NCBI RefSeq assembly: GCF_007827795.1
Contig: NZ_VITI01000003.1
Location: forward strand, 94,090-158,089
Direction of reading: 5' to 3'
DNA from: Azospirillum brasilense
Lineage (GTDB): Bacteria; Pseudomonadota; Alphaproteobacteria; Azospirillales; Azospirillaceae
Length of the DNA stretch: 64,000 nt
Positions 1 to 64,000 of this stretch are shown in pieces. A program made the translations under genes and the position numbers. The notes beneath the pieces are model-generated. The model worked only from the letters and a program-made list of their open reading frames with translations, ran no database searches and was not told the DNA's origin. Each line of letters begins with the position of its first letter. Within the stretch, counting starts at the first letter, position 1.

Positions 1-1640
1 CCCGGTACCACTGGTAGCTGAAGCTCCGCCCGTCGCCGTCGGCGTCGCTCCAGGTGCCGTTGGTCGTCGACAGCGCGTTGCCCACCGTCGCCGTGCCGCT
101 CACGCTCGGCACCGCGCTGTTCACCGGCGCGCTGTTGGTGATCGCCGTGTAGGTCGAGGTCGCCGTCTGCGTGCCGCCCTTGCCGTCGTTGGCCGTCACC
201 ACCACCCGCAAGTATTTGTGGGCGTCCGACGTGGTCAGCGTGTGGCTGGAGCTGGTCGCCCCGCTGATCGAGGCGGCGTTGGTGCCGTTGCTGTCGTCGG
301 CCCGGTACCACTGGTAGCTGAAGCTCCGACCGTCGCCGTCGGCGTCGCTCCAGGTGCCGTTGGTCGTCGACAGCGCGTTGCCCACCGTCGCCGTGCCGCT
401 CACGCTCGGCACCGCGCTGTTCACCGGCGCGCTGTTGGTGATCGCCGTGTAGGTCGAGGTCGCCGTCTGCGTGCCGCCACGGCCGTCGTTGGCCGTCACC
501 ACCACCCGCAAGTATTTGTGGGCGTCCGACGTGGTCAGCGTGTGGCTGGAGCTGGTCGCCCCGCTGATCGACGCGGCGTTGGTGCCGTTGCTGTCGTCCG
601 CCCGGTACCATTGGTAGCTGAACGTCCGCCCGTCGCCATCGGCGTCGCTCCAGGTGCCGTTGGTCGTCGACAGCGCGTTGCCCACCGTCGCCGTGCCCGT
701 CACGCTCGGCACCGCGCTGTTCACCGGCAGGCTGTTGGTGATCGCCGTGTAAGCGGAATAGGCGGTCGTCGTGTTGGAGTTGCCGTCGTTGGCGATCACC
801 GCCACGCGCAGGTACTTGTGCGCGTCGGACGTCGTCAGCGTGTAGCTGGCGCTCGTCGCCCCGCTGATCGACGCGGCGTTGGTGCCGTTGCTGTCGTCGG
901 CACGGTACCATTGATAGGTGTAGCTCAGCGAGTCGCCGTCGGGATCGCTCCAGGTGCCGTTCACCCTGGTCAGCACGTTGCCCACCGTCGCCGTGCCCGT
1001 CACCGTCGGAACCACGCTGTTCACCGGCGCGCCATTGCCCGCCGCCGCAACCTGCGACGAGTAAACCGACGTGGCCGACTGCGTGCCGCCCTTCCCATCG
1101 TCGGCCGTCACCACCACACGCAGGTACTTGTTCAGATCACCCGCCGCCAGCGTGTAGCTGGAGCTGGTCGCCCCGCTGATCGAAGCGGCGTTGGTCCCGT
1201 TGCTGTCGTCGGCCCGGTACCACTGGTAGCTGAACGTCCGGTTGTCGCTGTCGGCGTCGCTCCAGGTGCCATCCGTCGTAGTCAGGGCGTTGCCCACCGT
1301 CGCCGTGCCGGTCACGCTCGGCACCGCGCTGTTCACTGGCGCGCTGTTGCTGATCGCGGCGTAGGCGGAGTAAGCGGTCGTTGTGTTGGAGTTGCCGTCG
1401 TTCGCGATCACCGCCACGCGCAGATACTTGTGGGCGTCGGACGTCGTCAGCGTGTAGCTGGAGCTGGTCGCTCCGCTGATCGAGGCGGCGTTGGTCCCGT
1501 TGCTGTCGTCCGCCCGGTACCACTGATAGGTGTAACCCAGCGGGTCGCCGTCCGGATCGCTCCAACTGCCGGTCGCCCCGGTCAGCGCGCTGCCGACCTT
1601 CGCCGTGCCCGACACCGAGGGAATGACGCTGTTCACCGGC
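1..1640 (-). repeat. Tandem 300-bp coding repeats in the giant surface protein
   Basis: At least six units of about 300 bp lie inside the gene. The motif encoding YQWYRADDSNG recurs near 1, 301, 601, 901, 1213 and 1513. Units 1-300 and 301-600 differ at only about seven positions, while the later units diverge more and one carries about 12 extra bases. The period is a whole number of codons, so gain or loss of a unit would keep the frame. The array continues beyond position 1. Confidence 0.92.
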
Positions 1641-4600
1641 GCGCCGTTGGAAGATCCACCCGTCGTCGAGACGGTGACCTTGACCGGCGCACTCATAAGA
1701 TTCCCGGCGCTGTCCTTCGCCACAACATAAAGGTCGTAGTCGGTGCCGGCGGTCAGCCCGCTGATCGATCCGCTGCCGTCAAACGGCGACGACGACGCGC
1801 TGAGGCTGCCGGACTTCAGCGCCCCTCCGCCGCCGGAAGCCGTGCCCGCCTCCACCTCGGCGGCGGTCGGGGCGGTCGCGTTGCGGGGGACCAGGACATA
1901 GTAAATCGTCCCCGCCTCGTTGAGGCTGGCGGACAGGGTGAAGCCGGTGTTGGTGATGCTGGACGTGGCGGCGGCGACGTCGAAGGTCGGCGCCACTTGG
2001 TCCGCCGTGTGGGTGCTGCCGGTGAAGCCCGCAGCGATGTCGTTGTTCGCCGTGTCCTTGATGCCGGTGCCGGTGCTCTTCAAGTTCAGCCCCAGCGTTC
2101 CGGCTCCGGAGATGCCGGTGACCGAAACCGTGTAGACGCCGGCCGACACCTGGGTGACGGTGCCGATCGTGCCGGAGGCGGTCCCGGTCGTCGCCAGCGT
2201 GAAGTCGGAGGCATCCACGCCGGACACATCTTCGCTGAAGGTCACGGTGTAGGTGATCGAGGATGCGTTGGCCGCCGGGGTTCCGGACACCGCGATGCTG
2301 CTGACCGTCGGAGCCGTGGTGTCGCCTGCTGCCACGGAGACCCCAACGAAACCAGGCAAGGAGGTGTTGCCGGTGTCGTCGGTGACGGTGAAGCTGACCA
2401 GCCGAGAGCTGTTGGCGGTGCTTGTCGTGGCGTAGGTGATGTTGGCCATCAGCGCGCTGACCGCCGCCGCGTCGGCGTTGGCGTTGGCGTTGAACGTGAT
2501 GATCAGATCGGCGCCGTTGCCGCCCGCCACCGTTCCGATGATCGTTCCGCCGTAGGTGACGTTGCTGCCGCTCACGCCGATCTGACCGGCGCCGGTGCCC
2601 TGATTGCGGATGCCCAGCACGTCGTTGGCTGTCACGCCGTCGACCGCCACCGTCAGATTGCCGCCGTTGAAGGTGGTGCTGTCGGTGTCGGCGACCGCCG
2701 CAGCCGTCCCCTGGTCGATCACCTGGGCGCCCGACCCGGCCGTGTAGGACAGGGTCTCGCTCGGCTGGACCGACATGACGATGTCGAAGACCAGCTTGTC
2801 TCCGACCGCAACCTCATTGCCGGTCGGCGCGAAGGTGCCCGGCATGTAGAACGAGAAGACCTTGCCGTTGACGCTGCCGACGATCTGGCTTTCGTTCGCG
2901 AAGTTCGCGCTGGATGACGTCAGATTCTTGGTCACCTGCGTGAAGGAACCGAGGCTGCCGTTGGGCCCGTTCTCGAAGGTGAAGCTGAAGGTGAAGTTAC
3001 CGCCTTGCGTGTTGAAGCCATTCGGCGGAACCACGAGGGTGATGCGGGCCGCCGTACCGCTCAGGAACTCCACATCCATATCGAAGCTGGCATAGGCTTG
3101 GTAATCGACTCTCCCAGGCACGCCCACCGGCACCGCGGTCGCGGAGTCGTTGGCGCCACCGGTGAAATCGTCCCCGTTCGTGACGTACATCTTCAGGTCG
3201 ATGATGCTCAGTCCGCTGACGACCGGAGCGGCGGAGGCCTCGTTCACGTCGGTGACCGTCACCGAAATCGTCTGGTCGGTGGTGTTGCCGTTGGCGTCCG
3301 TGGCCCGCACGACGACGACGTAGACGTTGTTGCTGTCCGAATCCGTTGGCGATTCGTAATCCGGTGTGCTGGCGAAGGTCAGCGCCGCGCCGGACAACGA
3401 GAAGCTCGCCTGATCGGCGCCGCCGACCAGGCTGTAGGTGACCGGGCCGTTGTTGTCCGTCGCGGCCAGAGTGACGACCGCCGTCGTGTTCTCCGGAACC
3501 GAAGGCGTGGCGGAGGACGTGAAAACCGGCGCGTCCCGGTCCACCGTGTGGGTGCTGCCGGTGAAGCCCGCAGCGATGTCGTTGTTCGCCGTGTCCTTGA
3601 TGCCGGTGCCGCTGCCCTTGAGGTTCAGCCCCAGCGTGCCGGTGCCGGAGATGCCGGTCACCGAAACCGTGTAGACGCCGGCCGACACCTGGGTGACGGT
3701 CCCGATCGTGCCGGAGGCGGTCCCGGTCGTCGCCAACGTGAAGTCGGCGGCGTCCACGCCGGACACGTCTTCGCTGAAGGTCACGGTGTAGGTGACCGAC
3801 GACGCGGTGGCCACCGGGCTCCCAGACACCGCGATGCTGGAGACGGTCGGCGGCGTGGTGTCGACAACGGTGCCGAGGGTGATGGTGCTGGTCCGCGCGG
3901 TGCTGGTCGTTTCGCCGTCGTTGACGGTGACCGTGGCGGTGCGCGCGCCCGCGGTGAAGCTGCCGGCGGAGTTCTTGTACTGGATCAGACGGATCACAGC
4001 CTGATAGTTCGCCACGGGCGCCGCACCGCTCAGGGTGATCGTGGCTCCGTCGTTGGCGAGCACCGCGATGCCGTAGGTCTTGGCGGTGCTGATATCCGCC
4101 GTGGAGAGGGTCAGCGTTTCGTTTCCGGTATCGACCACACCGCTCAAGGCGACGGTGGCGCCGAGCAGACGGGTGTCGCTGTCGGACTGCGCCACGGTGG
4201 CGCTGGGCGCGATGAGCACGCCGGAACTGGGAGTCCCGCTGCTGACGGACTCGTCGCTTCCACCTCCCGCCCCGTTCAGGTCGACCGACGGCTCGCCCCC
4301 GTTCCAATGCACTTCATAGGCGCCGAGGTCGAGCAAACCGTCGCGGATGCGGTCGATGCCGCGGATGTCGTAGCTGCCGCCGTAGCGGTTCGCGTTGCTG
4401 CTGTCGCCGGCGTTGATGAAGGTCGTCGCGGTCGATGCCGGACGATAGTCGCGCAGGCTCTTAGTGGCGTTGGTGGAGTCGACGAAGATCGCGTTGCCGG
4501 TTATGGCGCCCTGATAATTGTTGCCTTGGTTCAGGGTGACGCTGCCAGAGTTGTAAATGATGGCGTTCGGATCGGCAAAACTCGTCCCGGCAAGGTTGCC

Positions 4601-6223
4601 GGAGTTCCCCGCGATGATCGTGTTGTAAACGTTCAGCGTCCCCGTGCCCGCCGATCCACCGGAATAGACCCCGATGCCCGCCGTCTTGACGCTGGAGGCG
4701 CCGCCATCATTGTTGATGTAGCTGTTGTTGACAATGGTGACGTTGCGTATGTTTACCGTGAAGGCAGCCGTGTTGTGGTATTGCACAATGGTGGAGCCCG
4801 GGTAGAGAGCCGAACTCGAGCCCATGTTCATGACGTAGCTGTTGTCTGCAAACAGACTGTTCTCGATCGTCAGCGTTCCGGTCACCTGCGCTCGAACGAC
4901 CGCGAAGCCCGCCGTACCGGTCACCACACCGGTGTTGTCACGAAAAACCGAGTTCCTGATCGTCAGGGATGTGGCCGCGGTGGTCGTGGCGATGGGGTTG
5001 TTCAGGTTGTTCCTGAAGGTCACGCCATCCACTTCGAGCGACCCGTTCTGCAGCGTCAGTGCGCCCTGCAGGGCGGATGCCGAATAAAAGCGCTCCATGA
5101 TGACGTTCTTGACCGTCATCGTCTTGCCGGACGCATTGAAGAGGATGCCCCGGTAGTCCGCCGACGTGGAAGCGTCGTCGCCGTTGTCGCCGGAGATCGT
5201 GATGTCGGCGATACCGTCGCCGTTCACGTCGCCGTTGATTGTGAAGTTCTGAGCCGACGCCGTCAGGATGGTTGTCGTGACGCCCAGGGAAATCTCGCTG
5301 GACGTCAGCGCCGAGTCGAACTCGATCACGTCCCCGGCGGCCGCGTTCACGATCGCGTGGTTCAACGATCCCGCCGCCGTCCCGGTCGCCGAAGTGACGA
5401 CAACGGTTCCCAGCCGGCCGCTAAAGGTCTCCATGGACGCGCGCGCGAAGGGAACCGCCGCCTCGATGGCCCCGCTTTGCACTTCCAGCGTCCAGTTCTG
5501 GTCGGCGGCGTTGCCGGTCTCGTCGCTGGACACCGCCACGTCGGCTCCGGTGAGCCGATGGATCGTCTGAACGAACTCCTGCCCCGCCTGTCCGGCACCG
5601 ACGTTGCAGGCGTAGAAAAGAATGTCGCCGCCGGGCTTCAGCGCGGCGCCGATCGCTTGGAGATCCTGCGCGCGATTCGCCAGGCCGTCCGCCCAATAGG
5701 CGCGGCCGGCGATGTAGAGATGGCCTTCGTTGCCGTGGCTGACGACCTGGACGGAATCCAGGCCGGACATCCCGGAAAGTGCCTTCGCCATCTGGCCGAG
5801 CGCCTCCTGCTGGGAGTCGAGCAGGATGACCTTGGCGTCGGGTGCGATGTCCTTGAGCAGCGTCTGGTAGTCGGAGACGCTGGTGTCGACGAACACCACC
5901 GAGCGGACCGATCCCTGGATTTCGGCGAGCCGCGCCGTCACCGCCGCAGGTTCGGTGGGTGATGGAGTGGAGGCGGCCGGAACGGTCGACTCCTTGATCG
6001 CCCAATCGGCCAGCTTGTCGGGACCGGCGGCCTTGCCGGCTCCCTGGTCCCCCGGCACGGGCTGATCGGGTTGCTGATGGACCTCGGCGGCCGTGATGGC
6101 GCCCGCCGCATCGAACATGAAGCGCGGTTCGAGAGCCATCGCGAACATCGATGAGGACGGCTTGCGCGCTATGCTGGAACGCCCGTTCACGCCGTTGCCG
6201 TTCGAACCACGCTTGCGCGTCAT
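1..6223 (-). CDS. Giant DUF4347-type repeat surface protein, 3' end beyond the window
   Basis: This frame is open from the ATG at 6223 to the window edge, about 2,074 codons, so the C-terminus is not seen. The start has a GGGAG Shine-Dalgarno a few bases upstream. Near the N-terminus is ALEPRFMFDAAGA, the LEPR-FDAA signature that precedes DUF4347 in large secreted proteins. DUF4347 follows (about residues 75-260, with SHGNEGHLY and LFYACNVG). Then comes a beta-helix region ending in DIRGIDRIRDGLLDLGAYE, typical of choice-of-anchor Q proteins. After that are two Ig-like units (PTVSSIAVSG...), a cadherin-like unit ending VTVTDVNE, and at least six units of about 100 residues containing SYQWYRADDSNGTNAASISG. 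There is no classical Sec signal. By family it is probably a secreted or surface adhesin exported by a type I system, but no exporter is visible here. The function is inferred from architecture. Confidence 0.85.
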   Translation of the reverse strand, partial: MTRKRGSNGNGVNGRSSIARKPSSSMFAMALEPRFMFDAAGAITAAEVHQQPDQPVPGDQGAGKAAGPDKLADWAIKESTVPAASTPSPTEPAAVTARLAEIQGSVRSVVFVDTSVSDYQTLLKDIAPDAKVILLDSQQEALGQMAKALSGMSGLDSVQVVSHGNEGHLYIAGRAYWADGLANRAQDLQAIGAALKPGGDILFYACNVGAGQAGQEFVQTIHRLTGADVAVSSDETGNAADQNWTLEVQSGAIEAAVPFARASMETFSGRLGTVVVTSATGTAAGSLNHAIVNAAAGDVIEFDSALTSSEISLGVTTTILTASAQNFTINGDVNGDGIADITISGDNGDDASTSADYRGILFNASGKTMTVKNVIMERFYSASALQGALTLQNGSLEVDGVTFRNNLNNPIATTTAATSLTIRNSVFRDNTGVVTGTAGFAVVRAQVTGTLTIENSLFADNSYVMNMGSSSALYPGSTIVQYHNTAAFTVNIRNVTIVNNSYINNDGGASSVKTAGIGVYSGGSAGTGTLNVYNTIIAGNSGNLAGTSFADPNAIIYNSGSVTLNQGNNYQGAITGNAIFVDSTNATKSLRDYRPASTATTFINAGDSSNANRYGGSYDIRGIDRIRDGLLDLGAYEVHWNGGEPSVDLNGAGGGSDESVSSGTPSSGVLIAPSATVAQSDSDTRLLGATVALSGVVDTGNETLTLSTADISTAKTYGIAVLANDGATITLSGAAPVANYQAVIRLIQYKNSAGSFTAGARTATVTVNDGETTSTARTSTITLGTVVDTTPPTVSSIAVSGSPVATASSVTYTVTFSEDVSGVDAADFTLATTGTASGTIGTVTQVSAGVYTVSVTGISGTGTLGLNLKGSGTGIKDTANNDIAAGFTGSTHTVDRDAPVFTSSATPSVPENTTAVVTLAATDNNGPVTYSLVGGADQASFSLSGAALTFASTPDYESPTDSDSNNVYVVVVRATDANGNTTDQTISVTVTDVNEASAAPVVSGLSIIDLKMYVTNGDDFTGGANDSATAVPVGVPGRVDYQAYASFDMDVEFLSGTAARITLVVPPNGFNTQGGNFTFSFTFENGPNGSLGSFTQVTKNLTSSSANFANESQIVGSVNGKVFSFYMPGTFAPTGNEVAVGDKLVFDIVMSVQPSETLSYTAGSGAQVIDQGTAAAVADTDSTTFNGGNLTVAVDGVTANDVLGIRNQGTGAGQIGVSGSNVTYGGTIIGTVAGGNGADLIITFNANANADAAAVSALMANITYATTSTANSSRLVSFTVTDDTGNTSLPGFVGVSVAAGDTTAPTVSSIAVSGTPAANASSITYTVTFSEDVSGVDASDFTLATTGTASGTIGTVTQVSAGVYTVSVTGISGAGTLGLNLKSTGTGIKDTANNDIAAGFTGSTHTADQVAPTFDVAAATSSITNTGFTLSASLNEAGTIYYVLVPRNATAPTAAEVEAGTASGGGGALKSGSLSASSSPFDGSGSISGLTAGTDYDLYVVAKDSAGNLMSAPVKVTVSTTGGSSNGAPVNSVIPSVSGTAKVGSALTGATGSWSDPDGDPLGYTYQWYRADDSNGTNAASISGATSSSYTLTTSDAHKYLRVAVIANDGNSNTTTAYSAYAAISNSAPVNSAVPSVTGTATVGNALTTTDGTWSDADSDNRTFSYQWYRADDSNGTNAASISGATSSSYTLAAGDLNKYLRVVVTADDGKGGTQSATSVYSSQVAAAGNGAPVNSVVPTVTGTATVGNVLTRVNGTWSDPDGDSLSYTYQWYRADDSNGTNAASISGATSASYTLTTSDAHKYLRVAVIANDGNSNTTTAYSAYTAITNSLPVNSAVPSVTGTATVGNALSTTNGTWSDADGDGRTFSYQWYRADDSNGTNAASISGATSSSHTLTTSDAHKYLRVVVTANDGRGGTQTATSTYTAITNSAPVNSAVPSVSGTATVGNALSTTNGTWSDADGDGRSFSYQWYRADDSNGTNAASISGATSSSHTLTTSDAHKYLRVVVTANDGKGGTQTATSTYTAITNSAPVNSAVPSVSGTATVGNALSTTNGTWSDADGDGRSFSYQWYR
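2000..2340 (-). repeat. Ig-like coding repeat, copy 1 (second copy at 3539-3879)
   Basis: A segment encoding PTVSSIAVSGTPAANASSIT and the following FSEDVSGVDASDF, GTIGTVTQVSAGVYTV and FTGSTHTADQ motifs is repeated 1,539 bp (513 codons) away, with long runs of identical DNA. It is a duplicated Ig-like module within the giant protein, separate from the 300-bp array. Confidence 0.85.
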
Positions 6224-6634
6224 CGCCAGTCTCCCGCCATACGCAACACCGCCCGACCTTACGCCGAAAGCGGTCACCTAAAAGTGAATAGCCGGCGGGA
6301 GCGTACCACCTTTTCACAATCATTGACAGCGCATCAGTCTATTCAGACGACAAAAGAGGTGCCTGAATTGCGTCGATTCGCGTCATGGAAGAGAATGGCG
6401 TGTCATAATTCGACGCATTTGTTTCTGCACGTCGCGTTGCATTTCATCGCTGAAACGAATGCATATGCTGGTGTGCTTTTCACGCCGAGCTTTCGCTGGC
6501 GGCATGTGCGGTGCGGTGGAGCCAAACATTCGCGTGCAAAAGACCGCGCACCTATGTCACAAGCCCGGCTGAGCGTGCCGGACCACGATTCGGAAGAGGC
6601 GGTCCGGGCGGCCGAGTCAACCGAGGGTTCACAG
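6224..6634. other. 411-bp intergenic region upstream of the giant surface gene
   Basis: Non-coding between the GNAT stop and the start of the giant gene. It is clearly richer in AT than its neighbours between about 6300 and 6480, as expected for the promoter of the minus-strand giant gene. I could not find a convincing -35/-10 pair, terminator or RNA gene. Confidence 0.5.
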
Positions 6635-7204
6635 TCAGGATGCGCCGCCCTGTTGCATCTGGGCCGGCAGAATTTGTGGCGGCAAGTGCTGGATTCCCGG
6701 ATGACCGGGCGGCAGCCAGATCAATTCCAGCGACGGCGACGTCTTTGCCAGAAGATCGAAGCCCAGGCGGTGGTAGAACCAGTGAACGCGTGTGTCCACC
6801 TCGGCCACCGACAAGGTGATCGGAATGCGCATCTGCGCCGCGGTCCCCTGGAAGCTGCGCAGCAGATCGGTGCCGATGCCCTTGCCGCGGGCCAGACGAT
6901 GGATCTCCACCTCCGACACGCGCCAGTCATAGCGCCCCAGATCCATGATGATCCGCCCCACGGGCTGGCCCGTCTTCTCGATGACGAAATCCAGATGTTC
7001 CGGATACCGGCTCTCCTGCCCCAGCCGCCGCGCGCCGTACTGCTGTTCGTAGAGCGTCCGGATGAAGTCGCGGTCGTGGTGCGCCTTGGCCAGCCAGGGG
7101 CGCGCATCCATGAACAGACCCATCAGGAAGTCGTCGTCCGATGGGCGGGGGAAGCGCACCGTCAACCCGCCGAGCAGCGGCAGCGACCCATTCAGAACGG
7201 CCAT
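6635..7204 (-). CDS. GNAT family N-acetyltransferase
   Basis: 189 residues. The acetyl-CoA-binding motif A is visible as RLARGKGIGTDLLRSF (Q/RxxGxG/A type), preceded by the beta-4 strand VSEVEIH and followed by LSVAEVDTRVHWFYHRLGF, the usual GNAT C-terminal segment. The substrate cannot be read from the sequence. It starts at ATG 7204 behind GGAAGGGG. It is divergent from the first tail-collar gene across a 420-bp gap; GNAT genes are often found beside tail-collar/MdpB genes, so it may modify one of those products, but this is inference. Confidence 0.85.
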   Translation of the reverse strand: MAVLNGSLPLLGGLTVRFPRPSDDDFLMGLFMDARPWLAKAHHDRDFIRTLYEQQYGARRLGQESRYPEHLDFVIEKTGQPVGRIIMDLGRYDWRVSEVEIHRLARGKGIGTDLLRSFQGTAAQMRIPITLSVAEVDTRVHWFYHRLGFDLLAKTSPSLELIWLPPGHPGIQHLPPQILPAQMQQGGAS

Positions 7205-7624
7205 CGGTCACACCCCTTCCGGTAGCACAAGCGTGCGCCTTGAATAGCCGAAGATGCGGGCATGACGCAAGAATCGCCGCTGCGGACCATCACGGCGGCG
7301 GGTGCCGTTCGAGTCGTCCGCCTCGGCGTCGGACCGGTGCGGAGCGACCGTAACCGAGGACGACCCAACGCCGCTGGCGACCGATCGGACGCATCGCCCA
7401 CGATCCGACGGCGGCCAAACACATACGAGAATATGCAACCACGGGGTTACAATGCAAAGATAACGATCGGAAAAAGTAACTTTTTGTATCGTCTATTGCC
7501 CAAGACCTAGCCGTTCAGGAGAATATGTCGGTATGCTTTCTATCACATTCGGCGGCGCGGCGCGTCCTTAGGGGGCGCTGGCCAAAGGCCGCCGCAACCG
7601 GTTTCATACACAGGAGGTTTCGCC
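7205..7624. other. 420-bp divergent intergenic region with an A/T palindrome
   Basis: Lies between the minus-strand GNAT gene and the plus-strand tail-collar gene. The half nearest the GNAT gene is GC-rich; 7430-7560 is markedly AT-rich and should hold the promoter for the tail-collar genes. A perfect palindrome with 7-bp arms (AAAAAGT/ACTTTTT, one central base) lies at 7471-7485 and could be an operator. I saw no convincing sigma-70 hexamer pair. A strong AGGAGG ribosome-binding site sits at the right end. Confidence 0.5.
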
Positions 7625-8293
7625 ATGGAAGTTTACCTCGGCCTGGTCATCCCATTCGCCGGCGCTTACGCTCCCCAGTTCACCGCCCAGTGTCTGGGGC
7701 AGCAGATGCAGGTCAGCCAGAACCAGGCCCTGTTCGCCATCACCGGCGCGATGTACGGCGGCAACGGCACCACCAACTTCAACCTGCCGGATCTGCGCGG
7801 CCGCGTCATGATCGGGTCGGGCACCAGCCCCTATCTGAACAACCAGACGATCAACCCGGGGAACAGCGGCGGCGCCGCGAACAACTCCATCACCCTCCAG
7901 AACCTGCCCTTGCACACCCACGCCGCGTCCTTCACGCCGTCGGGCAGCAGCAACAACGCGACGGTCACCGCCGCCGCGGCCATCCCCGTGAGCACCAGCG
8001 TCGGCTCCAGCGCAACCCCGGCGGGCGGCAACAACTATCTCGGCGCGCTCCAGCTCAGCGATCCCGGCATCGGCATCACCATGGACGGCCCCTACAGCTC
8101 CGGCACCGCCCCGAGCGGCTCGGCGCTGATCGGTTCGGCCTCCGGCACCGTCACGATGGGCGGGCTGACGGGGACGGTGAGCGTTTCGGCGGGCGGCGGC
8201 GTCTCCAACCCGACGGCGCTGAACAACATGCAGCCCTATCTAGCCCTGACCATGCTGATCGTCACCAGCGGTATTTTCCCGATGCGCGACTGA
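7625..8293 (+). CDS. Phage tail collar domain protein (MdpB-like), copy 1
   Basis: 222 residues, starting 8 nt after AGGAGG. The tail-collar signature is clear: the N-terminal MEVYLGLVIPFAGAYAPQ, then CLGQQMQVSQNQALFAITGAMYGG, FNLPDLRGRVMIG and LPLHTHAASF. The C-terminal half is low-complexity Gly/Ala/Ser/Thr ending in NNMQPYLALTMLIVTSGIFPMRD, the usual MdpB ending. Homologues are phage short-tail-fibre-like proteins that bacteria encode outside prophages; their role is poorly defined (microcystin-dependent protein B, cell-surface or tail-like). No other phage structural genes are nearby, so this is not a prophage remnant by context. It is a paralogue of the gene at 8805. Confidence 0.9.
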   Translation: MEVYLGLVIPFAGAYAPQFTAQCLGQQMQVSQNQALFAITGAMYGGNGTTNFNLPDLRGRVMIGSGTSPYLNNQTINPGNSGGAANNSITLQNLPLHTHAASFTPSGSSNNATVTAAAAIPVSTSVGSSATPAGGNNYLGALQLSDPGIGITMDGPYSSGTAPSGSALIGSASGTVTMGGLTGTVSVSAGGGVSNPTALNNMQPYLALTMLIVTSGIFPMRD

Positions 8294-8404
8294 TCCGGGA
8301 GCACTCCCCGATCAGTTGAACACCGGATGGACGAATGCGGTGATTTGGCCTCCCATACTCGGAACATCAGCCGTAACTTCAGACCTTTGGACCGGACCTT
8401 TGAG

Positions 8405-8725
8405 ATGACCATCGACATCGCCACCATGTCTCACGAGATGTTCGCCCCCCATCTCGGCCAGATGTTCCGTTTCCTGGCCCCGGAAGACGGGTCCGTGATC
8501 ACGGACGTCGAGTTGACGAAGCTGACGGCGCGTCCGGAATGCACACCGCGCTGGGCGAAGCGCACGTCCTTTTCCGCTCTGTTCGAAACCTACGGGCCCA
8601 GCCAGCTGTGGAACGGCTACTTCCAGATCGACCATCCGACGATGGGACCGCTGGGACCGTTCTACATCGTGCGCGTCATTCCGCGCGACCCCGACCGGGG
8701 CTGTTTCGAACTGATCCTGAACTGA
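8405..8725 (+). CDS. DUF6916-type small protein
   Basis: 106 residues from ATG 8405. An in-frame ATG at 8327 would add 26 residues unlike the family, so I prefer the shorter form, though its ribosome-binding site is weak. The sequence has no signal peptide or membrane segment. MSHEMFAPHLGQMFRF, TARPECTPRWAKRTSFSALF and QIDHPTMGPLGPFYIVRVI match the small family usually found beside tail-collar genes (I recall it as DUF6916). It sits between the two collar genes, with gaps of about 110 and 80 bp, so all three are probably expressed together. Molecular function is unknown. Confidence 0.75.
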   Translation: MTIDIATMSHEMFAPHLGQMFRFLAPEDGSVITDVELTKLTARPECTPRWAKRTSFSALFETYGPSQLWNGYFQIDHPTMGPLGPFYIVRVIPRDPDRGCFELILN

Positions 8726-8804
8726 GTCCGGCCGCCACGCTCCATTCCGCGGCATCACCGCGCACCGTCCGTCCCAGCGCATCGAATCCACCGGAGATTT
8801 CGCC

Positions 8805-9488
8805 ATGGAATTCTACCTAGGTACCGTCTTTCCATTCGCCGGCAACTTCGCCCCGGTGAACACGCAGCAATGCCTGGGACAGGCCGTCAACACCGCCCAG
8901 TACCAAGCCCTCTGGGCGGTCACGGCCGGGGCCTTCGGCGGCGGGCAGAACGCTCCGACGTTCAACCTGCCCGACCTGCGCGGCCGTCTGATGGTGGGTA
9001 CGGGGACCAGCCCCTACACCAGTTCCACGATCAACACTGGCAATTCGGGCGGCACGCAGTTCACGACGATCAGCGGCGCCAACCTGCCGGTGCACACCCA
9101 CGCCGCATCCTTCCAGGGCAGCAGCGCGGGCGGCAGCCTGCCGTTCACCGCGACGGTCACGGTGCCTCTGAACCCGGCCGTCGGCACCAGCAACAGCCCG
9201 TCCGCCATTCCTGCGGTGCTGGGCGGGCAGTTCATCGATCCGAGCACCGACGTAACCGTCAACGGGCCCTACATCCCGGCGTCGAGCTTGCCGACACCGC
9301 CCACCGGAAGCTCACTGACCGGCGCGCTCTCCACCCAGGGCACGGTCAGCGGGGGTCCCACGGGCGCCAGCATCGCCGTCAGCGCGGGGGGCGGTGTCGC
9401 CGGCCCGGCCCCTTTCAACAACCTGCAGCCTTATCAGTCGCTGTTCTTCTTCATCTTCATGCTGGGCTACTTCCCGTCGCGTGATTGA
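8805..9488 (+). CDS. Phage tail collar domain protein (MdpB-like), copy 2
   Basis: 227 residues with GGAGA a few bases before the ATG. It has the same order of motifs as its paralogue: MEFYLGTVFPFAGNFAP, CLGQAVNTAQYQALWAV, FNLPDLRGRLMVGTG, LPVHTHAASF and the C-terminal NNLQPYQSLFFFIFMLGYFPSRD. The middle differs most (Pro/Ser/Thr-rich linker). The gene's last 32 bases overlap the 3' end of the minus-strand hydrolase gene. Two paralogues flanking a DUF6916-type gene suggest a duplicated structural pair, but the function is not established. Confidence 0.9.
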   Translation: MEFYLGTVFPFAGNFAPVNTQQCLGQAVNTAQYQALWAVTAGAFGGGQNAPTFNLPDLRGRLMVGTGTSPYTSSTINTGNSGGTQFTTISGANLPVHTHAASFQGSSAGGSLPFTATVTVPLNPAVGTSNSPSAIPAVLGGQFIDPSTDVTVNGPYIPASSLPTPPTGSSLTGALSTQGTVSGGPTGASIAVSAGGGVAGPAPFNNLQPYQSLFFFIFMLGYFPSRD

Positions 9489-11268
9489 CGCGGAGAGCCC
9501 CGGTCCCTTCCGGTGGGCCGGGGCCCTTCCCGCGCACGGTGCCCGTCGCGCCCGTGCCGATGCGGTCCAGCAGGTCATCCAGCAGGTCGGCGAAGCGCTC
9601 CCGCGCGGCGCGTTCCATCAGGCTGTGATCGGCCCCGGCGAGTCGCTCCATCAGCAAGCCGCCCATCCGGCGCAGGCGTCCGCCGCCGGCCCCGGCCTGT
9701 GACTCCAACTCGCCCAGGGTCACGTCGCCCTCGCTGTGCACCATCAGCGTGCGGACACCGCGGTCGGACAGCGCCTGGAAGGCGTGGAGCACGTCGTCCC
9801 GCGCGTAGCCCCGCCCCGTCAGCCCGGCGCGCAGCCGGCCGGCCCTGATGCGCAGGCGACGGGCCGCGCGCTCTGACAGCCCGCGGGCGACGCGCGACGC
9901 CTTGCGGTCCTGGCGCAGGATGGCCCGCCACACCGCCGGCTCGGTCAACCGGGTAAGATAGGCGGCGGCCGGCTTCACCGCGCTGCCGATGGCCTCCTCC
10001 TGCGTCACCCCGTCCCCCAGAACGAAACGGCCCGGATTGACCAGCGCCAGCCCGACCACGCGCGGGTCGGCCAGCGCCACGTGCAGCGCCACCGCGGCGC
10101 CGGCGCACAGCCCCACGGCAACCGCGGCTCCATGCCCCGCCGCCGCCAGGGCGTCCAGCCCGGCCTGCGCGTCCTCCACCATGTCCCGGCAGTAGATCAG
10201 CCCGTCGCGGCGCCCCGGCTTCGACGCGCTGTCCCCCAGCCCGCCCAGATCCATGCGCAGGGAGGCGATTCCCCGCGCCGCCAGACGCCGGGCCAGCCGC
10301 ACCGACATGCGCCCGGTACCGGTGTGCGGCGTGGCGCCGCTGTTCAGAAGCAGAACGGCGGGCCGCTCCGCGGCGGCGGCGGGCTCGCAGAGAATGCCGA
10401 ACAGACCGGCGCCGGGACCGAAGCGGAGCGGGCGCTCCACCGCACCGGCGAGCCCCAAACGCGGGGTGGAGGCGTCCGCCACCCGCCCCGGTTCGGCGGG
10501 TGCCATGCCCTGCGCCAGCCAGGCCGCCACCCGCGCGAAGGCCGGGCAGTCCAGGACCGCGTGCTGGACGCTGGTCATCAGACGCGCGTGATCGGAAAAG
10601 GGCGCTTCCTCGACCGCGGCCCCCAACGCGCGGAACCGCTCCGCCAGGGCGGCGGCGCGGCCCTCCGGGCGGTCGAGGATCAGCACGCGCCGCGCCGGGG
10701 CCTCCGTCATCCGCGTGAGGTCGAGCGCCCGCAGGGCCTCCGCCGTCTCCGGCGTCAGGCGGAAGCCGGCGCTGTCGATCCCCGACGGCCCCACCGCGGG
10801 CGGGGCGCCCGCCGGCCGTTCGGCGAGCAGCGCCACCGCCCGCAACTCCTGCAGGAAGGCCCGGCCCGAGGGGAAAGGCGCCAGAAGGGCCAGCGAATCC
10901 GCTCCCGCCGCGCGCGCGGCCGCCACGGCGAGCAGGGCTCCCAGCCGCAAGCCGACCAGAGCCACCTCTTCCACCCCCGTGGCGGTACGCAGATGGTCAA
11001 CCGCCGCGCGGATGCCGCCGATCCATGAGTCCAGGCGGGCCGGATCGCCCTCCCCGCCGACGCTGTTTCCGGTGCCGGGGTAATCGAAACGCAGAGCCGG
11101 CAGCCCCGCCGCGGCCAGAGCCTCGGCGAAGCGGCGCCACGCCCGGTGGGTGGCCAGCGCCTCTCCGCCATAGGGCGCGCACAGCACGACGCCGCGCCGC
11201 CCTCCCGCCGGGTGCAGCCAGCCGAAACAACCTTCGAACAGAATGGGCACGGACGGTTCGGGCGTCAT
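9457..11268 (-). CDS. Double alpha/beta-hydrolase protein with non-serine nucleophile positions
   Basis: 603 residues with two alpha/beta-hydrolase folds in one chain. The N-terminal half (about 1-260) resembles exosortase-system-associated hydrolases: YPGTGNS at 63-69, then GLRLG at 106-110, where Arg stands where G-x-S-x-G has serine. The C-terminal half (about 280-570) has MDLGGLGDS and GLCAG at 386-390, with Cys at the nucleophile position and GADHSL around His548 as the candidate catalytic histidine. Start ATG 11268 overlaps the upstream glycosidase stop by 4 nt, showing translational coupling as the last gene of a six-gene operon with a carrier protein and an amino acid:carrier ligase. 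A role in releasing or transferring an acyl/aminoacyl group is inference. The 3' end overlaps the convergent collar gene by 32 bp. Confidence 0.85.
   Translation of the reverse strand: MTPEPSVPILFEGCFGWLHPAGGRRGVVLCAPYGGEALATHRAWRRFAEALAAAGLPALRFDYPGTGNSVGGEGDPARLDSWIGGIRAAVDHLRTATGVEEVALVGLRLGALLAVAAARAAGADSLALLAPFPSGRAFLQELRAVALLAERPAGAPPAVGPSGIDSAGFRLTPETAEALRALDLTRMTEAPARRVLILDRPEGRAAALAERFRALGAAVEEAPFSDHARLMTSVQHAVLDCPAFARVAAWLAQGMAPAEPGRVADASTPRLGLAGAVERPLRFGPGAGLFGILCEPAAAAERPAVLLLNSGATPHTGTGRMSVRLARRLAARGIASLRMDLGGLGDSASKPGRRDGLIYCRDMVEDAQAGLDALAAAGHGAAVAVGLCAGAAVALHVALADPRVVGLALVNPGRFVLGDGVTQEEAIGSAVKPAAAYLTRLTEPAVWRAILRQDRKASRVARGLSERAARRLRIRAGRLRAGLTGRGYARDDVLHAFQALSDRGVRTLMVHSEGDVTLGELESQAGAGGGRLRRMGGLLMERLAGADHSLMERAARERFADLLDDLLDRIGTGATGTVRGKGPGPPEGTGALRVNHATGSSPA
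9497..9524. terminator. GC hairpin between convergent genes
   Basis: GCCCCGG at 9497-9503 pairs with CCGGGGC at 9518-9524, just after the stop of the second collar gene. There is no T-run, and the hairpin lies inside the last codons of the opposite hydrolase gene, so it is only a possible terminator. Confidence 0.35.
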
Positions 11269-13706
11269 GCGGTCCCCCGGTAGCGCGTCGGGTCCAGGCC
11301 GTTCAACGCATGGACCTCGCCATCGGGCACCGCCGCGGCGGGGTGGCGCGGGATCAGCCGAACCCGGCGTTCCACCCCCGGCGGCAGATGGAACCACTCC
11401 TCCTCCGCCCGGAATCCGTCGTCCTCGATGTGGACGGAGCGGGCAAGCCGCCGGCTGGACAGGATCAGGGCCCACCCCTCCGCCGTCCGCTCCACGCGGG
11501 CGCCGAAGCCCAGCTCCGTGCGCTCCATCCGCCCGCCCTGCGGGAAGTAAAAGGCCTCCGCCACCGCGGCGCCGGTGCGCGCGTCGGAGAGCGCCGCCAC
11601 CACCACGTCGTGGGCGGGCGGGCCGAAACGGTAGGCACCGGTCAGATCGACGAAGCGGTCGGGCAAAGACGCCGCCGGGATGACCTGGGCGCTGCGCGGC
11701 GGCAGGGTGACCGTCCGCTCGGCCCGCAGCACCGGCACCGCCCCCCGCCGCAGGGCGGTCAGGGTCAGCACCGCCTCCACCGGCTCCGCCGTCTCGTTCA
11801 GCAGATGGATCGCCAGCCCGTTCACCCCCTCGTCGCTCAGCAGGACCTGCACGGGCCGGAAGGCGCGGCGCAGCGCGTGCCACGCCGCCTTCGGCACGCC
11901 CGCGGAATCGACCACGCCCCAGCCGGCCCCCGGCCAAACGTCCTGGAACATCCAGACCAACCCGCCCGCGCATGATGAGCCGACCCGCCGCCACTCCGCG
12001 AAGACGGCCTCCATGACCTCCCCCGTCACCGCGCGCGACAGCCGCGCGTAGCGGTCGGGGTCCTCGTAGCGCAGAAGCATGGGATCGACGCCGTACAGGC
12101 CGCGCAGGTAATGGTCCCGCACATCCTCGAAATCCCACGGGGCGCCGGGGTCGCGCGGCACGCGCGCCTTCCAGCGCGGGGCGTGGACCGCCGGCACGCC
12201 GGGCAGCGCTTCGGCTCCCGGCATGTTGGCGAAGGCGAGGCATTCGGAGGCGAAACGGACATTTGCCTGGCGCGCGTCCTCCAGCGGGCGGAGATAGGCC
12301 CCGACGCCGTAATAGTGGGTCACGCCCGCATCGGCGGCGAAGGGCAGCGGCCCGCCGGTCGGGGAGTTGGCGACGTACGGCACGTCAGGCCGCCCCCGCT
12401 CCGCCTCGTCCCGCAGGACACTGTCAAACAGAGGCTGGCTCCAGCGCTCGCGCGGCAGGCCGAGCATGGCCGCCTGCTGCTCCGCCTCGCTGCCGCCGCA
12501 AAGCACCGCCAGCGAGGGCGAGGCCTGGACCCGGTCGAGGAGCTGCGCCGCCTCCCGCCGGGCGCCGTCGAGGAACGGCTCGTCGGCCGGATAGTCGAAA
12601 TTGGCGAACATGAAGTCCTGCCAGACGAGTATCCCCATCTCGTCGCACAGGTCGAAGAAGGCGTCAGCCTCGTAGGCGGCGATGCCCGGCACCCGCAGCA
12701 TGGTCATGCCGGCCTGCCGCGCCAAGTCCAGCCAGGGGGCGTAGGCGTCCCGCGTCCCCGGCAAGGCCACGATGTCCGGGCTGCTCCAGCAGGCGCCGCG
12801 GCAGAAGACGCGCTCTCCATTGATGCGCAGGGCGAAGCCGTCGCCGGGCTCCCGCTCGATGCGGCGGAAGCCGGTGCGGCCCAAATCGATGCGCGCGTCG
12901 CCCACCACCGCGCGCACGGTGTGGAGCGTCGGGCTGCCGTGGCTGTGCAGCCACCAGGGTGCGACCTCCGGCAGGCGGACGTCGCCGCGCAATTCCCCCG
13001 TCCCGGTCCAGCGGAGCGGCGCCCGCGCCTCCCCTACCTCCAGCCATCCCGGCGGAGGAGCGGAGCCGCTCCAGTCCGCCGCCAGAGCCAGGGATAACCG
13101 GCCGTCCCGCCCATCCAGCGTGGCACGCAGATCCGCCGCGTGGACGCGCAGCAGTCCGGTTTCCGTGATGAGTTCCACCGGGCGCCAGGGGCCGACCGCC
13201 GGCACGGGCGGGCACCAGCCGGGCATATGCCCCAGCAGCGTCGTCCGCACCGCGCGCAGCCCTGCCGGCCCGGCAAGCCGGACGGGCCAGCGCCCCCGTC
13301 CCTTCTGCGCCTTCAGAACGGGATTTAGAGCGCGGAAGACGATGCGCAGCGCGTGCGTCCCGCGCAACGTCACCGGAACGTCGTGGCTCTGGAACATGCT
13401 GGCGCTGCTCAGGATGCGCTTGCCGTCCAGCCAGACCTCCGCGACCGTGGCGAGGCCATGGAAACGCAGCGTGCAAGGCCCGTCTCCGGTCAGCGTCACC
13501 CGGTACCAGACGTCGCGGTCGTGCAGGGGAAGCGGGTCGCCCAAGCGGTAGAGCCCGGCCGCGCGCAACGCCTGCGCGACGGTGCCGGGCACCGGGGCGG
13601 GCAGCCAGTCCCCCGCAGGCGTTTCCCCCGGTTCGGTCACGCACAGCTCCCACCCCGCGGACAGGGGCGTCACGCTGCGGCCCGTCACGGCGTGAAGGCG
13701 CGCCAT
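11265..13706 (-). CDS. Glycoside hydrolase family 2 protein (beta-mannosidase-like)
   Basis: 813 residues. It has the GH2 order: a jelly-roll sugar-binding domain (about 15-180, with VWYRVTLTG and AEVWLDGK), an immunoglobulin-like beta-sandwich, then a TIM barrel (about 290-620). Catalytic residues are present: acid/base Glu407 in VLCGGSEAEQ and nucleophile Glu488 in VRFASECLAF. GMTMLRVPG and DEMGILVWQDFMFANFDYP are typical of beta-mannosidase-like GH2. There is no signal peptide, so it should act in the cytoplasm. It starts 6 nt after the DUF1839 stop and its own stop overlaps the next start. Its presence in an aminoacyl-carrier operon suggests processing or building of a sugar conjugate, but the substrate is unknown. 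Confidence 0.88.
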   Translation of the reverse strand: MARLHAVTGRSVTPLSAGWELCVTEPGETPAGDWLPAPVPGTVAQALRAAGLYRLGDPLPLHDRDVWYRVTLTGDGPCTLRFHGLATVAEVWLDGKRILSSASMFQSHDVPVTLRGTHALRIVFRALNPVLKAQKGRGRWPVRLAGPAGLRAVRTTLLGHMPGWCPPVPAVGPWRPVELITETGLLRVHAADLRATLDGRDGRLSLALAADWSGSAPPPGWLEVGEARAPLRWTGTGELRGDVRLPEVAPWWLHSHGSPTLHTVRAVVGDARIDLGRTGFRRIEREPGDGFALRINGERVFCRGACWSSPDIVALPGTRDAYAPWLDLARQAGMTMLRVPGIAAYEADAFFDLCDEMGILVWQDFMFANFDYPADEPFLDGARREAAQLLDRVQASPSLAVLCGGSEAEQQAAMLGLPRERWSQPLFDSVLRDEAERGRPDVPYVANSPTGGPLPFAADAGVTHYYGVGAYLRPLEDARQANVRFASECLAFANMPGAEALPGVPAVHAPRWKARVPRDPGAPWDFEDVRDHYLRGLYGVDPMLLRYEDPDRYARLSRAVTGEVMEAVFAEWRRVGSSCAGGLVWMFQDVWPGAGWGVVDSAGVPKAAWHALRRAFRPVQVLLSDEGVNGLAIHLLNETAEPVEAVLTLTALRRGAVPVLRAERTVTLPPRSAQVIPAASLPDRFVDLTGAYRFGPPAHDVVVAALSDARTGAAVAEAFYFPQGGRMERTELGFGARVERTAEGWALILSSRRLARSVHIEDDGFRAEEEWFHLPPGVERRVRLIPRHPAAAVPDGEVHALNGLDPTRYRGTA

Positions 13707-13712
13707 CGTCCG

Positions 13713-14615
13713 TCACCCGTAACGGCGAAGCAGCGCGCCGAGCGCCCGGTCGTAGGCGCGCTCCATCGCCTCCAGCGGTTCCGCGTGATCGCCGAAGCGC
13801 CGCCGGTGCACGCCGCGCGCGAGTTGGAACTGAAACGCCTTGGCGGTGGCGGAGAGGGTGGCGCAGGCCTCCGCCGCGTCCGGCGGCGCGCCGATCCAGC
13901 GCGCGTACATCCCGAGAAGCTCGAAATTCGCCCCCACCTGCCGCAGCGTGTTGAAGGCGTAGAGGTGGAAATAGTCCATGGGCCGGGCGGCCAGCGTTTC
14001 CAAATGCTCGGGCAAGGCGGCGCGGTAGGCGGCGATGGGGTTCGCCATCGGACGGCGGCCCAGATGGCGGGACAGCAGCCTGCGGGACGCCTCCATCAGA
14101 GCCTCCCCCTCCAAAGCCGGGCCGCTGCGCTTCACGAACTCCACATAGGGGAACAGGGGGGCGGGGGCGAACAGGCCGTCGTAATCCTCACCCTCCAGCG
14201 TGAAGCGCCCGGCGTTGTGGATGTAGTCGAGCCGCCGCGCGCCCGTGTCCATGCCGAGGATCGCGATGGTCGTCTTGACGCGCTGCGCGCGATACGAGGT
14301 TCCCCGCGTGTCGGGCAGGTGATAGCCATCCACCTCCACCAGCACCGGGCGGCCGCGCGCTACCTGCACCGCCGCGTGCGTCTCCACCCGGTCGTAGAGG
14401 GCGAGTTCCTGCACCTCCAGCCCATAGAGGCGGCGCAGGTCCTCCGGCGGCACTTTGAAGAAGGTGAACTGGTCGCCTTCGAAATCCTGCGCGACGGTGA
14501 AGGCCAGGGCCGCCATCGGCTCCATCCCCAGCGCCCGCAGCAGCCCGAGCCAAAGGTCGGTGTAGCAGTTGGTCTCCGCCCAGTCGCGGTCCGGCCTGTC
14601 GAGCGGATGCGCCAT
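13713..14615 (-). CDS. DUF1839 family protein
   Basis: 300 residues from ATG 14615. The reading frame extends further upstream but lacks family-like sequence there, and it would overlap the ligase gene. Recognisable segments are NCYTDLWLGLLRALGMEP, DFEGDQFTFFKVPPEDLRRL and ARGRPVLVEVDGYHLPDT. These resemble DUF1839, which is known mainly from operons with amino acid:[carrier protein] ligases. The VEVDGYHLPDT segment and the following TTIAILG are reminiscent of a BtrH/cysteine-protease-like fold as in acyl-transfer enzymes, which I cannot confirm. The biochemical role is not established; transfer of the aminoacyl group from the carrier to an acceptor is a reasonable guess. Confidence 0.82.
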   Translation of the reverse strand: MAHPLDRPDRDWAETNCYTDLWLGLLRALGMEPMAALAFTVAQDFEGDQFTFFKVPPEDLRRLYGLEVQELALYDRVETHAAVQVARGRPVLVEVDGYHLPDTRGTSYRAQRVKTTIAILGMDTGARRLDYIHNAGRFTLEGEDYDGLFAPAPLFPYVEFVKRSGPALEGEALMEASRRLLSRHLGRRPMANPIAAYRAALPEHLETLAARPMDYFHLYAFNTLRQVGANFELLGMYARWIGAPPDAAEACATLSATAKAFQFQLARGVHRRRFGDHAEPLEAMERAYDRALGALLRRYG

Positions 14616-14635
14616 GCCCGGCCTCCCCTGCCCGC

Positions 14636-15583
14636 TCAGCCCCACAGGACGGCGCGCACGGCGGCCGGCCACGCCTTCACGTCGAAGCCGTGATGGCGGA
14701 ACAGCGCCAGCGCCACCCGCTCCATCCCGAAGCCGACGCAGGCCGTGTGGGCGACGGCGCCATCCGGCGTCCGCAGGTCCCACAACAGCCCGAAATGGTC
14801 CTGGTGGTAATTGAAGCTGAGGCAGGCGGTGGGCTGTTCCGCCGACGCGATGGGGATCAGCAGTTCGAACTTCAGCCCCTGGTCGCGCTGGCTGGCCGCC
14901 AGCATCCTGCCGGCCCGCCCGAAGAAGGGGTCGTTCGCCAGATCGACCGCCACCGGCAGGGCCAGCGATTCCATCAGCACCCGCCCGCGCTCCACCCAAC
15001 TCTGCCGGAAGGCCATGACCTGCTCCGGCGTGCCGGCGCGCACATACTCGCGCATCCGGAACAGCTGCATGCGCGCCGGGTCCAGCGACGGTTCATGGCG
15101 GAAGCAGTAGGAATACACATCGACCAGCGCGCCGTCGGCGGGCAGCGGCCCGCGCTCCGCGATGGTCGGGTAGACGGGGTAGCAGGCGGCCGGGGTCAGG
15201 ACGACGTTGGTCGCCATCTGGGCGTCGGTCCACTCCTCCCCCTCCTCCAGCCGACGCAGCAGGGACTGGTGGGCGCGCTCGTCGCCCTTGAAGGCGTGGA
15301 CGGTGCCGGCCAGATGCGGAAAGCTCTTCAGATAGCCGCTCTGCTCGAACTGATGGCGGGCCACCCCCGGAGGGAAACGCATCACGTCCGCGCCGTCGTC
15401 GCCGCCCCAAGTGGTGATCAGGTCGTTGAAGCGCTCCACGACATCCTCGAAGACGCCGCTGCGGCCGTAGAGCCCGTCGACCCCCGTGGGGATCAGCAGC
15501 CCGGCCGCGATCAGCGCGTCGCGGAACGCCGTTTGCCCATTCTCCGCCGGTGTACTTCCTGCCCGCATGTCCATCCGCCGCAT
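14636..15583 (-). CDS. Amino acid:[carrier protein] ligase, class II aminoacyl-tRNA synthetase-like
   Basis: 315 residues. It is homologous to the truncated seryl-tRNA-synthetase-like enzymes of Bradyrhizobium and Agrobacterium that charge a carrier protein, not tRNA. Motif 2 is [20 protein letters not shown], and motif 3 is [11 protein letters not shown] at 284-294. A Cys/Glu/Cys set (C134, E179, C282) sits where the catalytic zinc ligands are expected. No tRNA-binding arm is present. The first in-frame ATG (15583) follows GGAACGGA and lies 17 nt after the dehydrogenase stop; ATGs at 15574 and 15568 are alternatives. The cognate carrier is two genes upstream in the same operon. The amino acid (Gly or Ala in characterised relatives) cannot be read here. 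Confidence 0.9.
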
Positions 15584-15600
15584 TCCGTTCCGAGAAGGCC

Positions 15601-16800
15601 TCAGCCGAAGAGAGTGCCGTTGTCCCTGTGCGCCAGCAGCAGGTTCGCCGTGTTGCCCAGTATCCGGTCGTTGTTGATCATCAGCGGCGCCGAGTGGGCG
15701 TCGCGCAGATGGCGGCACAGGCTGTAGGGGCTGTCGTTGCGGTAGGCGGCCAAGCCGCCGGCCAGCATCGCCTGCCCGACGATCCGCACCACCATCTCCG
15801 CCGCTTCCGTCTTCAGCGTGTTCATGGCGACCGTGAAGCCCGGCGCGGTGAGACGGTCGGGATCGTCAGCCGCCTCCTCGAACCGGGCGAGCGCGCCGCG
15901 CACCATGCCGCGCATGGTCTGAAGCCCGGCGGTCGCCTCGGCCAGCCGCCGCGCCCCCGGCGGCGGGGTGCCGGGGCGCTTGCGCGCCTCCGCCCGGATG
16001 AAGGCGGCGGCCCGCGCCACCGCGTCCGTCGCGATCCCCAGCCAGACGCTGCTCCACAGGATGTGGGTCACCGGCAGCATGGTGCGGGCGGAGATGTCGG
16101 CGTAGGGCAGCGGCAGGATCTGCGCCCGTTCGGCCTCCGCCACCAGACGGAAGCCGATGCTGCGAGTGCCCCGCATGCCCAGCGTGTCCCAGCCGCCAAT
16201 CTCCTCCAACCGCGTCTGCCCGCGCAGCACCGGCACGATGACCTGATCGGAGGGCGGCGAGTCCGCCGTGCGCCGCGCCGTCACCAGGATCGCGTCGGCC
16301 TCCGTCCCGTAGGAGATGACCGTCGCCTGCTTTTCCAGCCGGAAGGCCGCGCCTGTCGCGTCGTCGCCCGCGCTCGCCACCGCGCAGGCGCTGGAGCGGA
16401 CGTCGCCGCCGATCCCGGCCTCGGTCGTCGCGGAGGCGAGAAGAAGCTGCTCCCCGGCCAAGCGCTCCAGGAAACCGCGATGCCAGTCGCCGCCCTGACC
16501 GTGGCGCACGAGGCAGGCCACCTGGATCTGGTGCATGGCGTAGATCAGCCCGGTGGACGGGCATTGCCGGGCCAGCGCGTGGGCCACCGCCGCGGCATCG
16601 GCCAAACCGCCGCCGCCGCCGCCGAAATCCCGCGGCACCATCAGGCCGAGCAGCCGCGCCTCCTTCAGGGCGGCGAAGGCTTCGGCGGGAAAGCGCGCCT
16701 CGCGGTCCACGCTGTCCGCATGGCGCCCGGCGACGGCCGCGGCATCGGCGGCAACCTCGGGGGCCATCGCGGGCAAGCTGTCCGGTGCCGGCGCCCTCAT
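15601..16800 (-). CDS. Acyl-CoA dehydrogenase-like flavoprotein of the aminoacyl-carrier operon
   Basis: 399 residues, with the N-terminal helical domain, the mid beta-domain ([39 protein letters not shown]) and the C-terminal four-helix bundle ([40 protein letters not shown]) of the acyl-CoA dehydrogenase superfamily. The usual catalytic Glu of the C-terminal helix region is not obvious, so the reaction may differ from fatty acyl-CoA oxidation. ATG 16800 overlaps the carrier-protein stop by 4 nt (ATGA), implying coupled translation in a fixed ratio. By context, it may oxidise the amino acid while it is thioester-bound to the carrier, as flavoproteins do for prolyl carriers; this is inference. 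Confidence 0.87.
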
Positions 16801-17126
16801 CCAGCCCCCAACCCGCCCGGCGCACCGCCCAGCAAACCGGCGACCGCGGAACGGATCGCCGCGATGCTCTCGAAGGTGCGGCGGCGCAGCAGATGTTCCG
16901 GGAACTCGACGCCGTAGCGCTCCTCCAGCGCCAGCATCAGATTCACCGACCCGTGGGAGGTCAGTCCGGCGGCGTAGAGATCGTCCTCATCGGCCAGGCT
17001 GGAGGCGTCGGTGGCCAGCCAGCCGCTCTCGGCCAGAAGCGCCCGGATGTCGGCGGCGCTGACCGCCGGGGCATCGCCGCCCCGCGGCGCCGTTCCAGCC
17101 GCGATCTGCCAATCCGGTTGGCGCAT
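16797..17126 (-). CDS. Aminoacyl carrier protein (phosphopantetheine carrier)
   Basis: 109 residues, starting at ATG 17126, 7 nt after GGAGG; two upstream in-frame ATGs are too close to or upstream of that site. After an N-terminal extension of about 25 residues comes an acyl-carrier-type helix bundle. The phosphopantetheine attachment segment is DLYAAGLTSHGSVNLMLALE, with Ser57 (in TSH) aligning to the DSL serine of ordinary carriers. The atypical TSHxSVNxMLALE motif is a hallmark of carriers served by amino acid:[CP] ligases, and such a ligase is two genes downstream. As first gene of the operon it has the strongest ribosome-binding site. Confidence 0.88.
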   Translation of the reverse strand: MRQPDWQIAAGTAPRGGDAPAVSAADIRALLAESGWLATDASSLADEDDLYAAGLTSHGSVNLMLALEERYGVEFPEHLLRRRTFESIAAIRSAVAGLLGGAPGGLGAG

Positions 17127-17350
17127 GCTCATTCCTCCTACCCCCATTCAACCTCTGGCTTTCCCTGTGCCGGGACAACGCCACAAAACCTTAATTGTTC
17201 TGCGCCCTCCTCTGCTTTTCCGTATGCCTCGGGTGCTTTTCGGATGCCAACCGCTCCTCTTGCTTAACTCCTGTGGCGATTGCCGTTTCCCCGGAGGGCT
17301 CTAACTTGAGCGGCGGTTCATCCACCAATCTCATGATCGGGAGAACACCA

Positions 17351-17776
17351 ATGGCTGTGCGGCAATCGGATGCGGAATGGCGCGGCAATCTCGCCCAGGG
17401 GTCGGGCACCATGCGACTGGGCAGCGGCGCGTTCGAAGGCGCCTACTCCTTTCCGTCGCGCTTCGAGAACGGCACCGGCACCAACCCGGAGGAGCTGATC
17501 GCCGCCGCCCATGCCGGCTGCTTTTCCATGGCGCTGTCCGCCGGGCTGTCCAAGGCCGGACACACGCCGACGCGCGTGCACACCACCGCCCGCGTCCATC
17601 TGGACAAGGCCGGCGAGGGATTCGCCATCACCAAAATCGAACTGGATTGCGAGGCCGAGATCCCCGGCATCGACGCCGAGGCCTTCCAGCAGCAGGCCGA
17701 CGGCGCCAAGAAGAACTGCCCGGTGTCCAAGGCGCTGGCCGGAACGGAGATCACCCTGAACGCCCGGCTTCTGTGA
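17351..17776 (+). CDS. OsmC/Ohr family peroxiredoxin
   Basis: 141 residues from ATG 17351, behind GGGAG. Both redox cysteines of the family are present: C57 in AAAHAGCFSMALS and C123 in KKNCPVSKALAG. It would reduce organic hydroperoxides in the cytoplasm, and family members are usually dimers. FENGTGTNPEELIAAAHAGC is the typical OsmC-like core. It is divergent from the carrier-protein operon (224-bp gap), so both may share a regulatory region. It appears monocistronic. Confidence 0.92.
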   Translation: MAVRQSDAEWRGNLAQGSGTMRLGSGAFEGAYSFPSRFENGTGTNPEELIAAAHAGCFSMALSAGLSKAGHTPTRVHTTARVHLDKAGEGFAITKIELDCEAEIPGIDAEAFQQQADGAKKNCPVSKALAGTEITLNARLL

Positions 17777-18227
17777 TCGTGTCCGGCCCGGCGGTCCGCG
17801 ACGATGCAACGACCGCCGGGCCGACGCCGGTCCGTCCATTAACGTTCGGCGCTGGAATTTGCCACATTCACACGGCGGAAGCAGAGCGGCGGGCGGGCCG
17901 GAGTACGGCTTTTGACAATTTTCTGCATTTTCAAATCAGGGCATTCTTAAAATTGTTAATTGGTTAAGCCCCTTTCTTCCGAACATAGCGATAGAACCTG
18001 AATGAAATTCTCTAAGCAAGACACCTATTGATCTTTTCATTACATAAGAACCCACAACTTCATTATCTAATGTTTATGATGATTTACAAGATTAGGGAAA
18101 AATTAATTTCGTGATTTTTATGTTTGTATGCATTTTATCTTAGCGGTAATGCGAGGTACTCGTTATGATTGGATGGTGTAAACCATTGGTCGTAACGCTT
18201 ACGCCCCGCTCGCAAGGTGAATCGCCT
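17777..18227. other. AT-rich leader upstream of the autotransporter
   Basis: 451 bp with no convincing gene. From about 17905 to 18160 it is far richer in A/T than anything else in the window, with TTGACA at 17912-17917 but no good -10 at the right spacing. It probably contains the regulated promoter and a long 5' leader for the autotransporter gene. The composition contrasts sharply with the flanking GC-rich DNA. Confidence 0.5.
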
Positions 18228-21200
18228 ATGCCGCCGCAATCCCCCCTTGAGTCGATCCGCCAGAGCCTGATGTCGGGCGGGCGCCTGCCGGCGATGGTCG
18301 CCGCCCCCATCGCGCTCGGCGTGTCGCTGGCCGCGAACGCGGCGCCGATGGACACGCTGACGACGATCCAGAACCAGACCTTCGAGCCGACCTCCAGCAA
18401 CATCCTCATCACCAGCACCGGCGGCGTGGTCGACAGCGGCACCGGCAACCACTCCACCGACCTGACCACCGGCGTGTGGATCAAGTCACCCGGCGGATGG
18501 ACCCTGACCAACCAGGGAACGATCAAGATCTCGATCGAGACCAACTTCTATCAGGCCGACGGAATCTACGGTCAGACCTACGGCACCGTCATCAATTCCG
18601 GACTGATCGAGGTGCCGAAGACCTACAACGGCATCCTGTTCGCCAATTCGGCGAATTCGCTGAAGTCGGTCGTCGAGAACACCGGGACGATCATCGGCAA
18701 TTGGGCCGCCATCGAATCCTCGCACGCGCTCAGCCTCACCAACGGCTCCCCGTCCAACAGCGCCGCGCTTATCAAGAATGTGCGGTCCGCAACGGCGTTC
18801 TCGCAGACGGATTACGCCGCGGTGATGGTGTCCGCCCTGTTCACGCCCTACAGCATCATCAACCACGGCACGATCATCGGCACCACCGACGCGCTGTCCG
18901 TCACCGGCGTTTCGACCATCGTCAATCACGGGACCATCGCCGCCGGAAGCGGCTTCAGCGCGATCAAGACGTTCGGCATCGCGGGCGGCAGCTTCATCAA
19001 CCTGAAGGACGGCAGCCTTGTGGTCGGCGGCATCCAGGCCGCGGGTGCCAACCAGGTCCTTCTGCTGGAGGGCAGCGGCACGCTGTCCGGTCCGGTGTCT
19101 GGCCTGACCACCCTCAACGTGAACGGTACGGAGTGGACGCTGGGGGGCGTGAGTTCGGCCACCACCACGAACCTCCAGGCCGGCACGCTGCGCGTCGACG
19201 GCTCCCTGACCACCGGGCTGCAACTCGGCAGCGGCACGACGCTGACGGGCACCGGGACGGTCGTCGGCAACCTGACCAGCCCGTCCGGGACGACCGTGAC
19301 CCCCGGCGGTTCCGGCGCGCCCGGCACCCTGACGGTCACCGGCAACGTCACGCAGCAGAGCGGCAGCACGCTGGCGATCCGGACGACCTCCTCCACGGCC
19401 AGCAAGCTGGCCGTCACCGGCACCGCCACGATCGGCGGCGACCTGTCCGTCACCTCCACCGGCAGCGGTTACGGCGACAGCACGACCTACACCATCGTGA
19501 CCGCGACGGGCGGGGTGTCCGGCGCCTTCACCACGATCACCGGCAGCGACACGACACTGACCCCGACGGCCACCTTCGACACGGCGAACAACCGGATCCA
19601 GCTCACCCTGACCAAGGTGACGCCGCAGCCCGACCCCGATCCGACTCCGAACCCCGATCCTGATCCGAATCCCGATCCTGGCCCGACTCCGAACCCCAAC
19701 CCCGATCCAAGCCCGAATCCCGACCCCACCCCCACGCCTCCGGCGACCGGCGTGATCGACACCAGCCGCCCCAGCTTCACCAACAGCGATGGCGCGGTCC
19801 AGGGCAGCTCGGTCACGTTCGATGGCGGAACGCTGCGCCCGGCCTCGCCGCTGACGGTCGGCCAGTCGGTCACCGTGACCAGCCGCGGCGGCACCATCAC
19901 GCCGGACGGCAGCACCGTCACCCTGGCGGGCGCCGTCGGCGGCAACGGGGCACTGGCCGCGTCCGGCCCCGGCACGGTGGTCGTCTCCGGCCAGCTCGCC
20001 AACGCCGGCGGCCTGTCGGTCGGCGACGGCGCGGCGCTGACCATCGCCAAGAGCGGTGTGGTCGCGGGCGGCACGCTGGCCCTGAACAACGGCGGCAGCG
20101 CCACGGTTGGCGGCGTCGTGGCCGTCCCGGTGACGGTGGCCCGTGGCGGCGCCATGACCGTCGTCGAGGGCGGCGGCGTCGGGGGCACGCTGGCGGTGGA
20201 GGGCGGCACCCTGACCGTCGCCGCCTATGGCGCGGTCAACGGCGCGGTCACCGTGACCTCCGGCGGCAGCGCCACCCTGGCCGGCGCCGTCATGGCCCCG
20301 GTCACGGTGAGCGACGGCACCGTCACCGTGGCCGCCACCGGCATCACCGGCGCGGTCAATGTGGGAAATGGCGGATCGGCGACCGTGAACGGCGTGGTCT
20401 CTGGCTCGCTGTCCACCAGCGCCGGTTCGACCTTCAGCGGTGGCGGCACCGTCCGCGGCCCGGCCACGCTCGCCGGCACCGTGTCGCCGGGCAACTCGCC
20501 CGGCGTGCTGACCTTCCAGTCCGCGGTGACGCTGACCGGCACCAGCGTCCTGAACGCCGAGATCGACGGCCCGACCGCCGGCTTCGGCGCCGGCCATCAC
20601 GACCAGATCCGGGTGCAGGGGGCGTCCTTCACGGCCGCCGGCACGCTGGCTCCGCTGCTGCGCGGCATCAGCGGCGACGCGACCAACGCCTACACCGCCA
20701 CGCTGGGCCAGAGCTTCACCATCGTCCAGGCGGACGGCGGCGTGTCGGGCGGCTTCGCCGCCGTGACTCAGCCGGCGGCGGGGCTGGAGGCCGGCACCCG
20801 CTTCGACACGCTGTACGACGCCACCGCCGTCCGGCTGGTGGTCACGCCGACCAGCTACGCAGTCCGCGGCGGCACCCGCAACCAGCGGGCCGCCGGCGCG
20901 GCGGTGGACGCGCTGCGTCCGGCCGCCGGGGCGCGGCTGGAGGGCGTCGCCGCCCCGCTGTTCAGCGGCCTCTACGGCCTGCCGGGGAACGGCATCGCCG
21001 GGGCGCTCGACCAGCTGTCCGGCAAGCTGCACGCCGACACGCTGGCCGCCGATCGCACCAGCCGCCGCCTGTTCGGCAGCGCGGTGGAGGGCCGCCTGTC
21101 GGCGCTGCGCGGCGGCGCGGCATCCTCCTCCGGCGTCCGGATTGCCGGCAGCGGCAACGGCACGCTCGCCGTCGGTGAGACGGGCGAGAGCCGCGGGTCG

Positions 21201-22037
21201 GGCGGTGTGTGGGGCCAGCCGCTGGCGGCCTACAGCCGGACCGGCTCCGACGGCAACGCCGCCGGCACCACCGAGCGGATCGGCGGTTTCCTGCTGGGCG
21301 CGGACCACAGCTACGAGAACGGCGTCAGCGGCGGCGTGGCGCTGGGCCACCTGCGCAACCGCGTCACTTCGCGCGACGGGCTTGGCAAGGCCGACGTGGA
21401 CAGCTACCAGGCGACCCTCTACGGCTCCTGGAGCTTGCGCGGCACGGCGGACAGCCCCTTTGTCGAGGGCGCCATCGGCTACGGCTACGCCAACTACGAC
21501 GCCTCGCGCGGCATCGCCTTCGGCACGCTGGGCCAGGGCGCCGGCGGCAGCGCCGACGGTCATGATTTCTCCGCCGAGATCGCCGCCGGGCACCGCATGG
21601 CCTTCCCCGGGTCGGACAGCGCGTGGATCGAGCCACGGGCCGGCCTGCGCTTCGACCGCATCACCCGCGAGGCGTTCCGCGAGTCCGGCGGCGGCGTGGC
21701 GCTGGACGTTGAGGCGGCGGGCTGGACCAGCCTGCGCAGCGCGCTCGGCGTGCGCGCCGGCACCAGCGTGACGGTGGGCGGCTGGCATCTGCTGCCCAAC
21801 GCCGCCCTGGCGTGGGAGCATGACTTCGCCGACGCCACGGCCTCGACCACCAACCGGCTGGGCGGGGTGGCCTTCACCGCCGACGCCAGCAAGCCGGGCC
21901 GCGACGCCCTGGTGATCGGCGCCGGGCTGGGCGTGGCGCTGGACGACCGTCTGACCGCCACCATCGGCGTTCAGGACGCGATCCGCGCCCGCGAGAACAC
22001 CCTATCGGCGACCGCCGGCCTGAAGTGGAAGCTGTGA
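18228..22037 (+). CDS. Autotransporter (type V secretion) outer-membrane protein
   Basis: 1,269 residues from ATG 18228, which has AAGGTGA 7 nt upstream; an in-frame ATG at 18165 (GAGGT upstream) would add 21 residues and cannot be excluded. The N-terminus has a signal sequence with cleavage expected near SLAANA. The passenger is Gly/Thr/Ser-rich beta-helix. A Pro/Asp/Asn linker (DPDPTPNPDPDPNP and similar) at about residues 468-505 separates two passenger parts, the second made of repeated 'GG-S-A-TVGG-V' strands. The last about 275 residues (from VWGQPLAAYSRTG) form the autotransporter beta-barrel, ending NTLSATAGLKWKL. No protease motif was seen, so an adhesin or biofilm role is likely. 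The gene is followed after 14 nt by an IalB-like gene. Confidence 0.92.
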   Translation: MPPQSPLESIRQSLMSGGRLPAMVAAPIALGVSLAANAAPMDTLTTIQNQTFEPTSSNILITSTGGVVDSGTGNHSTDLTTGVWIKSPGGWTLTNQGTIKISIETNFYQADGIYGQTYGTVINSGLIEVPKTYNGILFANSANSLKSVVENTGTIIGNWAAIESSHALSLTNGSPSNSAALIKNVRSATAFSQTDYAAVMVSALFTPYSIINHGTIIGTTDALSVTGVSTIVNHGTIAAGSGFSAIKTFGIAGGSFINLKDGSLVVGGIQAAGANQVLLLEGSGTLSGPVSGLTTLNVNGTEWTLGGVSSATTTNLQAGTLRVDGSLTTGLQLGSGTTLTGTGTVVGNLTSPSGTTVTPGGSGAPGTLTVTGNVTQQSGSTLAIRTTSSTASKLAVTGTATIGGDLSVTSTGSGYGDSTTYTIVTATGGVSGAFTTITGSDTTLTPTATFDTANNRIQLTLTKVTPQPDPDPTPNPDPDPNPDPGPTPNPNPDPSPNPDPTPTPPATGVIDTSRPSFTNSDGAVQGSSVTFDGGTLRPASPLTVGQSVTVTSRGGTITPDGSTVTLAGAVGGNGALAASGPGTVVVSGQLANAGGLSVGDGAALTIAKSGVVAGGTLALNNGGSATVGGVVAVPVTVARGGAMTVVEGGGVGGTLAVEGGTLTVAAYGAVNGAVTVTSGGSATLAGAVMAPVTVSDGTVTVAATGITGAVNVGNGGSATVNGVVSGSLSTSAGSTFSGGGTVRGPATLAGTVSPGNSPGVLTFQSAVTLTGTSVLNAEIDGPTAGFGAGHHDQIRVQGASFTAAGTLAPLLRGISGDATNAYTATLGQSFTIVQADGGVSGGFAAVTQPAAGLEAGTRFDTLYDATAVRLVVTPTSYAVRGGTRNQRAAGAAVDALRPAAGARLEGVAAPLFSGLYGLPGNGIAGALDQLSGKLHADTLAADRTSRRLFGSAVEGRLSALRGGAASSSGVRIAGSGNGTLAVGETGESRGSGGVWGQPLAAYSRTGSDGNAAGTTERIGGFLLGADHSYENGVSGGVALGHLRNRVTSRDGLGKADVDSYQATLYGSWSLRGTADSPFVEGAIGYGYANYDASRGIAFGTLGQGAGGSADGHDFSAEIAAGHRMAFPGSDSAWIEPRAGLRFDRITREAFRESGGGVALDVEAAGWTSLRSALGVRAGTSVTVGGWHLLPNAALAWEHDFADATASTTNRLGGVAFTADASKPGRDALVIGAGLGVALDDRLTATIGVQDAIRARENTLSATAGLKWKL

Positions 22038-22051
22038 GGAGCATGACGGCG

Positions 22052-22567
22052 ATGCGCAAGGTCATCATCACGGGAGCGCTGGCGGCGCTCCCCCTCCTCC
22101 TCGCGGGCGGGGTACCCGCCGGTGCGGTGGAGCCGGGCAAGACCTTCGGCGACTGGCAGACCGAATGCGAGACGCCCCCCGACGGCAAGCCGCGTTGCTT
22201 CCTCTCGCAGACCCGTGTGATGGAGAACAAGGAGGCCAAGCAGGCGACCCGCATCCTCAAGGCGTCGGTGGGCTATTTCGCCCCGGACGGCAAGGGGGTG
22301 ATGGTCGTCATCCTGCCGCTCGGCGTCGATCTGCGCGCCGGGGCGGCCCTGACCATTGACGACGGCAAGCCGTTGCCGCTGACCTACCAGCAGTGCATCC
22401 AGGACGGCTGCCTCGCCAACGCCCCGATGGACGAGGCGACCCTGACCGCGCTGCGCCGCTCCAAGGGCGCGCAGATCACTGTCCGCCCCTATGGCGGGAC
22501 GCAGGCGGTGGCCTTCCCGATCTCCACCAAGGGGATCACCGACGGATTGGCCGCCCTAAAGCCCTGA
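22052..22567 (+). CDS. Invasion-associated locus B (IalB)-like periplasmic protein
   Basis: 171 residues. ATG 22052 is preferred because GAGGAG is 10 nt upstream; the ATG at 22043 would be only 1 nt from it. A signal peptide (ITGALAALPLLLAGGVPAGA) leads to the IalB-type domain: TFGDWQTECETPPDG, RCFLSQTRV, LPLGVDLRAGAALTIDDG, YQQCIQDGCLANAPMD and VRPYGGTQAVAFPISTKG. The cysteines should form disulphides in the periplasm. It is 14 nt behind the autotransporter and so is likely co-transcribed; a chaperone-like or envelope-stabilising role for the autotransporter is possible but unproven. Its 3' end overlaps the convergent gene by 32 bp. Confidence 0.87.
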   Translation: MRKVIITGALAALPLLLAGGVPAGAVEPGKTFGDWQTECETPPDGKPRCFLSQTRVMENKEAKQATRILKASVGYFAPDGKGVMVVILPLGVDLRAGAALTIDDGKPLPLTYQQCIQDGCLANAPMDEATLTALRRSKGAQITVRPYGGTQAVAFPISTKGITDGLAALKP

Positions 22568-23759
22568 GGTTGCTTCCGGTCACCGCGGCGACGGCGCCGC
22601 GGATGGCCTCATCCCATTTTCCGGGGTCCCACCGTCCGGGCGCCGGCTGCCGATGCAGCGTGACGGTGGGATACCAGGGCGTGCCGCCGCGGCCGAGCAG
22701 CCAGCGCCAATCCGGCGCGTAGGGCAGCAGCAGCGCGGTCGGGCGCCCCATCGCCCCGGCCAGATGGGCGACCGCCGTGTCCACGCAGACGACATGGTCG
22801 AGCTGTTCCAGCACCGCCATGGTGTCGGCGAAGCTCTCCAGCTCCGGCCCCAGATCGACCAGCGGTGCCGTTCCGTAATAACGGGCGGCCTCGGCCTGCG
22901 CCGGCCCCTTCTGGAGCGACACCAGCACGGTCTTCTCCAGCGCGAAGAACGGCGCCAGCCGCGCGAGAGGCAGGGAGCGATTGCGGTCGTTGCCATGGGT
23001 CGGGCGCCCCGCCCAGACCAGCCCGACGCGGCGGTAGCCGCGGGGGAGCAGCCCGTCCAGGCGCTCCGTCCAGCGCTCCACCCGCTCCGGCTCGGCCCGC
23101 AGGTCGGGGAGCGGCGCCGGTATCGTGTCCGGCCTCGTGCCGAACAGCCCCGGCAGGCTGGACAGCGCGGCGTAGGCGTCGAAGGGCGGCGCCGCGTCCC
23201 AGTCGGTGACCGTCCGGTATCCCCCGGGAAGGGACCGGATCACCGGTTGCATGTCCGGGCTGCAAGCGACCACGAGATTGGGGCAGAGCGCCGCCGCCAT
23301 CGGCAGGTAACGGGCGAACTGGATGGTGTCGCCGAAGCCCTGGTCGGCGACCAGCAGCAAGGTGCCGCCGGGCAAGGGGCGGCCGTCCCAGGACCTTGCA
23401 GCGGTGTGCCCATGCCGCTCCAGGGCGGCGGGCGGAATCAGCGGCGGCAGGCCGGGAAGGCGCCAGCGCCATTCATATTCGCGCCACCCCTCCTCCCACT
23501 GGCCGGAGAGCAGCAACCCCTCGGCCAGTTCGAAATGCGGACCCGGCGCGTCCGGGGCGAGCCGGATGGCGCGGCGCTCGCAGGCGATCGAGGCCGCAAT
23601 TTCCAGCCGGTCGTAGAGGACCACTCCCAGATTGTACCAGCCCACCGGGTCGCCGGGGTCGAGCGCGACAGCGCGTCGGCCATGGGCGGCGGCCTCGTCC
23701 AGCCGGCCGTCGCGGCGGCGGATTTCGCACAGGTCACTGTCGGATGGTGCGAACGGCAT
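22536..23759 (-). CDS. TPR-containing glycosyltransferase family 9-like protein
   Basis: 407 residues. About 110 N-terminal residues form TPR-like helices (AAHGRRAVALDPGDPVGWYNLG, ASIACERRAIRLAPDAPGPHFELAEGLL). They lead into a glycosyltransferase domain with LLLVADQGFGDTIQFARYLP, RVGLVWAGRPTHGNDRNRSL and LDHVVCVDTAVAHLAGAMG, the pattern of TPR-linked GT9/heptosyltransferase-like proteins. It starts 8 nt after the sulfotransferase stop, so the two form an operon that probably modifies a surface glycan or protein. The substrate is unknown. Its end overlaps the end of the IalB-like gene on the other strand. Confidence 0.87.
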   Translation of the reverse strand: MPFAPSDSDLCEIRRRDGRLDEAAAHGRRAVALDPGDPVGWYNLGVVLYDRLEIAASIACERRAIRLAPDAPGPHFELAEGLLLSGQWEEGWREYEWRWRLPGLPPLIPPAALERHGHTAARSWDGRPLPGGTLLLVADQGFGDTIQFARYLPMAAALCPNLVVACSPDMQPVIRSLPGGYRTVTDWDAAPPFDAYAALSSLPGLFGTRPDTIPAPLPDLRAEPERVERWTERLDGLLPRGYRRVGLVWAGRPTHGNDRNRSLPLARLAPFFALEKTVLVSLQKGPAQAEAARYYGTAPLVDLGPELESFADTMAVLEQLDHVVCVDTAVAHLAGAMGRPTALLLPYAPDWRWLLGRGGTPWYPTVTLHRQPAPGRWDPGKWDEAIRGAVAAVTGSNLRALGRPIRR

Positions 23760-23767
23760 GGCGGCGA

Positions 23768-25348
23768 CTACAGGCTGTAGCCCAAGCCGAGAATGACCGG
23801 CTCCAGGATCGGGATCGCCGGCTTCAAATGAGTCCTGTAGGCGCGGTAGCGGTCGATGGAGCGGCTGTAGAGCTTTTCCGCGACCTGGGCGTGGCTGGGC
23901 GTGCGGGCATGGCGCCGGTTCTCCTCGAAGCGCAGGCAGCGCCGGTCGAAGCCCAGCCCGAGAAAGCCCAGCAGCCGCCTCACCGCCGGTTCCGGCTCCC
24001 GCACCAGATCCTCGTAGCGCAGCGGCAGGTAGCGCAGCGGCATCTCCCGCCGGTAATGCTCGACCAGATCGAACACCCGCAGGACGTGGCGCGCCGCCGT
24101 CTCGACATCGTTGGCGCAATGGAAGCCGTGGGTGAGGTTCGTGCCCATCATCGACAGCACGACGTCCAGCGGATGGCGCAGCACATGCACCACCGGTGCC
24201 GAGGGGAACATCAGCGCGATCAAACCGAGATGCGTCTCGTTGAAGGGCATCTTGTCGGTGAACAGCGTGTGGCCGGGCTTGGCCGGAACCAGCTTGCGGG
24301 CGTGGCGCAGATAGGCGTCGCGCAACCGCTCCAACCCATCGCGCTGGTCGCCCATCCACAGCTCCGACAGCGCTTCGGGATAGCCGAGCGGGCTGCCCAG
24401 CGTCTGCGGCAGCGCCCGGACCACCGCGCCAAGGGCGGGCAACTCGTCCCCCGCGGCGATGGCGGGATGGCAGGACAGGATCTGCTCGACCAGCGTGGTG
24501 CCGGAGCGCGGGGCGCCCGCGATGAAGACCGGCTGCGGCCCGGCGGCGGGCTTGTCCGGCCGCGGCATCAGGCGCAGGCGCGGCGCCACGAAGAAGGTGG
24601 CGAGGCGCGCGATGAGGTCCACCGCTTCCTCCTCGCCGTAGCGGCGTCCGGCCTGCCGCAGCAAGGCCTTGCCGGTGGCGAAGGCGGTGAAGGCCTCGTC
24701 GTGGCGGCCCAGCCGGTCGAGAATGCGCCCCGTCTCCAGCAGCGCGTCGGGGTCGGGGCCGCCATGGCGGGCGACCGAGGCGTCCAAGACGGCAAGCGCC
24801 CGTTCGCCGTCCCCCTGCCGGGCCAGCAGGGCCGCCGCGAAGGTGTCGGCGCCACGGTGGCCGGGGTCGAGACGCCGGGCGCGGTCCACCAGCCGTCGCG
24901 CGGCGGGAAGATCGCGGGCCGCGTCCTCGGTCTGTGCCCAGCCATGCCAGGTCAGGGCGATGGACGGGTGCAGCGCCGCGGCCCGGCGGTAGGTCCGCCG
25001 CGCCTGCTCCACCTTGCTCTGCCGGGTCAGGCTCCAGGCGAGATTGGCCACCGTCGCGGCGTCCGGCGGCGCCAGGGCCAGCGCCCGGCGGTGATGGAAT
25101 TCGGCGGCCTGGGGACGGTGGGTGTCGGCCAGCACCAGCGCCATCAGCGTGTGGGAGCGGGCGTCCTCCGGCGCCAGCCGGACCGCGTTGCGGGCGTGAG
25201 GCTCGGCCTCCGCCGCTCGTCCCGTCCCGAACAGCAGCCCGGCCAACTCCTGCGTGGCCGCGAGATCGTCGGGAGCGGCCCGCAACCGCCGCTCCAGCGC
25301 CGCGGCGTCCAGGGCGCCGCTCGGACGGTCGTCGGGCGTGGTCGTCAT
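23768..25348 (-). CDS. TPR-containing sulfotransferase
   Basis: 526 residues from ATG 25348; an upstream in-frame ATG (25381) only adds a Pro-rich stretch. Residues 15-235 are TPR-like repeats (for example FHHRRALALAPPDAATVANLAW). Then follows a sulfotransferase domain with the PAPS-binding P-loop VFIAGAPRSGTTLVEQIL (278-285 core) and LRHPLDVVLSMMGTNL as the 3'-phosphate-binding segment. LRYEDLVREPEPAVRRLLGFLGL is typical of the family. It would transfer sulfate from PAPS to a glycan or tyrosine; the acceptor is unknown. It forms a two-gene operon with the TPR-glycosyltransferase. Confidence 0.9.
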   Translation of the reverse strand: MTTTPDDRPSGALDAAALERRLRAAPDDLAATQELAGLLFGTGRAAEAEPHARNAVRLAPEDARSHTLMALVLADTHRPQAAEFHHRRALALAPPDAATVANLAWSLTRQSKVEQARRTYRRAAALHPSIALTWHGWAQTEDAARDLPAARRLVDRARRLDPGHRGADTFAAALLARQGDGERALAVLDASVARHGGPDPDALLETGRILDRLGRHDEAFTAFATGKALLRQAGRRYGEEEAVDLIARLATFFVAPRLRLMPRPDKPAAGPQPVFIAGAPRSGTTLVEQILSCHPAIAAGDELPALGAVVRALPQTLGSPLGYPEALSELWMGDQRDGLERLRDAYLRHARKLVPAKPGHTLFTDKMPFNETHLGLIALMFPSAPVVHVLRHPLDVVLSMMGTNLTHGFHCANDVETAARHVLRVFDLVEHYRREMPLRYLPLRYEDLVREPEPAVRRLLGFLGLGFDRRCLRFEENRRHARTPSHAQVAEKLYSRSIDRYRAYRTHLKPAIPILEPVILGLGYSL

Positions 25349-25437
25349 GACAGGCGGTTCCCATGGCGGCTGAACGCCCACAGAGGCGCGTGGTGCGGCG
25401 CCAGGATAGGGAAGGGCTTGGGTGGCGGCAAGGACAT

Positions 25438-25621
25438 CCCCTCTCCCCTCTGGGGAGAGGGTTAGGGTGAGGGGGTTGTGCTTTTGCCGAACGTACCGAA
25501 ACGCACATCCCCCTCACCGGCTCTCAGCGGATGCCAGAGGCATCCGCCTGCCGCCGTCAGCGCTGGCTTTCAGCCAGCGCGAGAGGCCCTCCGGGCCACC
25601 CTCTCCCCAGAGGGAAGAGGG
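25438..25621. repeat. REP-like intergenic element, copy 1
   Basis: Begins with CCCTCTCCCC...GGGGAGAGGG arms, has the core TTTTGCCGAACGTACC, an inverted repeat in the middle (GCGCTGGC/GCCAGCGC type) and ends with CCCTCTCCCCAGAGGG. It occupies most of the 306-bp gap between the sulfotransferase and crotonase genes. Related copies are at 29403, 36752 and 60410. Confidence 0.85.
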
Positions 25622-25654
25622 TTGTAAAGGCGAAATGCGATGGCTTTGGCGCCC

Positions 25655-26470
25655 CTACCGCCCCACCCAGACCGGACGGCGCTTATCCAGGAAGGCGGCG
25701 ATGCCCTCCTGATAGTCGGCGGACAGGTAGCAGAGGCGCAGAAGGTCGGCGTCGCCGTCCGCCGGCAGCCCGTGATCGCGCCAGCGGCGCAGCGCCTCGC
25801 GGGTCGTCCACAAGGTGAGCGGGGCGAGGCCCGCCAGTTCCTCGGCCAACTCCTGGGTGCGGTCGGTGAGGTCGTCGTCCGGCACGACGCCGCGCAGGGC
25901 GCCGGCGCCGGCCAGCTCGTCGGCGGTCAGCAGGCGGGCGCTGAAGATCATCTCCTTGGTCCGCGCGGTGCCGAGGATGGCCGCCAATCGGGCGAGGTTC
26001 TTGATGCTCAGGCAATTGCCGACCGTGCGGGCGATGGGGAAGCCGAAGCGCACCGACGGCGTCGCGATGCGCACGTCGCAGCAGGCGGCGAGCAGCGCCC
26101 CCTCCCCGACGCAGGCGCCGGCCAGGGCGGCGACGGTGGGGACGCGCACCGCCTCCAGCGCCATGGCCGCGGTTTCCGCCCGATCTTCGAGGATCGTGTA
26201 ATCCTCCGGCGTCTTGACGCTTTGCAGGCAGGACAGGTCGGCGCCGGCCATGAAGGCGGGCTTGTCGCCGGCTGCACCGGTCAGCACCAGGGCCTTCACC
26301 GCCGGGTCGGCGTCGACCTCCCGGCAGATTTCGATCAGCCGGTCCTCCATCCAGGGGGTGATGGCGTTGCGCGCCTTGGGCCGGTTGAAGATCACCCACT
26401 GGACGGCGCCGCGCCGCTCGGTCAGGATTTCGGGCAAGGCTTCGGCCTCGCCGGTCGTGGCGATGGTCAT
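25655..26470 (-). CDS. Crotonase (enoyl-CoA hydratase/isomerase) fold protein lacking both catalytic Glu
   Basis: 271 residues. The crotonase core is clear: NRPKARNAIT, PAFMAGADLS (CoA/oxyanion segment) and GACVGEGALLAACCDVRIA. However, the two catalytic glutamates of enoyl-CoA hydratase are replaced. Leu126 stands at the Glu144 position (GEGALLAACCD against GGGCELAMMCD) and Ile146 at the Glu164 position (FGFPI against FGQPE). The reaction is therefore probably not simple hydration; isomerase, hydrolase or lyase chemistry is possible. It is the last gene of the catabolic/transport operon, 32 nt after the ABC ATPase gene. It starts at ATG 26470. Confidence 0.88.
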   Translation of the reverse strand: MTIATTGEAEALPEILTERRGAVQWVIFNRPKARNAITPWMEDRLIEICREVDADPAVKALVLTGAAGDKPAFMAGADLSCLQSVKTPEDYTILEDRAETAAMALEAVRVPTVAALAGACVGEGALLAACCDVRIATPSVRFGFPIARTVGNCLSIKNLARLAAILGTARTKEMIFSARLLTADELAGAGALRGVVPDDDLTDRTQELAEELAGLAPLTLWTTREALRRWRDHGLPADGDADLLRLCYLSADYQEGIAAFLDKRRPVWVGR

Positions 26471-26502
26471 CGTTCGGAACTCTCTTGGATTGGGCCGGCG
26501 GG

Positions 26503-27585
26503 TTAAGCCGCCGGCCCGAGGATCTGGCAGGACCCGATGGGAAGAAGCGCCGTCACCACGCTGCCCGGAGCGAAACTCTGCGCCGGCGGGATGAAGGCGC
26601 GCAGCGTCCGCCCGCCCCCCAGATCCACCAGCACGTCGCGGTACTCGCCCAGATAGGCGGAACGCTGGACCGTGCCGGACAGCACGTTGCAGCCCTCGGT
26701 GGGCAACCCCTTCTCCTCGGCGCCGAACAGCCGGACCTGCGAGGGGCGCACGCACAGCGACACCGTCCCGCCATGCGCCGCGCCGCTGCGGTCGGGTGCC
26801 GTCAGAACATGGCTGCCGACGCGGATGGCGCCATTGCCCTCGCTGGTCCCGGCCAGCTCGTTGTTGGCGCCGATGAAGGTGGCGACGAAGGCGTTGGACG
26901 GCCGCTCGAAGATGTCCTCCGGCGAGCCGAGCTGCTGGAGGTGGCCGGACTTCATGACGGCGATGCGGTCGGCGGTGACCAGCGCCTCCGACTGGTCGTG
27001 GGTGACGTAGACGGTGGTCAGGCCCAGCAGGTCGTGGACCTGCCGGATCTCGAACCGCATCTCCTCGCGCAGATGGGCGTCGAGGTTGGACAACGGCTCG
27101 TCGAGCAGGAGGATGCGCGGCTCGACGGCCAGAGCGCGGGCCAGCGCCACGCGCTGCTGCTGGCCGCCGGACAGCTCCGATGGGTAGCGGTCGCGCAGGG
27201 CTTCCAGCCGGACGGTGCGCAGCGTGCGGTCCAGCCGCTCGGCGATCTCCGCCTTGGGCAGGCGGCGGATAGCGAGGCCGAAGGCGACGTTCTCCGCCAC
27301 CGTCTTGTGCGGCCACACCGCGTAGTTCTGGAACACCAGGGAGATGCCGCGCTTTTCCGGCGGCAGCACCCCGCGCGCCGAGGAGAGCAGCACGTCGTCG
27401 GCCCAGATCTCGCCCTCCGTGGGCGCCTCGAACCCGGCGAGGAGCTGGAGCGTCGTGGACTTGCCGCAGCCCGACGGGCCAAGCAGGGCCAGCAGCGTGC
27501 CGTTGGGGACCTGCAGGTCGATGCCGTGCAGCGCGGTGTAGGTGCCGAAGGACTTGCGGAGGTTCTTGATGCGGATCCCGCTCAT
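26503..27585 (-). CDS. ABC transporter ATP-binding protein (FbpC/PotA type)
   Basis: 360 residues. Walker A is GPSGCGKST (36-44), the signature is LSGGQQQR, and Walker B is RILLLDEPLSNLD, followed by the VTHDQSEAL switch. A C-terminal TOBE-like regulatory domain includes LCVRPSQVRLF and LSGTVQRSAYLGEYRDV. Start ATG 27585 overlaps the permease stop by 4 nt. It energises the importer encoded just upstream. The family is usually annotated as ferric iron, spermidine or thiamine import, but this operon of CoA-ester enzymes points to an organic acid or aromatic substrate. Confidence 0.92.
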   Translation of the reverse strand: MSGIRIKNLRKSFGTYTALHGIDLQVPNGTLLALLGPSGCGKSTTLQLLAGFEAPTEGEIWADDVLLSSARGVLPPEKRGISLVFQNYAVWPHKTVAENVAFGLAIRRLPKAEIAERLDRTLRTVRLEALRDRYPSELSGGQQQRVALARALAVEPRILLLDEPLSNLDAHLREEMRFEIRQVHDLLGLTTVYVTHDQSEALVTADRIAVMKSGHLQQLGSPEDIFERPSNAFVATFIGANNELAGTSEGNGAIRVGSHVLTAPDRSGAAHGGTVSLCVRPSQVRLFGAEEKGLPTEGCNVLSGTVQRSAYLGEYRDVLVDLGGGRTLRAFIPPAQSFAPGSVVTALLPIGSCQILGPAA

Positions 27586-29375
27586 GTGGGGAGAACTCCT
27601 TCCGCCGGGGCGGTTTTACGGGCGGTGGCGCGTGACGTGCGGCGCACGGTGGTCAGGCGCGTCAGGGGGCCGGCGGCGGCCACCAGCGCCAGCGTGATGA
27701 GAAGGAGAAGGACGCTCATGGCGCAGACGGCCTCGTAGTTGCCGCCGTCCTTGGCGTTGTAGATCAGCGTGGTCATCACGTTGGTCTTGGGCGTGATGAG
27801 GAAGACCGCCACCGACAGCTCCCGGATGATCGGGATGAAGACCAGGAACCAGCCCGACAGCAGCCCGCCGCCCATCAGCGGGATGGTGATGGACAGGAAG
27901 GTCCGCCCCTCCCCCGCGCCCAGGCTGCGGGCGGCGCGCTCCAGCTCCGGCCCGATGCCCTTCAGGATCGACCCGCCATGGGCGTAGGCGATGGGCAGGA
28001 AGGTCGCCGCGAAGGCCGCCACCAGCAGAAGCGGCGTGCCGTAGAGGTTCAGCGGCGCCCGCGTGTAGGCGGCGAAGAAGCCGACCGACATGACGATGCC
28101 GGGGATGATGATGGGAACGGTCGTCACCGCGCCGAACAGGCTGGCACCGAACACCAACCGCCGCTCCACGATGTAGGCGACCACGGTGCCGAGCATCACG
28201 CACAGCGTCGCCGCGAGCGTCGAGAACAGCAGCGAGTTGACGATGGCGGTGTGCGTCTCCGAATTTCCGAACAGCGCCCACCAGTACCAGTGCAGCGACA
28301 GGTTCTCCCACGACAGGCCCTGGCCCCAGGCGCGGGTCAGCGACACCAGCAGCAGCGCCGCGTAGGGCAGGAACACCGAGACCAGCGGCAGCAGCAGGGC
28401 CGCGCCGAAGGCCGGCCAGCGGGCGGCGCCCAGCGCGATCCGCCGCCCCGCCCGGCTCTTGCCGGAGATGGTGACGAACTGCTTGCGGCCCAGGATGCGG
28501 CGGCGCATCCAGAACAGCATGGCGGTGACCAGCAGCAGCGGCATGCAGTAGGCGGCCGCCATATAGATTTCCGGCGGGAAGAGCTGGTAGAACTCGGCCA
28601 GCTTGGTCGTGACCACCGGGATGCCGGTCGGCGTCAGCAGGAAGGCTGGGACGCCGAACAGCGTCAGCCCCTGGATGAAGGACAGGATGAAGCTGGCGAT
28701 CACCGCCGGGGTGACCAGCGGGATGGTGATGCTGAGCATGGTGCGCAGCGTGCCGGAGCCCAGCGTGGCGGCGGCGTCCTCAAGCTCCACGGCCATCTCG
28801 TCGAGCGCGCTCGACACCATGGTGAAGCTGTAGGGGACGGTGTAGATGCCGCAGATGAAGATCGCCCCGGTCATCGAGTAGATGTTCAGCAGCGGCCCCG
28901 CCTCCGCCCCGGCGAGCGTGCGCCACAGCGCGTTCAGCCAGCCGGAGTTGGGCGCCGCCAGCAGAATCCAGCCGGTCGCCCCGATGAAGGACGGGGTGAC
29001 GAAGGCGGTCAGCGTCAGCACGCGGATGGTGCGGCGGAACGGCAGGTCGGTCCGCGACACCAGCCAGGCCAGCGGCACGCCGATGCCGACGGCGATCACC
29101 GCGGTCGCCACGGCGAGGAGCAGCGAATTGAACAGCGGTTCCAGAAGCTCCGCCGACTGGAAGATCCGCGCGTAGTTGCCGAGCGTCCAGGCGCCAGTCA
29201 GGTCATCGTGAAAGCTGTTGTTGAGAACCCAGCCGAAGGGCAGGACCACCAGCAGGAAAAGAAGAAGGGCGACGGCGCCGAAGACCACGGTCCTGGCGAG
29301 TGGCACGCGGGCCATCACCGGGCGCGCGGTCCTCGCGGCTGCGCTGTCTGGGCTGTCCGTTGAAATGACCCCCAT
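27582..29375 (-). CDS. ABC transporter fused permease (FbpB-like, two transmembrane domains)
   Basis: 597 residues from ATG 29375, 8 nt after GGAGG; an ATG at 29390 lies too near that site. Two homologous permease halves of about six helices each are fused (first helix VVFGAVALLLFLLVVLPFGW; second half begins near WPAFGAALLLPLVSVFLPY). Each half has an EAA-type loop (AAATLGSGTLRTMLSITIPL and ARSLGAGEGRTFLSITIPL). It forms the membrane channel of the binding-protein-dependent importer. It lies between the binding-protein gene (about 215 bp away, across a REP-like element) and the ATPase gene (ATGA overlap). Confidence 0.92.
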   Translation of the reverse strand: MGVISTDSPDSAAARTARPVMARVPLARTVVFGAVALLLFLLVVLPFGWVLNNSFHDDLTGAWTLGNYARIFQSAELLEPLFNSLLLAVATAVIAVGIGVPLAWLVSRTDLPFRRTIRVLTLTAFVTPSFIGATGWILLAAPNSGWLNALWRTLAGAEAGPLLNIYSMTGAIFICGIYTVPYSFTMVSSALDEMAVELEDAAATLGSGTLRTMLSITIPLVTPAVIASFILSFIQGLTLFGVPAFLLTPTGIPVVTTKLAEFYQLFPPEIYMAAAYCMPLLLVTAMLFWMRRRILGRKQFVTISGKSRAGRRIALGAARWPAFGAALLLPLVSVFLPYAALLLVSLTRAWGQGLSWENLSLHWYWWALFGNSETHTAIVNSLLFSTLAATLCVMLGTVVAYIVERRLVFGASLFGAVTTVPIIIPGIVMSVGFFAAYTRAPLNLYGTPLLLVAAFAATFLPIAYAHGGSILKGIGPELERAARSLGAGEGRTFLSITIPLMGGGLLSGWFLVFIPIIRELSVAVFLITPKTNVMTTLIYNAKDGGNYEAVCAMSVLLLLITLALVAAAGPLTRLTTVRRTSRATARKTAPAEGVLPT

Positions 29376-29402
29376 AGGGTCCGCCTCCATTGTCCGTACT
29401 AT

Positions 29403-29582
29403 CCCTCGCCCCTCCGGGGAGAGGGTGCCCGCAAAGCGGGCGGGTGAGGGGGTTGCGCTTTTGCCGAACGTACCGACACGCGCAACCCCCTCACCCTAAC
29501 CCTCTCCCCGCTTTCGGCGGACCTAAGGTCCGCCTGTCGCGTCAGCGCAAACGAAGTTTGCGCGTGAGCGGAGGGGAGAGGG
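29403..29582. repeat. REP-like intergenic element, copy 2
   Basis: Fills the gap between the permease and binding-protein genes. It has GGGGAGAGGG and CCCTCTCCCC arms, the core TTTTGCCGAACGTACC shared with copy 1, and internal palindromes (GCGGACC/GGTCCGC; CGCAAAC/GTTTGCG) shared in inverted order with copy 3. Lying inside an operon, it may alter the transcript ratio or stability of the binding protein relative to the membrane components. Confidence 0.88.
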
Positions 29583-29591
29583 AATCAGCGA

Positions 29592-30647
29592 TCAGCGCAC
29601 CAGTTCCTTCCACTTGGCGATGCCTTCCGCGACTTCCGGGCCGAGGTCGTCGCCGGTGTTGCGGTACCACTTCAACTGGTCCAGCGACCGCCCCTCCGCC
29701 CAGGGCACGTCCTTGCGCAGCGTCGGCCAGTAGTTCTTCTGGAGGATCATCGACACCTCCGTGGAGTAGAGGAAGTTGGTGAACAGCCGGGCGGCGTTCG
29801 GGTGCGGGGCCTTCGCCAGGATGCCGGTGACGCCCAGATTCAGGATGGCGTCGTCGGACGGCGCCACCACGTCGATGGGATTGCCGGCGGCCTTCTGGGT
29901 CAGCGTGTAGCTGAAGGGCGCGCCGGAGCCGACGACGCGCTCACCGGCCAGGATGTCGGTCACGGTGTCGACGTTGGACTGGCCGACCTTCGGCTTCTGC
30001 TTGCCGAAGGCGCGCAGGAAGTCGTCGCCGTACTTGCGGCGGATGGCGACCACCCAGTTCGCCACGTCGCCGGAGAAGGCCGGGCTGCCCGTGGTGATCT
30101 TGCCCTGCCACTGGTCCTCCAGCAGCGCCTGCCAGCTGGCCGGCGGCGACGGGACCTTGCCCGGCGCGTAGTTGATGCTGGTCAGGCTGATGGCGCCGAC
30201 ATGGTACATCTTGTCGGGGTCGAGGTTGCGGAAGGCGTCCGGAATGTGCACCCCGTCCACCGGCTCGAAGGGCGCGAGCGCGCCGATCTTCTTCAGCTCG
30301 GTATAGTGCAGCATGTTGGTGGTGCCGAGGGAGTCGCACTCGTGGACGCCGCTCTGCAGCTCCATGCGCAGGCGGGTGTAGACGGTCTGCGAGGCCTGGC
30401 GGAGCAGGTTGACCTCGATGCCCGGATACTTGGCCTTGAAGGCGTCGCGGATAGCCTCCATCGTCTGCTGCTCGTAGGAGCCCCAATAGAGGGTCAGGGC
30501 GCCTTCCTTCTTGGCGGCGGCGTAGAGCGGGTCGTCCGCCGCCGCGGCGATGCGCGAGAAGGCGGTGCCGGCCAGCCCGCCGGTCACCAGGGCGGTGCCG
30601 ACGAGTCCGCCGGTCTGGAGAAGGCGGCGGCGCGAGAATTCCATCAT
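29592..30647 (-). CDS. ABC transporter substrate-binding protein, Tat-exported
   Basis: 351 residues. The N-terminus has a twin-arginine signal (FSRRRLLQTGG, hydrophobic stretch, then AAAA-DDP). The mature protein is a class-II periplasmic binding protein of the iron/spermidine type: KKEGALTLYWGSYEQQ, ALAPFEPVDGVHIPDAF and AGERVVGSGAPFSYTL. The Tyr-rich iron-coordinating pattern of FbpA is not clear, so I would not call it an iron protein. It would capture the substrate in the periplasm for the permease and ATPase encoded downstream. It starts 68 nt after the SDR stop. Confidence 0.9.
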   Translation of the reverse strand: MMEFSRRRLLQTGGLVGTALVTGGLAGTAFSRIAAAADDPLYAAAKKEGALTLYWGSYEQQTMEAIRDAFKAKYPGIEVNLLRQASQTVYTRLRMELQSGVHECDSLGTTNMLHYTELKKIGALAPFEPVDGVHIPDAFRNLDPDKMYHVGAISLTSINYAPGKVPSPPASWQALLEDQWQGKITTGSPAFSGDVANWVVAIRRKYGDDFLRAFGKQKPKVGQSNVDTVTDILAGERVVGSGAPFSYTLTQKAAGNPIDVVAPSDDAILNLGVTGILAKAPHPNAARLFTNFLYSTEVSMILQKNYWPTLRKDVPWAEGRSLDQLKWYRNTGDDLGPEVAEGIAKWKELVR

Positions 30648-30715
30648 GTTGCCAATCCCTGTCTTGTTGTTGCGGTACCGCCGTTTCGGCGTCGTTCTTC
30701 GTTCGTGAGCGGAAA

Positions 30716-31486
30716 TCAGTAGTCGCCGGTGGTCGCCCCACCGTCGGCGACGATGGTCTGGCCGGTGATGTAGGCCGCGTCGTCGGACGCCAGGAAGGCG
30801 ACGACGGCGGCGATCTCCGCCGGCTTGCCCAGGCGCCCGATGGGCGTCTTCTCCAACCATTGCGAGCGCACCGCGTCGGGCACGCCCTCGACGATGGCGG
30901 TCTCGACGACGCCGGGAGCGACGGCGTTGACCAGGATGCCGCGGCGCGCCCCTTCCAGGGCGGCGGTGCGGGTCAGCCCGACCACCCCGGCCTTGGAGGC
31001 GGAGTAGTTGGCCTGCCCGAAGGTCCCCAGGATCGCCGTGGAGGCGATGTTGACGATGCGCCCCCAGCCGCGGTCGCCGATCAGACGGAAGGCCGTCTGG
31101 CAGCCCAGCCAGGTGCCGCGCAGGTTCACGTCGATGACGGCGCTCCATTCCGCGTCGGTCATCTTGGGCAGCGAGCGGTCGCGGACGATGCCGGCGACGT
31201 TGACCATAATGTCCACGCCCCGGAAGGCCTCGGGCAGGCCGGTCACGGCGGCGCCCCAGCTTTCCCGGTCCGCGACGTTCAACGCGGTGGCGTGGGCCTG
31301 CGCACCCTCGGCGCGTAACGCGGCGGCGACGCTCTCGGCGGCCTCGGCCCCGATGTCGGCGACGACGACCGCCGCGCCTTCCGCAGCCAGCCGCTCGCAG
31401 ACGGCGCGGCCGATGCCGCCGCCGCCGCCGGTGACGAAGGCGACACGGCCGGCGAGGCGGTTGGACAGAGCGACAGCGGAACTCAT
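30716..31486 (-). CDS. Short-chain dehydrogenase/reductase (FabG/3-hydroxyacyl-CoA dehydrogenase-like)
   Basis: 256 residues of a classical SDR. The cofactor motif is TGGGGGIGRAV, the NAG-like motif is VNVAG, and the catalytic set is Ser in NIASTAI plus YSASK. The C-terminal segment VAPGVVETAIVEG and ITGQTIVADGG are typical of 3-oxoacyl reductases or 3-hydroxyacyl-CoA dehydrogenases. Its start overlaps the MaoC stop by 4 nt. With the MaoC hydratase and thiolase-like protein it would make up hydration, oxidation and thiolysis steps for a CoA ester. Cofactor preference (NAD or NADP) cannot be fixed by eye. Confidence 0.92.
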   Translation of the reverse strand: MSSAVALSNRLAGRVAFVTGGGGGIGRAVCERLAAEGAAVVVADIGAEAAESVAAALRAEGAQAHATALNVADRESWGAAVTGLPEAFRGVDIMVNVAGIVRDRSLPKMTDAEWSAVIDVNLRGTWLGCQTAFRLIGDRGWGRIVNIASTAILGTFGQANYSASKAGVVGLTRTAALEGARRGILVNAVAPGVVETAIVEGVPDAVRSQWLEKTPIGRLGKPAEIAAVVAFLASDDAAYITGQTIVADGGATTGDY

Positions 31487-31932
31487 GCCTGCGTCTCCTT
31501 GCGGGCGATGGAGAGCACGTCCTCGCCCTCCTGCACGGTCTCGCCGCGCTGGTTCTTCACGGTGATGGCGACGCGGACGATGCCGCGGTCGGGCTTGGAG
31601 GCGCTGGGACGGACCTCCGCCACCTCCGCCTCGTAATGCACGGTGTCGCCGGCGAAGACCGGGCCGACGAAGCGGCGGCGCGTCTCCAGGAAGGCGAGGA
31701 TCGCCCAGTCGTCGATGGCGGAGCGCAGGCCGGTGCTGAGCGAGTGGGTCAGCATGCCGTGGGCGATGGTCCGCCCGAAGCCGTTGGCCTTGGCCGCCTC
31801 GGCGTCCATGTGGAGCGGGTTGAAGTCGCCGGTCAGCCCGGCGAACCAGACGATGTGCGCCTCGGTGACGGTGACGCGCGAGGAGCGCGCCCGGTCGCCC
31901 GGCTTGATGTCGTCGAGATGGATGGCGGTCAT
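31483..31932 (-). CDS. MaoC-like (R)-specific enoyl-CoA hydratase
   Basis: 149 residues with a single hot-dog domain. The hydratase motif is intact: FAGLTGDFNPLHMDAEAAK supplies the catalytic Asp and His, followed by FGRTIAHGMLTHSLSTGL. Family members hydrate enoyl-CoA esters. It is 12 nt after the DUF35 gene and overlaps the SDR start. Because the operon's crotonase lacks its catalytic Glu residues, this protein is the more likely hydratase of the pathway. Confidence 0.92.
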   Translation of the reverse strand: MTAIHLDDIKPGDRARSSRVTVTEAHIVWFAGLTGDFNPLHMDAEAAKANGFGRTIAHGMLTHSLSTGLRSAIDDWAILAFLETRRRFVGPVFAGDTVHYEAEVAEVRPSASKPDRGIVRVAITVKNQRGETVQEGEDVLSIARKETQA

Positions 31933-31944
31933 GTCAAAGCACCC

Positions 31945-32346
31945 TCAGTCGGGAGTCCGCGGGCGGAACACGGGGAGGCTGGTGGCCTCGTCGAGTTGGT
32001 GAAAGGCCACGGCGAGCGGCAGTCCGGCCCGCAGATCCGCCTCCGCCACCCCCTCGACGCGGGAGAAGACGGTGACGCCCTCCTCCAGCCGGATCAGGGC
32101 GCAGACATAGGGATCGCCGCGCTGGTTGCCGCGATGGACGACCGAATAGGTCAGCAGTTCGCCGCGCCCGCTGGCCTCGACCCACTCCGGGCGGGCGTGG
32201 GGGGCATGGATGGAATGGGCGCGCGGGTACCATTGATACCGCCCGGTCTCCGGGCAGCGCTGGATCAGGAAGCGCCCCTCGCGCGCCGCCTCCCAGAAGG
32301 GGGCGGATGTCTCATCCTGGACGGGCGGGATGGTCATACTGGTCAT
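31945..32346 (-). CDS. DUF35 OB-fold protein with degenerate zinc ribbon
   Basis: 133 residues. The order matches DUF35/OB-fold acyl-CoA-associated proteins: FWEAAREGRFLIQRC, a rubredoxin-like segment, WVEASGRGELLTYSVV and an OB-fold. In normal members four cysteines bind zinc; here only the first (RC) remains, and the others are replaced (PETGRYQWYPRAHSIHAP). Its partner is the thiolase-like protein encoded 9 nt upstream: DUF35 and SCP-x-type thiolases work as pairs, the small subunit giving structural or CoA-binding support. Loss of three cysteines suggests zinc is not used. Confidence 0.88.
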   Translation of the reverse strand: MTSMTIPPVQDETSAPFWEAAREGRFLIQRCPETGRYQWYPRAHSIHAPHARPEWVEASGRGELLTYSVVHRGNQRGDPYVCALIRLEEGVTVFSRVEGVAEADLRAGLPLAVAFHQLDEATSLPVFRPRTPD

Positions 32347-32355
32347 CGGGGCACC

Positions 32356-33522
32356 TTACCGGGCAAGGATGGCGGTAGCGGCGGAGCAGAAGGTGCCGCC
32401 CAGCCCATGGGCCAGGGCGATGCGGGCGTCGGGCACCTGGACGCCCGGCCCCTCGCCGCGGAGCTGGCGGACGCTCTCGATCAGGGTGAAGATGCCGCGC
32501 TTGCCGGGGTGGTTGGACGACAGGCCGCCGCCGTCGGTGTTGGTCGGCAGGCTGCCGCCCAGCGTCAGGTTGCCGTCCGCGACGAAGGCGCCGCTCTCCC
32601 CCCGCCCGCAGAAGCCGAGATCCTCCAGCGCCAGCATCGGCGTGATGGTGAAGGCGTCGTAGATCTGCGCCACGTCGATCTCGCCGGGGGTCACCCCCGC
32701 CATGGCGAAGGCGCGCGGCCCGGACAGCGCCGCCGGGGTGGTCAGGTCGTCGGGGATCTGGCTGTTCTGGGTGCGCGCCACGGCGGCGCCGTAGCCGACG
32801 AGATGGACCGGCGGCTTCTTCAGGTCGCGCGCCCGCTCCCGGCTGGTCATCACCACGGCGCCGCCGCCGTCGGTCACCACGCAGCAATCCAGCCGGTGCA
32901 GCGGCGACGCGATCATCGGCGAGGCCAGCACGTCGTCCACCGTGATCGGCTTGCGCAACCGGGCGTCGGGGTTCTTCGCGGCGTGCTCGCGGAAGGTCAC
33001 GGCCACCTGGGCGAGCTGTTCCGGCGTGGTGCCGTAGAGGTCCATATGGCGACGGGCGAACAGGCCGTAGGTCGAAATCAGCGTCGGCGCGTAGGGAATC
33101 TCGTACTGGCCGGGGCCGGCGGGGAAGACGAAGGGGTCGAAGGACGGGCTGCTCAGCGGCCACCAGCGCGGGCAGGCGGCGTAGCTGATGACCACCACTT
33201 CGGCCAGCCCGGTAGCGATGGCGGCCGCCGCCTGCCCGGCCTGGAGGATGTAGGAGCAGCCGCCGACGTCGGTGCTGTTCACGTAGGTCGGCGCGATCCC
33301 GATGTATTCGGCCAGTTCGACCACATCCATGGTGCTGCCGCCTTCGGCCCAGTCGCCGGAGGCCGCGCACAGCCCGTCCACGTCCTTCAGAGTCAGACCG
33401 GCGTCGTCCAGCGCGCCGAGGATGCATTCCATCTGAAGGGCGAAGGGGTGGACGCGCGGCGCATCCCGGCGGGGCGATTCAAAAACGCCGGCGATGGCCG
33501 CCTTTCCCGAAAGATCGATCAC
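32356..33522 (-). CDS. SCP-x-type thiolase-like protein
   Basis: 388 residues if started at GTG 33522 (AGGA about 10 nt upstream), where homologues begin (VIDLSGKAAIAGVFESPR); ATG 33561 would add 13 residues without a ribosome-binding site. The thiolase features are present: a nucleophile-position Cys in DVGGCSYILQAG, five residues before Gln as in CxSGxQA, a His in LSSNHPGKRG and a C-terminal Cys in LGGTFCSAATAIL. It would cleave a 3-ketoacyl-CoA or form the C-C bond together with the DUF35 partner. First gene of the minus-strand catabolic operon, divergent from the CoA-transferase. Confidence 0.9.
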   Translation of the reverse strand: MIDLSGKAAIAGVFESPRRDAPRVHPFALQMECILGALDDAGLTLKDVDGLCAASGDWAEGGSTMDVVELAEYIGIAPTYVNSTDVGGCSYILQAGQAAAAIATGLAEVVVISYAACPRWWPLSSPSFDPFVFPAGPGQYEIPYAPTLISTYGLFARRHMDLYGTTPEQLAQVAVTFREHAAKNPDARLRKPITVDDVLASPMIASPLHRLDCCVVTDGGGAVVMTSRERARDLKKPPVHLVGYGAAVARTQNSQIPDDLTTPAALSGPRAFAMAGVTPGEIDVAQIYDAFTITPMLALEDLGFCGRGESGAFVADGNLTLGGSLPTNTDGGGLSSNHPGKRGIFTLIESVRQLRGEGPGVQVPDARIALAHGLGGTFCSAATAILAR

Positions 33523-33965
33523 GCGCGGGTTGTCCTTTCCTGGTTGTGGAAGGCCGCGCATCGCTGCCGCGACGCGCGCCGAGCGGCTTCATTGGACAGG
33601 CGATGAGAGTAAAGAGGCCGCCCGTCTCGGAAATCGTGAAGAATTTCCGATGGCCGGCAGAGATTTCGATCAGACCGATCCGCTCCCGGCAAGATCAAGA
33701 CTACCGGACACAGTTCGTGTCACAAGCAGAAAAAACGATGCGGTCCGGTGCACGGAACGCACCAATGCTACACCGGGCAAATCCATGGAACGGTGCCTTC
33801 CATGCACCGGATTGGGCCAAACTAAGCGATTGTTTTCCGGCCGCCGTGGCGCAAGCCTTTGGGTATCGCATTCCCGCCGCCGCCCTGGACCGGACCGGTT
33901 TCCAGCCGGGCGCGCGGCCCCGCCCGGCCCGCCTGCACGGCGTCCGGCCATCCGAAGGATCATGC
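33523..33965. promoter_or_regulatory. Divergent regulatory region between the thiolase operon and CoA-transferase
   Basis: About 440 bp with no gene. It separates two divergently transcribed arms of a likely catabolic regulon whose LysR-type regulator is encoded 1.3 kb downstream. The clearest element is an inverted repeat at 33627-33650 (see separate entry). I could not assign -35/-10 boxes with confidence. Confidence 0.6.
33627..33650. promoter_or_regulatory. Inverted repeat, candidate LysR-type operator
   Basis: Perfect 8-bp arms TCGGAAAT and ATTTCCGA are separated by an 8-bp spacer, about 105 bp upstream of the thiolase start. Symmetry with a short spacer in a divergent promoter next to a LysR gene is what a regulator box would look like. 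Functional assignment is inference. Confidence 0.5.
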
Positions 33966-35168
33966 ATGCTCAACACCGATACGCAACGCCGCGAAGGCCC
34001 CCTGGCCGGCGTGCGCGTGGTCGATCTCACGCACATGTTGGCCGGCCCCTACAGCACCTGGCTGCTCGGCGCGCTGGGGGCGGAGGTCATCAAGATCGAG
34101 CGTCCCGGCAAGGGCGATTTCACCCGCATCATTGCCCCCTTCAGCGAGGAGGAAAGCATTTACTTCCTCAGCGTCAACCGCAACAAGCGGAGTCTGACGC
34201 TCAACTTGAAGGAGGAAAAGGGCAAGGAGATCTTCAAGAAAATCGTCGCCACCTGCGACGTGCTGGTGGAGAACAACCGGGCCGGGGCGATGGACCGGCT
34301 GGGGCTGGGCTACAACGATCTGAAGGCGGTCAATCCGCGGCTGGTCTACGCCTCGATTTCCGGATTCGGGCAGGACGGCCCCTACCGCCACCGGCCCTGC
34401 TTCGACGTGGTGGCCCAGGCGATGTCCGGCATGATGAGCATCACCGGCGAGCCGGGCGGCGATCCCTGCCGGGTCGGCGCGTCGATCGGCGACATCGGGT
34501 CCAGCCTGTTCGCCGCCGTCGGCATCCTCGCCGCCTTGCAAAAGCGGGTGAGCAGCGGCGAGGGCAGCTTCATCGACGTGGCGATGCTCGATTGCCAGCT
34601 CGCCCTGATGGAGAACGCCATCGCCCGCTTCCTGAACGCCGGGGAGACGCCGCGGGCGCTGGGCAGCCGCCACCCGCTGATCGCCCCCTTCCAGGCCTTC
34701 CCCACCGCCGACAAGCCCATCGCCATCTGCGTGGACACCAACGAGCAGTGGGACCGGATGTGCCGCGCCATGGGCTTGGAGCATCTGCTGTCCGACCCGC
34801 GCTTCCCCACTGGCTCGGCCCGCAACGCCAACCATGCCGAGTTGGAGCCATTGCTGCGCGAGGTCTTCCTCACCCGCGGGCGCGACGCCTGGCTGGACGC
34901 GATGGAGGACGCCGACGTCCCGGCCAGCCCGATCAACAGCGTGCCGGACGCGCTGAACGACCCCCAGGTGGTCCACCGCAAGATGGTCGTCGAGGTGCCG
35001 GAGGGCTCGGGCAAGCGCTTCGCCGCCGTGCCGATCACCATGCCGGAGGCCCCCCTGCCCGCGGAAAGCCCGGCGCCCCGGCTGGGCGAGCACACCGACG
35101 CCATCCTGGCGGATCTCGGTTTCAGCCCCGACGAGATCGGCGCCTTCCGTCGCGACGCGGTGGTGTGA
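33966..35168 (+). CDS. Family III CoA-transferase (CaiB/BaiF type)
   Basis: 400 residues from ATG 33966. The N-terminal LAGVRVVDLTHMLAGPYSTWLLGALGAEVIKIE is the family hallmark. The catalytic Asp is in GSFIDVAMLDCQLALM, where the Asp of formyl-CoA transferase sits. SGFGQDGPYRHRPCFDVVAQAMSG is also typical. It moves CoA between an acyl-CoA and a free acid, activating the imported acid for the pathway encoded on the other strand. No gene-specific substrate can be read. Downstream are the LysR regulator and a thioesterase. Confidence 0.92.
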   Translation: MLNTDTQRREGPLAGVRVVDLTHMLAGPYSTWLLGALGAEVIKIERPGKGDFTRIIAPFSEEESIYFLSVNRNKRSLTLNLKEEKGKEIFKKIVATCDVLVENNRAGAMDRLGLGYNDLKAVNPRLVYASISGFGQDGPYRHRPCFDVVAQAMSGMMSITGEPGGDPCRVGASIGDIGSSLFAAVGILAALQKRVSSGEGSFIDVAMLDCQLALMENAIARFLNAGETPRALGSRHPLIAPFQAFPTADKPIAICVDTNEQWDRMCRAMGLEHLLSDPRFPTGSARNANHAELEPLLREVFLTRGRDAWLDAMEDADVPASPINSVPDALNDPQVVHRKMVVEVPEGSGKRFAAVPITMPEAPLPAESPAPRLGEHTDAILADLGFSPDEIGAFRRDAVV

Positions 35169-35305
35169 TGGCCGGCGGCGCGGGGGGAGAGCGGCGGGCG
35201 GCGGGCGGCGAAGGGGCGCGTGCGGTGCTGGCGGAAATGTTTCATACTGCCGCCGGGATCGCTCCCAGCCTCGCCCCGGCTTCCGTCCACAGCCCAAAGG
35301 TCCGC

Positions 35306-36223
35306 ATGGCGCGCCGCCTTCCGCCCCTTCTCGCGCTCCGCGCCTTCGACATCTTCGCCCGGCAGGGCACGGTGCGGGCCGCCGCCGACGAACTGGCGGT
35401 GTCCCACACGGTGGTGTCGCGCCACATCCAGAATCTGGAACAGGCGGTGGGGGTGAAGCTGGTGGCGAAGTCGGGGCGCGGCCTGTCCCTGACCCGCGAG
35501 GGCATCCGCTACGCCTCCCAGCTCCGCCGCGCCTTCGACCTGATCGGCGAGGCCAGCAACGAGCTGCGCAACGGCGGGATGGAGGCGGTGCACATCTGCT
35601 GCCTCGCCGGGCTGGCGTCGCGCTGCCTGCTCGCCCGCCTGCCGGAGCTGGAGGAGGCGCTGACCGGGCGGGAGGTGATTCTTCAGCCGACCTCGACCCG
35701 CCCCGACTTCAGCCGGGAGGAGGCCGACGCCGAGATCATGTATCTGGAGGACGGCGGCTCCGTCGCCGATGGGCTGCGCTCGGAGATGTTCGCGCGGCCG
35801 CGCATCCTCGCCATCGCCAGCCCGGAGTTCAAGGCGCGCTACCCCGACGTGCGCACGCCCGCCGACCTCGTCGGCCTGCCGCTGATCCACGAGCAGTCCA
35901 CCGGCATGTGGGAAGCCTGGCTGGAGGAGGCCGGCATCGCCGACATCCCCCGGCTGCGCGGCCCCCGGCTGTGGCAGGCGCATCTGACCATCGAGGCGGC
36001 CCGGCTGGGGCGCGGCGTGGCGCTGGTCAGCGACCTGCTGGTGACCGAGCCGCTGGCCAACGGCGAGCTGGTGGAGATGGTGGACAGCAACGTCACCATC
36101 GGCGGCTATTACTTCATCGCCCCGGTCCACCGCTGGAACACGCCGGTCATCTCCGCCATCCGGCAATGGCTGCGCGGCGTGTTCCCGCCGGACCAGACCT
36201 CCCCCCTTCAAGGCACCCCATGA
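35306..36223 (+). CDS. LysR-family transcriptional regulator
   Basis: 305 residues from ATG 35306, 6 nt after AAAGG; earlier in-frame starts add non-homologous sequence. The winged helix-turn-helix is at about residues 10-65 (LRAFDIFARQGTVRAAADEL, VSHTVVSRHIQNLE), followed by VKLVAKSGRGLSLTREG. The rest is a LysR substrate-binding domain. It resembles GcvA-type regulators (PPLLALRAFD). It probably controls the flanking CoA-transferase and the divergent catabolic operon. Its stop overlaps the thioesterase start (ATGA). Confidence 0.92.
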   Translation: MARRLPPLLALRAFDIFARQGTVRAAADELAVSHTVVSRHIQNLEQAVGVKLVAKSGRGLSLTREGIRYASQLRRAFDLIGEASNELRNGGMEAVHICCLAGLASRCLLARLPELEEALTGREVILQPTSTRPDFSREEADAEIMYLEDGGSVADGLRSEMFARPRILAIASPEFKARYPDVRTPADLVGLPLIHEQSTGMWEAWLEEAGIADIPRLRGPRLWQAHLTIEAARLGRGVALVSDLLVTEPLANGELVEMVDSNVTIGGYYFIAPVHRWNTPVISAIRQWLRGVFPPDQTSPLQGTP

Positions 36224-36729
36224 CCCAGGACCACGCCCTGCCGCCGGACATCTTGCCGTCCGACATCCTGCTGTCCGGCGTGCACACCGTCGAAGAGAGC
36301 TGGATCGACCTTTACGGCCACATGAACATGGTTCGCTACGTCGCTCTGTTCGACGAGGTTGGCTACGCCCTGATGGAGCAATGGGGGCTGGGCGAGACCT
36401 ACACGCGGGACGAGGGGTTCGGCCTGTTCGTGGTCGATGTGGCGGTGCATTACCGGCGGGAGCTGCGCGTCGGCACGCCCCTGCGGGTGGCCCTGCGGCT
36501 GCTCGACGCCGACGACAAGCGGCTGCTGAGCCTGCTGGAGATCCGGCGTGCCGACGACGGAACGGTCGCGGCGACCATGGAGCAGCTGTCGATCCACGTC
36601 GATCTGCGGACCCGCAAGGTGACGCCCTTCCCGCCGGCCATGGCGGAGCGCCTGCGTACCATGGCGGCGGTCCAGTCCGCCCATCCCCTGCCACCCCGCC
36701 ACCGGCGGCGGCTGCACTGCCGGGGTTAG
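36220..36729 (+). CDS. Acyl-CoA thioesterase of the hot-dog (4HBT/YbgC-like) family
   Basis: 169 residues. The hot-dog signature is visible as SWIDLYGHMNMVRYVALFDEVGYALMEQWG, with Asp in the active-site position (WIDLYGHMN). VVDVAVHYRRELRVGTPLRV completes the fold. It hydrolyses an acyl-CoA, possibly to recycle CoA or relieve an accumulating intermediate. ATG 36220 overlaps the LysR stop by 4 nt, so regulator and thioesterase are translationally coupled. The C-terminus is Arg/His-rich. Confidence 0.85.
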   Translation: MTQDHALPPDILPSDILLSGVHTVEESWIDLYGHMNMVRYVALFDEVGYALMEQWGLGETYTRDEGFGLFVVDVAVHYRRELRVGTPLRVALRLLDADDKRLLSLLEIRRADDGTVAATMEQLSIHVDLRTRKVTPFPPAMAERLRTMAAVQSAHPLPPRHRRRLHCRG

Positions 36730-36751
36730 CCGCGCGCAATCGCCTTTATGG

Positions 36752-36941
36752 CCCTCGCCCCTCCGCTCACGCGCAAACGAAGTTTGCGCTGACGCGACAG
36801 GCGGACCTTTGGTCCGCCGAAAGCGGGGAGAGGGAGGGGACCAGCGCCGCAGGCGTGGGGAGGGTGAGGGGGATGCCCGTGGCGCCAGGTCCGGCAAAGG
36901 CGCAACCCCCTCACCTTTCCCTCTCCCTGGAGGGGAGAGGG
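36752..36941. repeat. REP-like intergenic element, copy 3
   Basis: Same family as 25438 and 29403 but in the opposite orientation: the core reads GGTCCGGCAAAGGCGC (reverse of GCGCTTTTGCCG...). Arms CCCTCGCCCCTCC and GGAGGGGAGAGGG bound it, and the CGCAAAC/GTTTGCG and GCGGACC/GGTCCGC palindromes match copy 2 in reverse order. It fills most of the gap between the thioesterase and permease genes. Confidence 0.87.
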
Positions 36942-37003
36942 AAAATGCCAAACCCGACAGCAGCGCGACCGAAGCGGTTGCCGGCCGGCGGGACCTTCAC
37001 GAT

Positions 37004-39544
37004 ATGTCCGCCATGACTCATCTGCGCATGGCGTTGCGGCTGGCTTGGCGGGACCTGCGGGGCGGCGTCGCCGGACTTTGGATCGTTATCCTCGGGGTGG
37101 CGCTGGGCACCGCCATGATGGCCGCCGTCGGCTCGCTCAGCGGCGGCGTGCTGGAGGGGATGCGGGCCACCGCGCGCGAGGCGGTCGGCGGCGACCTCTC
37201 CCTGCGCCTGTTCCACGCACCGGCCACGCCGGAGCAACGGGCTGTCCTCGACACGATCGGCAGGGTCGGCGAGACGGCGGAGTTGCGACCCGTCGCCTCG
37301 ACGGTGAGAGGCGACGCCCGTACCCTGGTCGAGCTGAAGGCGGTTGAGGGAAGCTACCCGCTGGTTGGCACGGCGGCGGTGTCCGGCGCCGCGTCCCTCG
37401 ACGACGCACTGGCCCATCGGGACGGGCGATGGGGCGCCGCGGTGTCCGCCGATCTCCTCGACACGCTGGCGATGGGCGTCGGCGACCGGCTGCGGCTCGG
37501 CGCCGCCGAGGTCGCGATCCGCGCCGTGCTGGAGCATGAGCCGGACCGGGCCTTCCGCGCCTTCTCCCTCGGCCCGCGCGTCGTCATCGACCGCAAAGCG
37601 CTGGACGTGACGGGCCTCGCTGAGCCGGGGATGCCCGTCTACTGGTACTATCGCCTCGTCCTGCCGGAAGCGGTCCGGTCCGAGGCGATCCTGCGCGATC
37701 TGAAAGACCGCTTCCCCGACGCGGGATGGCGGATCGTCGATGCCTCCAACGGCATTCCGGGCGTGGACCGCACCGTGCACCTCGCCCGCGCGCTGTTCCT
37801 TCTGGGATCGCTGGCCGTCCTGCTGATCGGCGGCGTCGGCGTCGGCCGCGCTCTGTCGGCGCATCTCGCCCGGCGGTTGCCGGTCCTGGCGACGCTGAAG
37901 GCGCTGGGCGGCTCGCCACGCCTCCTCTTCACCGCCTTCCTGGTGCAGACGCTGGCCGTGGTCGGCGTGGCGCTGCTGATCGGCCTGGGGACCGGCGCCG
38001 TTCTGGCCGCGTCGGCGGTGCGCGCCCTGCCGCTCGATTGGATGCCGGAAACGGGCGGCGCCGTCGATCCGGCGGCCCTGCTGTTGGCCGGGGCGGTCGG
38101 GCTGCTGGCGGCGCTGCTCTGCGCCGTGCCGCCGCTGGCCCGCGCCGCCGGGAGCAGTCCCGCCGCGATCTGGCGGGGGGCGGTGGACGGCTTGGCCCAG
38201 CCGGTGGGGTGGCGGACCCGTGGCGCCGTCGCGCTTCTGGCTCTGGCGCTCGCCGGCCTTCTCGCAGCCTGGACGGGCATGCCGCTCGCGGTCGCCGGCT
38301 TCCTCTTCGTCGCCGGGCTGGTGGCGGCGGCGTTTGCGCTGCTGGGGCGCGGGCTCGCGGGGATGGCCCGCCGGCTGGCGCGCGGACGGCGGCCGGTGGT
38401 CCGGCTGGCCGTCGCCAACCTCGGGCGCCCCGGCGCACCGACGGTCCCGGTGGCCGTCGCGCTGGGCATCGGCCTGACCCTGCTGGTCGCGGTCGGCGTG
38501 GTCGGGCAGTCCGCAACCGGCCATGTCGCGGCGACGCTGCCGACGCAGACGCCCTCCGTCGTTGTCCTGAACATTCCCCCGCCGGACGGCACCCGCTTGA
38601 ACGAACACCTCTCCGCCCTGCCCGGCGTCGGGCGGGTCGAGACGGCGCCCTTCCTGCACGCCCGGATCAGCCGCCTCAACGGCTTCGCCATCACCGAGGC
38701 GGATGCCCCGCGCTCCGTCGGCTGGGCGATGCGCGGCGACCGCGGCCTGTCCTGGCGCGACCGCCCCGTCCCCACCGACCGGATCGTGGCGGGGGATTGG
38801 TGGCCCGAAGGTTACGCCGGTCCGCCGCTCGCCTCGCTGGACGCGCAGGTGGCCGGCCGGCTGGGCCTGACGGTGGGGGACAGCGTCACGCTGGCCCTGG
38901 CGAGCGGCCCGGTGACCGCGACCATCGCCAACCTGCGGCGCATCGACTGGACGCGGCTCGACCTGGATTTTCCGGTTCTCCTGTCCCCCTTCCCCGAACC
39001 GCCGCCGCACAGCCTCATCGCCGCCGCCTGGTCGCCGCCCGACGCGGTTTCGGCGGTGGAGGCGGCGGTGGCCGAGGCGGTCCCGCAAGCCCCCACGATC
39101 CGCGTGGCGGAGGTGCTCGACACGCTCGGTTCGACCGTCCGGACCGTGCGCGGGCTTCTGAACGGCCTGTCCGCCGTCGCACTCGGCGCGGCGGCCGTGG
39201 TCCTTCTCGGCGCCATCGCCAACAGCGCGCGGCGGCGGCTTCACGAAATGGCGATCCTGCACGCCCTCGGGATCGGGCGGTGGTCCATGGTTCAAGCGGT
39301 GGTCCTGGAATTCACCATTCTGGGCACCGCCGTCGCCGCGGTCGCGGTGCCGCTCGGCTGGGTCGGCGGGGCAACGGTGGTCGCCAGCCTTGCCGACGGC
39401 GCTCCTCTGCCTGGAGGCGCTGTTCCCCTGGCCGTCTTCGTCGGCACCATTGCAGCGATGGCAGCGGTCGGGGCCGTGCTGGTGGCCCGCCTGCCGCGAC
39501 GGGACGTGATGCGGCGGTTGCGCAGCAATGCGCTGTCCGCCTGA
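37004..39544 (+). CDS. FtsX-like ABC transporter permease
   Basis: 846 residues (ATG 37004; ATG 37013 is an alternative). An N-terminal helix (LWIVILGVALGTAMMAAVGSL) is followed by a periplasmic domain of about 220 residues. FtsX-type membrane blocks appear near 255-320 (LFLLGSLAVLLIGGVGVGRAL), 300-480 and the C-terminus (LNGLSAVALGAAAVVLLGAI, TILGTAVAAVAVPLGWVGG, GTIAAMAAVGAVLVARL). The layout is the large LolE/YbbP-like type that works with a LolD/YbbA-like ATPase for lipoprotein or lipid export. No ATPase gene is adjacent, which is unusual; it must pair with one encoded elsewhere. Confidence 0.88.
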   Translation: MSAMTHLRMALRLAWRDLRGGVAGLWIVILGVALGTAMMAAVGSLSGGVLEGMRATAREAVGGDLSLRLFHAPATPEQRAVLDTIGRVGETAELRPVASTVRGDARTLVELKAVEGSYPLVGTAAVSGAASLDDALAHRDGRWGAAVSADLLDTLAMGVGDRLRLGAAEVAIRAVLEHEPDRAFRAFSLGPRVVIDRKALDVTGLAEPGMPVYWYYRLVLPEAVRSEAILRDLKDRFPDAGWRIVDASNGIPGVDRTVHLARALFLLGSLAVLLIGGVGVGRALSAHLARRLPVLATLKALGGSPRLLFTAFLVQTLAVVGVALLIGLGTGAVLAASAVRALPLDWMPETGGAVDPAALLLAGAVGLLAALLCAVPPLARAAGSSPAAIWRGAVDGLAQPVGWRTRGAVALLALALAGLLAAWTGMPLAVAGFLFVAGLVAAAFALLGRGLAGMARRLARGRRPVVRLAVANLGRPGAPTVPVAVALGIGLTLLVAVGVVGQSATGHVAATLPTQTPSVVVLNIPPPDGTRLNEHLSALPGVGRVETAPFLHARISRLNGFAITEADAPRSVGWAMRGDRGLSWRDRPVPTDRIVAGDWWPEGYAGPPLASLDAQVAGRLGLTVGDSVTLALASGPVTATIANLRRIDWTRLDLDFPVLLSPFPEPPPHSLIAAAWSPPDAVSAVEAAVAEAVPQAPTIRVAEVLDTLGSTVRTVRGLLNGLSAVALGAAAVVLLGAIANSARRRLHEMAILHALGIGRWSMVQAVVLEFTILGTAVAAVAVPLGWVGGATVVASLADGAPLPGGAVPLAVFVGTIAAMAAVGAVLVARLPRRDVMRRLRSNALSA

Positions 39545-39556
39545 TCCGCCGGCCCG

Positions 39557-40645
39557 TCAGGCCATCTCCGCCGCCGGAATGATCGCGTCGGTCAGCAGGG
39601 CGTTGAGAAGGCCGACATGGCCATCCGAGCGCGCCGGCCGGCCGGGGTCGGAGGTGACGACGACGGTCAGCCCCAGGCCGGGCACCAGATAGAGCATCTG
39701 CCCGCCGTAGCCGCGCGCGTAGGCGATGCGGTGCCCCTTCGCCTTGGCGAGGAACCAGCCGTACCCGTAGTCGTCGCCGGAGAAGGGGGAGCGGGTGCGC
39801 GGCACCCAGGACGCCTCCACCCAGGCGGCGCTGATGACCGGCTGTCCGTTCCACTGCCCGCCCTGCCGCCACAGCTCGCCGAAGCGGAAGAGGTCGAGCG
39901 GCGACAGCGCCATGTTGTTGCCGCCGAGATAGAAGCCCTGCGGGTCGCGCGTCCAGGACGGCACGTCGATCCCCAGCGGCTCGCCCAGCCAGTCCCGCGC
40001 CAGGGACAGCAGGCTGCGCCCCGACGCGCTGGACAGCGCAGCGCCCAGCAGGTGGTAGCTGCCGGTCGAATAGAGCATCCGCGCGCCCGGCTCGGTGACG
40101 AAGGGACGGCGCAGCGCGTCGGCGACCCAGTTGCGGCTGTTGATCCAGCGGCCATAACCCGGCCCGGAAGTCGGCTCCAGACCGGCCTGCATGGTCAGAA
40201 GGTCGGCGATGGTGATCCGGCGCACCCGCGGATCGACGGCCGCCGGAACCAGCCCCGGCGCCGCCTCGGCCAAAGGAACATCGACGCCGCGCAGGACCCC
40301 GCGGTCGATGGCGATGCCGACGAGCGAGGCGGCGATGGTCTTGGACACCGACTTGACGTTCACGGCGCGGTTCACCGCCGGCCCCCGGAAGGCCTCCGCC
40401 GACACCACTTCCCCATGCCGCCCGATGACCAGCGCGTGGATCTGGTCGAGCCCCGCCGCCTGCTTGATCGCCCGGTCCAGCAAGGCCGGATCGAACGCGG
40501 CCCCGGCCGCCGGTTGGGCGGCAAGCAGCGGGCGCGCCAGGGCGCAGCCAAGGGACGCGACGGTAGCGGCGAGGACGGTGCGGCGGCCGAGCCGGAACGG
40601 CGGATTCGAGATCATCCCGGATATGTGGTCCCGCTTCGGTGCCAT
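39557..40645 (-). CDS. Beta-lactamase-family serine hydrolase, exported
   Basis: 362 residues from ATG 40645 (GGAAGAG upstream) or 352 from ATG 40615. A twin-arginine-like signal (RLGRRTVLAATVASLGCALA) directs export. The penicillin-binding/class C fold motifs are SVSK (the S-x-x-K nucleophile, 99-102) and a Tyr motif in LYSTGSY (Y-S-T), with the later YGYGWFLAK and RGYGGQMLYLVPG typical of class C-like esterases. It probably acts as a periplasmic esterase or D-aminopeptidase-like enzyme; antibiotic hydrolysis cannot be inferred. It faces the permease gene tail to tail with a 12-bp gap. Confidence 0.87.
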   Translation of the reverse strand: MAPKRDHISGMISNPPFRLGRRTVLAATVASLGCALARPLLAAQPAAGAAFDPALLDRAIKQAAGLDQIHALVIGRHGEVVSAEAFRGPAVNRAVNVKSVSKTIAASLVGIAIDRGVLRGVDVPLAEAAPGLVPAAVDPRVRRITIADLLTMQAGLEPTSGPGYGRWINSRNWVADALRRPFVTEPGARMLYSTGSYHLLGAALSSASGRSLLSLARDWLGEPLGIDVPSWTRDPQGFYLGGNNMALSPLDLFRFGELWRQGGQWNGQPVISAAWVEASWVPRTRSPFSGDDYGYGWFLAKAKGHRIAYARGYGGQMLYLVPGLGLTVVVTSDPGRPARSDGHVGLLNALLTDAIIPAAEMA

Positions 40646-40712
40646 CCAAGATTGGGCTCTTCCAAGTTTTGCGTGGATCACCGGGGGCGTGTTCTGGGTT
40701 TCGAAGTTCGCG

Positions 40713-40861
40713 TCAGGCGCGGCCGAGGACCCGACCACGCAGCAGATCGAAGCCGGCCCGGCCATACATCGCGCGCTTGATCGCCTTCAGCCGGTTGACC
40801 TGCCCGCTGCTCCCCGGCTCGCTCGGCGCGGCACGCACCGCGTCCTCGTCGCGGCGGAGCG
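40713..40861 (-). pseudogene. C-terminal remnant of an ISL3-like transposase
   Basis: Minus-strand codons read RRDEDAVRAAPSEPGSSGQV then NRLKAIKRAMYGRAGFDLLR and GRVLGRA before a stop. This resembles the conserved C-terminus of ISL3-family transposases (GQVNRLK-IKR-MYGRA-FDLLR). No N-terminal or catalytic part is left. The fragment runs directly into an IS256-like N-terminal fragment in another frame. Confidence 0.7.
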
Positions 40862-41002
40862 TTCGCCATGAGCGGCGCCGGTCAGCCCTTGGACTTCCAG
40901 TTCCATCAAGCGCTCGGCGGCAAAGCCGATCATCTCGCGCAGCAGATCGGCATCCGTGCCCTTCTCAAGCATCGCGCGAAACGCCATCACCTCGTCGGTC
41001 AT
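40850..41002 (-). pseudogene. N-terminal remnant of an IS256-family transposase
   Basis: From ATG 41002 the minus strand encodes MTDEVMAFRAMLEKGTDADL, LREMIGFAAERLMELEVQGL and TGAAHGE, the start of IS256-family Mutator-type transposases. It ends after about 47 residues where the ISL3-like fragment begins in another frame. The catalytic DDE domain is absent, so it cannot transpose. Confidence 0.8.
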
Positions 41003-41395
41003 CGTGGTCACCCTCGGTCGAGAATGTGTTGTGGTGACCAGACTCCACCGAAGAACCATGATGGCCGCCTGCTGTGGACAACCGGCCCGCCTACGCCAGC
41101 TCCGGGGGCGCTTCGGCGGGCCGGGTCCCCACAGCTCCTGCACCACATCAGGGGGCACGACCAAAGCACGGAAGCACGGAAGCCAGAGTCTTGCGAAAGA
41201 CGATGTCACCATATATGGCACGGCCAGCTTGGAAAGACAGGAATTGTGGCAAATTTGACCACTTCCTCTGACTCGCGCTGACAGAAAATCAATGAGTTAG
41301 CAGAAATTTCCGACCGCGTTATGTGACAGCGCACAGAGCCGGTGAACTCCCGCGGCGCTGGCGGGTTATCCAGGCAACCGGAACCGGAGGACCGC
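41003..41395. other. Insertion-sequence flank and DedA upstream region
   Basis: No credible gene. 41003-41230 is likely remnant mobile DNA: on the minus strand a non-homologous frame continues upstream from the IS256 fragment, and duplicated wording (AAGCACGGAAGCACGGAAGC) marks a small direct repeat near 41165-41184. From 41240 the DNA becomes AT-rich and should contain the DedA promoter. Good promoter hexamers were not found. Confidence 0.45.
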
Positions 41396-42001
41396 GTGTT
41401 CGAGTGGATCACAAACATGGTCGAGAGCGGCGGCTACGCCGGCATCGCGCTTCTGATGCTGCTGGAGAACGTCTTTCCGCCCATCCCATCGGAACTCATC
41501 ATGCCGCTGGCCGGCTTCGTCGCGGCCCGCGGGGATCTCAGCCTGCCGCTGGTGGTGCTGGCGGGCACCGCGGGTTCGGTGGCGGGAGCGTTGTTCTGGT
41601 ACTATGCCGGGCTGTGGCTGGGCAGCGCGCAGCTGAAGCGGTTGGCCTCCCGGCATGGCCGATGGCTGACGGTGGCGCCCGCGCAGGTTGACGAGGCGAC
41701 GGGCCGGTTCCGCCGGCACAGCGCGGCGTCGGTGCTGATCGGGCGCCTCATCCCGGCGGTGCGCACGCTGATCTCCGTTCCGGCCGGGATCGCCGGGATG
41801 GGGTTGGCCCGCTTCCTGGTCTATTCGACCATCGGAACGGCGCTGTGGTCGCTGGTCCTCGCCGGTGCGGGCTATCTGCTGGAAGGCCAGTACGACAAGG
41901 TGTCGGGTTGGATGGACCCGCTGGCCAAGCTGGTCATCGCCGCCATCGCCGCTTGGTACGCCTACCGCGTCGCCACGTTCCGTCCGCAGGAACAGAACTG
42001 A
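41396..42001 (+). CDS. DedA family inner-membrane protein
   Basis: 201 residues from GTG 41396, because GGAGG lies 5 nt upstream; an upstream frame start lacks a site and homology. It shows the DedA/SNARE-associated pattern: IALLMLLENVFPPIPSELIMPLAGFVA, a later FRRHSAASVLIGRLIPAVRTLISVPAGIAGM with the conserved Arg/Pro residues, and terminal hydrophobic helices. DedA proteins act in envelope homeostasis and undecaprenyl-phosphate or lipid flipping. The stop codon sits inside a hairpin that may end the transcript. Confidence 0.92.
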   Translation: MFEWITNMVESGGYAGIALLMLLENVFPPIPSELIMPLAGFVAARGDLSLPLVVLAGTAGSVAGALFWYYAGLWLGSAQLKRLASRHGRWLTVAPAQVDEATGRFRRHSAASVLIGRLIPAVRTLISVPAGIAGMGLARFLVYSTIGTALWSLVLAGAGYLLEGQYDKVSGWMDPLAKLVIAAIAAWYAYRVATFRPQEQN

Positions 42002-42019
42002 CGGGGTCAACCCCCGTCA
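41999..42019 (+). terminator. Hairpin at the end of dedA-like gene
   Basis: TGACGGGG (41999-42006) pairs with CCCCGTCA (42012-42019) around a 5-nt loop and includes the stop codon. There is no clear T-run, so termination is possible but not certain. Confidence 0.45.
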
Positions 42020-42041
42020 GTGTCCCCAGAACAGCCTGACA

Positions 42042-42245
42042 TCAATCCTTCGCGTCATCCTTTGAACCACGAGTGGGCAGGTCCTTGCGCTTCGCGGACG
42101 CCATCTCCCGCAGTTCCTTTTCGCTCATCGACTTGACCATTTCTTTTGACGCGCCGCGCAGGCTGGATTCCGGCTGCTCCCCGCGCTTGGCCGCCAGCGC
42201 CGCGCCGGCGGCCATCTGTTGCTTCTTGGACTCCGCCTTGCTCAT
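42042..42245 (-). CDS. DUF3008 family small protein
   Basis: 67 residues, charged and Lys/Ala/Ser-rich: MSKAESKKQQMAAGAALAAK, then SLRGASKEMVKSMSEKELRE and SAKRKDLPTR. This matches DUF3008, a small cytoplasmic family of unknown function common in soil bacteria. No membrane segment or signal is present. It is encoded alone, convergent with DedA across 40 bp and divergent from the NRPS promoter region. Confidence 0.85.
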   Translation of the reverse strand: MSKAESKKQQMAAGAALAAKRGEQPESSLRGASKEMVKSMSEKELREMASAKRKDLPTRGSKDDAKD

Positions 42246-42449
42246 GCGATCCCTCCACCCGTGATGTGAACGCTCCTTCCATCAACAGGGTTGGCGCGGA
42301 TTCCGTTCTTGCAGGCCGGCGCTGCAACCTTTGATGAACCAGCCGCAACCCATCCGATCCGCCGTGACGGCAGCGATTCCCGTCGGAACGGAATAACCAC
42401 ACGTTGGTGTGTTCGAAGACGTTCCATGTCCGTAATGCGGCTTTTCCGT

Positions 42450-42477
42450 TTGTCAAAATCTCTTTAAGTTGTATCAT
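42450..42477 (+). promoter_or_regulatory. Candidate sigma-70 promoter P1 of the NRPS cluster
   Basis: TTGTCA (42450-42455) and TATCAT (42472-42477) are separated by 16 bp, each one or two changes from consensus, in an AT-rich stretch about 140 bp upstream of the NRPS start. Confidence 0.6.
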
Positions 42478-42480
42478 TCG

Positions 42481-42508
42481 TTGACAATCCCTCCTTAAGA
42501 CGTATTTT
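42481..42508 (+). promoter_or_regulatory. Candidate sigma-70 promoter P2 of the NRPS cluster
   Basis: A consensus TTGACA (42481-42486) is followed after 16 bp by TATTTT (42503-42508). It lies immediately downstream of P1, so transcription may start from tandem sites. Confidence 0.55.
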
Positions 42509-42613
42509 TGGCGATCTAATCCCTTTTTGGGACGCATATGACGTTTCTGTAAAAATTCGCCGCGAATTGTCCCGTCGGATCATTGCAACGCCGAAGGAAT
42601 AGTGGGGACTTCG

Positions 42614-45600
42614 ATGCCCGACACCACGCCGCACCTCCCCAACGTCGACCTTCCTCTGTCCAAAAGTTTCGGGCCGGTCAGACACTGGCCCGATCTTCGT
42701 CTGCACGAGGGGTTCGAACGGCTTGTGGAGCGGTATCCCAACGCCCCGGCGGTGGTGACGGAGGCCGTCATCCTCGACTACGCCGGGCTGGACGCAGCAG
42801 CCAACGCATTGGCCCATGCGCTGCTGGCCCTCGGGTTGGACAGGGAAGAGCCGGTCGGGGTGCTGGCGGAGCGGTCAGGCTATCTGCCGCAGGCGTTCCT
42901 CGGGATTCTCAAGGCGGGCGGCGTCTACGTGCCGATGGTCGCCGACCTGCCGCCGGAGCGGCTGGCGAACATGGCGCGGCAAGCGGGGATGCGGCTGCTG
43001 ATTGCTCTGGACGGTCTGATACCGCCGGACGCGCTGGCCGATGCCCTGTCCGCCAACGGCGGGGCGGAGCGGCCGCAAGCCGTCCTGCGCCCCGAATCCC
43101 TGGACGGGGACAGCCTCGCCAAGTCCATGGAACGCCCGAACCGTCCCGGCCCGGCGAACGGTCTGGCGAACGGGCTGGCGGTCATCCTCTTCACCTCCGG
43201 CTCGACCGGCCAGCCGAAAGGCGTGCTGATCCGGCACGACGCCTGCGTGAATCTGGCGCTCGGTCACACGGAGGCGCAGGGCGTCGGGCCGGGCGACCGG
43301 GTTCTGCTGTCCACCTCCCCCGGTTTCATCCTGGGCTTCCGCGAACTGTGCCTGCCGCTGCTCTCCGGTGCCGCCTATGTTCCGGCCTCGCGGGCGCTGA
43401 TCGACGATCCGGCGCGACTGCTCGAACACATGGCCCGGCTGAGGGTGACCATCGCCCTGTTCACGCCGTCCTACCTGCGGCTTCTGCGCGGGGCGGTGCC
43501 GGCGGGGCTGCGCATGATCCTGACCGCCGGGGAGCGGCCGAACCCCGACGACGCGCGGCATTACGCCCGCCACCTCGACTATTGGAACATGCATGGCGCC
43601 ACCGAGGTTTGCGGCACCATCTGCATGCACAAGGTGAGCCCCCATGGCGACGGCCCGCTGCCAAGCGGGCGCCCCTTCATCAACAACGCCGTCCATCTGC
43701 TCGACCGCCACGGCAACGAAGTCCCCGACGGCGCGGTCGGGGAGATCCACGTCGTCGGGCGGGGCGTCTCGCGCGGCTACCTGAACCAACCCGAGCTGTC
43801 GGCGGAGAATTTCGTGGAAACGCGCTTCGGGCGCGCCTACCGCACGCACGACCTGGGGCGCTGGAACGCGGACGGCGAGCTGGAGACGCTGGGCCGCGCC
43901 GACGACATGGTGAAGGTGTCCGGCCAGTCGGTGTCGCTGGGCGAAATCGAACGGACGCTGCTGCGCCACCCGCTGGTCAGCCGCGCCGCCGTCCTTCAGC
44001 ACCAGGGCCGCCTGACCGCCATCGTCGAGAGCGCCGATCCGGAGGCCGCGCAGGGGGAGGATTGGCGCGCGTTCCTCGGCCGCACCCTGCCCGCCTACAT
44101 GGTCCCGGCGCGGGTCCGCGCCGTGGCGCGGATGCCGATCAGCTCCGCCGGCAAGACCGACCGCCGCGCCCTGCTGGCGCTCGCCGAGGAGGCTTTGACC
44201 GCGCCACGCGCCACGGGTGGAACACCGCCGCAGGGCGACCTGGAACGGGCCATCGCCGCGGTGTGGGAAGAGGTTCTGGACACCCGCCCGGTGATGCGGG
44301 ACGACCCGTTCTTCGCCATCGGCGGCAGCAGCCTGCTCGCCATCGCGGTGGGCCAGCGCCTCCACGCGCTCGGCCATCCGGTGACGGTGCCGGTGATCCT
44401 GGCCTCTCAGACGGTGGAGGCGCTGGCCCGCCGCATCGCAGAACAGACAGACGAGGACACCGCCGCGCCGGACCTGACCAGTGGTCCCGCCACCGCCGGT
44501 CAGGAGGATTTCTGGGTCGCCGCCAAGCTCGGCCTCGCCGCCGTCGGGTCGCACGTCGTGCGCGTCCTGTCGGTGCGCGGCCCGGTTCCGGAGGTGGAGC
44601 GCTGGCGCGCCGCCTGGGCCGCGCTGCTGGAGCGCCACCCCGCCCTGCGCACCGCCTTCCACACCGATGCCGACGGGCGGGTGCGCTGGCGCACGGTTCC
44701 CGCCGCCGGTTTGCCGTCCTCCGTCGGCTTTTCCGTCGACCGCTGCCACGTCCCGGAGGAGGCGCGGGAGCTGATCGCCGGCTACGCCGGGACGCCGTTC
44801 GCACTGACCCAGGCGCCTCTGGCCCGCGCCGGCCTGATGTTCATCGAATCCGGCAATGAGACGCTGTTCTGGTTCGTGCTGCACCACGCGGTGGTGGACG
44901 GCCAGTCCGCCCGCACCGTGCAGGAGGATGTCCTTACCCTGCTGCTGGGCCGCCCCTTGCCCTCGGCGCCGCACGGCGTCGCGCAGGCCGCGCGGGACGA
45001 GGCGCATCACCACCGTTCCGGCCGGGCGGAGCAGGACCGCGCCTTCTGGCGGGCCAAGCTGGACGCCCTGCCGCCGGAGGCGTTCGAGGAGCTTCCGCTC
45101 GACCGCCCCCGCCCAGCCACACCCGGCGGGCGCTCCGCCCCACCCCTGGCGGAGCGGCTGGACGCCGCGACCACCGCGGCCCTCGCCGCCATCGCGAAGG
45201 CGCAGGGCGTCGGCCTGCACGGCCTGCTGCTGGCGATCCTGGCGGCGGAGACGCGGCGGCGCGGCGGACGGACCGACCTGATCCTGGGAACCGGCGTTTC
45301 GCTGCGCCCCGCAGGAGCCGAGGACGCCGTTGGGCATTTCGTCAATCTCGTGCCGGTCGTCCTGCCCGGCGTCACCGGAGCGTTGGCCGGACAGGTTCGC
45401 GCCGCCCAGGACGCGCTGACCGAGGCGGTCGGACACGCCGGCCTGCCCGCCAACCTGATCCAGCGTGAATTCCGCCAGCGCCGGCCCGACGCGCTGCCGC
45501 CCGCCCGCTCCAACCTCTTCGCGATGGCGCTGACCGCCAACCCGCCGCGAACCAGCATCGATCCGGCCAGCGCCCTGTCCCTCGCCCCGCGCCGCCTGCC

Positions 45601-48600
45601 TGGTGCGCTCGCCCACCCCGCCGCCGGCCTCGACCTCGCCTTCAGCCACGAGCCGGTGACGGCGGAGGACGGCGAAGGGCTGGAACTGGCGCTGTTGTGG
45701 AATCCGGACGTTTATACGGAGGACACCGCGCGCTCCTGGTTGGTCGGCTTCGCCGCCTGGGCGCGCTGGCTGGCCGCCGAACCGGCGCGGCTGGCGTCCC
45801 CGCTGCCCGCCCTGCTGCCGGAGGAGTCGGCCCTTCTGGAGCGCTGGGAGCATGGCGAGGAGCGGCCCCGTCCGGCCCACCGTGCCCATGAGCTGTTCGA
45901 AGAGATTGCCGCCCGCCTGCCGGACCGCCCCGCCGTGGTCACCCGCAGCGGCGTGCAGACCTATGGCGACCTGAACCGGGACGCCGACCGCATCGCCGCC
46001 GCCCTGCTCCGCTGCGGTGTGGCGCGGCAGGAGCCGGTGGCGGTCCTGACCGGCTGCTCACCGGACCTGCCCGCGGCGGTGATCGGAATCTGGAAGGCCG
46101 GGGCGGCCTATCTGCCGTTGGCCCAAGACCTGCCGCCGGAGCGCATGGCCTATATGGTCCGCGACGCGGGCGCCCGGCTGCTGATCGCGCTGGACGGCCA
46201 GCCCGTCCCGCCCGCCCTGGCAGATGCCATTCCCACGCTGATCCGTCCCGAATGGCTTGAGAGTTCCCCCGAACGGACCTCCGTGGCCGGGGCGCCGGAC
46301 GACCTCGCCTACATCATCTACACCTCCGGCACCACCGGGCATCCGAAGGGCGTGGCGGTCCGGCACGACGGCTTCGTCAACGCCGCGCTGGCGACCGGGG
46401 AGACGGTCGGCTTGCTGGCGGACGACCGTATGGCGCTGACGGCGACGCCGGGATTCGACGCCTCGCTGTGGGAACTCGGGCTGGCACTGCTGCACGGCAT
46501 GGCTCTGGTTCCCGTGCCGTCGGACCTGCGCGACGATCCCTGGGCGCTGAAGGACGCCTATGCGGAATTGGGCGTCACCGTGGCCTTCCATGCCCCCTCC
46601 TATCTGCGGGTCAGCAAGGAGAAGCCGTTCCGCGGCCTGCGCATCCTGCTGACCGGCGGAGAGGCGCCGAACGCCGACGATGCCCGTCACCACGCCGCCG
46701 GGCCGGCCTTCTGGAATGCCTACGGCCCCACCGAGGCGAGCATCCTCGCGACCATGGGCCGCATCCTGCCCGACAGCGGGCGCAGCGGCCCGGTGCCCGC
46801 CGGACGCCCGCTGCCCAATGTCCGTGTCACGCTGCGCCGCCCGGACGGGACGCCGGTCCCGCCCGGCCTGCCGGGGGAGGTGTGGCTGAGCGGAGTGGGT
46901 CTCGCCCGTGGCTATCTGAACAATCCGGAGCTGACCGCCCGTTCCTTCGTCGAGACGGCGGAGGGCCGCTTCTACCGCACCGGCGACTTGGGGCGCTGGA
47001 CGGTGGACGGCCAACTGATCCTGTGCGGCCGCATCGACCATCAGGTGAAGCTGCACGGCCAGCGCGTCGAGCTTGCCGAGATCGAGCAGGACCTGCTGGC
47101 CCACCCCGCCGCCGCACAGGCCGTCGTGCTGGTGGACGCCGCGGCCGAAGGCACCAAGGCCCTGCGCGCCTTCGTCCGCGCCAAGGACAGCGCCGCCCTT
47201 CCCGACGAGGAGGGGTGGCGCGCCTTCCTCGCCGACCGCCTGCCCGCCTTCATGGTGCCGGCCAGCGTGACGGCGGTGGACAGCCTCCCGCTGACGCCGG
47301 CGGGCAAGATCGACCGCGACGCCCTGCTCCGCCTCGCCCATTCCCATTCCGATGGCCACGCCGCCACGGCGGAGCGGGAGGCGCCACTGGACGGACTTGA
47401 AAGCCGCATCGCCGCCCTGTGGGGCGGTCTGCTGGGCGAGGAGGTCGCGCGTGCCGACAACTTCTTCGCGCTCGGCGGCAACAGCCTGCTGGCGGTGACC
47501 ATCGCGCACCGGCTGTCCCAGGAGCTGGGCGTGACCGTTCCGGCGCGCGCCCTGTTCGCCGCACCGACCCTGGCCGGCTTCACCCGCAAGGTGGCGGAGT
47601 TGCGCGATGCGGCAGCGCCCCAGGCCGACGCGGATGGCTCCGACCTCGCCACCGAAGGGGAACGGGAGTTCCGGGTGGCCGAAGCGGCGGGGCTGGACAC
47701 GCGCCCCTTCATCATCCCGGTGATCCGCACCGTGGAGGGGGAAGTCCCGGACCCGGCACGCTGGTCGGACGCCTGGACAGCGCTCGTGGAGCGGCATGAA
47801 GCGTTGCGCACGACCTTCGCGGAGGACGCGGAAGGGTGCCTGCACCGCCGCGTCGCCGCCACCGTCGATGGTGCGCTGGAGCTGTCCACCCAGACCGGCC
47901 GCACCGCGGCTCTCGCCCACATTCGCGCCCGCCAGGGGGAACCCTTCGCCATGGCGACCGCGCCGCTGTGGCGGGCCGGGCTGGTGAGGCTGGCGGACGG
48001 CGGTTCGCCGCTGTTCTGGATGGCAATGCATCATTCGATTGGCGACGGACGCTCGGTCGGCATCCTGCTGGAGGAGTTGACCGCCCTTCTGGCCGGCGAA
48101 CCCCTGCCACCCTTGTCTGCCCGCTACGCCGCCATAGCCGCCCGCGAGTTGCGCTATCTGGACGGCCCGGACCACGCGGCGGACGAGGCCCATTGGCGGG
48201 AACACCTGTCCGCCCTGCCCCCCGAGGCCTTCGAGGACTGGCCGCTCGACACGCCGCGCGCCGCCGGGGCCACACCGGGCAGCCACCGGTTCGAGCTGCG
48301 TCTGGACCCGGCCACCGCCGCCGGGTTGAAGGCGGTCGCCCGCCGGCACGAGGCCAGCCTGCACGCCATCCTCCTGACCCTGTTGGCGCGCGAGGTGCGG
48401 CGGCGCACCGGACGCGGCGCCTTCACCATCGGGACCACCGGCGACATACGGGAAACCGCCGAGGACATGCGCGTCGTCGGCTATGGCGTGAACATGCTGC
48501 CGCTGGCCTTTTATCCTGTTGCCGGCATCCCCTTCGGGGCGGAGTTGCGCGCCACCCAGGCGGCTCTGGCCGGGGCGCTTCAGCACGCCCGTATGCCCTT

Positions 48601-51600
48601 CGCACGGATCTGCCACGGCTTCTGGGAGGATCATCCGCAGCACCGCGACCCGGCGCGCTACCCGCTGTTCGACATCGCGGTGACGGAGAATCCGCAAGGT
48701 GCCCGCGCCGCCGGCCCGCTGTGCCTCGTCCGTCCCAATGGCGAAGGGCCGGCCTATGAACGCACCGGCCACTCGCCGGGCCAGGACATGGTGCTGATCC
48801 ATGAAGGGCTGGCCGACGGCGGGCTGCTGCTGCAATGGCACGTCAACGCCGCGCTCTACGCCCAGGACACGGCGGAGCGCTGGTTCGACGCGCTGACCGG
48901 CTGGGCGCGCTGGCTGGGGGACGACGACGCCCGCGCCGAGGCGACGCCGCCCGCCCTGCTGCCGGAGGAAGAAGCCACTCTCGCTTCGTGGGAGCATGGT
49001 CCGGCGGCGGAGCGCCCTACGCTGACCTTCCACGCGCTGTTCGAGCGGCTGATCGACCGTCCCGGCACCGGCCAGGGCGGACGCCCGGCGGTCATCGGTG
49101 CCGACCGCGTTTTGACCTACCGCGCGGTGGAGGCGGAGGCCAACGCCATCGCCCACGCTCTGCGTGAGCGCGGGGTGGAGCGGGGAACCGTGGTCGGCGT
49201 GCTGACCGGCCGCTCCCCCAACCTGCCCGCCGCCCTGCTGGGCGTGTGGAAGGCTGGAGCGGTCTATCTGCCGCTGGCCTCCGACCTGCCGGCCGAGCGG
49301 CTGGCCTTCATCGCCGGGGACGCCGGAGCGGCCCTGCTGCTGGCGCTGGACGGCGCGGCGGTTCCGGACGCGCTGTCCGCCCTGCCCGTTCTGCGCCCGG
49401 AAGACCTGTCCGCCGATTTCCGCACGGCGCACGCCCACCGTCCGCAAGCCGCGACCGGACCGGAGGACACCGCCTACATCCTCTACACCTCCGGCTCCAC
49501 CGGCCGCCCCAAGGGCACGCCGGTCAGCCACGGCGCCTACGTGAACATGGTCTTGGGCGCTGTCGAGACCTTTGGCCTGACCGCCGAGGACCGGTCGCTG
49601 ATGTTCGCCTCGCCCTCCTTCGACGTGTCGCTGTCGGACATCGGCGTGCCGCTGGCCGCCGGGGCGGCGCTCTGCGCCGTTCCCTACGAGGTGCTGAGCG
49701 CGCCGGCCCGCCTGATCGCTTTCCTGGCGGAGCAGCGGGTGACCGTCGCCGACCTCACCCCGACCTATCTGCGCCTGTTCGACGGGGCGGAATTGCCGTC
49801 GCTGCGTATCCTGGTGACCGGGGGCGAGGCGCCGCTGGCGGCGGACGTGCGGGCCTATGCCGGGCGGCTGCGCTATTACAACGCCTACGGCCCGACCGAG
49901 AACACGATCACCAGCGCCATGGGGCTGTTAAGCGCGGAGGACCGGGGCTTCCTGCCGGTCGGGCGTCCGCTGCCCAACACGTCGGTCCACATCCGCAACG
50001 CGGCGGGCCGGCCGGTGCCGCCGGGGGCGGTGGGGGAGATCTGGCTGGGCGGCGCCAACCTCGCCTGCGGCTATCGGAACCGTCCGGAGCAGGAGGCAGC
50101 GGCCTTCATCGGGACGGGAAGCGGACGGCTCTACCGCTCCGGCGACCTTGGGCGCTGGCGCGCCGACGGCGAGTTGGAGGTGCTGGGCCGCATCGACGAT
50201 CAGGTGAAGCTGAACGGCATCCGCATCGAACTCGGAGAGATCGAACAGGCGCTCAGCAGCCACCCCGATGTTGCGCAGGCGGTGGCCCTGGTGCAGGGCA
50301 AGGCCGGCGCGGCGCAGAGCCTGTGGGCCTTCGTCCGCCCCGTGCCGGGCAGGCCGGTTCCGGCCGAGGAGCCCTGGCGCGGCTGGCTGGCCGAGCGGTT
50401 GCCCGCGGTGATGATCCCGGCCGGGCTGATCGCGGTGGAGACGGTGCCGGTCACGGCGTCCGGCAAGGTGGACCGCGCGGCGCTGCAAGGGCTGATCGCC
50501 GGCCACGCCCCGCAGGGTGCGCAGATGGCGCCGCAGGGCCGGCTTGAGGAGACCGTCGCCCGCGTCTGGGCGGAGCGGCTGGGCCGCGGCCCGGTCTGGC
50601 GCGACGACAATTTCTTCGCGCTCGGCGGCCACAGCCTGCTCGCCATCGCCGTCGCCCATGCGCTGGAGACGGAACTGGGGCGCCCCGTCTCTGCCCGCGA
50701 CCTGTTCACCGAGCCGATGCTGCGCGGCTTCGCCGCCCGCCTCGCCGCCGCTCCTGCGGATTTCCCATCCGATGCCGAATCTGACCGCGCGACCGAAGGC
50801 CAGCGGGAGTTCTGGGTGGCCGAGCAGGCCGGGCTGGACGTCCGCGGCTTCAACATTCCCCTGACGCTGGCTGTTGAGGGCGATGTCCCTGCCAACGACC
50901 GCTGGCAGGACGCCTGGGCCGCCCTGACCGATCGGCACGAGGCGCTGCGCACCAGCTTCCGCGAGGACGAGGGCGGCACGCTCCGCCGTGTCGTCCTTCC
51001 CGTGACCGACGTTCTGGAGATGCGGACGGCCCCCGACCGCACTGCCGCGCTGGACCTCTTCCGGGAGCGTCAGACGGCGCCCTTCGCCATGGCCGCTCCG
51101 CCGCTGTGGCGGGCCGGGCTGGTGCGGGTGGCGGACGGCAGCGGCGCCCTGTTCTGGCTGGCCCTGCACCATTCCATCGGCGACGGCCTGTCCCTCGGCC
51201 TGCTGGCAGACGACTTGGCCGCATTGCTGCGCAGGGTGTCCCCACCCGGCCGTGCGCCCGGCTTCGGCCGATCCGCCGCGCGGGAGGAAAACCACCTCGC
51301 CAGCGAGGCCGCCAAGGCGGACGCGGAGCATTGGCAAAACCTGCTCGCCGGGATCGATCCCGCCGCCTTCGAGGAATGGCCGCTCGACAAGCCCCGTCCG
51401 CCGGTGCGCAACGCCGAAACGGCCAAGGGAAGCCATTGCCACCGCGTCCGCCTCGCCCCGGATGTGGCGGAGGCGTTGCGCGCCCTCGCCCGGCGCAACG
51501 GCGCCAGTCTGCACGCCCTGATGATGACCCTGATGGCATGGGAAGTGCGGCGCCGCACCGGCCGGGCGGCGTTCCTGATGGGCACAGCCGCCTCCACCCG

Positions 51601-54600
51601 CGAAACGGCGGAGGAGGCGGGCGTCGTCGGCTACTATGTCAACATGCTGCCGGTGCCTTTCCAGGTGGACCGGAGCGAGCCGCTGGAACAGGCCGTCAAG
51701 GCCACGCAAAGCCGTCTGGCGGAAGCCTTGCGTCATGGCCGCCAGCCCTTCGCCCGCATTCATCAGGAGTTCCGGCGCCACCAGCCGCAGGCGCATCACC
51801 CCGCCCGCTACCCGCTGTTCGATCTGGCGGTGACGGAAAATCCGGCGATGGCCGCCCCACGGGGTGACGGGCTTCGCTTCGCGGCCATCGATGCCCTCAC
51901 CAGCGGCGGCATCCAGTACGAGCTGCGCCACAGCGCCCCCGCCCAGGACCTCGTCCTGGTGCATGAGGGGCAGGCGGACGGTGGCTTGGTCCTCCAGCTC
52001 TACGCCAACGCCGCCCTCTACGAGCGGGAGACTGCCCAGGCCTGGACCGCGGCGCTGGCCGGCTGGGCGCGTCGGCTGGCCGATCCGCAGCGAGCGAGGG
52101 GCGAACCGCTGCCCGCCCTGCTGCCGGATGAGGAGACGCTGCTCGCGGCGTGGGAGCGCGGTCCGGCGATGCCGCACCCGGTTCCCTGCTTCCACCACCA
52201 GTTCGCCGCGCTGGCGCGCTCGCAGCCGGACCGACCCGCCCTCATCACCGATGACGGGGAAACCAGCTACGCCGCGATGGACGCCCGCGCCAACGCGCTG
52301 GCCCACGCGCTGCTGGCGCAGGGCGTGCGGACCGGCGAAGCGGTCGGCGTCCTGACGGAGCGCTCGCCCGCCCTGCCCGAAGCGGTGCTGGCGATCTGGA
52401 AGGCCGGGGCCGCCTATCTGCCGCTGACCCGCGACCTGCCGGCGGACCGGCTGGCCTTCATGGCCCGCGACGCCGCCATCCGCGTCGTCGTGGCGCTGGA
52501 CGGCCACCCCCTGCCCGACGCGCTGGCGCAGGCCGGTTACGCCGTTCTTCGCCCGGAAACCCTGACCGAGGACTTCCGCGCCGCCCATTCCCATGAACCG
52601 GAGGCCGGGCAACGCAGCGGTCCAGGCGATCCCGCCTACATCATCCACACCTCGGGGTCCACCGGGCTGCCGAAGGGCGTCGTGCTGCATCATGGCGGGT
52701 TGCTGAACCTCGGCCTGTCGATGGCGCGGATGATGGGCGTCCAGCCGGACGAACGGACGCTTCTCAGCTCCTCCCCCTCCTTCGACGCCTGGATCTCCGA
52801 TTCCGTGATGACCTGGGCGACCGGCGGCGCCCTCGTTCCCATCCGCCGCGCCGAGATGGACGACACCGCCGGGCTGCGCGCCAAGATGGAGCGGCTGGGC
52901 GTCACCTCCGCCACCCTGCCGCCCTCCTATCTGCGGCTGTTCGAGCAGGCGGACCTGCCGACCCTGCGCATCCTGATGACGGTGGGTGAGCCGCCAAACG
53001 CCGCAGACGCCCTGCACTACGCGGCGCGGCTGCGCTACATCAACGGCTACGGCCCGACCGAGAACACCGCCGCGGCCAGCATCGGCATCCTGCGCCCGGA
53101 CTCGCCCTGGATGAGCGCAGGGCGCCCGCTGCCCAACACCGCCATCCACATCCTGGACGAGGATGGGGAGCCGGTGCCCCCCGGCGCCATCGGCCATGTC
53201 TGGCTGAGCGGCATGGGGCTGGCCATCGGCTACCTGAACCGGCCCGACCTGACCGCCGCCGCCTTCGTCGAGACGGCGAAGGGCCGCCGCTACCGCACCG
53301 GCGACCTCGGCCGCTGGCTGCCGAATGGCGAGTTGCTGGTGCTCGGGCGGTCGGACGGCCAGGTGAAGCTGCGCGGCCAGCGCGTGGAGCTGGGCGAGAT
53401 CGAGCACCGGCTGGAATCCTACCCCGGCGTCCAGCAGGCGGTGGCCCTGGTGGACACGCCGCCGGGGGGCACCCAGACGCTGTGGGCCTTCGTCAGCCTC
53501 GCGCCCGACGCCGCGGAACCGACGCAGGCCGCCTGGGCCGCCCATGCGGCGGCGGCGCTGCCCACCTATATGGTGCCGGCGGCGGTGATCCGGGTGCCGG
53601 CGATCCCGGTGACGGTGGCCGGCAAGGTGGACCGCAAGGCCCTGCTGCTGGCGCTGGCCGACCACGCCCCATCCGAAGGCGCCGCCTCCGGCGCCTACAC
53701 CCCGCCGCGCAACGCGGTGGAGCAGCGGGTGGCGGAGTTGTGGGCCGAGCAGCTTCAAAGGCCCGTTCCGGGGCGCGAGGCCGGCTTCTTCGAACTGGGC
53801 GGCGACAGCCTGCGGGCGATCGCCGTGGTCAACCGCCTGCGCCGCGAATTCGCCTGCAAGATCAACGACCTCTACGAAGCCCCGGTGCTCGCCGACTTCG
53901 CGCTGCGGCTGCGGCCCCAGCCGGACCATCTTCACCGCGTCATCGCCGCCGTCCGATCCCATTGGCGGGACTATCAGGCGACCCTGCCCGCCTTCGACGC
54001 CGCCCGCGACCGGGCGCTGGCCGAGCAGCAGCGGGCCTACGAGGCGCGCAACGCGGCCTACGACGCCTTCGACGGAACGGAGCGGCGGGACTATGGCGAG
54101 GTGCTGCTGACCGGCGCCTCCGGCTATCTCGGCGCCTATCTGCTGCGGGAGCTTCTGTCCGACCCGACACGGCGGGTGACCGCTCTGGTCCGCGGGGGCG
54201 ACGACGGGGCCGCCCGCGCCCGGCTGGACCGCGTGCTGGCCGGCTATTTTGGGGCGGCGGGCGGGGCCGCGCTGATCGGCGATCCGCGCCTGACCGTGCG
54301 GGCCGGCGACCTGCGCCGCGACGGGCTGGGCCTCGCCCCAACGGCGCACGGCGCACTGGCGGAGGGGGTGCGGGCGGTCTTCCACTGCGCCGCCAACGTC
54401 AACCATTTCGGCCACTACGCGGAGTTCCACGCCGACAATGTGGAGGCGACGCGCCGGCTTCTCGACCTCGCCGCCGCGCGGCGCGGCGACCCGGCGGACT
54501 TCCACCTGATCTCCACCCTGTCGGTCACCGGCAAGGCGCCGGAGGACGGCTTCAAATTGGTCACCGAGTACGACGCGGTGCCGGAGACGCTCGACGACAA

Positions 54601-55216
54601 CTACTATGTCCGCAGCAAGCAGGAGGCGGAACGGCTGGTCACGGCGGCGCGCAGCGACCTGCGCAACGCCAGCATCCACCGCGTCGGCAACGTCGTCTTC
54701 GCGGCGGAGGGCGGACCGCTGCAGTTGAACCTGCGGGACAACGCCTTTTTCCGGCAGCTGGCCGCCTTCGTGCGGCTGGGGGTGGTGCCCGACGATTCGC
54801 ACGTCTGGCTGTGCCACGTTGACCGCGTCGCCCGCGCGGTGGCTTTGCTGGCCGGCGCCGCCGGCCTCGCCAACGAGACGCACCATGTGGAGAACCACCG
54901 CCGCGACACGCTGGCCGATTTCGTCACCTCGGCGGCGGGCATGGCGGGCGCGGTGCGGGCGGTCGGCTTCGACACCCTGCTCGACCGGCTGGAACGCGCC
55001 ATCGGCGAACCCGACATGGACGGCGCGCTGGCTCAGACGCTGGAGGGCTTCGGCCTCTACAGCGGGCGCTCCCCCCAGATGCGCGGCAGGCGGCAGGAGC
55101 TGACCTCCGAACGCACGCAAGGTCTGCTCGGCCGCATGGGCTTCGGCTGGCCGCCGGTCCCCCGCGCCGGGCAGGCCGACATGCTGCGCGCCGCCGCAGA
55201 CCTTTTCTCCCAATGA
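42614..55216 (+). CDS. Four-module nonribosomal peptide synthetase with terminal reductase
   Basis: 4,200 residues; ATG 42614 has GGGG upstream, GTG 42602 is an alternative. Domain order: A1 (about 20-525), T1 (Ser573 in GGSSL), C1 (HHAVVDG 757-763), A2 (1090-1575), T2 (Ser1624), C2 (HHSIGDG 1806-1812), A3 (2138-2625), T3 (Ser2674), C3 (HHSIGDG 2852-2858), A4 (3191-3680), T4 (Ser3732) and a thioester reductase (3825-4195; TGASGYLG at 3833, Tyr3998/Lys4002). Specificity positions (235, 236, 239, 278, 299, 301, 322, 330, 331, Lys517) read by eye: A1 I-L-R-L-L-A-M-G-T, A2 D-A-W-F-L-G-A-I-L (leucine-like), A3 D-V-S-D-V-G-A-I-T (basic, arginine-like), A4 D-A-S-T-M-V-G-A-A (unassigned). A1 lacks the amine-binding Asp. 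No epimerase, methylase or TE domain; the chain should leave as an aldehyde or alcohol. Confidence 0.95.
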   Translation: MPDTTPHLPNVDLPLSKSFGPVRHWPDLRLHEGFERLVERYPNAPAVVTEAVILDYAGLDAAANALAHALLALGLDREEPVGVLAERSGYLPQAFLGILKAGGVYVPMVADLPPERLANMARQAGMRLLIALDGLIPPDALADALSANGGAERPQAVLRPESLDGDSLAKSMERPNRPGPANGLANGLAVILFTSGSTGQPKGVLIRHDACVNLALGHTEAQGVGPGDRVLLSTSPGFILGFRELCLPLLSGAAYVPASRALIDDPARLLEHMARLRVTIALFTPSYLRLLRGAVPAGLRMILTAGERPNPDDARHYARHLDYWNMHGATEVCGTICMHKVSPHGDGPLPSGRPFINNAVHLLDRHGNEVPDGAVGEIHVVGRGVSRGYLNQPELSAENFVETRFGRAYRTHDLGRWNADGELETLGRADDMVKVSGQSVSLGEIERTLLRHPLVSRAAVLQHQGRLTAIVESADPEAAQGEDWRAFLGRTLPAYMVPARVRAVARMPISSAGKTDRRALLALAEEALTAPRATGGTPPQGDLERAIAAVWEEVLDTRPVMRDDPFFAIGGSSLLAIAVGQRLHALGHPVTVPVILASQTVEALARRIAEQTDEDTAAPDLTSGPATAGQEDFWVAAKLGLAAVGSHVVRVLSVRGPVPEVERWRAAWAALLERHPALRTAFHTDADGRVRWRTVPAAGLPSSVGFSVDRCHVPEEARELIAGYAGTPFALTQAPLARAGLMFIESGNETLFWFVLHHAVVDGQSARTVQEDVLTLLLGRPLPSAPHGVAQAARDEAHHHRSGRAEQDRAFWRAKLDALPPEAFEELPLDRPRPATPGGRSAPPLAERLDAATTAALAAIAKAQGVGLHGLLLAILAAETRRRGGRTDLILGTGVSLRPAGAEDAVGHFVNLVPVVLPGVTGALAGQVRAAQDALTEAVGHAGLPANLIQREFRQRRPDALPPARSNLFAMALTANPPRTSIDPASALSLAPRRLPGALAHPAAGLDLAFSHEPVTAEDGEGLELALLWNPDVYTEDTARSWLVGFAAWARWLAAEPARLASPLPALLPEESALLERWEHGEERPRPAHRAHELFEEIAARLPDRPAVVTRSGVQTYGDLNRDADRIAAALLRCGVARQEPVAVLTGCSPDLPAAVIGIWKAGAAYLPLAQDLPPERMAYMVRDAGARLLIALDGQPVPPALADAIPTLIRPEWLESSPERTSVAGAPDDLAYIIYTSGTTGHPKGVAVRHDGFVNAALATGETVGLLADDRMALTATPGFDASLWELGLALLHGMALVPVPSDLRDDPWALKDAYAELGVTVAFHAPSYLRVSKEKPFRGLRILLTGGEAPNADDARHHAAGPAFWNAYGPTEASILATMGRILPDSGRSGPVPAGRPLPNVRVTLRRPDGTPVPPGLPGEVWLSGVGLARGYLNNPELTARSFVETAEGRFYRTGDLGRWTVDGQLILCGRIDHQVKLHGQRVELAEIEQDLLAHPAAAQAVVLVDAAAEGTKALRAFVRAKDSAALPDEEGWRAFLADRLPAFMVPASVTAVDSLPLTPAGKIDRDALLRLAHSHSDGHAATAEREAPLDGLESRIAALWGGLLGEEVARADNFFALGGNSLLAVTIAHRLSQELGVTVPARALFAAPTLAGFTRKVAELRDAAAPQADADGSDLATEGEREFRVAEAAGLDTRPFIIPVIRTVEGEVPDPARWSDAWTALVERHEALRTTFAEDAEGCLHRRVAATVDGALELSTQTGRTAALAHIRARQGEPFAMATAPLWRAGLVRLADGGSPLFWMAMHHSIGDGRSVGILLEELTALLAGEPLPPLSARYAAIAARELRYLDGPDHAADEAHWREHLSALPPEAFEDWPLDTPRAAGATPGSHRFELRLDPATAAGLKAVARRHEASLHAILLTLLAREVRRRTGRGAFTIGTTGDIRETAEDMRVVGYGVNMLPLAFYPVAGIPFGAELRATQAALAGALQHARMPFARICHGFWEDHPQHRDPARYPLFDIAVTENPQGARAAGPLCLVRPNGEGPAYERTGHSPGQDMVLIHEGLADGGLLLQWHVNAALYAQDTAERWFDALTGWARWLGDDDARAEATPPALLPEEEATLASWEHGPAAERPTLTFHALFERLIDRPGTGQGGRPAVIGADRVLTYRAVEAEANAIAHALRERGVERGTVVGVLTGRSPNLPAALLGVWKAGAVYLPLASDLPAERLAFIAGDAGAALLLALDGAAVPDALSALPVLRPEDLSADFRTAHAHRPQAATGPEDTAYILYTSGSTGRPKGTPVSHGAYVNMVLGAVETFGLTAEDRSLMFASPSFDVSLSDIGVPLAAGAALCAVPYEVLSAPARLIAFLAEQRVTVADLTPTYLRLFDGAELPSLRILVTGGEAPLAADVRAYAGRLRYYNAYGPTENTITSAMGLLSAEDRGFLPVGRPLPNTSVHIRNAAGRPVPPGAVGEIWLGGANLACGYRNRPEQEAAAFIGTGSGRLYRSGDLGRWRADGELEVLGRIDDQVKLNGIRIELGEIEQALSSHPDVAQAVALVQGKAGAAQSLWAFVRPVPGRPVPAEEPWRGWLAERLPAVMIPAGLIAVETVPVTASGKVDRAALQGLIAGHAPQGAQMAPQGRLEETVARVWAERLGRGPVWRDDNFFALGGHSLLAIAVAHALETELGRPVSARDLFTEPMLRGFAARLAAAPADFPSDAESDRATEGQREFWVAEQAGLDVRGFNIPLTLAVEGDVPANDRWQDAWAALTDRHEALRTSFREDEGGTLRRVVLPVTDVLEMRTAPDRTAALDLFRERQTAPFAMAAPPLWRAGLVRVADGSGALFWLALHHSIGDGLSLGLLADDLAALLRRVSPPGRAPGFGRSAAREENHLASEAAKADAEHWQNLLAGIDPAAFEEWPLDKPRPPVRNAETAKGSHCHRVRLAPDVAEALRALARRNGASLHALMMTLMAWEVRRRTGRAAFLMGTAASTRETAEEAGVVGYYVNMLPVPFQVDRSEPLEQAVKATQSRLAEALRHGRQPFARIHQEFRRHQPQAHHPARYPLFDLAVTENPAMAAPRGDGLRFAAIDALTSGGIQYELRHSAPAQDLVLVHEGQADGGLVLQLYANAALYERETAQAWTAALAGWARRLADPQRARGEPLPALLPDEETLLAAWERGPAMPHPVPCFHHQFAALARSQPDRPALITDDGETSYAAMDARANALAHALLAQGVRTGEAVGVLTERSPALPEAVLAIWKAGAAYLPLTRDLPADRLAFMARDAAIRVVVALDGHPLPDALAQAGYAVLRPETLTEDFRAAHSHEPEAGQRSGPGDPAYIIHTSGSTGLPKGVVLHHGGLLNLGLSMARMMGVQPDERTLLSSSPSFDAWISDSVMTWATGGALVPIRRAEMDDTAGLRAKMERLGVTSATLPPSYLRLFEQADLPTLRILMTVGEPPNAADALHYAARLRYINGYGPTENTAAASIGILRPDSPWMSAGRPLPNTAIHILDEDGEPVPPGAIGHVWLSGMGLAIGYLNRPDLTAAAFVETAKGRRYRTGDLGRWLPNGELLVLGRSDGQVKLRGQRVELGEIEHRLESYPGVQQAVALVDTPPGGTQTLWAFVSLAPDAAEPTQAAWAAHAAAALPTYMVPAAVIRVPAIPVTVAGKVDRKALLLALADHAPSEGAASGAYTPPRNAVEQRVAELWAEQLQRPVPGREAGFFELGGDSLRAIAVVNRLRREFACKINDLYEAPVLADFALRLRPQPDHLHRVIAAVRSHWRDYQATLPAFDAARDRALAEQQRAYEARNAAYDAFDGTERRDYGEVLLTGASGYLGAYLLRELLSDPTRRVTALVRGGDDGAARARLDRVLAGYFGAAGGAALIGDPRLTVRAGDLRRDGLGLAPTAHGALAEGVRAVFHCAANVNHFGHYAEFHADNVEATRRLLDLAAARRGDPADFHLISTLSVTGKAPEDGFKLVTEYDAVPETLDDNYYVRSKQEAERLVTAARSDLRNASIHRVGNVVFAAEGGPLQLNLRDNAFFRQLAAFVRLGVVPDDSHVWLCHVDRVARAVALLAGAAGLANETHHVENHRRDTLADFVTSAAGMAGAVRAVGFDTLLDRLERAIGEPDMDGALAQTLEGFGLYSGRSPQMRGRRQELTSERTQGLLGRMGFGWPPVPRAGQADMLRAAADLFSQ

Positions 55217-56214
55217 ACGCCTGGGGACCTTTCATGCTGAACCACCTCCAAGACCTGGGCTTCCGCTGCGGAGAATTCACCGTCGAGCCGCTGCCCGACG
55301 CGGAAACCGGGCGGGTCCTCGCCGTCCTGGCCGCCCGCCACGGGACGGAGACCGACGCCGCCGCCCTCGTCCCGGACGGGCGGGAAACCGAGCTGCGCGG
55401 CGAACTGGCGGAGGCCGCCCCCGGCCTGTCCGCCCTGGCCACGGCGATCCGCGACCGGCTGGAGACCAGCCACAGCGGCGTGCTGATCCGCCACGCCCAT
55501 CTCGGCCGCCATGACCTCGACACCCGCCGCCGCCTGCTCTACGCGCTGGCGGTCGGCATCGGCGCGCCGACCGCGACCGACCGGATCGACCGCAAGGTGG
55601 TGTGGGACATCAAGGTCCGGCCCGAACTGGTCCGCGCGGGTGGTGCCTCCACCTTCTCCGAGCACGCCGACGAGGCGGACTTCCACACCGACACCCAGTA
55701 TTTCCCGACCCCCGAACGCTACATGCTGCTCTATTTCGCCCGGGCGGCGGCCTGCGGCGGCGGGCGGTCCAGCCTGCGCGACGCGCGCTGTGTCCGCGCG
55801 GCTCTGGCCGGCAGCAACGAAGGGCTCTGGGCGCTCGACCTGCTGTCGCGGACGGCGCTGCCCTTCCGCATCCCCGCCACCTTCACCCGCACTGGGTCGC
55901 ACGACGCGGTGGAGGTGACCTTCGCCACCGTCTTCGGCGACCGTCCGCTCATCCGCTTCCGCACCGACACGCTGCGCCGCGGGCTGGCCGCCTGCCCGGA
56001 GCACGACACGCCGGAGGTCCGCCGCGCGCTCGCCATCCTCCAGGCGGAGTTGGACAACCCGGCGCGGCGGCTGGAGACCTTCATGGAGTCCGACAGCCTG
56101 CTGGCGATGAACAACCACGAGGCGCTCCACGGGCGCGGCGCCTTCGCCGACCCGGATCGTCACGCATTGCGCATCCGCATCGACGATGGCGCTCCGCAGG
56201 ATCAGGCGCGATGA
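55213..56214 (+). CDS. TauD-like Fe(II)/2-oxoglutarate-dependent oxygenase
   Basis: 333 residues. The iron triad is H158 and D160 (ADFHTDTQYF) and His306 in NNHEALHGRGAF, with Arg320 (HALRIRI) a good 2-oxoglutarate ligand. The fold and motifs resemble NRPS-associated amino-acid hydroxylases of the clavaminate/AsnO group. ATG 55213 overlaps the NRPS stop by 4 nt; ATG 55234 with GGGGAC upstream is an alternative. It probably hydroxylates a free or carrier-bound amino acid of the peptide. Which residue is modified is not known. Confidence 0.9.
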   Translation: MNAWGPFMLNHLQDLGFRCGEFTVEPLPDAETGRVLAVLAARHGTETDAAALVPDGRETELRGELAEAAPGLSALATAIRDRLETSHSGVLIRHAHLGRHDLDTRRRLLYALAVGIGAPTATDRIDRKVVWDIKVRPELVRAGGASTFSEHADEADFHTDTQYFPTPERYMLLYFARAAACGGGRSSLRDARCVRAALAGSNEGLWALDLLSRTALPFRIPATFTRTGSHDAVEVTFATVFGDRPLIRFRTDTLRRGLAACPEHDTPEVRRALAILQAELDNPARRLETFMESDSLLAMNNHEALHGRGAFADPDRHALRIRIDDGAPQDQAR

Positions 56215-57860
56215 ACCTCCTCCGCTTGCTGGGACGGCTCGGACCGGCGCCGCTGCGCCGGCTGGTTCTCTACGCGTTGGGGTCGGCCCTCTTCTCCACG
56301 CTGGTGCTCGCCCTGGTCAACCGCGGGGCGGAGGAGATCGCCGCGGAGAAGGCCGACGTCGTCAACGTGCCCCTGGCCGCCGCCTTCGTCGTCAGCGTCC
56401 TCCTCTACATGCTCCTGGAAGGCCGCATGGTCGCCCATTTATCGGCGGATGCGGAGGAGGTGGTGGACAGCCTGCGCATGCGGCTGCTCGACCAGATCCG
56501 CCGCGCCGACCTGTGGAAGCTGGAACGCTTCGGCCAGACCCCGCTGTTCGAGAGCGTGACGCAGAGCAGCCAGCTCATCTCGCAGAACTCGCAGTTCCTG
56601 GCGCTGACGGTGCGTTCGGTCCTGCTGACCGGAACGATCCTGCTCTACATCGCCACCATCTCGCCGGTCGCCTTCCTGCTGATCGGCGGGCTGCTGGGCG
56701 CCGGGACGTGGTTCTACGTCCGGCTGGGCCGCGCGCTGGAGGAACGGCAGCGCGCCATGATGGCCGAGGAGGCCGCCCTGTTCGAAGGCGTGTCGGACCT
56801 GTTCGACGGCTTCAAGGAGCAGCGTCTGAACAGCGCCCGCAGCCGCGACCTGAACGCCGCCTTCGGCACCGTGTCCGGCCGCACCACCACGGCCCGCGGC
56901 GCGGTTCATCTGCACACCTGGCAGCAGTTCGTGTTCGGCGAATGCGCCTTCAACCTGATGCTGGGCGTGGTTGTCTTCGTCGTGCCTACCTACTCCAGCG
57001 CCATCTCGGCGGAGCTGGTGAAGATCACCGCCGCCATCTTCTTCATGTCGGCCCCGGTCTTCGGGCTGATGCAATCACTGGCGGTGATGAGCGCCGCGGA
57101 GGCCGCCGCCGGACGCATGATGGCTCTGGAGGGCCAGCTTTCGGAACTGGCGGAGGCCGGAAGCGACGGCCCCACCCTGCCGGTGCCGGTCAACTTTGCC
57201 GAAGTGCGGATGGAGGGGGTGGAGTTCGCCTTCCCCGCCCCGCCGGGCGAGCCACCCTTCGCGGTCGGTCCCTTCGACCTGACCATCCGGCGCGGCGAGG
57301 TGATCTTCATCACCGGCGGCAACGGGTCGGGCAAATCGACCTTCATCAAGCTGCTGACCGGCCTTTACCACCCTCTGCGCGGGCGGATCACGGTGGACGG
57401 GGTGCCGGTCGGGCCGCAGCGCATCGCCGCCTACCGCGAGCTGATGGCGACCGTCTTCGCCGACTTCCACCTGTTCGCCCGCCTCTACGGCCAGGACGCC
57501 ATCAACCCTCTGGAGGCCACCGACCTGATGCGCTGGCTGGAGATGGAGCGGGTCACCGCTCTGGAGGGCGACCGCTTCGGGCGGCGCGACCTGTCCGCCG
57601 GGCAGCGCAAGCGGCTGGGTCTCGTCGCCGCGATCCTGGAGAAGGCGCCGATCCTGATCCTCGACGAATGGGCCGCCGACCAGGACCCGCATTTCCGCTT
57701 CAAGTTCTACCGGGAGGTCGTGCCGGAGTTGAAGCGGCGCGGCCTGACCATCGTGGCGGTGACCCATGACGACCATTATTTCGACGTCGCCGATCGCCGC
57801 CTGCACATGGAGGAAGGCCACCTGATCGAACTGACCCTCGCGGCGGAGGGCGTGGCATGA
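56211..57860 (+). CDS. ABC exporter half-transporter 1 of the NRPS cluster (cyclic-peptide export type)
   Basis: 549 residues: an N-terminal six-helix membrane domain (first helix LVLYALGSALFSTLVLALVN) and a C-terminal ATPase with Walker A GGNGSGKST, signature LSAGQRKR and Walker B ILILDEWAADQDP. The EWAADQDP wording is characteristic of SyrD/PvdE-type peptide exporters. Start ATG 56211 overlaps the oxygenase stop by 4 nt. It likely exports the NRPS product across the inner membrane. Confidence 0.93.
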   Translation: MNLLRLLGRLGPAPLRRLVLYALGSALFSTLVLALVNRGAEEIAAEKADVVNVPLAAAFVVSVLLYMLLEGRMVAHLSADAEEVVDSLRMRLLDQIRRADLWKLERFGQTPLFESVTQSSQLISQNSQFLALTVRSVLLTGTILLYIATISPVAFLLIGGLLGAGTWFYVRLGRALEERQRAMMAEEAALFEGVSDLFDGFKEQRLNSARSRDLNAAFGTVSGRTTTARGAVHLHTWQQFVFGECAFNLMLGVVVFVVPTYSSAISAELVKITAAIFFMSAPVFGLMQSLAVMSAAEAAAGRMMALEGQLSELAEAGSDGPTLPVPVNFAEVRMEGVEFAFPAPPGEPPFAVGPFDLTIRRGEVIFITGGNGSGKSTFIKLLTGLYHPLRGRITVDGVPVGPQRIAAYRELMATVFADFHLFARLYGQDAINPLEATDLMRWLEMERVTALEGDRFGRRDLSAGQRKRLGLVAAILEKAPILILDEWAADQDPHFRFKFYREVVPELKRRGLTIVAVTHDDHYFDVADRRLHMEEGHLIELTLAAEGVA

Positions 57861-59509
57861 GGCTGGCCGCCATCGTCCTGCGCGAGCTTCCGGAGAATCT
57901 GCGCACGCTCGCCCTGATGAACGTCCTGTCGGCGATCGCGACCGCGGCGCTGCTGTGGCTGGTCGACGCCGCCGCCAAGGATGCCGCCAAGGGCATCGTC
58001 AGCCCACGGCTTCTGGTGATGTACGCGGTCACGGTGACGCTGTTCGGGGTGACCCACAATTACGCGCTGATCACCGCGTCCCAGGACGCCGAACGGCTGA
58101 TCCACAAGATCCGGCTGCGCCTGTTCGACCTGGTGCGCCGCGCCGACCTCGTGACCGTGGACCGCATCGGGCGGGCGTCGCTGCACGGCGTGCTGACCCA
58201 GGACACCCAGACGCTGGCCCAGACCCTGCCGCTTCTGGCGATCGGTGGGCAGCAGGCGGTGATGCTGGTCTTCCTGGCGGTCTATCTGGCTTGGCTGTCG
58301 CCGCTGGCCTGCGTGATGGCCTTCGCCTTCGCCGGGATCGCCGTGGCGGTGAAGGTCGCGCGGGTGCAGCGCCTGCGCCGCAGCATGATGGAGGCCGCGG
58401 CGGCGGAGTCGCGTGTCTTCGACGGGCTGACCGACCTGTTGCGCGGCTTCAAGGAGGTGCGGATGAACCGCCGCCGCGGCGACGGGCTGATCCGCGACCT
58501 CGCCGACGCCTCGTCCCGGGCGCGCGCGGTGAACGTGGACATGAAGGAACGGTGGGGCCGCAACTTCGCGCTGGTCGAGGCGATGTTCTACACGCTGATC
58601 GGCATGATGGTCTTCGTCGTGCCGCTGTTCACCACCGGCTATCACGCGGTGGTGGTGGCGGCGACCACGGCGGCCCTGTTCATCGTCGGGCCGGTCAGCA
58701 CCGTCTCCTTCGTCACCCCGCTGGTCGCCCAGACCGAGATGGCCCTGTCCAACATCGAGGCGATGGAGGAGCGGCTGCGCGCCGCCGCCGGCAGTGCCCC
58801 GGACGAAGGGGCGGAGCGGCTGCCCGGCCCGCCCGCCGGCATCGCGCTTAAGGACGCCAGCTTCGCCTATCACGACGGCGAGGGCACGCCGGTCTTCGCG
58901 GTCGGGCCGCTGTCGGCGGAATTCCGGGCGGGGGAAATCACCTTCGTCACCGGCGGCAACGGCTCCGGCAAATCCACCATGCTGCGCCTGCTGACCGGGT
59001 TGATGCCGTTGAGCGGCGGCGAGCTCCTCGCCGACGGGGAGCCGGTGGCGGCGGAGCGGATGCAGAGCTACCGCGACATGATCTCCGCCATCTTCTCCGA
59101 CTATCACCTGTCGCGCCGCCTCTACGGCGTCGCCGATACCGACCCGGCGCGCGTCAGCGCCCTGCTGGAGCGGCTGGAGATGCAGGACAAGGTGACGGTC
59201 GCGGACGGCGGCTTCAGCACCGTCGCCCTGTCCACCGGCCAGCGCAAGCGCCTCGCCCTCGTGGTCGCGCAGCTGGAGGACAAGCCGGTCATCGTGCTGG
59301 ACGAATGGGCCGCCGACCAGGACCCGCATTTCCGCCGCGTCTTCTACGAGGAACTGCTGCCGGAGCTGAAGGCGTTGGGGAAGATCGTCATCTGCGTAAC
59401 CCACGACGAGCGCTGGTTCGGCCTCGCCGACCGCGTTTATCACATGAACGAGGGCCGCATCGAGGAAAGCCACGCCCACCATCACCTGTTCGCGCTGGAA
59501 CCGGCGTGA
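57857..59509 (+). CDS. ABC exporter half-transporter 2 of the NRPS cluster
   Basis: 550 residues with the same layout as its neighbour: a membrane domain (NVLSAIATAALLWLVDAAAK, then LVMYAVTVTLFGVTHNY) followed by an ATPase with GGNGSGKST, LSTGQRKR (Thr in place of the usual Ser/Ala) and VIVLDEWAADQDP. ATG 57857 overlaps the previous stop by 4 nt. Adjacent paralogues imply a heterodimeric exporter of the SyrD/PvdE type, though two homodimers are possible. Confidence 0.93.
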   Translation: MRLAAIVLRELPENLRTLALMNVLSAIATAALLWLVDAAAKDAAKGIVSPRLLVMYAVTVTLFGVTHNYALITASQDAERLIHKIRLRLFDLVRRADLVTVDRIGRASLHGVLTQDTQTLAQTLPLLAIGGQQAVMLVFLAVYLAWLSPLACVMAFAFAGIAVAVKVARVQRLRRSMMEAAAAESRVFDGLTDLLRGFKEVRMNRRRGDGLIRDLADASSRARAVNVDMKERWGRNFALVEAMFYTLIGMMVFVVPLFTTGYHAVVVAATTAALFIVGPVSTVSFVTPLVAQTEMALSNIEAMEERLRAAAGSAPDEGAERLPGPPAGIALKDASFAYHDGEGTPVFAVGPLSAEFRAGEITFVTGGNGSGKSTMLRLLTGLMPLSGGELLADGEPVAAERMQSYRDMISAIFSDYHLSRRLYGVADTDPARVSALLERLEMQDKVTVADGGFSTVALSTGQRKRLALVVAQLEDKPVIVLDEWAADQDPHFRRVFYEELLPELKALGKIVICVTHDERWFGLADRVYHMNEGRIEESHAHHHLFALEPA

Positions 59510-60270
59510 TGGCCCCCACCCCATCCCCCTGGCTGCAAGGCTTCCGGCCGGTTTCGGCGCCGCGCCGCACCCTGGTCTGCTTTCCCTATGCCGGGGCCGG
59601 CGCCGCAGTCTTCCGGGACTGGGCGTCGGACGTCAGACCGGACACGGAACTGCTGGCCGTGCGCCTGCCGGGCCGGGAGAACCGCATCGGCGAGCCGCCA
59701 CTGAACCGGGTCGAGGACGCCGTGCCCGCCCTCCTGGGCGCGCTGGACCCGCTGGAGGACCGCCCGCTGATCCTGTTCGGCCATTCGCTGGGCGCAGCGC
59801 TGGCCTACGCCACCGCCCGCGCCTTGGTGGAGCGGGGGCGTCCGCCCGCCCTGCTGGCCGTGTCGGGGCGTCGGGCGCCGCACCGGACGTCGCGGCGGCC
59901 ACCCGTCGACGGGCTGGACGATGCGACCTTCCGCGCCCGTCTCGCCGCGCTGGGCGGCACTCCGCCAGAGGTGCTGGCTTGCGACGACCTGATGGAGCTG
60001 ATGCTTCCCATGCTGCGGGCCGACTTCGCCATGTCCGACGCCTTCCTCGAACCTGATCCGCCGCCGCTTCCGGTGCCGGCCCTGGCCTTCGCCGGGGCGG
60101 AGGACACCGAAGTGATGGTGGAGGAGGTCGCCGGGTGGGAACGGCTCGCCGGCGCGGGTTTCACGCTGCGCACGCTTCCCGGCGGCCATTTTTTCCTGCA
60201 CGAGCAGCGCGCCTCGATTGTCTCATGCCTGACGGAGGTGGCGTTCCGGGATGAACGAAAAGCGCAATAA
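59509..60270 (+). CDS. Type II thioesterase of the NRPS cluster
   Basis: 253 residues. It has the alpha/beta-hydrolase nucleophile GHSLG (Ser93) within LILFGHSLGAALAYATARAL, plus FPYAGAGAAVFRDWA and LPGRENRIGEPP, signatures of stand-alone editing thioesterases, and a GGHFFL histidine. Its role is to remove misprimed or stalled acyl groups from NRPS carrier domains, not to release the product. ATG 59509 shares one base with the exporter stop (TGATG). It is the last gene of the cluster, followed by a strong terminator. Confidence 0.93.
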   Translation: MAPTPSPWLQGFRPVSAPRRTLVCFPYAGAGAAVFRDWASDVRPDTELLAVRLPGRENRIGEPPLNRVEDAVPALLGALDPLEDRPLILFGHSLGAALAYATARALVERGRPPALLAVSGRRAPHRTSRRPPVDGLDDATFRARLAALGGTPPEVLACDDLMELMLPMLRADFAMSDAFLEPDPPPLPVPALAFAGAEDTEVMVEEVAGWERLAGAGFTLRTLPGGHFFLHEQRASIVSCLTEVAFRDERKAQ

Positions 60271-60330
60271 TTCTCTTTAATGGCAAATCCTTTGACGAAA
60301 ACAACCGTATTCGTTAGCCCATATGACGGT

Positions 60331-60357
60331 GCCGCCGGCAACCACCGGCGGCGTTTT
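60331..60357 (+). terminator. Rho-independent terminator of the NRPS cluster
   Basis: GCCGCCGG (60331-60338) and CCGGCGGC (60345-60352) form an 8-bp GC stem with a 6-nt loop, followed at once by GTTTT. It lies 60 nt after the type II thioesterase stop and ends the five-gene NRPS transcript. Confidence 0.85.
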
Positions 60358-60409
60358 CGGAGCGGGCCGTCCCTTCGGGGTCAAGGTCATCACATTTGGC
60401 ATTCCTTAG

Positions 60410-60527
60410 CCCTCTCCCCTCCGGGGAGAGGGTGGCCCGCAGGGCCGGTGAGGGGGTCGCGCGTGGCGGTACGTCCGGCAAAAGCGCATCCCCCTCACCC
60501 TAACCCTCTCCCCAGAGGGGAGAGGGG
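60410..60527. repeat. REP-like intergenic element, copy 4
   Basis: A shorter member of the family: CCCTCTCCCCTCCGGGGAGA at one end, CCCTCTCCCCAGAGGGGAGA near the other, and the core GGTACGTCCGGCAAAAGCGC in the opposite orientation to copies 1 and 2. It lies beyond the NRPS terminator in the 370-bp gap before the DUF697-like gene. Confidence 0.87.
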
Positions 60528-60640
60528 ATTCCAAATGCGCTGGTCTTGCCTTCGGGGCCGAGTGTCGCCGCGAATCATCGGGTGCGCGGCGTTCATTGCT
60601 GATTTTCTCTCGACAATGTCCCTTTTTGGAGCACCACAGC

Positions 60641-61291
60641 ATGGTCAGTGAGAAGGAAACACCGGGCGGCAAGGCGAAGCCGGAAACGGCGGTCGCCCCA
60701 CCCGCCACCACGACCCCCACCCCGGCTCCGGAGGCCGTGACGGCCGCCCCCGACACCGCGAGCACCTCCGAGGCCGCCCCGGAAACCACCCCGTCCGCTC
60801 CGGTCTCCACCGAGGCGCAGGCGGCGGAGATCATCCGCAAGCACGTGCTGCTGTCCGCCGCCGCGGGCGTCATCCCGTTGAACTTCGTGGACACCGCGGC
60901 GCTCGCCGTCGTCCAGCTTCGCCTGCTCAAGGAGCTGTCGGAACTGCACGGCGTTGACTTCCGCGGCGACATCGGCCGGTCCGCGGTCGGCACGCTGTTC
61001 GCCACGGTGGCCCCGACCGCCCTGGCCGGCGGCCTGCTCGGCTCCATGGCGTTCAACATGGCCCTGCGGTCGGTGCCGGTGATCGGCACGGTGACGCGGC
61101 TGGCCACCCAGCCGGCCTTCAACAGCGCCTTCACCTATGCGCTGGGCAAGGTCTTCCAGCAGCACTTCGCGTCGGGCGGCACCTTCCTGACCTTCCAGCC
61201 GGAAAAGGTGAAGACCTATTTCCGCGAGAAGTTCGAGGAGGCCCGCCGCCGCAAGGGTGCCGCGCCGGAGGCCGCCGAGGCCGCGGCCTGA
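60641..61291 (+). CDS. DUF697/EcsC-like membrane-associated protein
   Basis: 216 residues from ATG 60641 (GGAG 10 nt upstream). The first about 55 residues are a Pro/Ala/Thr/Glu-rich linker. They are followed by a compact domain: EIIRKHVLLSAAAGVIPLNFVDTAALAVVQLRLLKELSELHGVDF, then VGTLFATVAPTALAGGLLGS and RSVPVIGTVTRLATQPAFNSAFTYALGKVFQQHF, matching DUF697. These hydrophobic helices suggest a membrane-associated protein. No enzymatic motif is visible, and function is unknown. Confidence 0.8.
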   Translation: MVSEKETPGGKAKPETAVAPPATTTPTPAPEAVTAAPDTASTSEAAPETTPSAPVSTEAQAAEIIRKHVLLSAAAGVIPLNFVDTAALAVVQLRLLKELSELHGVDFRGDIGRSAVGTLFATVAPTALAGGLLGSMAFNMALRSVPVIGTVTRLATQPAFNSAFTYALGKVFQQHFASGGTFLTFQPEKVKTYFREKFEEARRRKGAAPEAAEAAA

Positions 61292-61410
61292 CCGCACCAT
61301 CCGGACGCTGCCGCGAACCGTAAGGACGGGCGGGGACGCCTCCACGCTTCCCCGCCCCCTCCGGACGTCGTCACCCTTCCGCCCTGTTCCCCTTCCAAGG
61401 CCGGACGCGC

Positions 61411-61608
61411 ATGCCCCTCATACTCGTCATGCTCTATCTTCTCGCCTGTCTGGTGTGCGCCGTCATGGGCCGCAACACCACGATCGGCTTCATCGGCCAT
61501 TTCCTGCTGGCCTTCTTCCTGACTCCGCCGGTGAACTTCGTAATCCAGGCGGTGGGCCGCCCCAGCACGCGGGAACGTGAGAAGATGCTGACGACGAGAC
61601 CGCGATGA
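61411..61608 (+). CDS. Small membrane protein coupled to an SPFH gene
   Basis: 65 residues, with CAAGG upstream. Two hydrophobic segments (LILVMLYLLACLVCAVMG and FIGHFLLAFFLTPPVNFVIQ) and a charged C-terminal tail suggest an inner-membrane protein with two helices. I cannot assign a family. Its stop overlaps the start of the SPFH gene by 4 nt, so both are translated together and may form a membrane complex. Confidence 0.72.
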   Translation: MPLILVMLYLLACLVCAVMGRNTTIGFIGHFLLAFFLTPPVNFVIQAVGRPSTREREKMLTTRPR

Positions 61609-62711
61609 CCACGCTCGACCAGTCGGCCGAGGGGAGCGTCGCCCGCACGCCCTTGCCAGCGCGTGCCCGCCACTGGCTGAAGCGGCGCAGCGTGTCGATC
61701 TATGCGCTGGCGCTGGCCCTGATCCTGGGCTTTCTCGCCATCGCCCCCGCCGTCTTCGTGGAGGTGCCCTCCGGCCATGTCGGCGTGCTGTGGCTGCGCT
61801 TCTTCGGCGGCACGGTCACCGACCGGGTCTACAGCGAGGGCACCCACCTGATCTTCCCGTGGGATCGGGTCACGATGTACGACGTGCGCCTGCGCACCGA
61901 CATCCGAACCTACGAGGCGGTGGCGGCCAACGGCATGTCGATGACGGTGAACGTGGCGCTGCGCTACCGCGTCAACCCGCCCGCCGCCGGTCTGGTCCAC
62001 AAGCTGGCCGGGGACGATTACGCGGAAAAGCTGGTGCACCCGGAGATCGCCAGCCTCGTCTACGAATTCGTGTCGAAGCACAACCCGGAGAATTTCTATT
62101 CGATCAACCGCGCGGACATCCAAGGCTTCCTGCTGCGGGAAGCCCGCCAGCAGTTCCCCACCCCGCCGACCGATCTGCAATCCTTGAAGCTGCCCCCCGG
62201 CACGACGGCGGACGATTACAGCTCCGTGATGATCCGGATCGAGGACGTGCTGGTGGCCGGGGTCAGTTTCCCGCCGCTGGTCCGCCAAGCCATCGACCGC
62301 AAGATCGAGCAGCAGCAGATCATGGAGGAATACGACTTCCGCATCGCCCGCGAGATCAAGGAGCGTGACCGCAAGCGGATCGAGGCGGAGGGCGTGCGCG
62401 ACTTCCAGGACATCGTCGCCCGCAACATCACGCCGGAGTATCTGCGCCTGCGCGGCATCGAGGCGACGCGGGCCTTTGCCACCTCATCGAACGCCAAGAC
62501 CATCATCATCGGCGGGCGGGACGGTCTGCCGGTCATCCTGAACACCGGGGACGACGCCAAGTCGGGAACGGCGGCCGGTTCGGCGGCCGGTTCGGCGGCC
62601 GGTACCGCCGCCAAGGAGCCGGACGGTCTGGCGGGACGCCTGTCCACCCTGGACGAACCGCCGCCTGAGAACACCGCGTCGGAAGCTCCGCCGGACACCG
62701 CCGGGCGCTGA
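61605..62711 (+). CDS. SPFH/prohibitin-like (band 7) membrane protein
   Basis: 368 residues. One N-terminal transmembrane helix (YALALALILGFLAIAPAVFV) is followed by the SPFH domain (VPSGHVGVLWLRFFGGTV to the LVAGVSFPPLV region). A coiled-coil-like stretch (QAIDRKIEQQQIMEEYDFRI, AREIKERDRKRIEAEGVRDF) follows, then a Gly/Ala/Ser linker with a 12-bp tandem DNA repeat near 62575-62605 and an acidic C-terminus. SPFH proteins form large rings that organise membrane domains and protease access. It is translationally coupled to a small membrane protein and likely its partner. Confidence 0.9.
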   Translation: MTTLDQSAEGSVARTPLPARARHWLKRRSVSIYALALALILGFLAIAPAVFVEVPSGHVGVLWLRFFGGTVTDRVYSEGTHLIFPWDRVTMYDVRLRTDIRTYEAVAANGMSMTVNVALRYRVNPPAAGLVHKLAGDDYAEKLVHPEIASLVYEFVSKHNPENFYSINRADIQGFLLREARQQFPTPPTDLQSLKLPPGTTADDYSSVMIRIEDVLVAGVSFPPLVRQAIDRKIEQQQIMEEYDFRIAREIKERDRKRIEAEGVRDFQDIVARNITPEYLRLRGIEATRAFATSSNAKTIIIGGRDGLPVILNTGDDAKSGTAAGSAAGSAAGTAAKEPDGLAGRLSTLDEPPPENTASEAPPDTAGR

Positions 62712-62719
62712 CGCCCGGC
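62700..62719. terminator. GC hairpin between SPFH and chemoreceptor genes
   Basis: GCCGGGCG (62700-62707) pairs with CGCCCGGC (62712-62719) around a 4-nt loop that includes the SPFH stop. There is no T-run. It could serve both convergent genes. Confidence 0.4.
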
Positions 62720-62745
62720 GGGACCGCCCTCGCCAAAGGGGCCGG

Positions 62746-64000
62746 CTACTCGGCGGCCTCGGCGAGGGTCCGGGCGAAATCGCGCTCCATCTCGTCCAGC
62801 AGGCGGACCACCTCCGCCGAGGCCCGCTTCATCTCGGCGGCGTGGCGTTCGGCCTCCGTGCGGTTGCCGGCCTGGAGGGCGAGCAGAGTCTCGCGGCCCG
62901 ACTCATGAACGGTCCGGTGCGGCGTGGCCATTCCCTTGTAGGTGGGCAGGCGCATCGTCCTGGGATCGTTCACGCTGTCGTACCAGCGGCCGAGGCGGCA
63001 GGAGTGATGGGTGGACAGGTCCGCCGGCAGCAGCGTGCGCTGGCCGCCCACCGCCTCCATGATCTTGTCCACGAAGGCGAGATGGTCCTGCTTGGCCAGC
63101 CGGACCAGTTCGCCCACTCCGTCGCGGCTCATGCGGTCCACCTCCTCGCGGCCGATCTTCCGCTCGTCGAAGCGGATGTGCAGCCGGTTGTCGTGCCGCG
63201 CCACCACCGAGCCGCGCAGGGACAGCTTGTAGCCGGGAAGCGACACGGTGACCTGCCCGCCGGTGGGCGCCACGCCTTTCGTCTCGGCGTAGCAGCCGCA
63301 TTCGGAGATGTCGCGGACCAGCGCGGGCGTCTGGTCCACGCTGCCGTCCAGCAGGACCGGACGGCGGCGCGTGTGGCGCCGGTTCGCCAGATCGGAGGAG
63401 GTGCGGATGGCCCGCGCCAGCAGGGACGGCAGCGTGTCCAGCGCCTCCTGCATGCGGTTGGCGCTTTCGCCGACGGTGTAGGCCGCGGTGGTGGCGCGCT
63501 GCGTCTCGCCGCTGACCTCGGTCATCCGGCTGGCGATGCCGCGGAAGATGCCGGCGACCTCGCCGATGTTGCGGGCGATCTCGCGCGAGGCGGAGGACTG
63601 CTCCTCCACCGCCGCGGCGATCGAGGAATTGATCTCCTGCATGGTGGTGATGGTGGTGGCCACCCCGTCCATGCCGGTGATGGCCTGCTCCGCCACCGCC
63701 TGGATGGCGCCGACCTTGGCGGCGATCTCGTCCGCCGCCTTGGCCGACTGTCCGGCGAGATTCTTCACCTCCGTCGCCACCACGGCGAAGCCCTTGCCGG
63801 CTTCCCCGGCCCGCGCCGCCTCGATGGTGGCGTTCAGCGCCAGCAGGTTGGTCTGCCCGGCAATGGCACGGATGATGTTCAGGATGCCGCCGATCTCCTG
63901 CGCCGCGGTGCTGAGCTGGGCCATGATCTGGCGGGCCTCGCCGCTCTTCTCCACCGCCTCGCCGGCGATCCGGGAGGCGCCGCCGACCTGCTCCGAGATC
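62746..64000 (-). CDS. Methyl-accepting chemoreceptor with PilZ and CZB domains, 5' end beyond the window
   Basis: 418 codons seen; the start is off the window. The signalling tip is clear ([20 protein letters not shown], then [16 protein letters not shown]). Next is a PilZ-like domain ([49 protein letters not shown]), which would bind cyclic di-GMP through the RRxxRR and D-x-S-x-x-G-like motifs. The C-terminal CZB domain has its zinc ligands in order: DHLAF, CRLGRW and PHRTVH. It therefore links chemotaxis signalling with second-messenger and possibly zinc or redox sensing. Confidence 0.92.

Follow-up and report, generated by a model that had tools for sequence, protein, structure and literature searches.

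What does a long NRPS locus in Azospirillum brasilense, a species described as a commercial grass-root inoculant in PMC10383956, produce, and how do its products leave the enzyme and the cell? The window analysed here is a 64,000-nucleotide stretch of the genome, in which an earlier note had described a complete five-gene cluster. The five genes are real, and their domain order, the oxygenase, the two exporters, the thioesterase and the overlaps were confirmed with Pfam, NCBIfam and motif searches. Successive junctions overlap by 4, 4, 4 and 1 nt, the first three as ATGA; the last overlap is 1 nt if the thioesterase (TEII) starts at ATG 59509 and 4 nt if it starts at GTG 59506. Catalytic motifs are intact across the set, and purifying selection acts on all five genes (NRPS, oxygenase, ABC1, ABC2 and TEII). 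However, the cluster is not complete at that point, as genes for a DUF697 protein, a 65-aa protein and an SPFH protein recur with it, and the conserved gene set extends past the five-gene end to 62711 (Table 1). We assign a probability of roughly 0.6 to the reading that this is a biosynthesis-and-export locus comprising a four-module NRPS, an oxygenase, twin ABC halves, an editing-type thioesterase and the recurring DUF697, small-protein and SPFH genes, with a capped peptide as the proposed product. Judged from sequence, it is best read as a variant of the reductase-terminated NRPSs attached to an SPFH-associated export block.

Table 1. Features of the NRPS locus and its flanks, in window coordinates
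Feature	Position	Strand	Remarks
Two adjacent sigma-70-like promoters	42450..42508	+	sites 42450-42477 and 42481-42508
AGTTGTATCATTCGTTGACA block	42467-42486	+	near-invariant in 9 aligned Azospirillum upstream regions
Conserved untranslated block TCCCTTTTTGGGA-N-GCATATGACGTTT-N-TGTAAAA	42520..42554	+	near-invariant in 9/9 Azospirillum upstream regions
NRPS	42614 (ATG)..55216 (stop)	+	4,200 aa; A-T-C-A-T-C-A-T-C-A-T-R
Fe(II)/2OG oxygenase	55213..56214	+	TauD PF02668 (Pfam); clavaminate synthase/VioC/TtnM-like fold (predicted)
ABC exporter half 1 (ABC1)	56211..57860	+	membrane + ATPase; Walker A/B, signature and H-loop present
ABC exporter half 2 (ABC2)	57857..59509	+	cyclic peptide export family TIGR01194
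Type II thioesterase (TEII)	59509..60270	+	PF00975; GHSLG, His
Probable terminator	60331..60357	+	8-bp GC stem, then TTTT
DUF697 protein	60596..61291	+	231 aa from TTG 60596; PF05128, E 1e-10
65-aa protein	61411..61608	+	long hydrophobic stretch (by eye)
SPFH/Band 7 (prohibitin-family) protein	61605..62711	+	PF01145, E 9e-18

Four AMP-binding, four PP-binding, three Condensation and one NAD_binding_4 domain in the NRPS scored above their Pfam cut-offs. The three C domains all carry HHxxxDG, and no further C domain was found in the genome; the Ser is present in all four T domains, and the A10 Lys is kept in every A domain, so that the protein shows the A-T start, C-A-T modules and catalytic motifs of a reductase-terminated NRPS. 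The R domain is related to the AusA and MxaA structures, and its motifs (TGASGYLG at 3833, STLSV at 3967 and YYVRSK at 3997) provide the TGxxGxxG and S/T-Y-K elements of an NAD(P)H reductase. The earlier note had proposed reductive release, which depends on a working T4 and reductase; the motifs do not indicate that either is inactive, and with the R domain intact, release as an aldehyde or alcohol would be the natural outcome.

The nine-residue codes of the A domains are ILRLLAMGT (A1), DAWFLGAIL (A2), DVSDVGAIT (A3) and DASTMVGAA (A4). While the domain order had been read correctly before, the missing Asp235 in A1 had been overlooked. Position 235 is Ile in all 13 A1 domains read, and the motif FILGFRE is present in 15 of 15 NRPSs read, none of which has Asp235. 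Starter domains that load alpha-amino acids combine Asp235 with Lys517, and A1 of the window has only the latter. With no Asp235, A1 probably does not start the chain with an alpha-amino acid, and a carboxylic acid lacking the alpha-amino group is the more likely substrate. Motif A7 reads YRTHD in A1, in contrast to YRTGD or YRSGD in A2–A4, so it is possible that A1 is weak or dead. A tblastn search of plasmids with A1 returned 7 Azospirillum records at 91–94% identity, with 2,905 records all below 60%, and a DNA-pattern search for the A1 motif in 398 genomes of the phylum gave matches in six, our own and five others. The sole other match reading FILGFRE (L076) lies in a 1,242-codon open frame without any of the NRPS motifs searched for, and thus no described starter like A1 was found. 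For the remaining domains, passages of published papers matched the Leu code alone in a code look-up, and A4 had no match in the passages of one code survey. A3 agrees at 9/10 positions with an arginine consensus given in published passages, but Lys and Arg A domains overlap in code in the survey passages, so its substrate may be Arg or another basic residue.

These codes allow a product to be proposed. A1 would load its carboxylic acid, with Arg239 perhaps binding a second acid or hydroxyl, and C1–C3 would append a Leu-like residue, Arg and then a bulky, perhaps aromatic residue, before the R domain, using NAD(P)H, frees the chain, which leaves as an aldehyde or alcohol. The oxygenase would hydroxylate one of the residues, tentatively Arg, TEII would remove misloaded substrates from the carriers, and the twin ABC pair would export the product. 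SPFH, DUF697 and the small protein may together organise the exporter, and perhaps the synthetase too, in a membrane patch. The product is likely to be acyl-(Leu-like)-Arg-(bulky)-al or -ol, perhaps hydroxylated. Because the N-terminal amine would be missing, closure to a macrocyclic imine is unlikely, and our first guess is a linear capped peptide aldehyde resembling protease inhibitors. Leupeptin- and tyropeptin-type peptide aldehydes are products of related reductase-terminated NRPSs.

AusA (aureusimine) and MxcG (myxochelin) are NRPSs that also end in T-R, and their models match here below the equivalog cut-offs. This locus differs from that type in having four modules in one chain, a starter A domain without Asp235, a 2OG oxygenase gene within the operon, twin ABC halves and SPFH/DUF697 genes. 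The below-cut-off AusA match, together with the Arg predicted as third residue, raises the possibility that the peptide aldehyde is only an intermediate, which either cyclises (to an imine, a pyrazinone or, through the Arg side chain, a hemiaminal) or undergoes reduction to the alcohol. We regard this as rather doubtful overall. The imine and pyrazinone are disfavoured because A1 without Asp235 makes a free N-terminal amine unlikely; the hemiaminal and the alcohol escape this objection. Overall, this root-associated Azospirillum probably makes and exports a small, capped peptide, predicted to contain Arg, in the form of an aldehyde or an alcohol.

In the oxygenase, H158-x-D160 and H306 are invariant in 17 sequences and match the His-x-Asp/Glu and distal His of an Fe-binding site. 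A structural model built from 17 sequences (pLDDT 85.5) was used; another, built from 12 close relatives, reached a poor pLDDT of 56 and was discarded. The model suggests a fold of the VioC/clavaminate-synthase-like subgroup, and identity to VioC, AsnO, clavaminate synthase and the TtnM 2OG oxygenases is 16–26% among the compared rows. Its substrate is perhaps carrier- or peptide-bound. One paper names DfmD, in passing, as an Fe/2OG desaturase. Oxygenase relatives at 40–41% in two genomes (G016 and G044) do not adjoin this NRPS type and were set aside; in L045 a single A-like match was seen, at 31%.

The exporter halves scored 278.3 bits (ABC1) and 317.9 bits (ABC2) against TIGR01194, just under and over the NCBIfam cut-off of 286.2. 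This cyclic peptide exporter family includes PvdE, SyrD and YojI. The two proteins share with it the membrane-ATPase half-transporter architecture, but this locus has a lower-scoring twin pair linked to SPFH; among the matches listed, none of 18 TIGR01194-type members above 500 bits had a relative of this SPFH within 6 kb. A search for TEII, bounded by the chosen flanks and score limits, found none in the Niveispirillum, RU38E, Rhodospirillales MAG, Methylobacter, Magnetospirillum and Sphingomonadales loci. In G016 and G042, an opposite-strand frame was picked at the position that a thioesterase might occupy.

The tandem promoters proposed earlier were recovered as two neighbouring sigma-70-like sites before the NRPS, compared with a shuffle mean of 0.2, and the second has a -35 TTGACA identical in 9/9 aligned Azospirillum upstream regions. 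The untranslated block downstream of them is a possible operator. The case for the proposed terminator is mixed. The hairpin stem at 60331-60352 is followed by only four T residues, and the 106-nt stretch folds at z -2.5 (2/200 shuffles were equally good), but a consensus terminator scanner did not report the hairpin and gave a weak site at 60587 as its sole output. Consequently, the terminator at 60331-60357 is plausible rather than demonstrated. As the hairpin lies between TEII and DUF697, the DUF697, small and SPFH genes may form a separate transcript.

The DUF697 start may lie downstream of 60596; the copy annotated in A. brasilense is 213 codons long. The 65-aa protein has no Pfam family, and its 3' end shares 4 nt with the start of SPFH. 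Of the family genomes, 21 carry the oxygenase at ≥52% identity, and all 21 have SPFH and DUF697 orthologues. In one of the genomes examined (G005), SPFH is on a separate contig from the cluster, so adjacency is unseen there. The exporter-DUF697-SPFH block also adjoins different NRPS-PKS genes in three genomes (G011, G016 and G042), where the NRPS-PKS ends in a TE by Pfam in the first only and by motif in the other two; SPFH is thus not specific to this peptide. The Methylobacter, Magnetospirillum and Sphingomonadales loci likewise have SPFH next to an ABC exporter. Among the matches listed, 24 of 88 exporter loci of this kind lacked a nearby SPFH, a count that takes in at least 150 exporter rows and many orthologous loci of one genus, and that recognises as SPFH only relatives of this protein at E ≤ 1e-15 and would therefore overlook any other SPFH gene.

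SPFH-type genes travelling with this exporter kind hint at an export platform common to different peptide factories. We tentatively suggest that SPFH, DUF697, the small hydrophobic protein and the twin divergent PvdE/YojI-type ABC halves could be a portable platform for synthase and exporter, a genetically encoded membrane microdomain that tethers the assembly line to its exporter, into which different factories are plugged: this reductase-ended NRPS, NRPS-PKS hybrids and a non-NRPS thioester-reductase/IcmF-like locus of the same genome. A rival of comparably low probability is that the three genes are neighbours serving self-protection or general membrane upkeep. The possible separate transcript would suit this, as would the latter locus (C11), where no NRPS was seen beside the SPFH-DUF697 pair. 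However, that pair too is accompanied by two ABC1/ABC2-related genes and a thioester reductase, and the exporter adjacency noted above for the Methylobacter, Magnetospirillum and Sphingomonadales loci also speaks against this rival. A platform of this kind may have a counterpart in the balhimycin exporter Tba, which likewise has an SPFH protein (a paraslipin) close to an NRP exporter, and for which the authors propose a microdomain anchor in passages of PMC11960670. There the neighbour was inferred by a proximity experiment, whereas here the SPFH gene stands beside the NRPS cluster, and those passages only suggest microdomain organisation of NRPS export. The linked SPFH/DUF697 genes offer a genetic handle on the membrane-microdomain organisation of NRPS enzymes and exporters.

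That the locus makes a siderophore, with PvdE-like exporters and an oxygenase forming beta-hydroxy acid ligands, is very improbable: the exporter family of ABC1 and ABC2 includes siderophore exporters, but the A codes do not resemble Asp or N-hydroxyornithine codes, A1 lacks the Asn235 of aryl acid A domains, and no TonB receptor or ligand-forming gene is among 19 features listed over 33 kb of one A. brasilense copy, in a gene table that is incomplete. Such a product would perhaps be related to spirilobactin, which a reference-list entry cites for A. brasilense.

The cluster is not private to the source strain and occurs in the A. brasilense group and beyond, but the family is rare in the genomes sampled. 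No description of the cluster or its metabolite was present among the open-licence PMC literature matches listed. In a class sample of 385 genomes, with at most five first-look candidates scored per genome, two had an oxygenase match, our own and G154; the latter was set aside as a 6.4-kb contig without an NRPS motif. The class sample around Methylobacter gave an oxygenase match in 1/369 genomes, Methylobacter itself. Among the copies examined, G010 has a split NRPS frame and G005 a split C1.

The earlier note had placed an NRPS, an oxygenase, two exporters, and a thioesterase in one overlapping run, and this was borne out: the genes for a 4,200-residue NRPS, a TauD-type oxygenase, a pair of ABC exporter halves (ABC1 and ABC2), and a type II thioesterase (TEII) overlap successively by 4, 4, 4, and 1 nt. 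The NRPS has the A3, A8, and A10 motifs, the carrier serines, and HHxxxDG, and its reductase has TGxxGxxG and S/T-Y-K. H-x-D and a distal H are present in the oxygenase, the full ABC motif set in each exporter half, and GHSLG in the thioesterase. Among the motifs checked, the sole departure was A7 of the first adenylation domain (A1), which reads YRTHD. Compared with four relatives, all five genes gave dN/dS values of 0.09–0.35. In the window's genome (6.24 Mb, 56 contigs), no condensation domains were found beyond this NRPS's own, and PF01648 matched twice. From translations read by eye, one of these ORFs resembles an Sfp-type transferase and the other, which adjoins a PdxJ-like ORF, looks like AcpS.

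Describing a five-gene cluster was correct for those five genes but missed three genes on their 3' side, encoding a DUF697 protein, a 65-residue protein with a hydrophobic stretch, and an SPFH (Band 7/prohibitin-like) protein; the stop of the second overlaps the start of the third. The same order is annotated in a public A. brasilense record.

Coordinates of the features discussed (window positions unless a contig is named)
Feature	Position	Strand	Content
Five-gene run	42614-60270	+	NRPS, oxygenase, two ABC halves, TEII, in that order
ABC1	56211-57860		ABC exporter half
ABC2	57857-59509		ABC exporter half
DUF697 gene	60596-61291
65-aa gene	61411-61608
SPFH gene	61605-62711
CATATGACG, first copy	42535-42543		in conserved upstream block
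CATATGACG, second copy	60320-60328		just before terminator-like hairpin
Second set (L086)	C11:33000-45000

An oxygenase relative was present in 23 of 82 family genomes, with at least 52% identity in 21. We fetched 17 of the 22 non-window oxygenase regions. In 15, some of them truncated at contig ends, NRPS domains of this kind accompany the oxygenase and the two ABC genes; the remaining two, with the 40% relatives, lack such a set. Carriers include A. brasilense, A. argentinense, A. tabaci, A. rugosum, A. canadense, Nitrospirillum, Niveispirillum, Methylobacter tundripaludum, and MAGs labelled Magnetospirillum, Rhodospirillales, and Sphingomonadales. A class sample (384 genomes besides the query genome) yielded one oxygenase relative, on a short contig where no NRPS motif was found, and 369 genomes around Methylobacter yielded only that of Methylobacter itself. 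The cluster looks rare outside the family. In a MAG labelled Deltaproteobacteria (L063), a 50% oxygenase relative has divergent matches to A and C domains beside it, on the opposite strand. Plasmids of the unrelated bacteria Streptantibioticus (H8, 39%) and Piscinibacter (H10, 34%) also carry oxygenase relatives.

SPFH relatives of at least 58% identity occurred in 24 of the 82 family genomes, namely the 21 with an oxygenase of at least 52% plus G011, G016, and G042. DUF697 relatives (at least 46%) accompany them in all 24; G014 and G059 also have one, at 46%. In three Azospirillum genomes, G011, G016, and G042, an ABC1-ABC2-DUF697-SPFH block adjoins a different NRPS-PKS, with TEII as well in G011, whose NRPS-PKS comprises KR, methyltransferase, C, A, T, and terminal TE (Pfam, this genome only). 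In G059 (Nitrospirillum), a further NRPS-PKS adjoins the ABC pair and two DUF697 genes, and a 36% SPFH relative lies about 5 kb away on the other strand.

A second set, on contig C11 of the window's genome, runs IcmF-like protein (1,125 aa), DUF697, periplasmic binding protein (SBP_bac_3), ABC, SPFH, ABC, and lone thioester reductase; its ABC halves are related to ABC1 and ABC2, and no NRPS was seen within that interval. ABC-SPFH pairs like these recur in many Azospirillum. SPFH adjoins a single ABC gene in Methylobacter and Magnetospirillum, where a periplasmic binding protein is also present. In Sphingomonadales it does so from the opposite strand. The SPFH proteins of these three share only 32–38% identity with the window's.

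For a linkage count, 150 exporter matches were merged into 106 loci and SPFH relatives were counted within 6 kb. Among the matches listed, one was found at 64 of 88 loci scoring at most 500 bits and 0 of 18 above, and at 40 of 44 loci with at least two exporter matches and 24 of 62 with one; many loci are orthologues from one genus and are therefore not independent events. Because the SPFH set tracks the exporter and not a particular synthetase, the best explanation is that it belongs to the export apparatus. A similar SPFH-exporter partnership was suggested in a balhimycin exporter study (PMC11960670).

The A-T-C-A-T-C-A-T-C-A-T-R order was found in 11 of the 15 NRPSs read, including that of G010, which spans two frames. 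In Nitrospirillum there are five modules, two of which carry the last code. Niveispirillum (L040), RU38E (L042), and the Sphingomonadales MAG (L070; 4 A, 4 C, and 5 T by Pfam over the 4,033 residues scanned) each have an additional C-T that lacks an A domain, which implies that a neighbouring A domain, or a separate one, loads it.

Alignment gave the codes of 14 NRPSs, with the split G010 protein excluded; their tenth letter was taken to be Lys517, which was confirmed in the window's NRPS only. A1 has Ile, Leu, and Arg at positions 235, 236, and 239 in 13 of 13 read, and the Methylobacter A1, missed by the pattern, has the same FILGFRE and NMHGATE motifs. Arg239 also occurs in A domains holding a second carboxylate, which is a lead only. 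A published survey states that Asp235 and Lys517 are retained in every A domain for alpha-amino acids (PMC12283262); of the two, A1 has only the Lys. The code DVSDVGA[I/V]T was found in 14 of 14 NRPSs; the window's version matches that survey's Arg consensus at 9 of 10 positions, and Lys and Arg codes overlap there (PMC12283262). A Leu-like code, DAWF[L/I/N]G..., and the last code, D[A/L][S/A]TMVGAA, were each found in 13 of 14. The latter suggests a residue that is bulky or aromatic. Many NRPS clusters are orphans. The product here would most likely be a capped tripeptide, released as an aldehyde or alcohol, with the ABC pair as its exporter.

Both of the tandem promoters that had been proposed were found. 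Across nine aligned Azospirillum upstream regions, the blocks AGTTGTATC...TTGACA and TCCCTTTTTGGGA...CATATGACGTTT...TGTAAAA are nearly invariant. The proposed terminator is plausible, but its T run is short and it is absent from the terminator scanner's list. The sequence CATATGACG occurs on both sides of the run, which may be chance.
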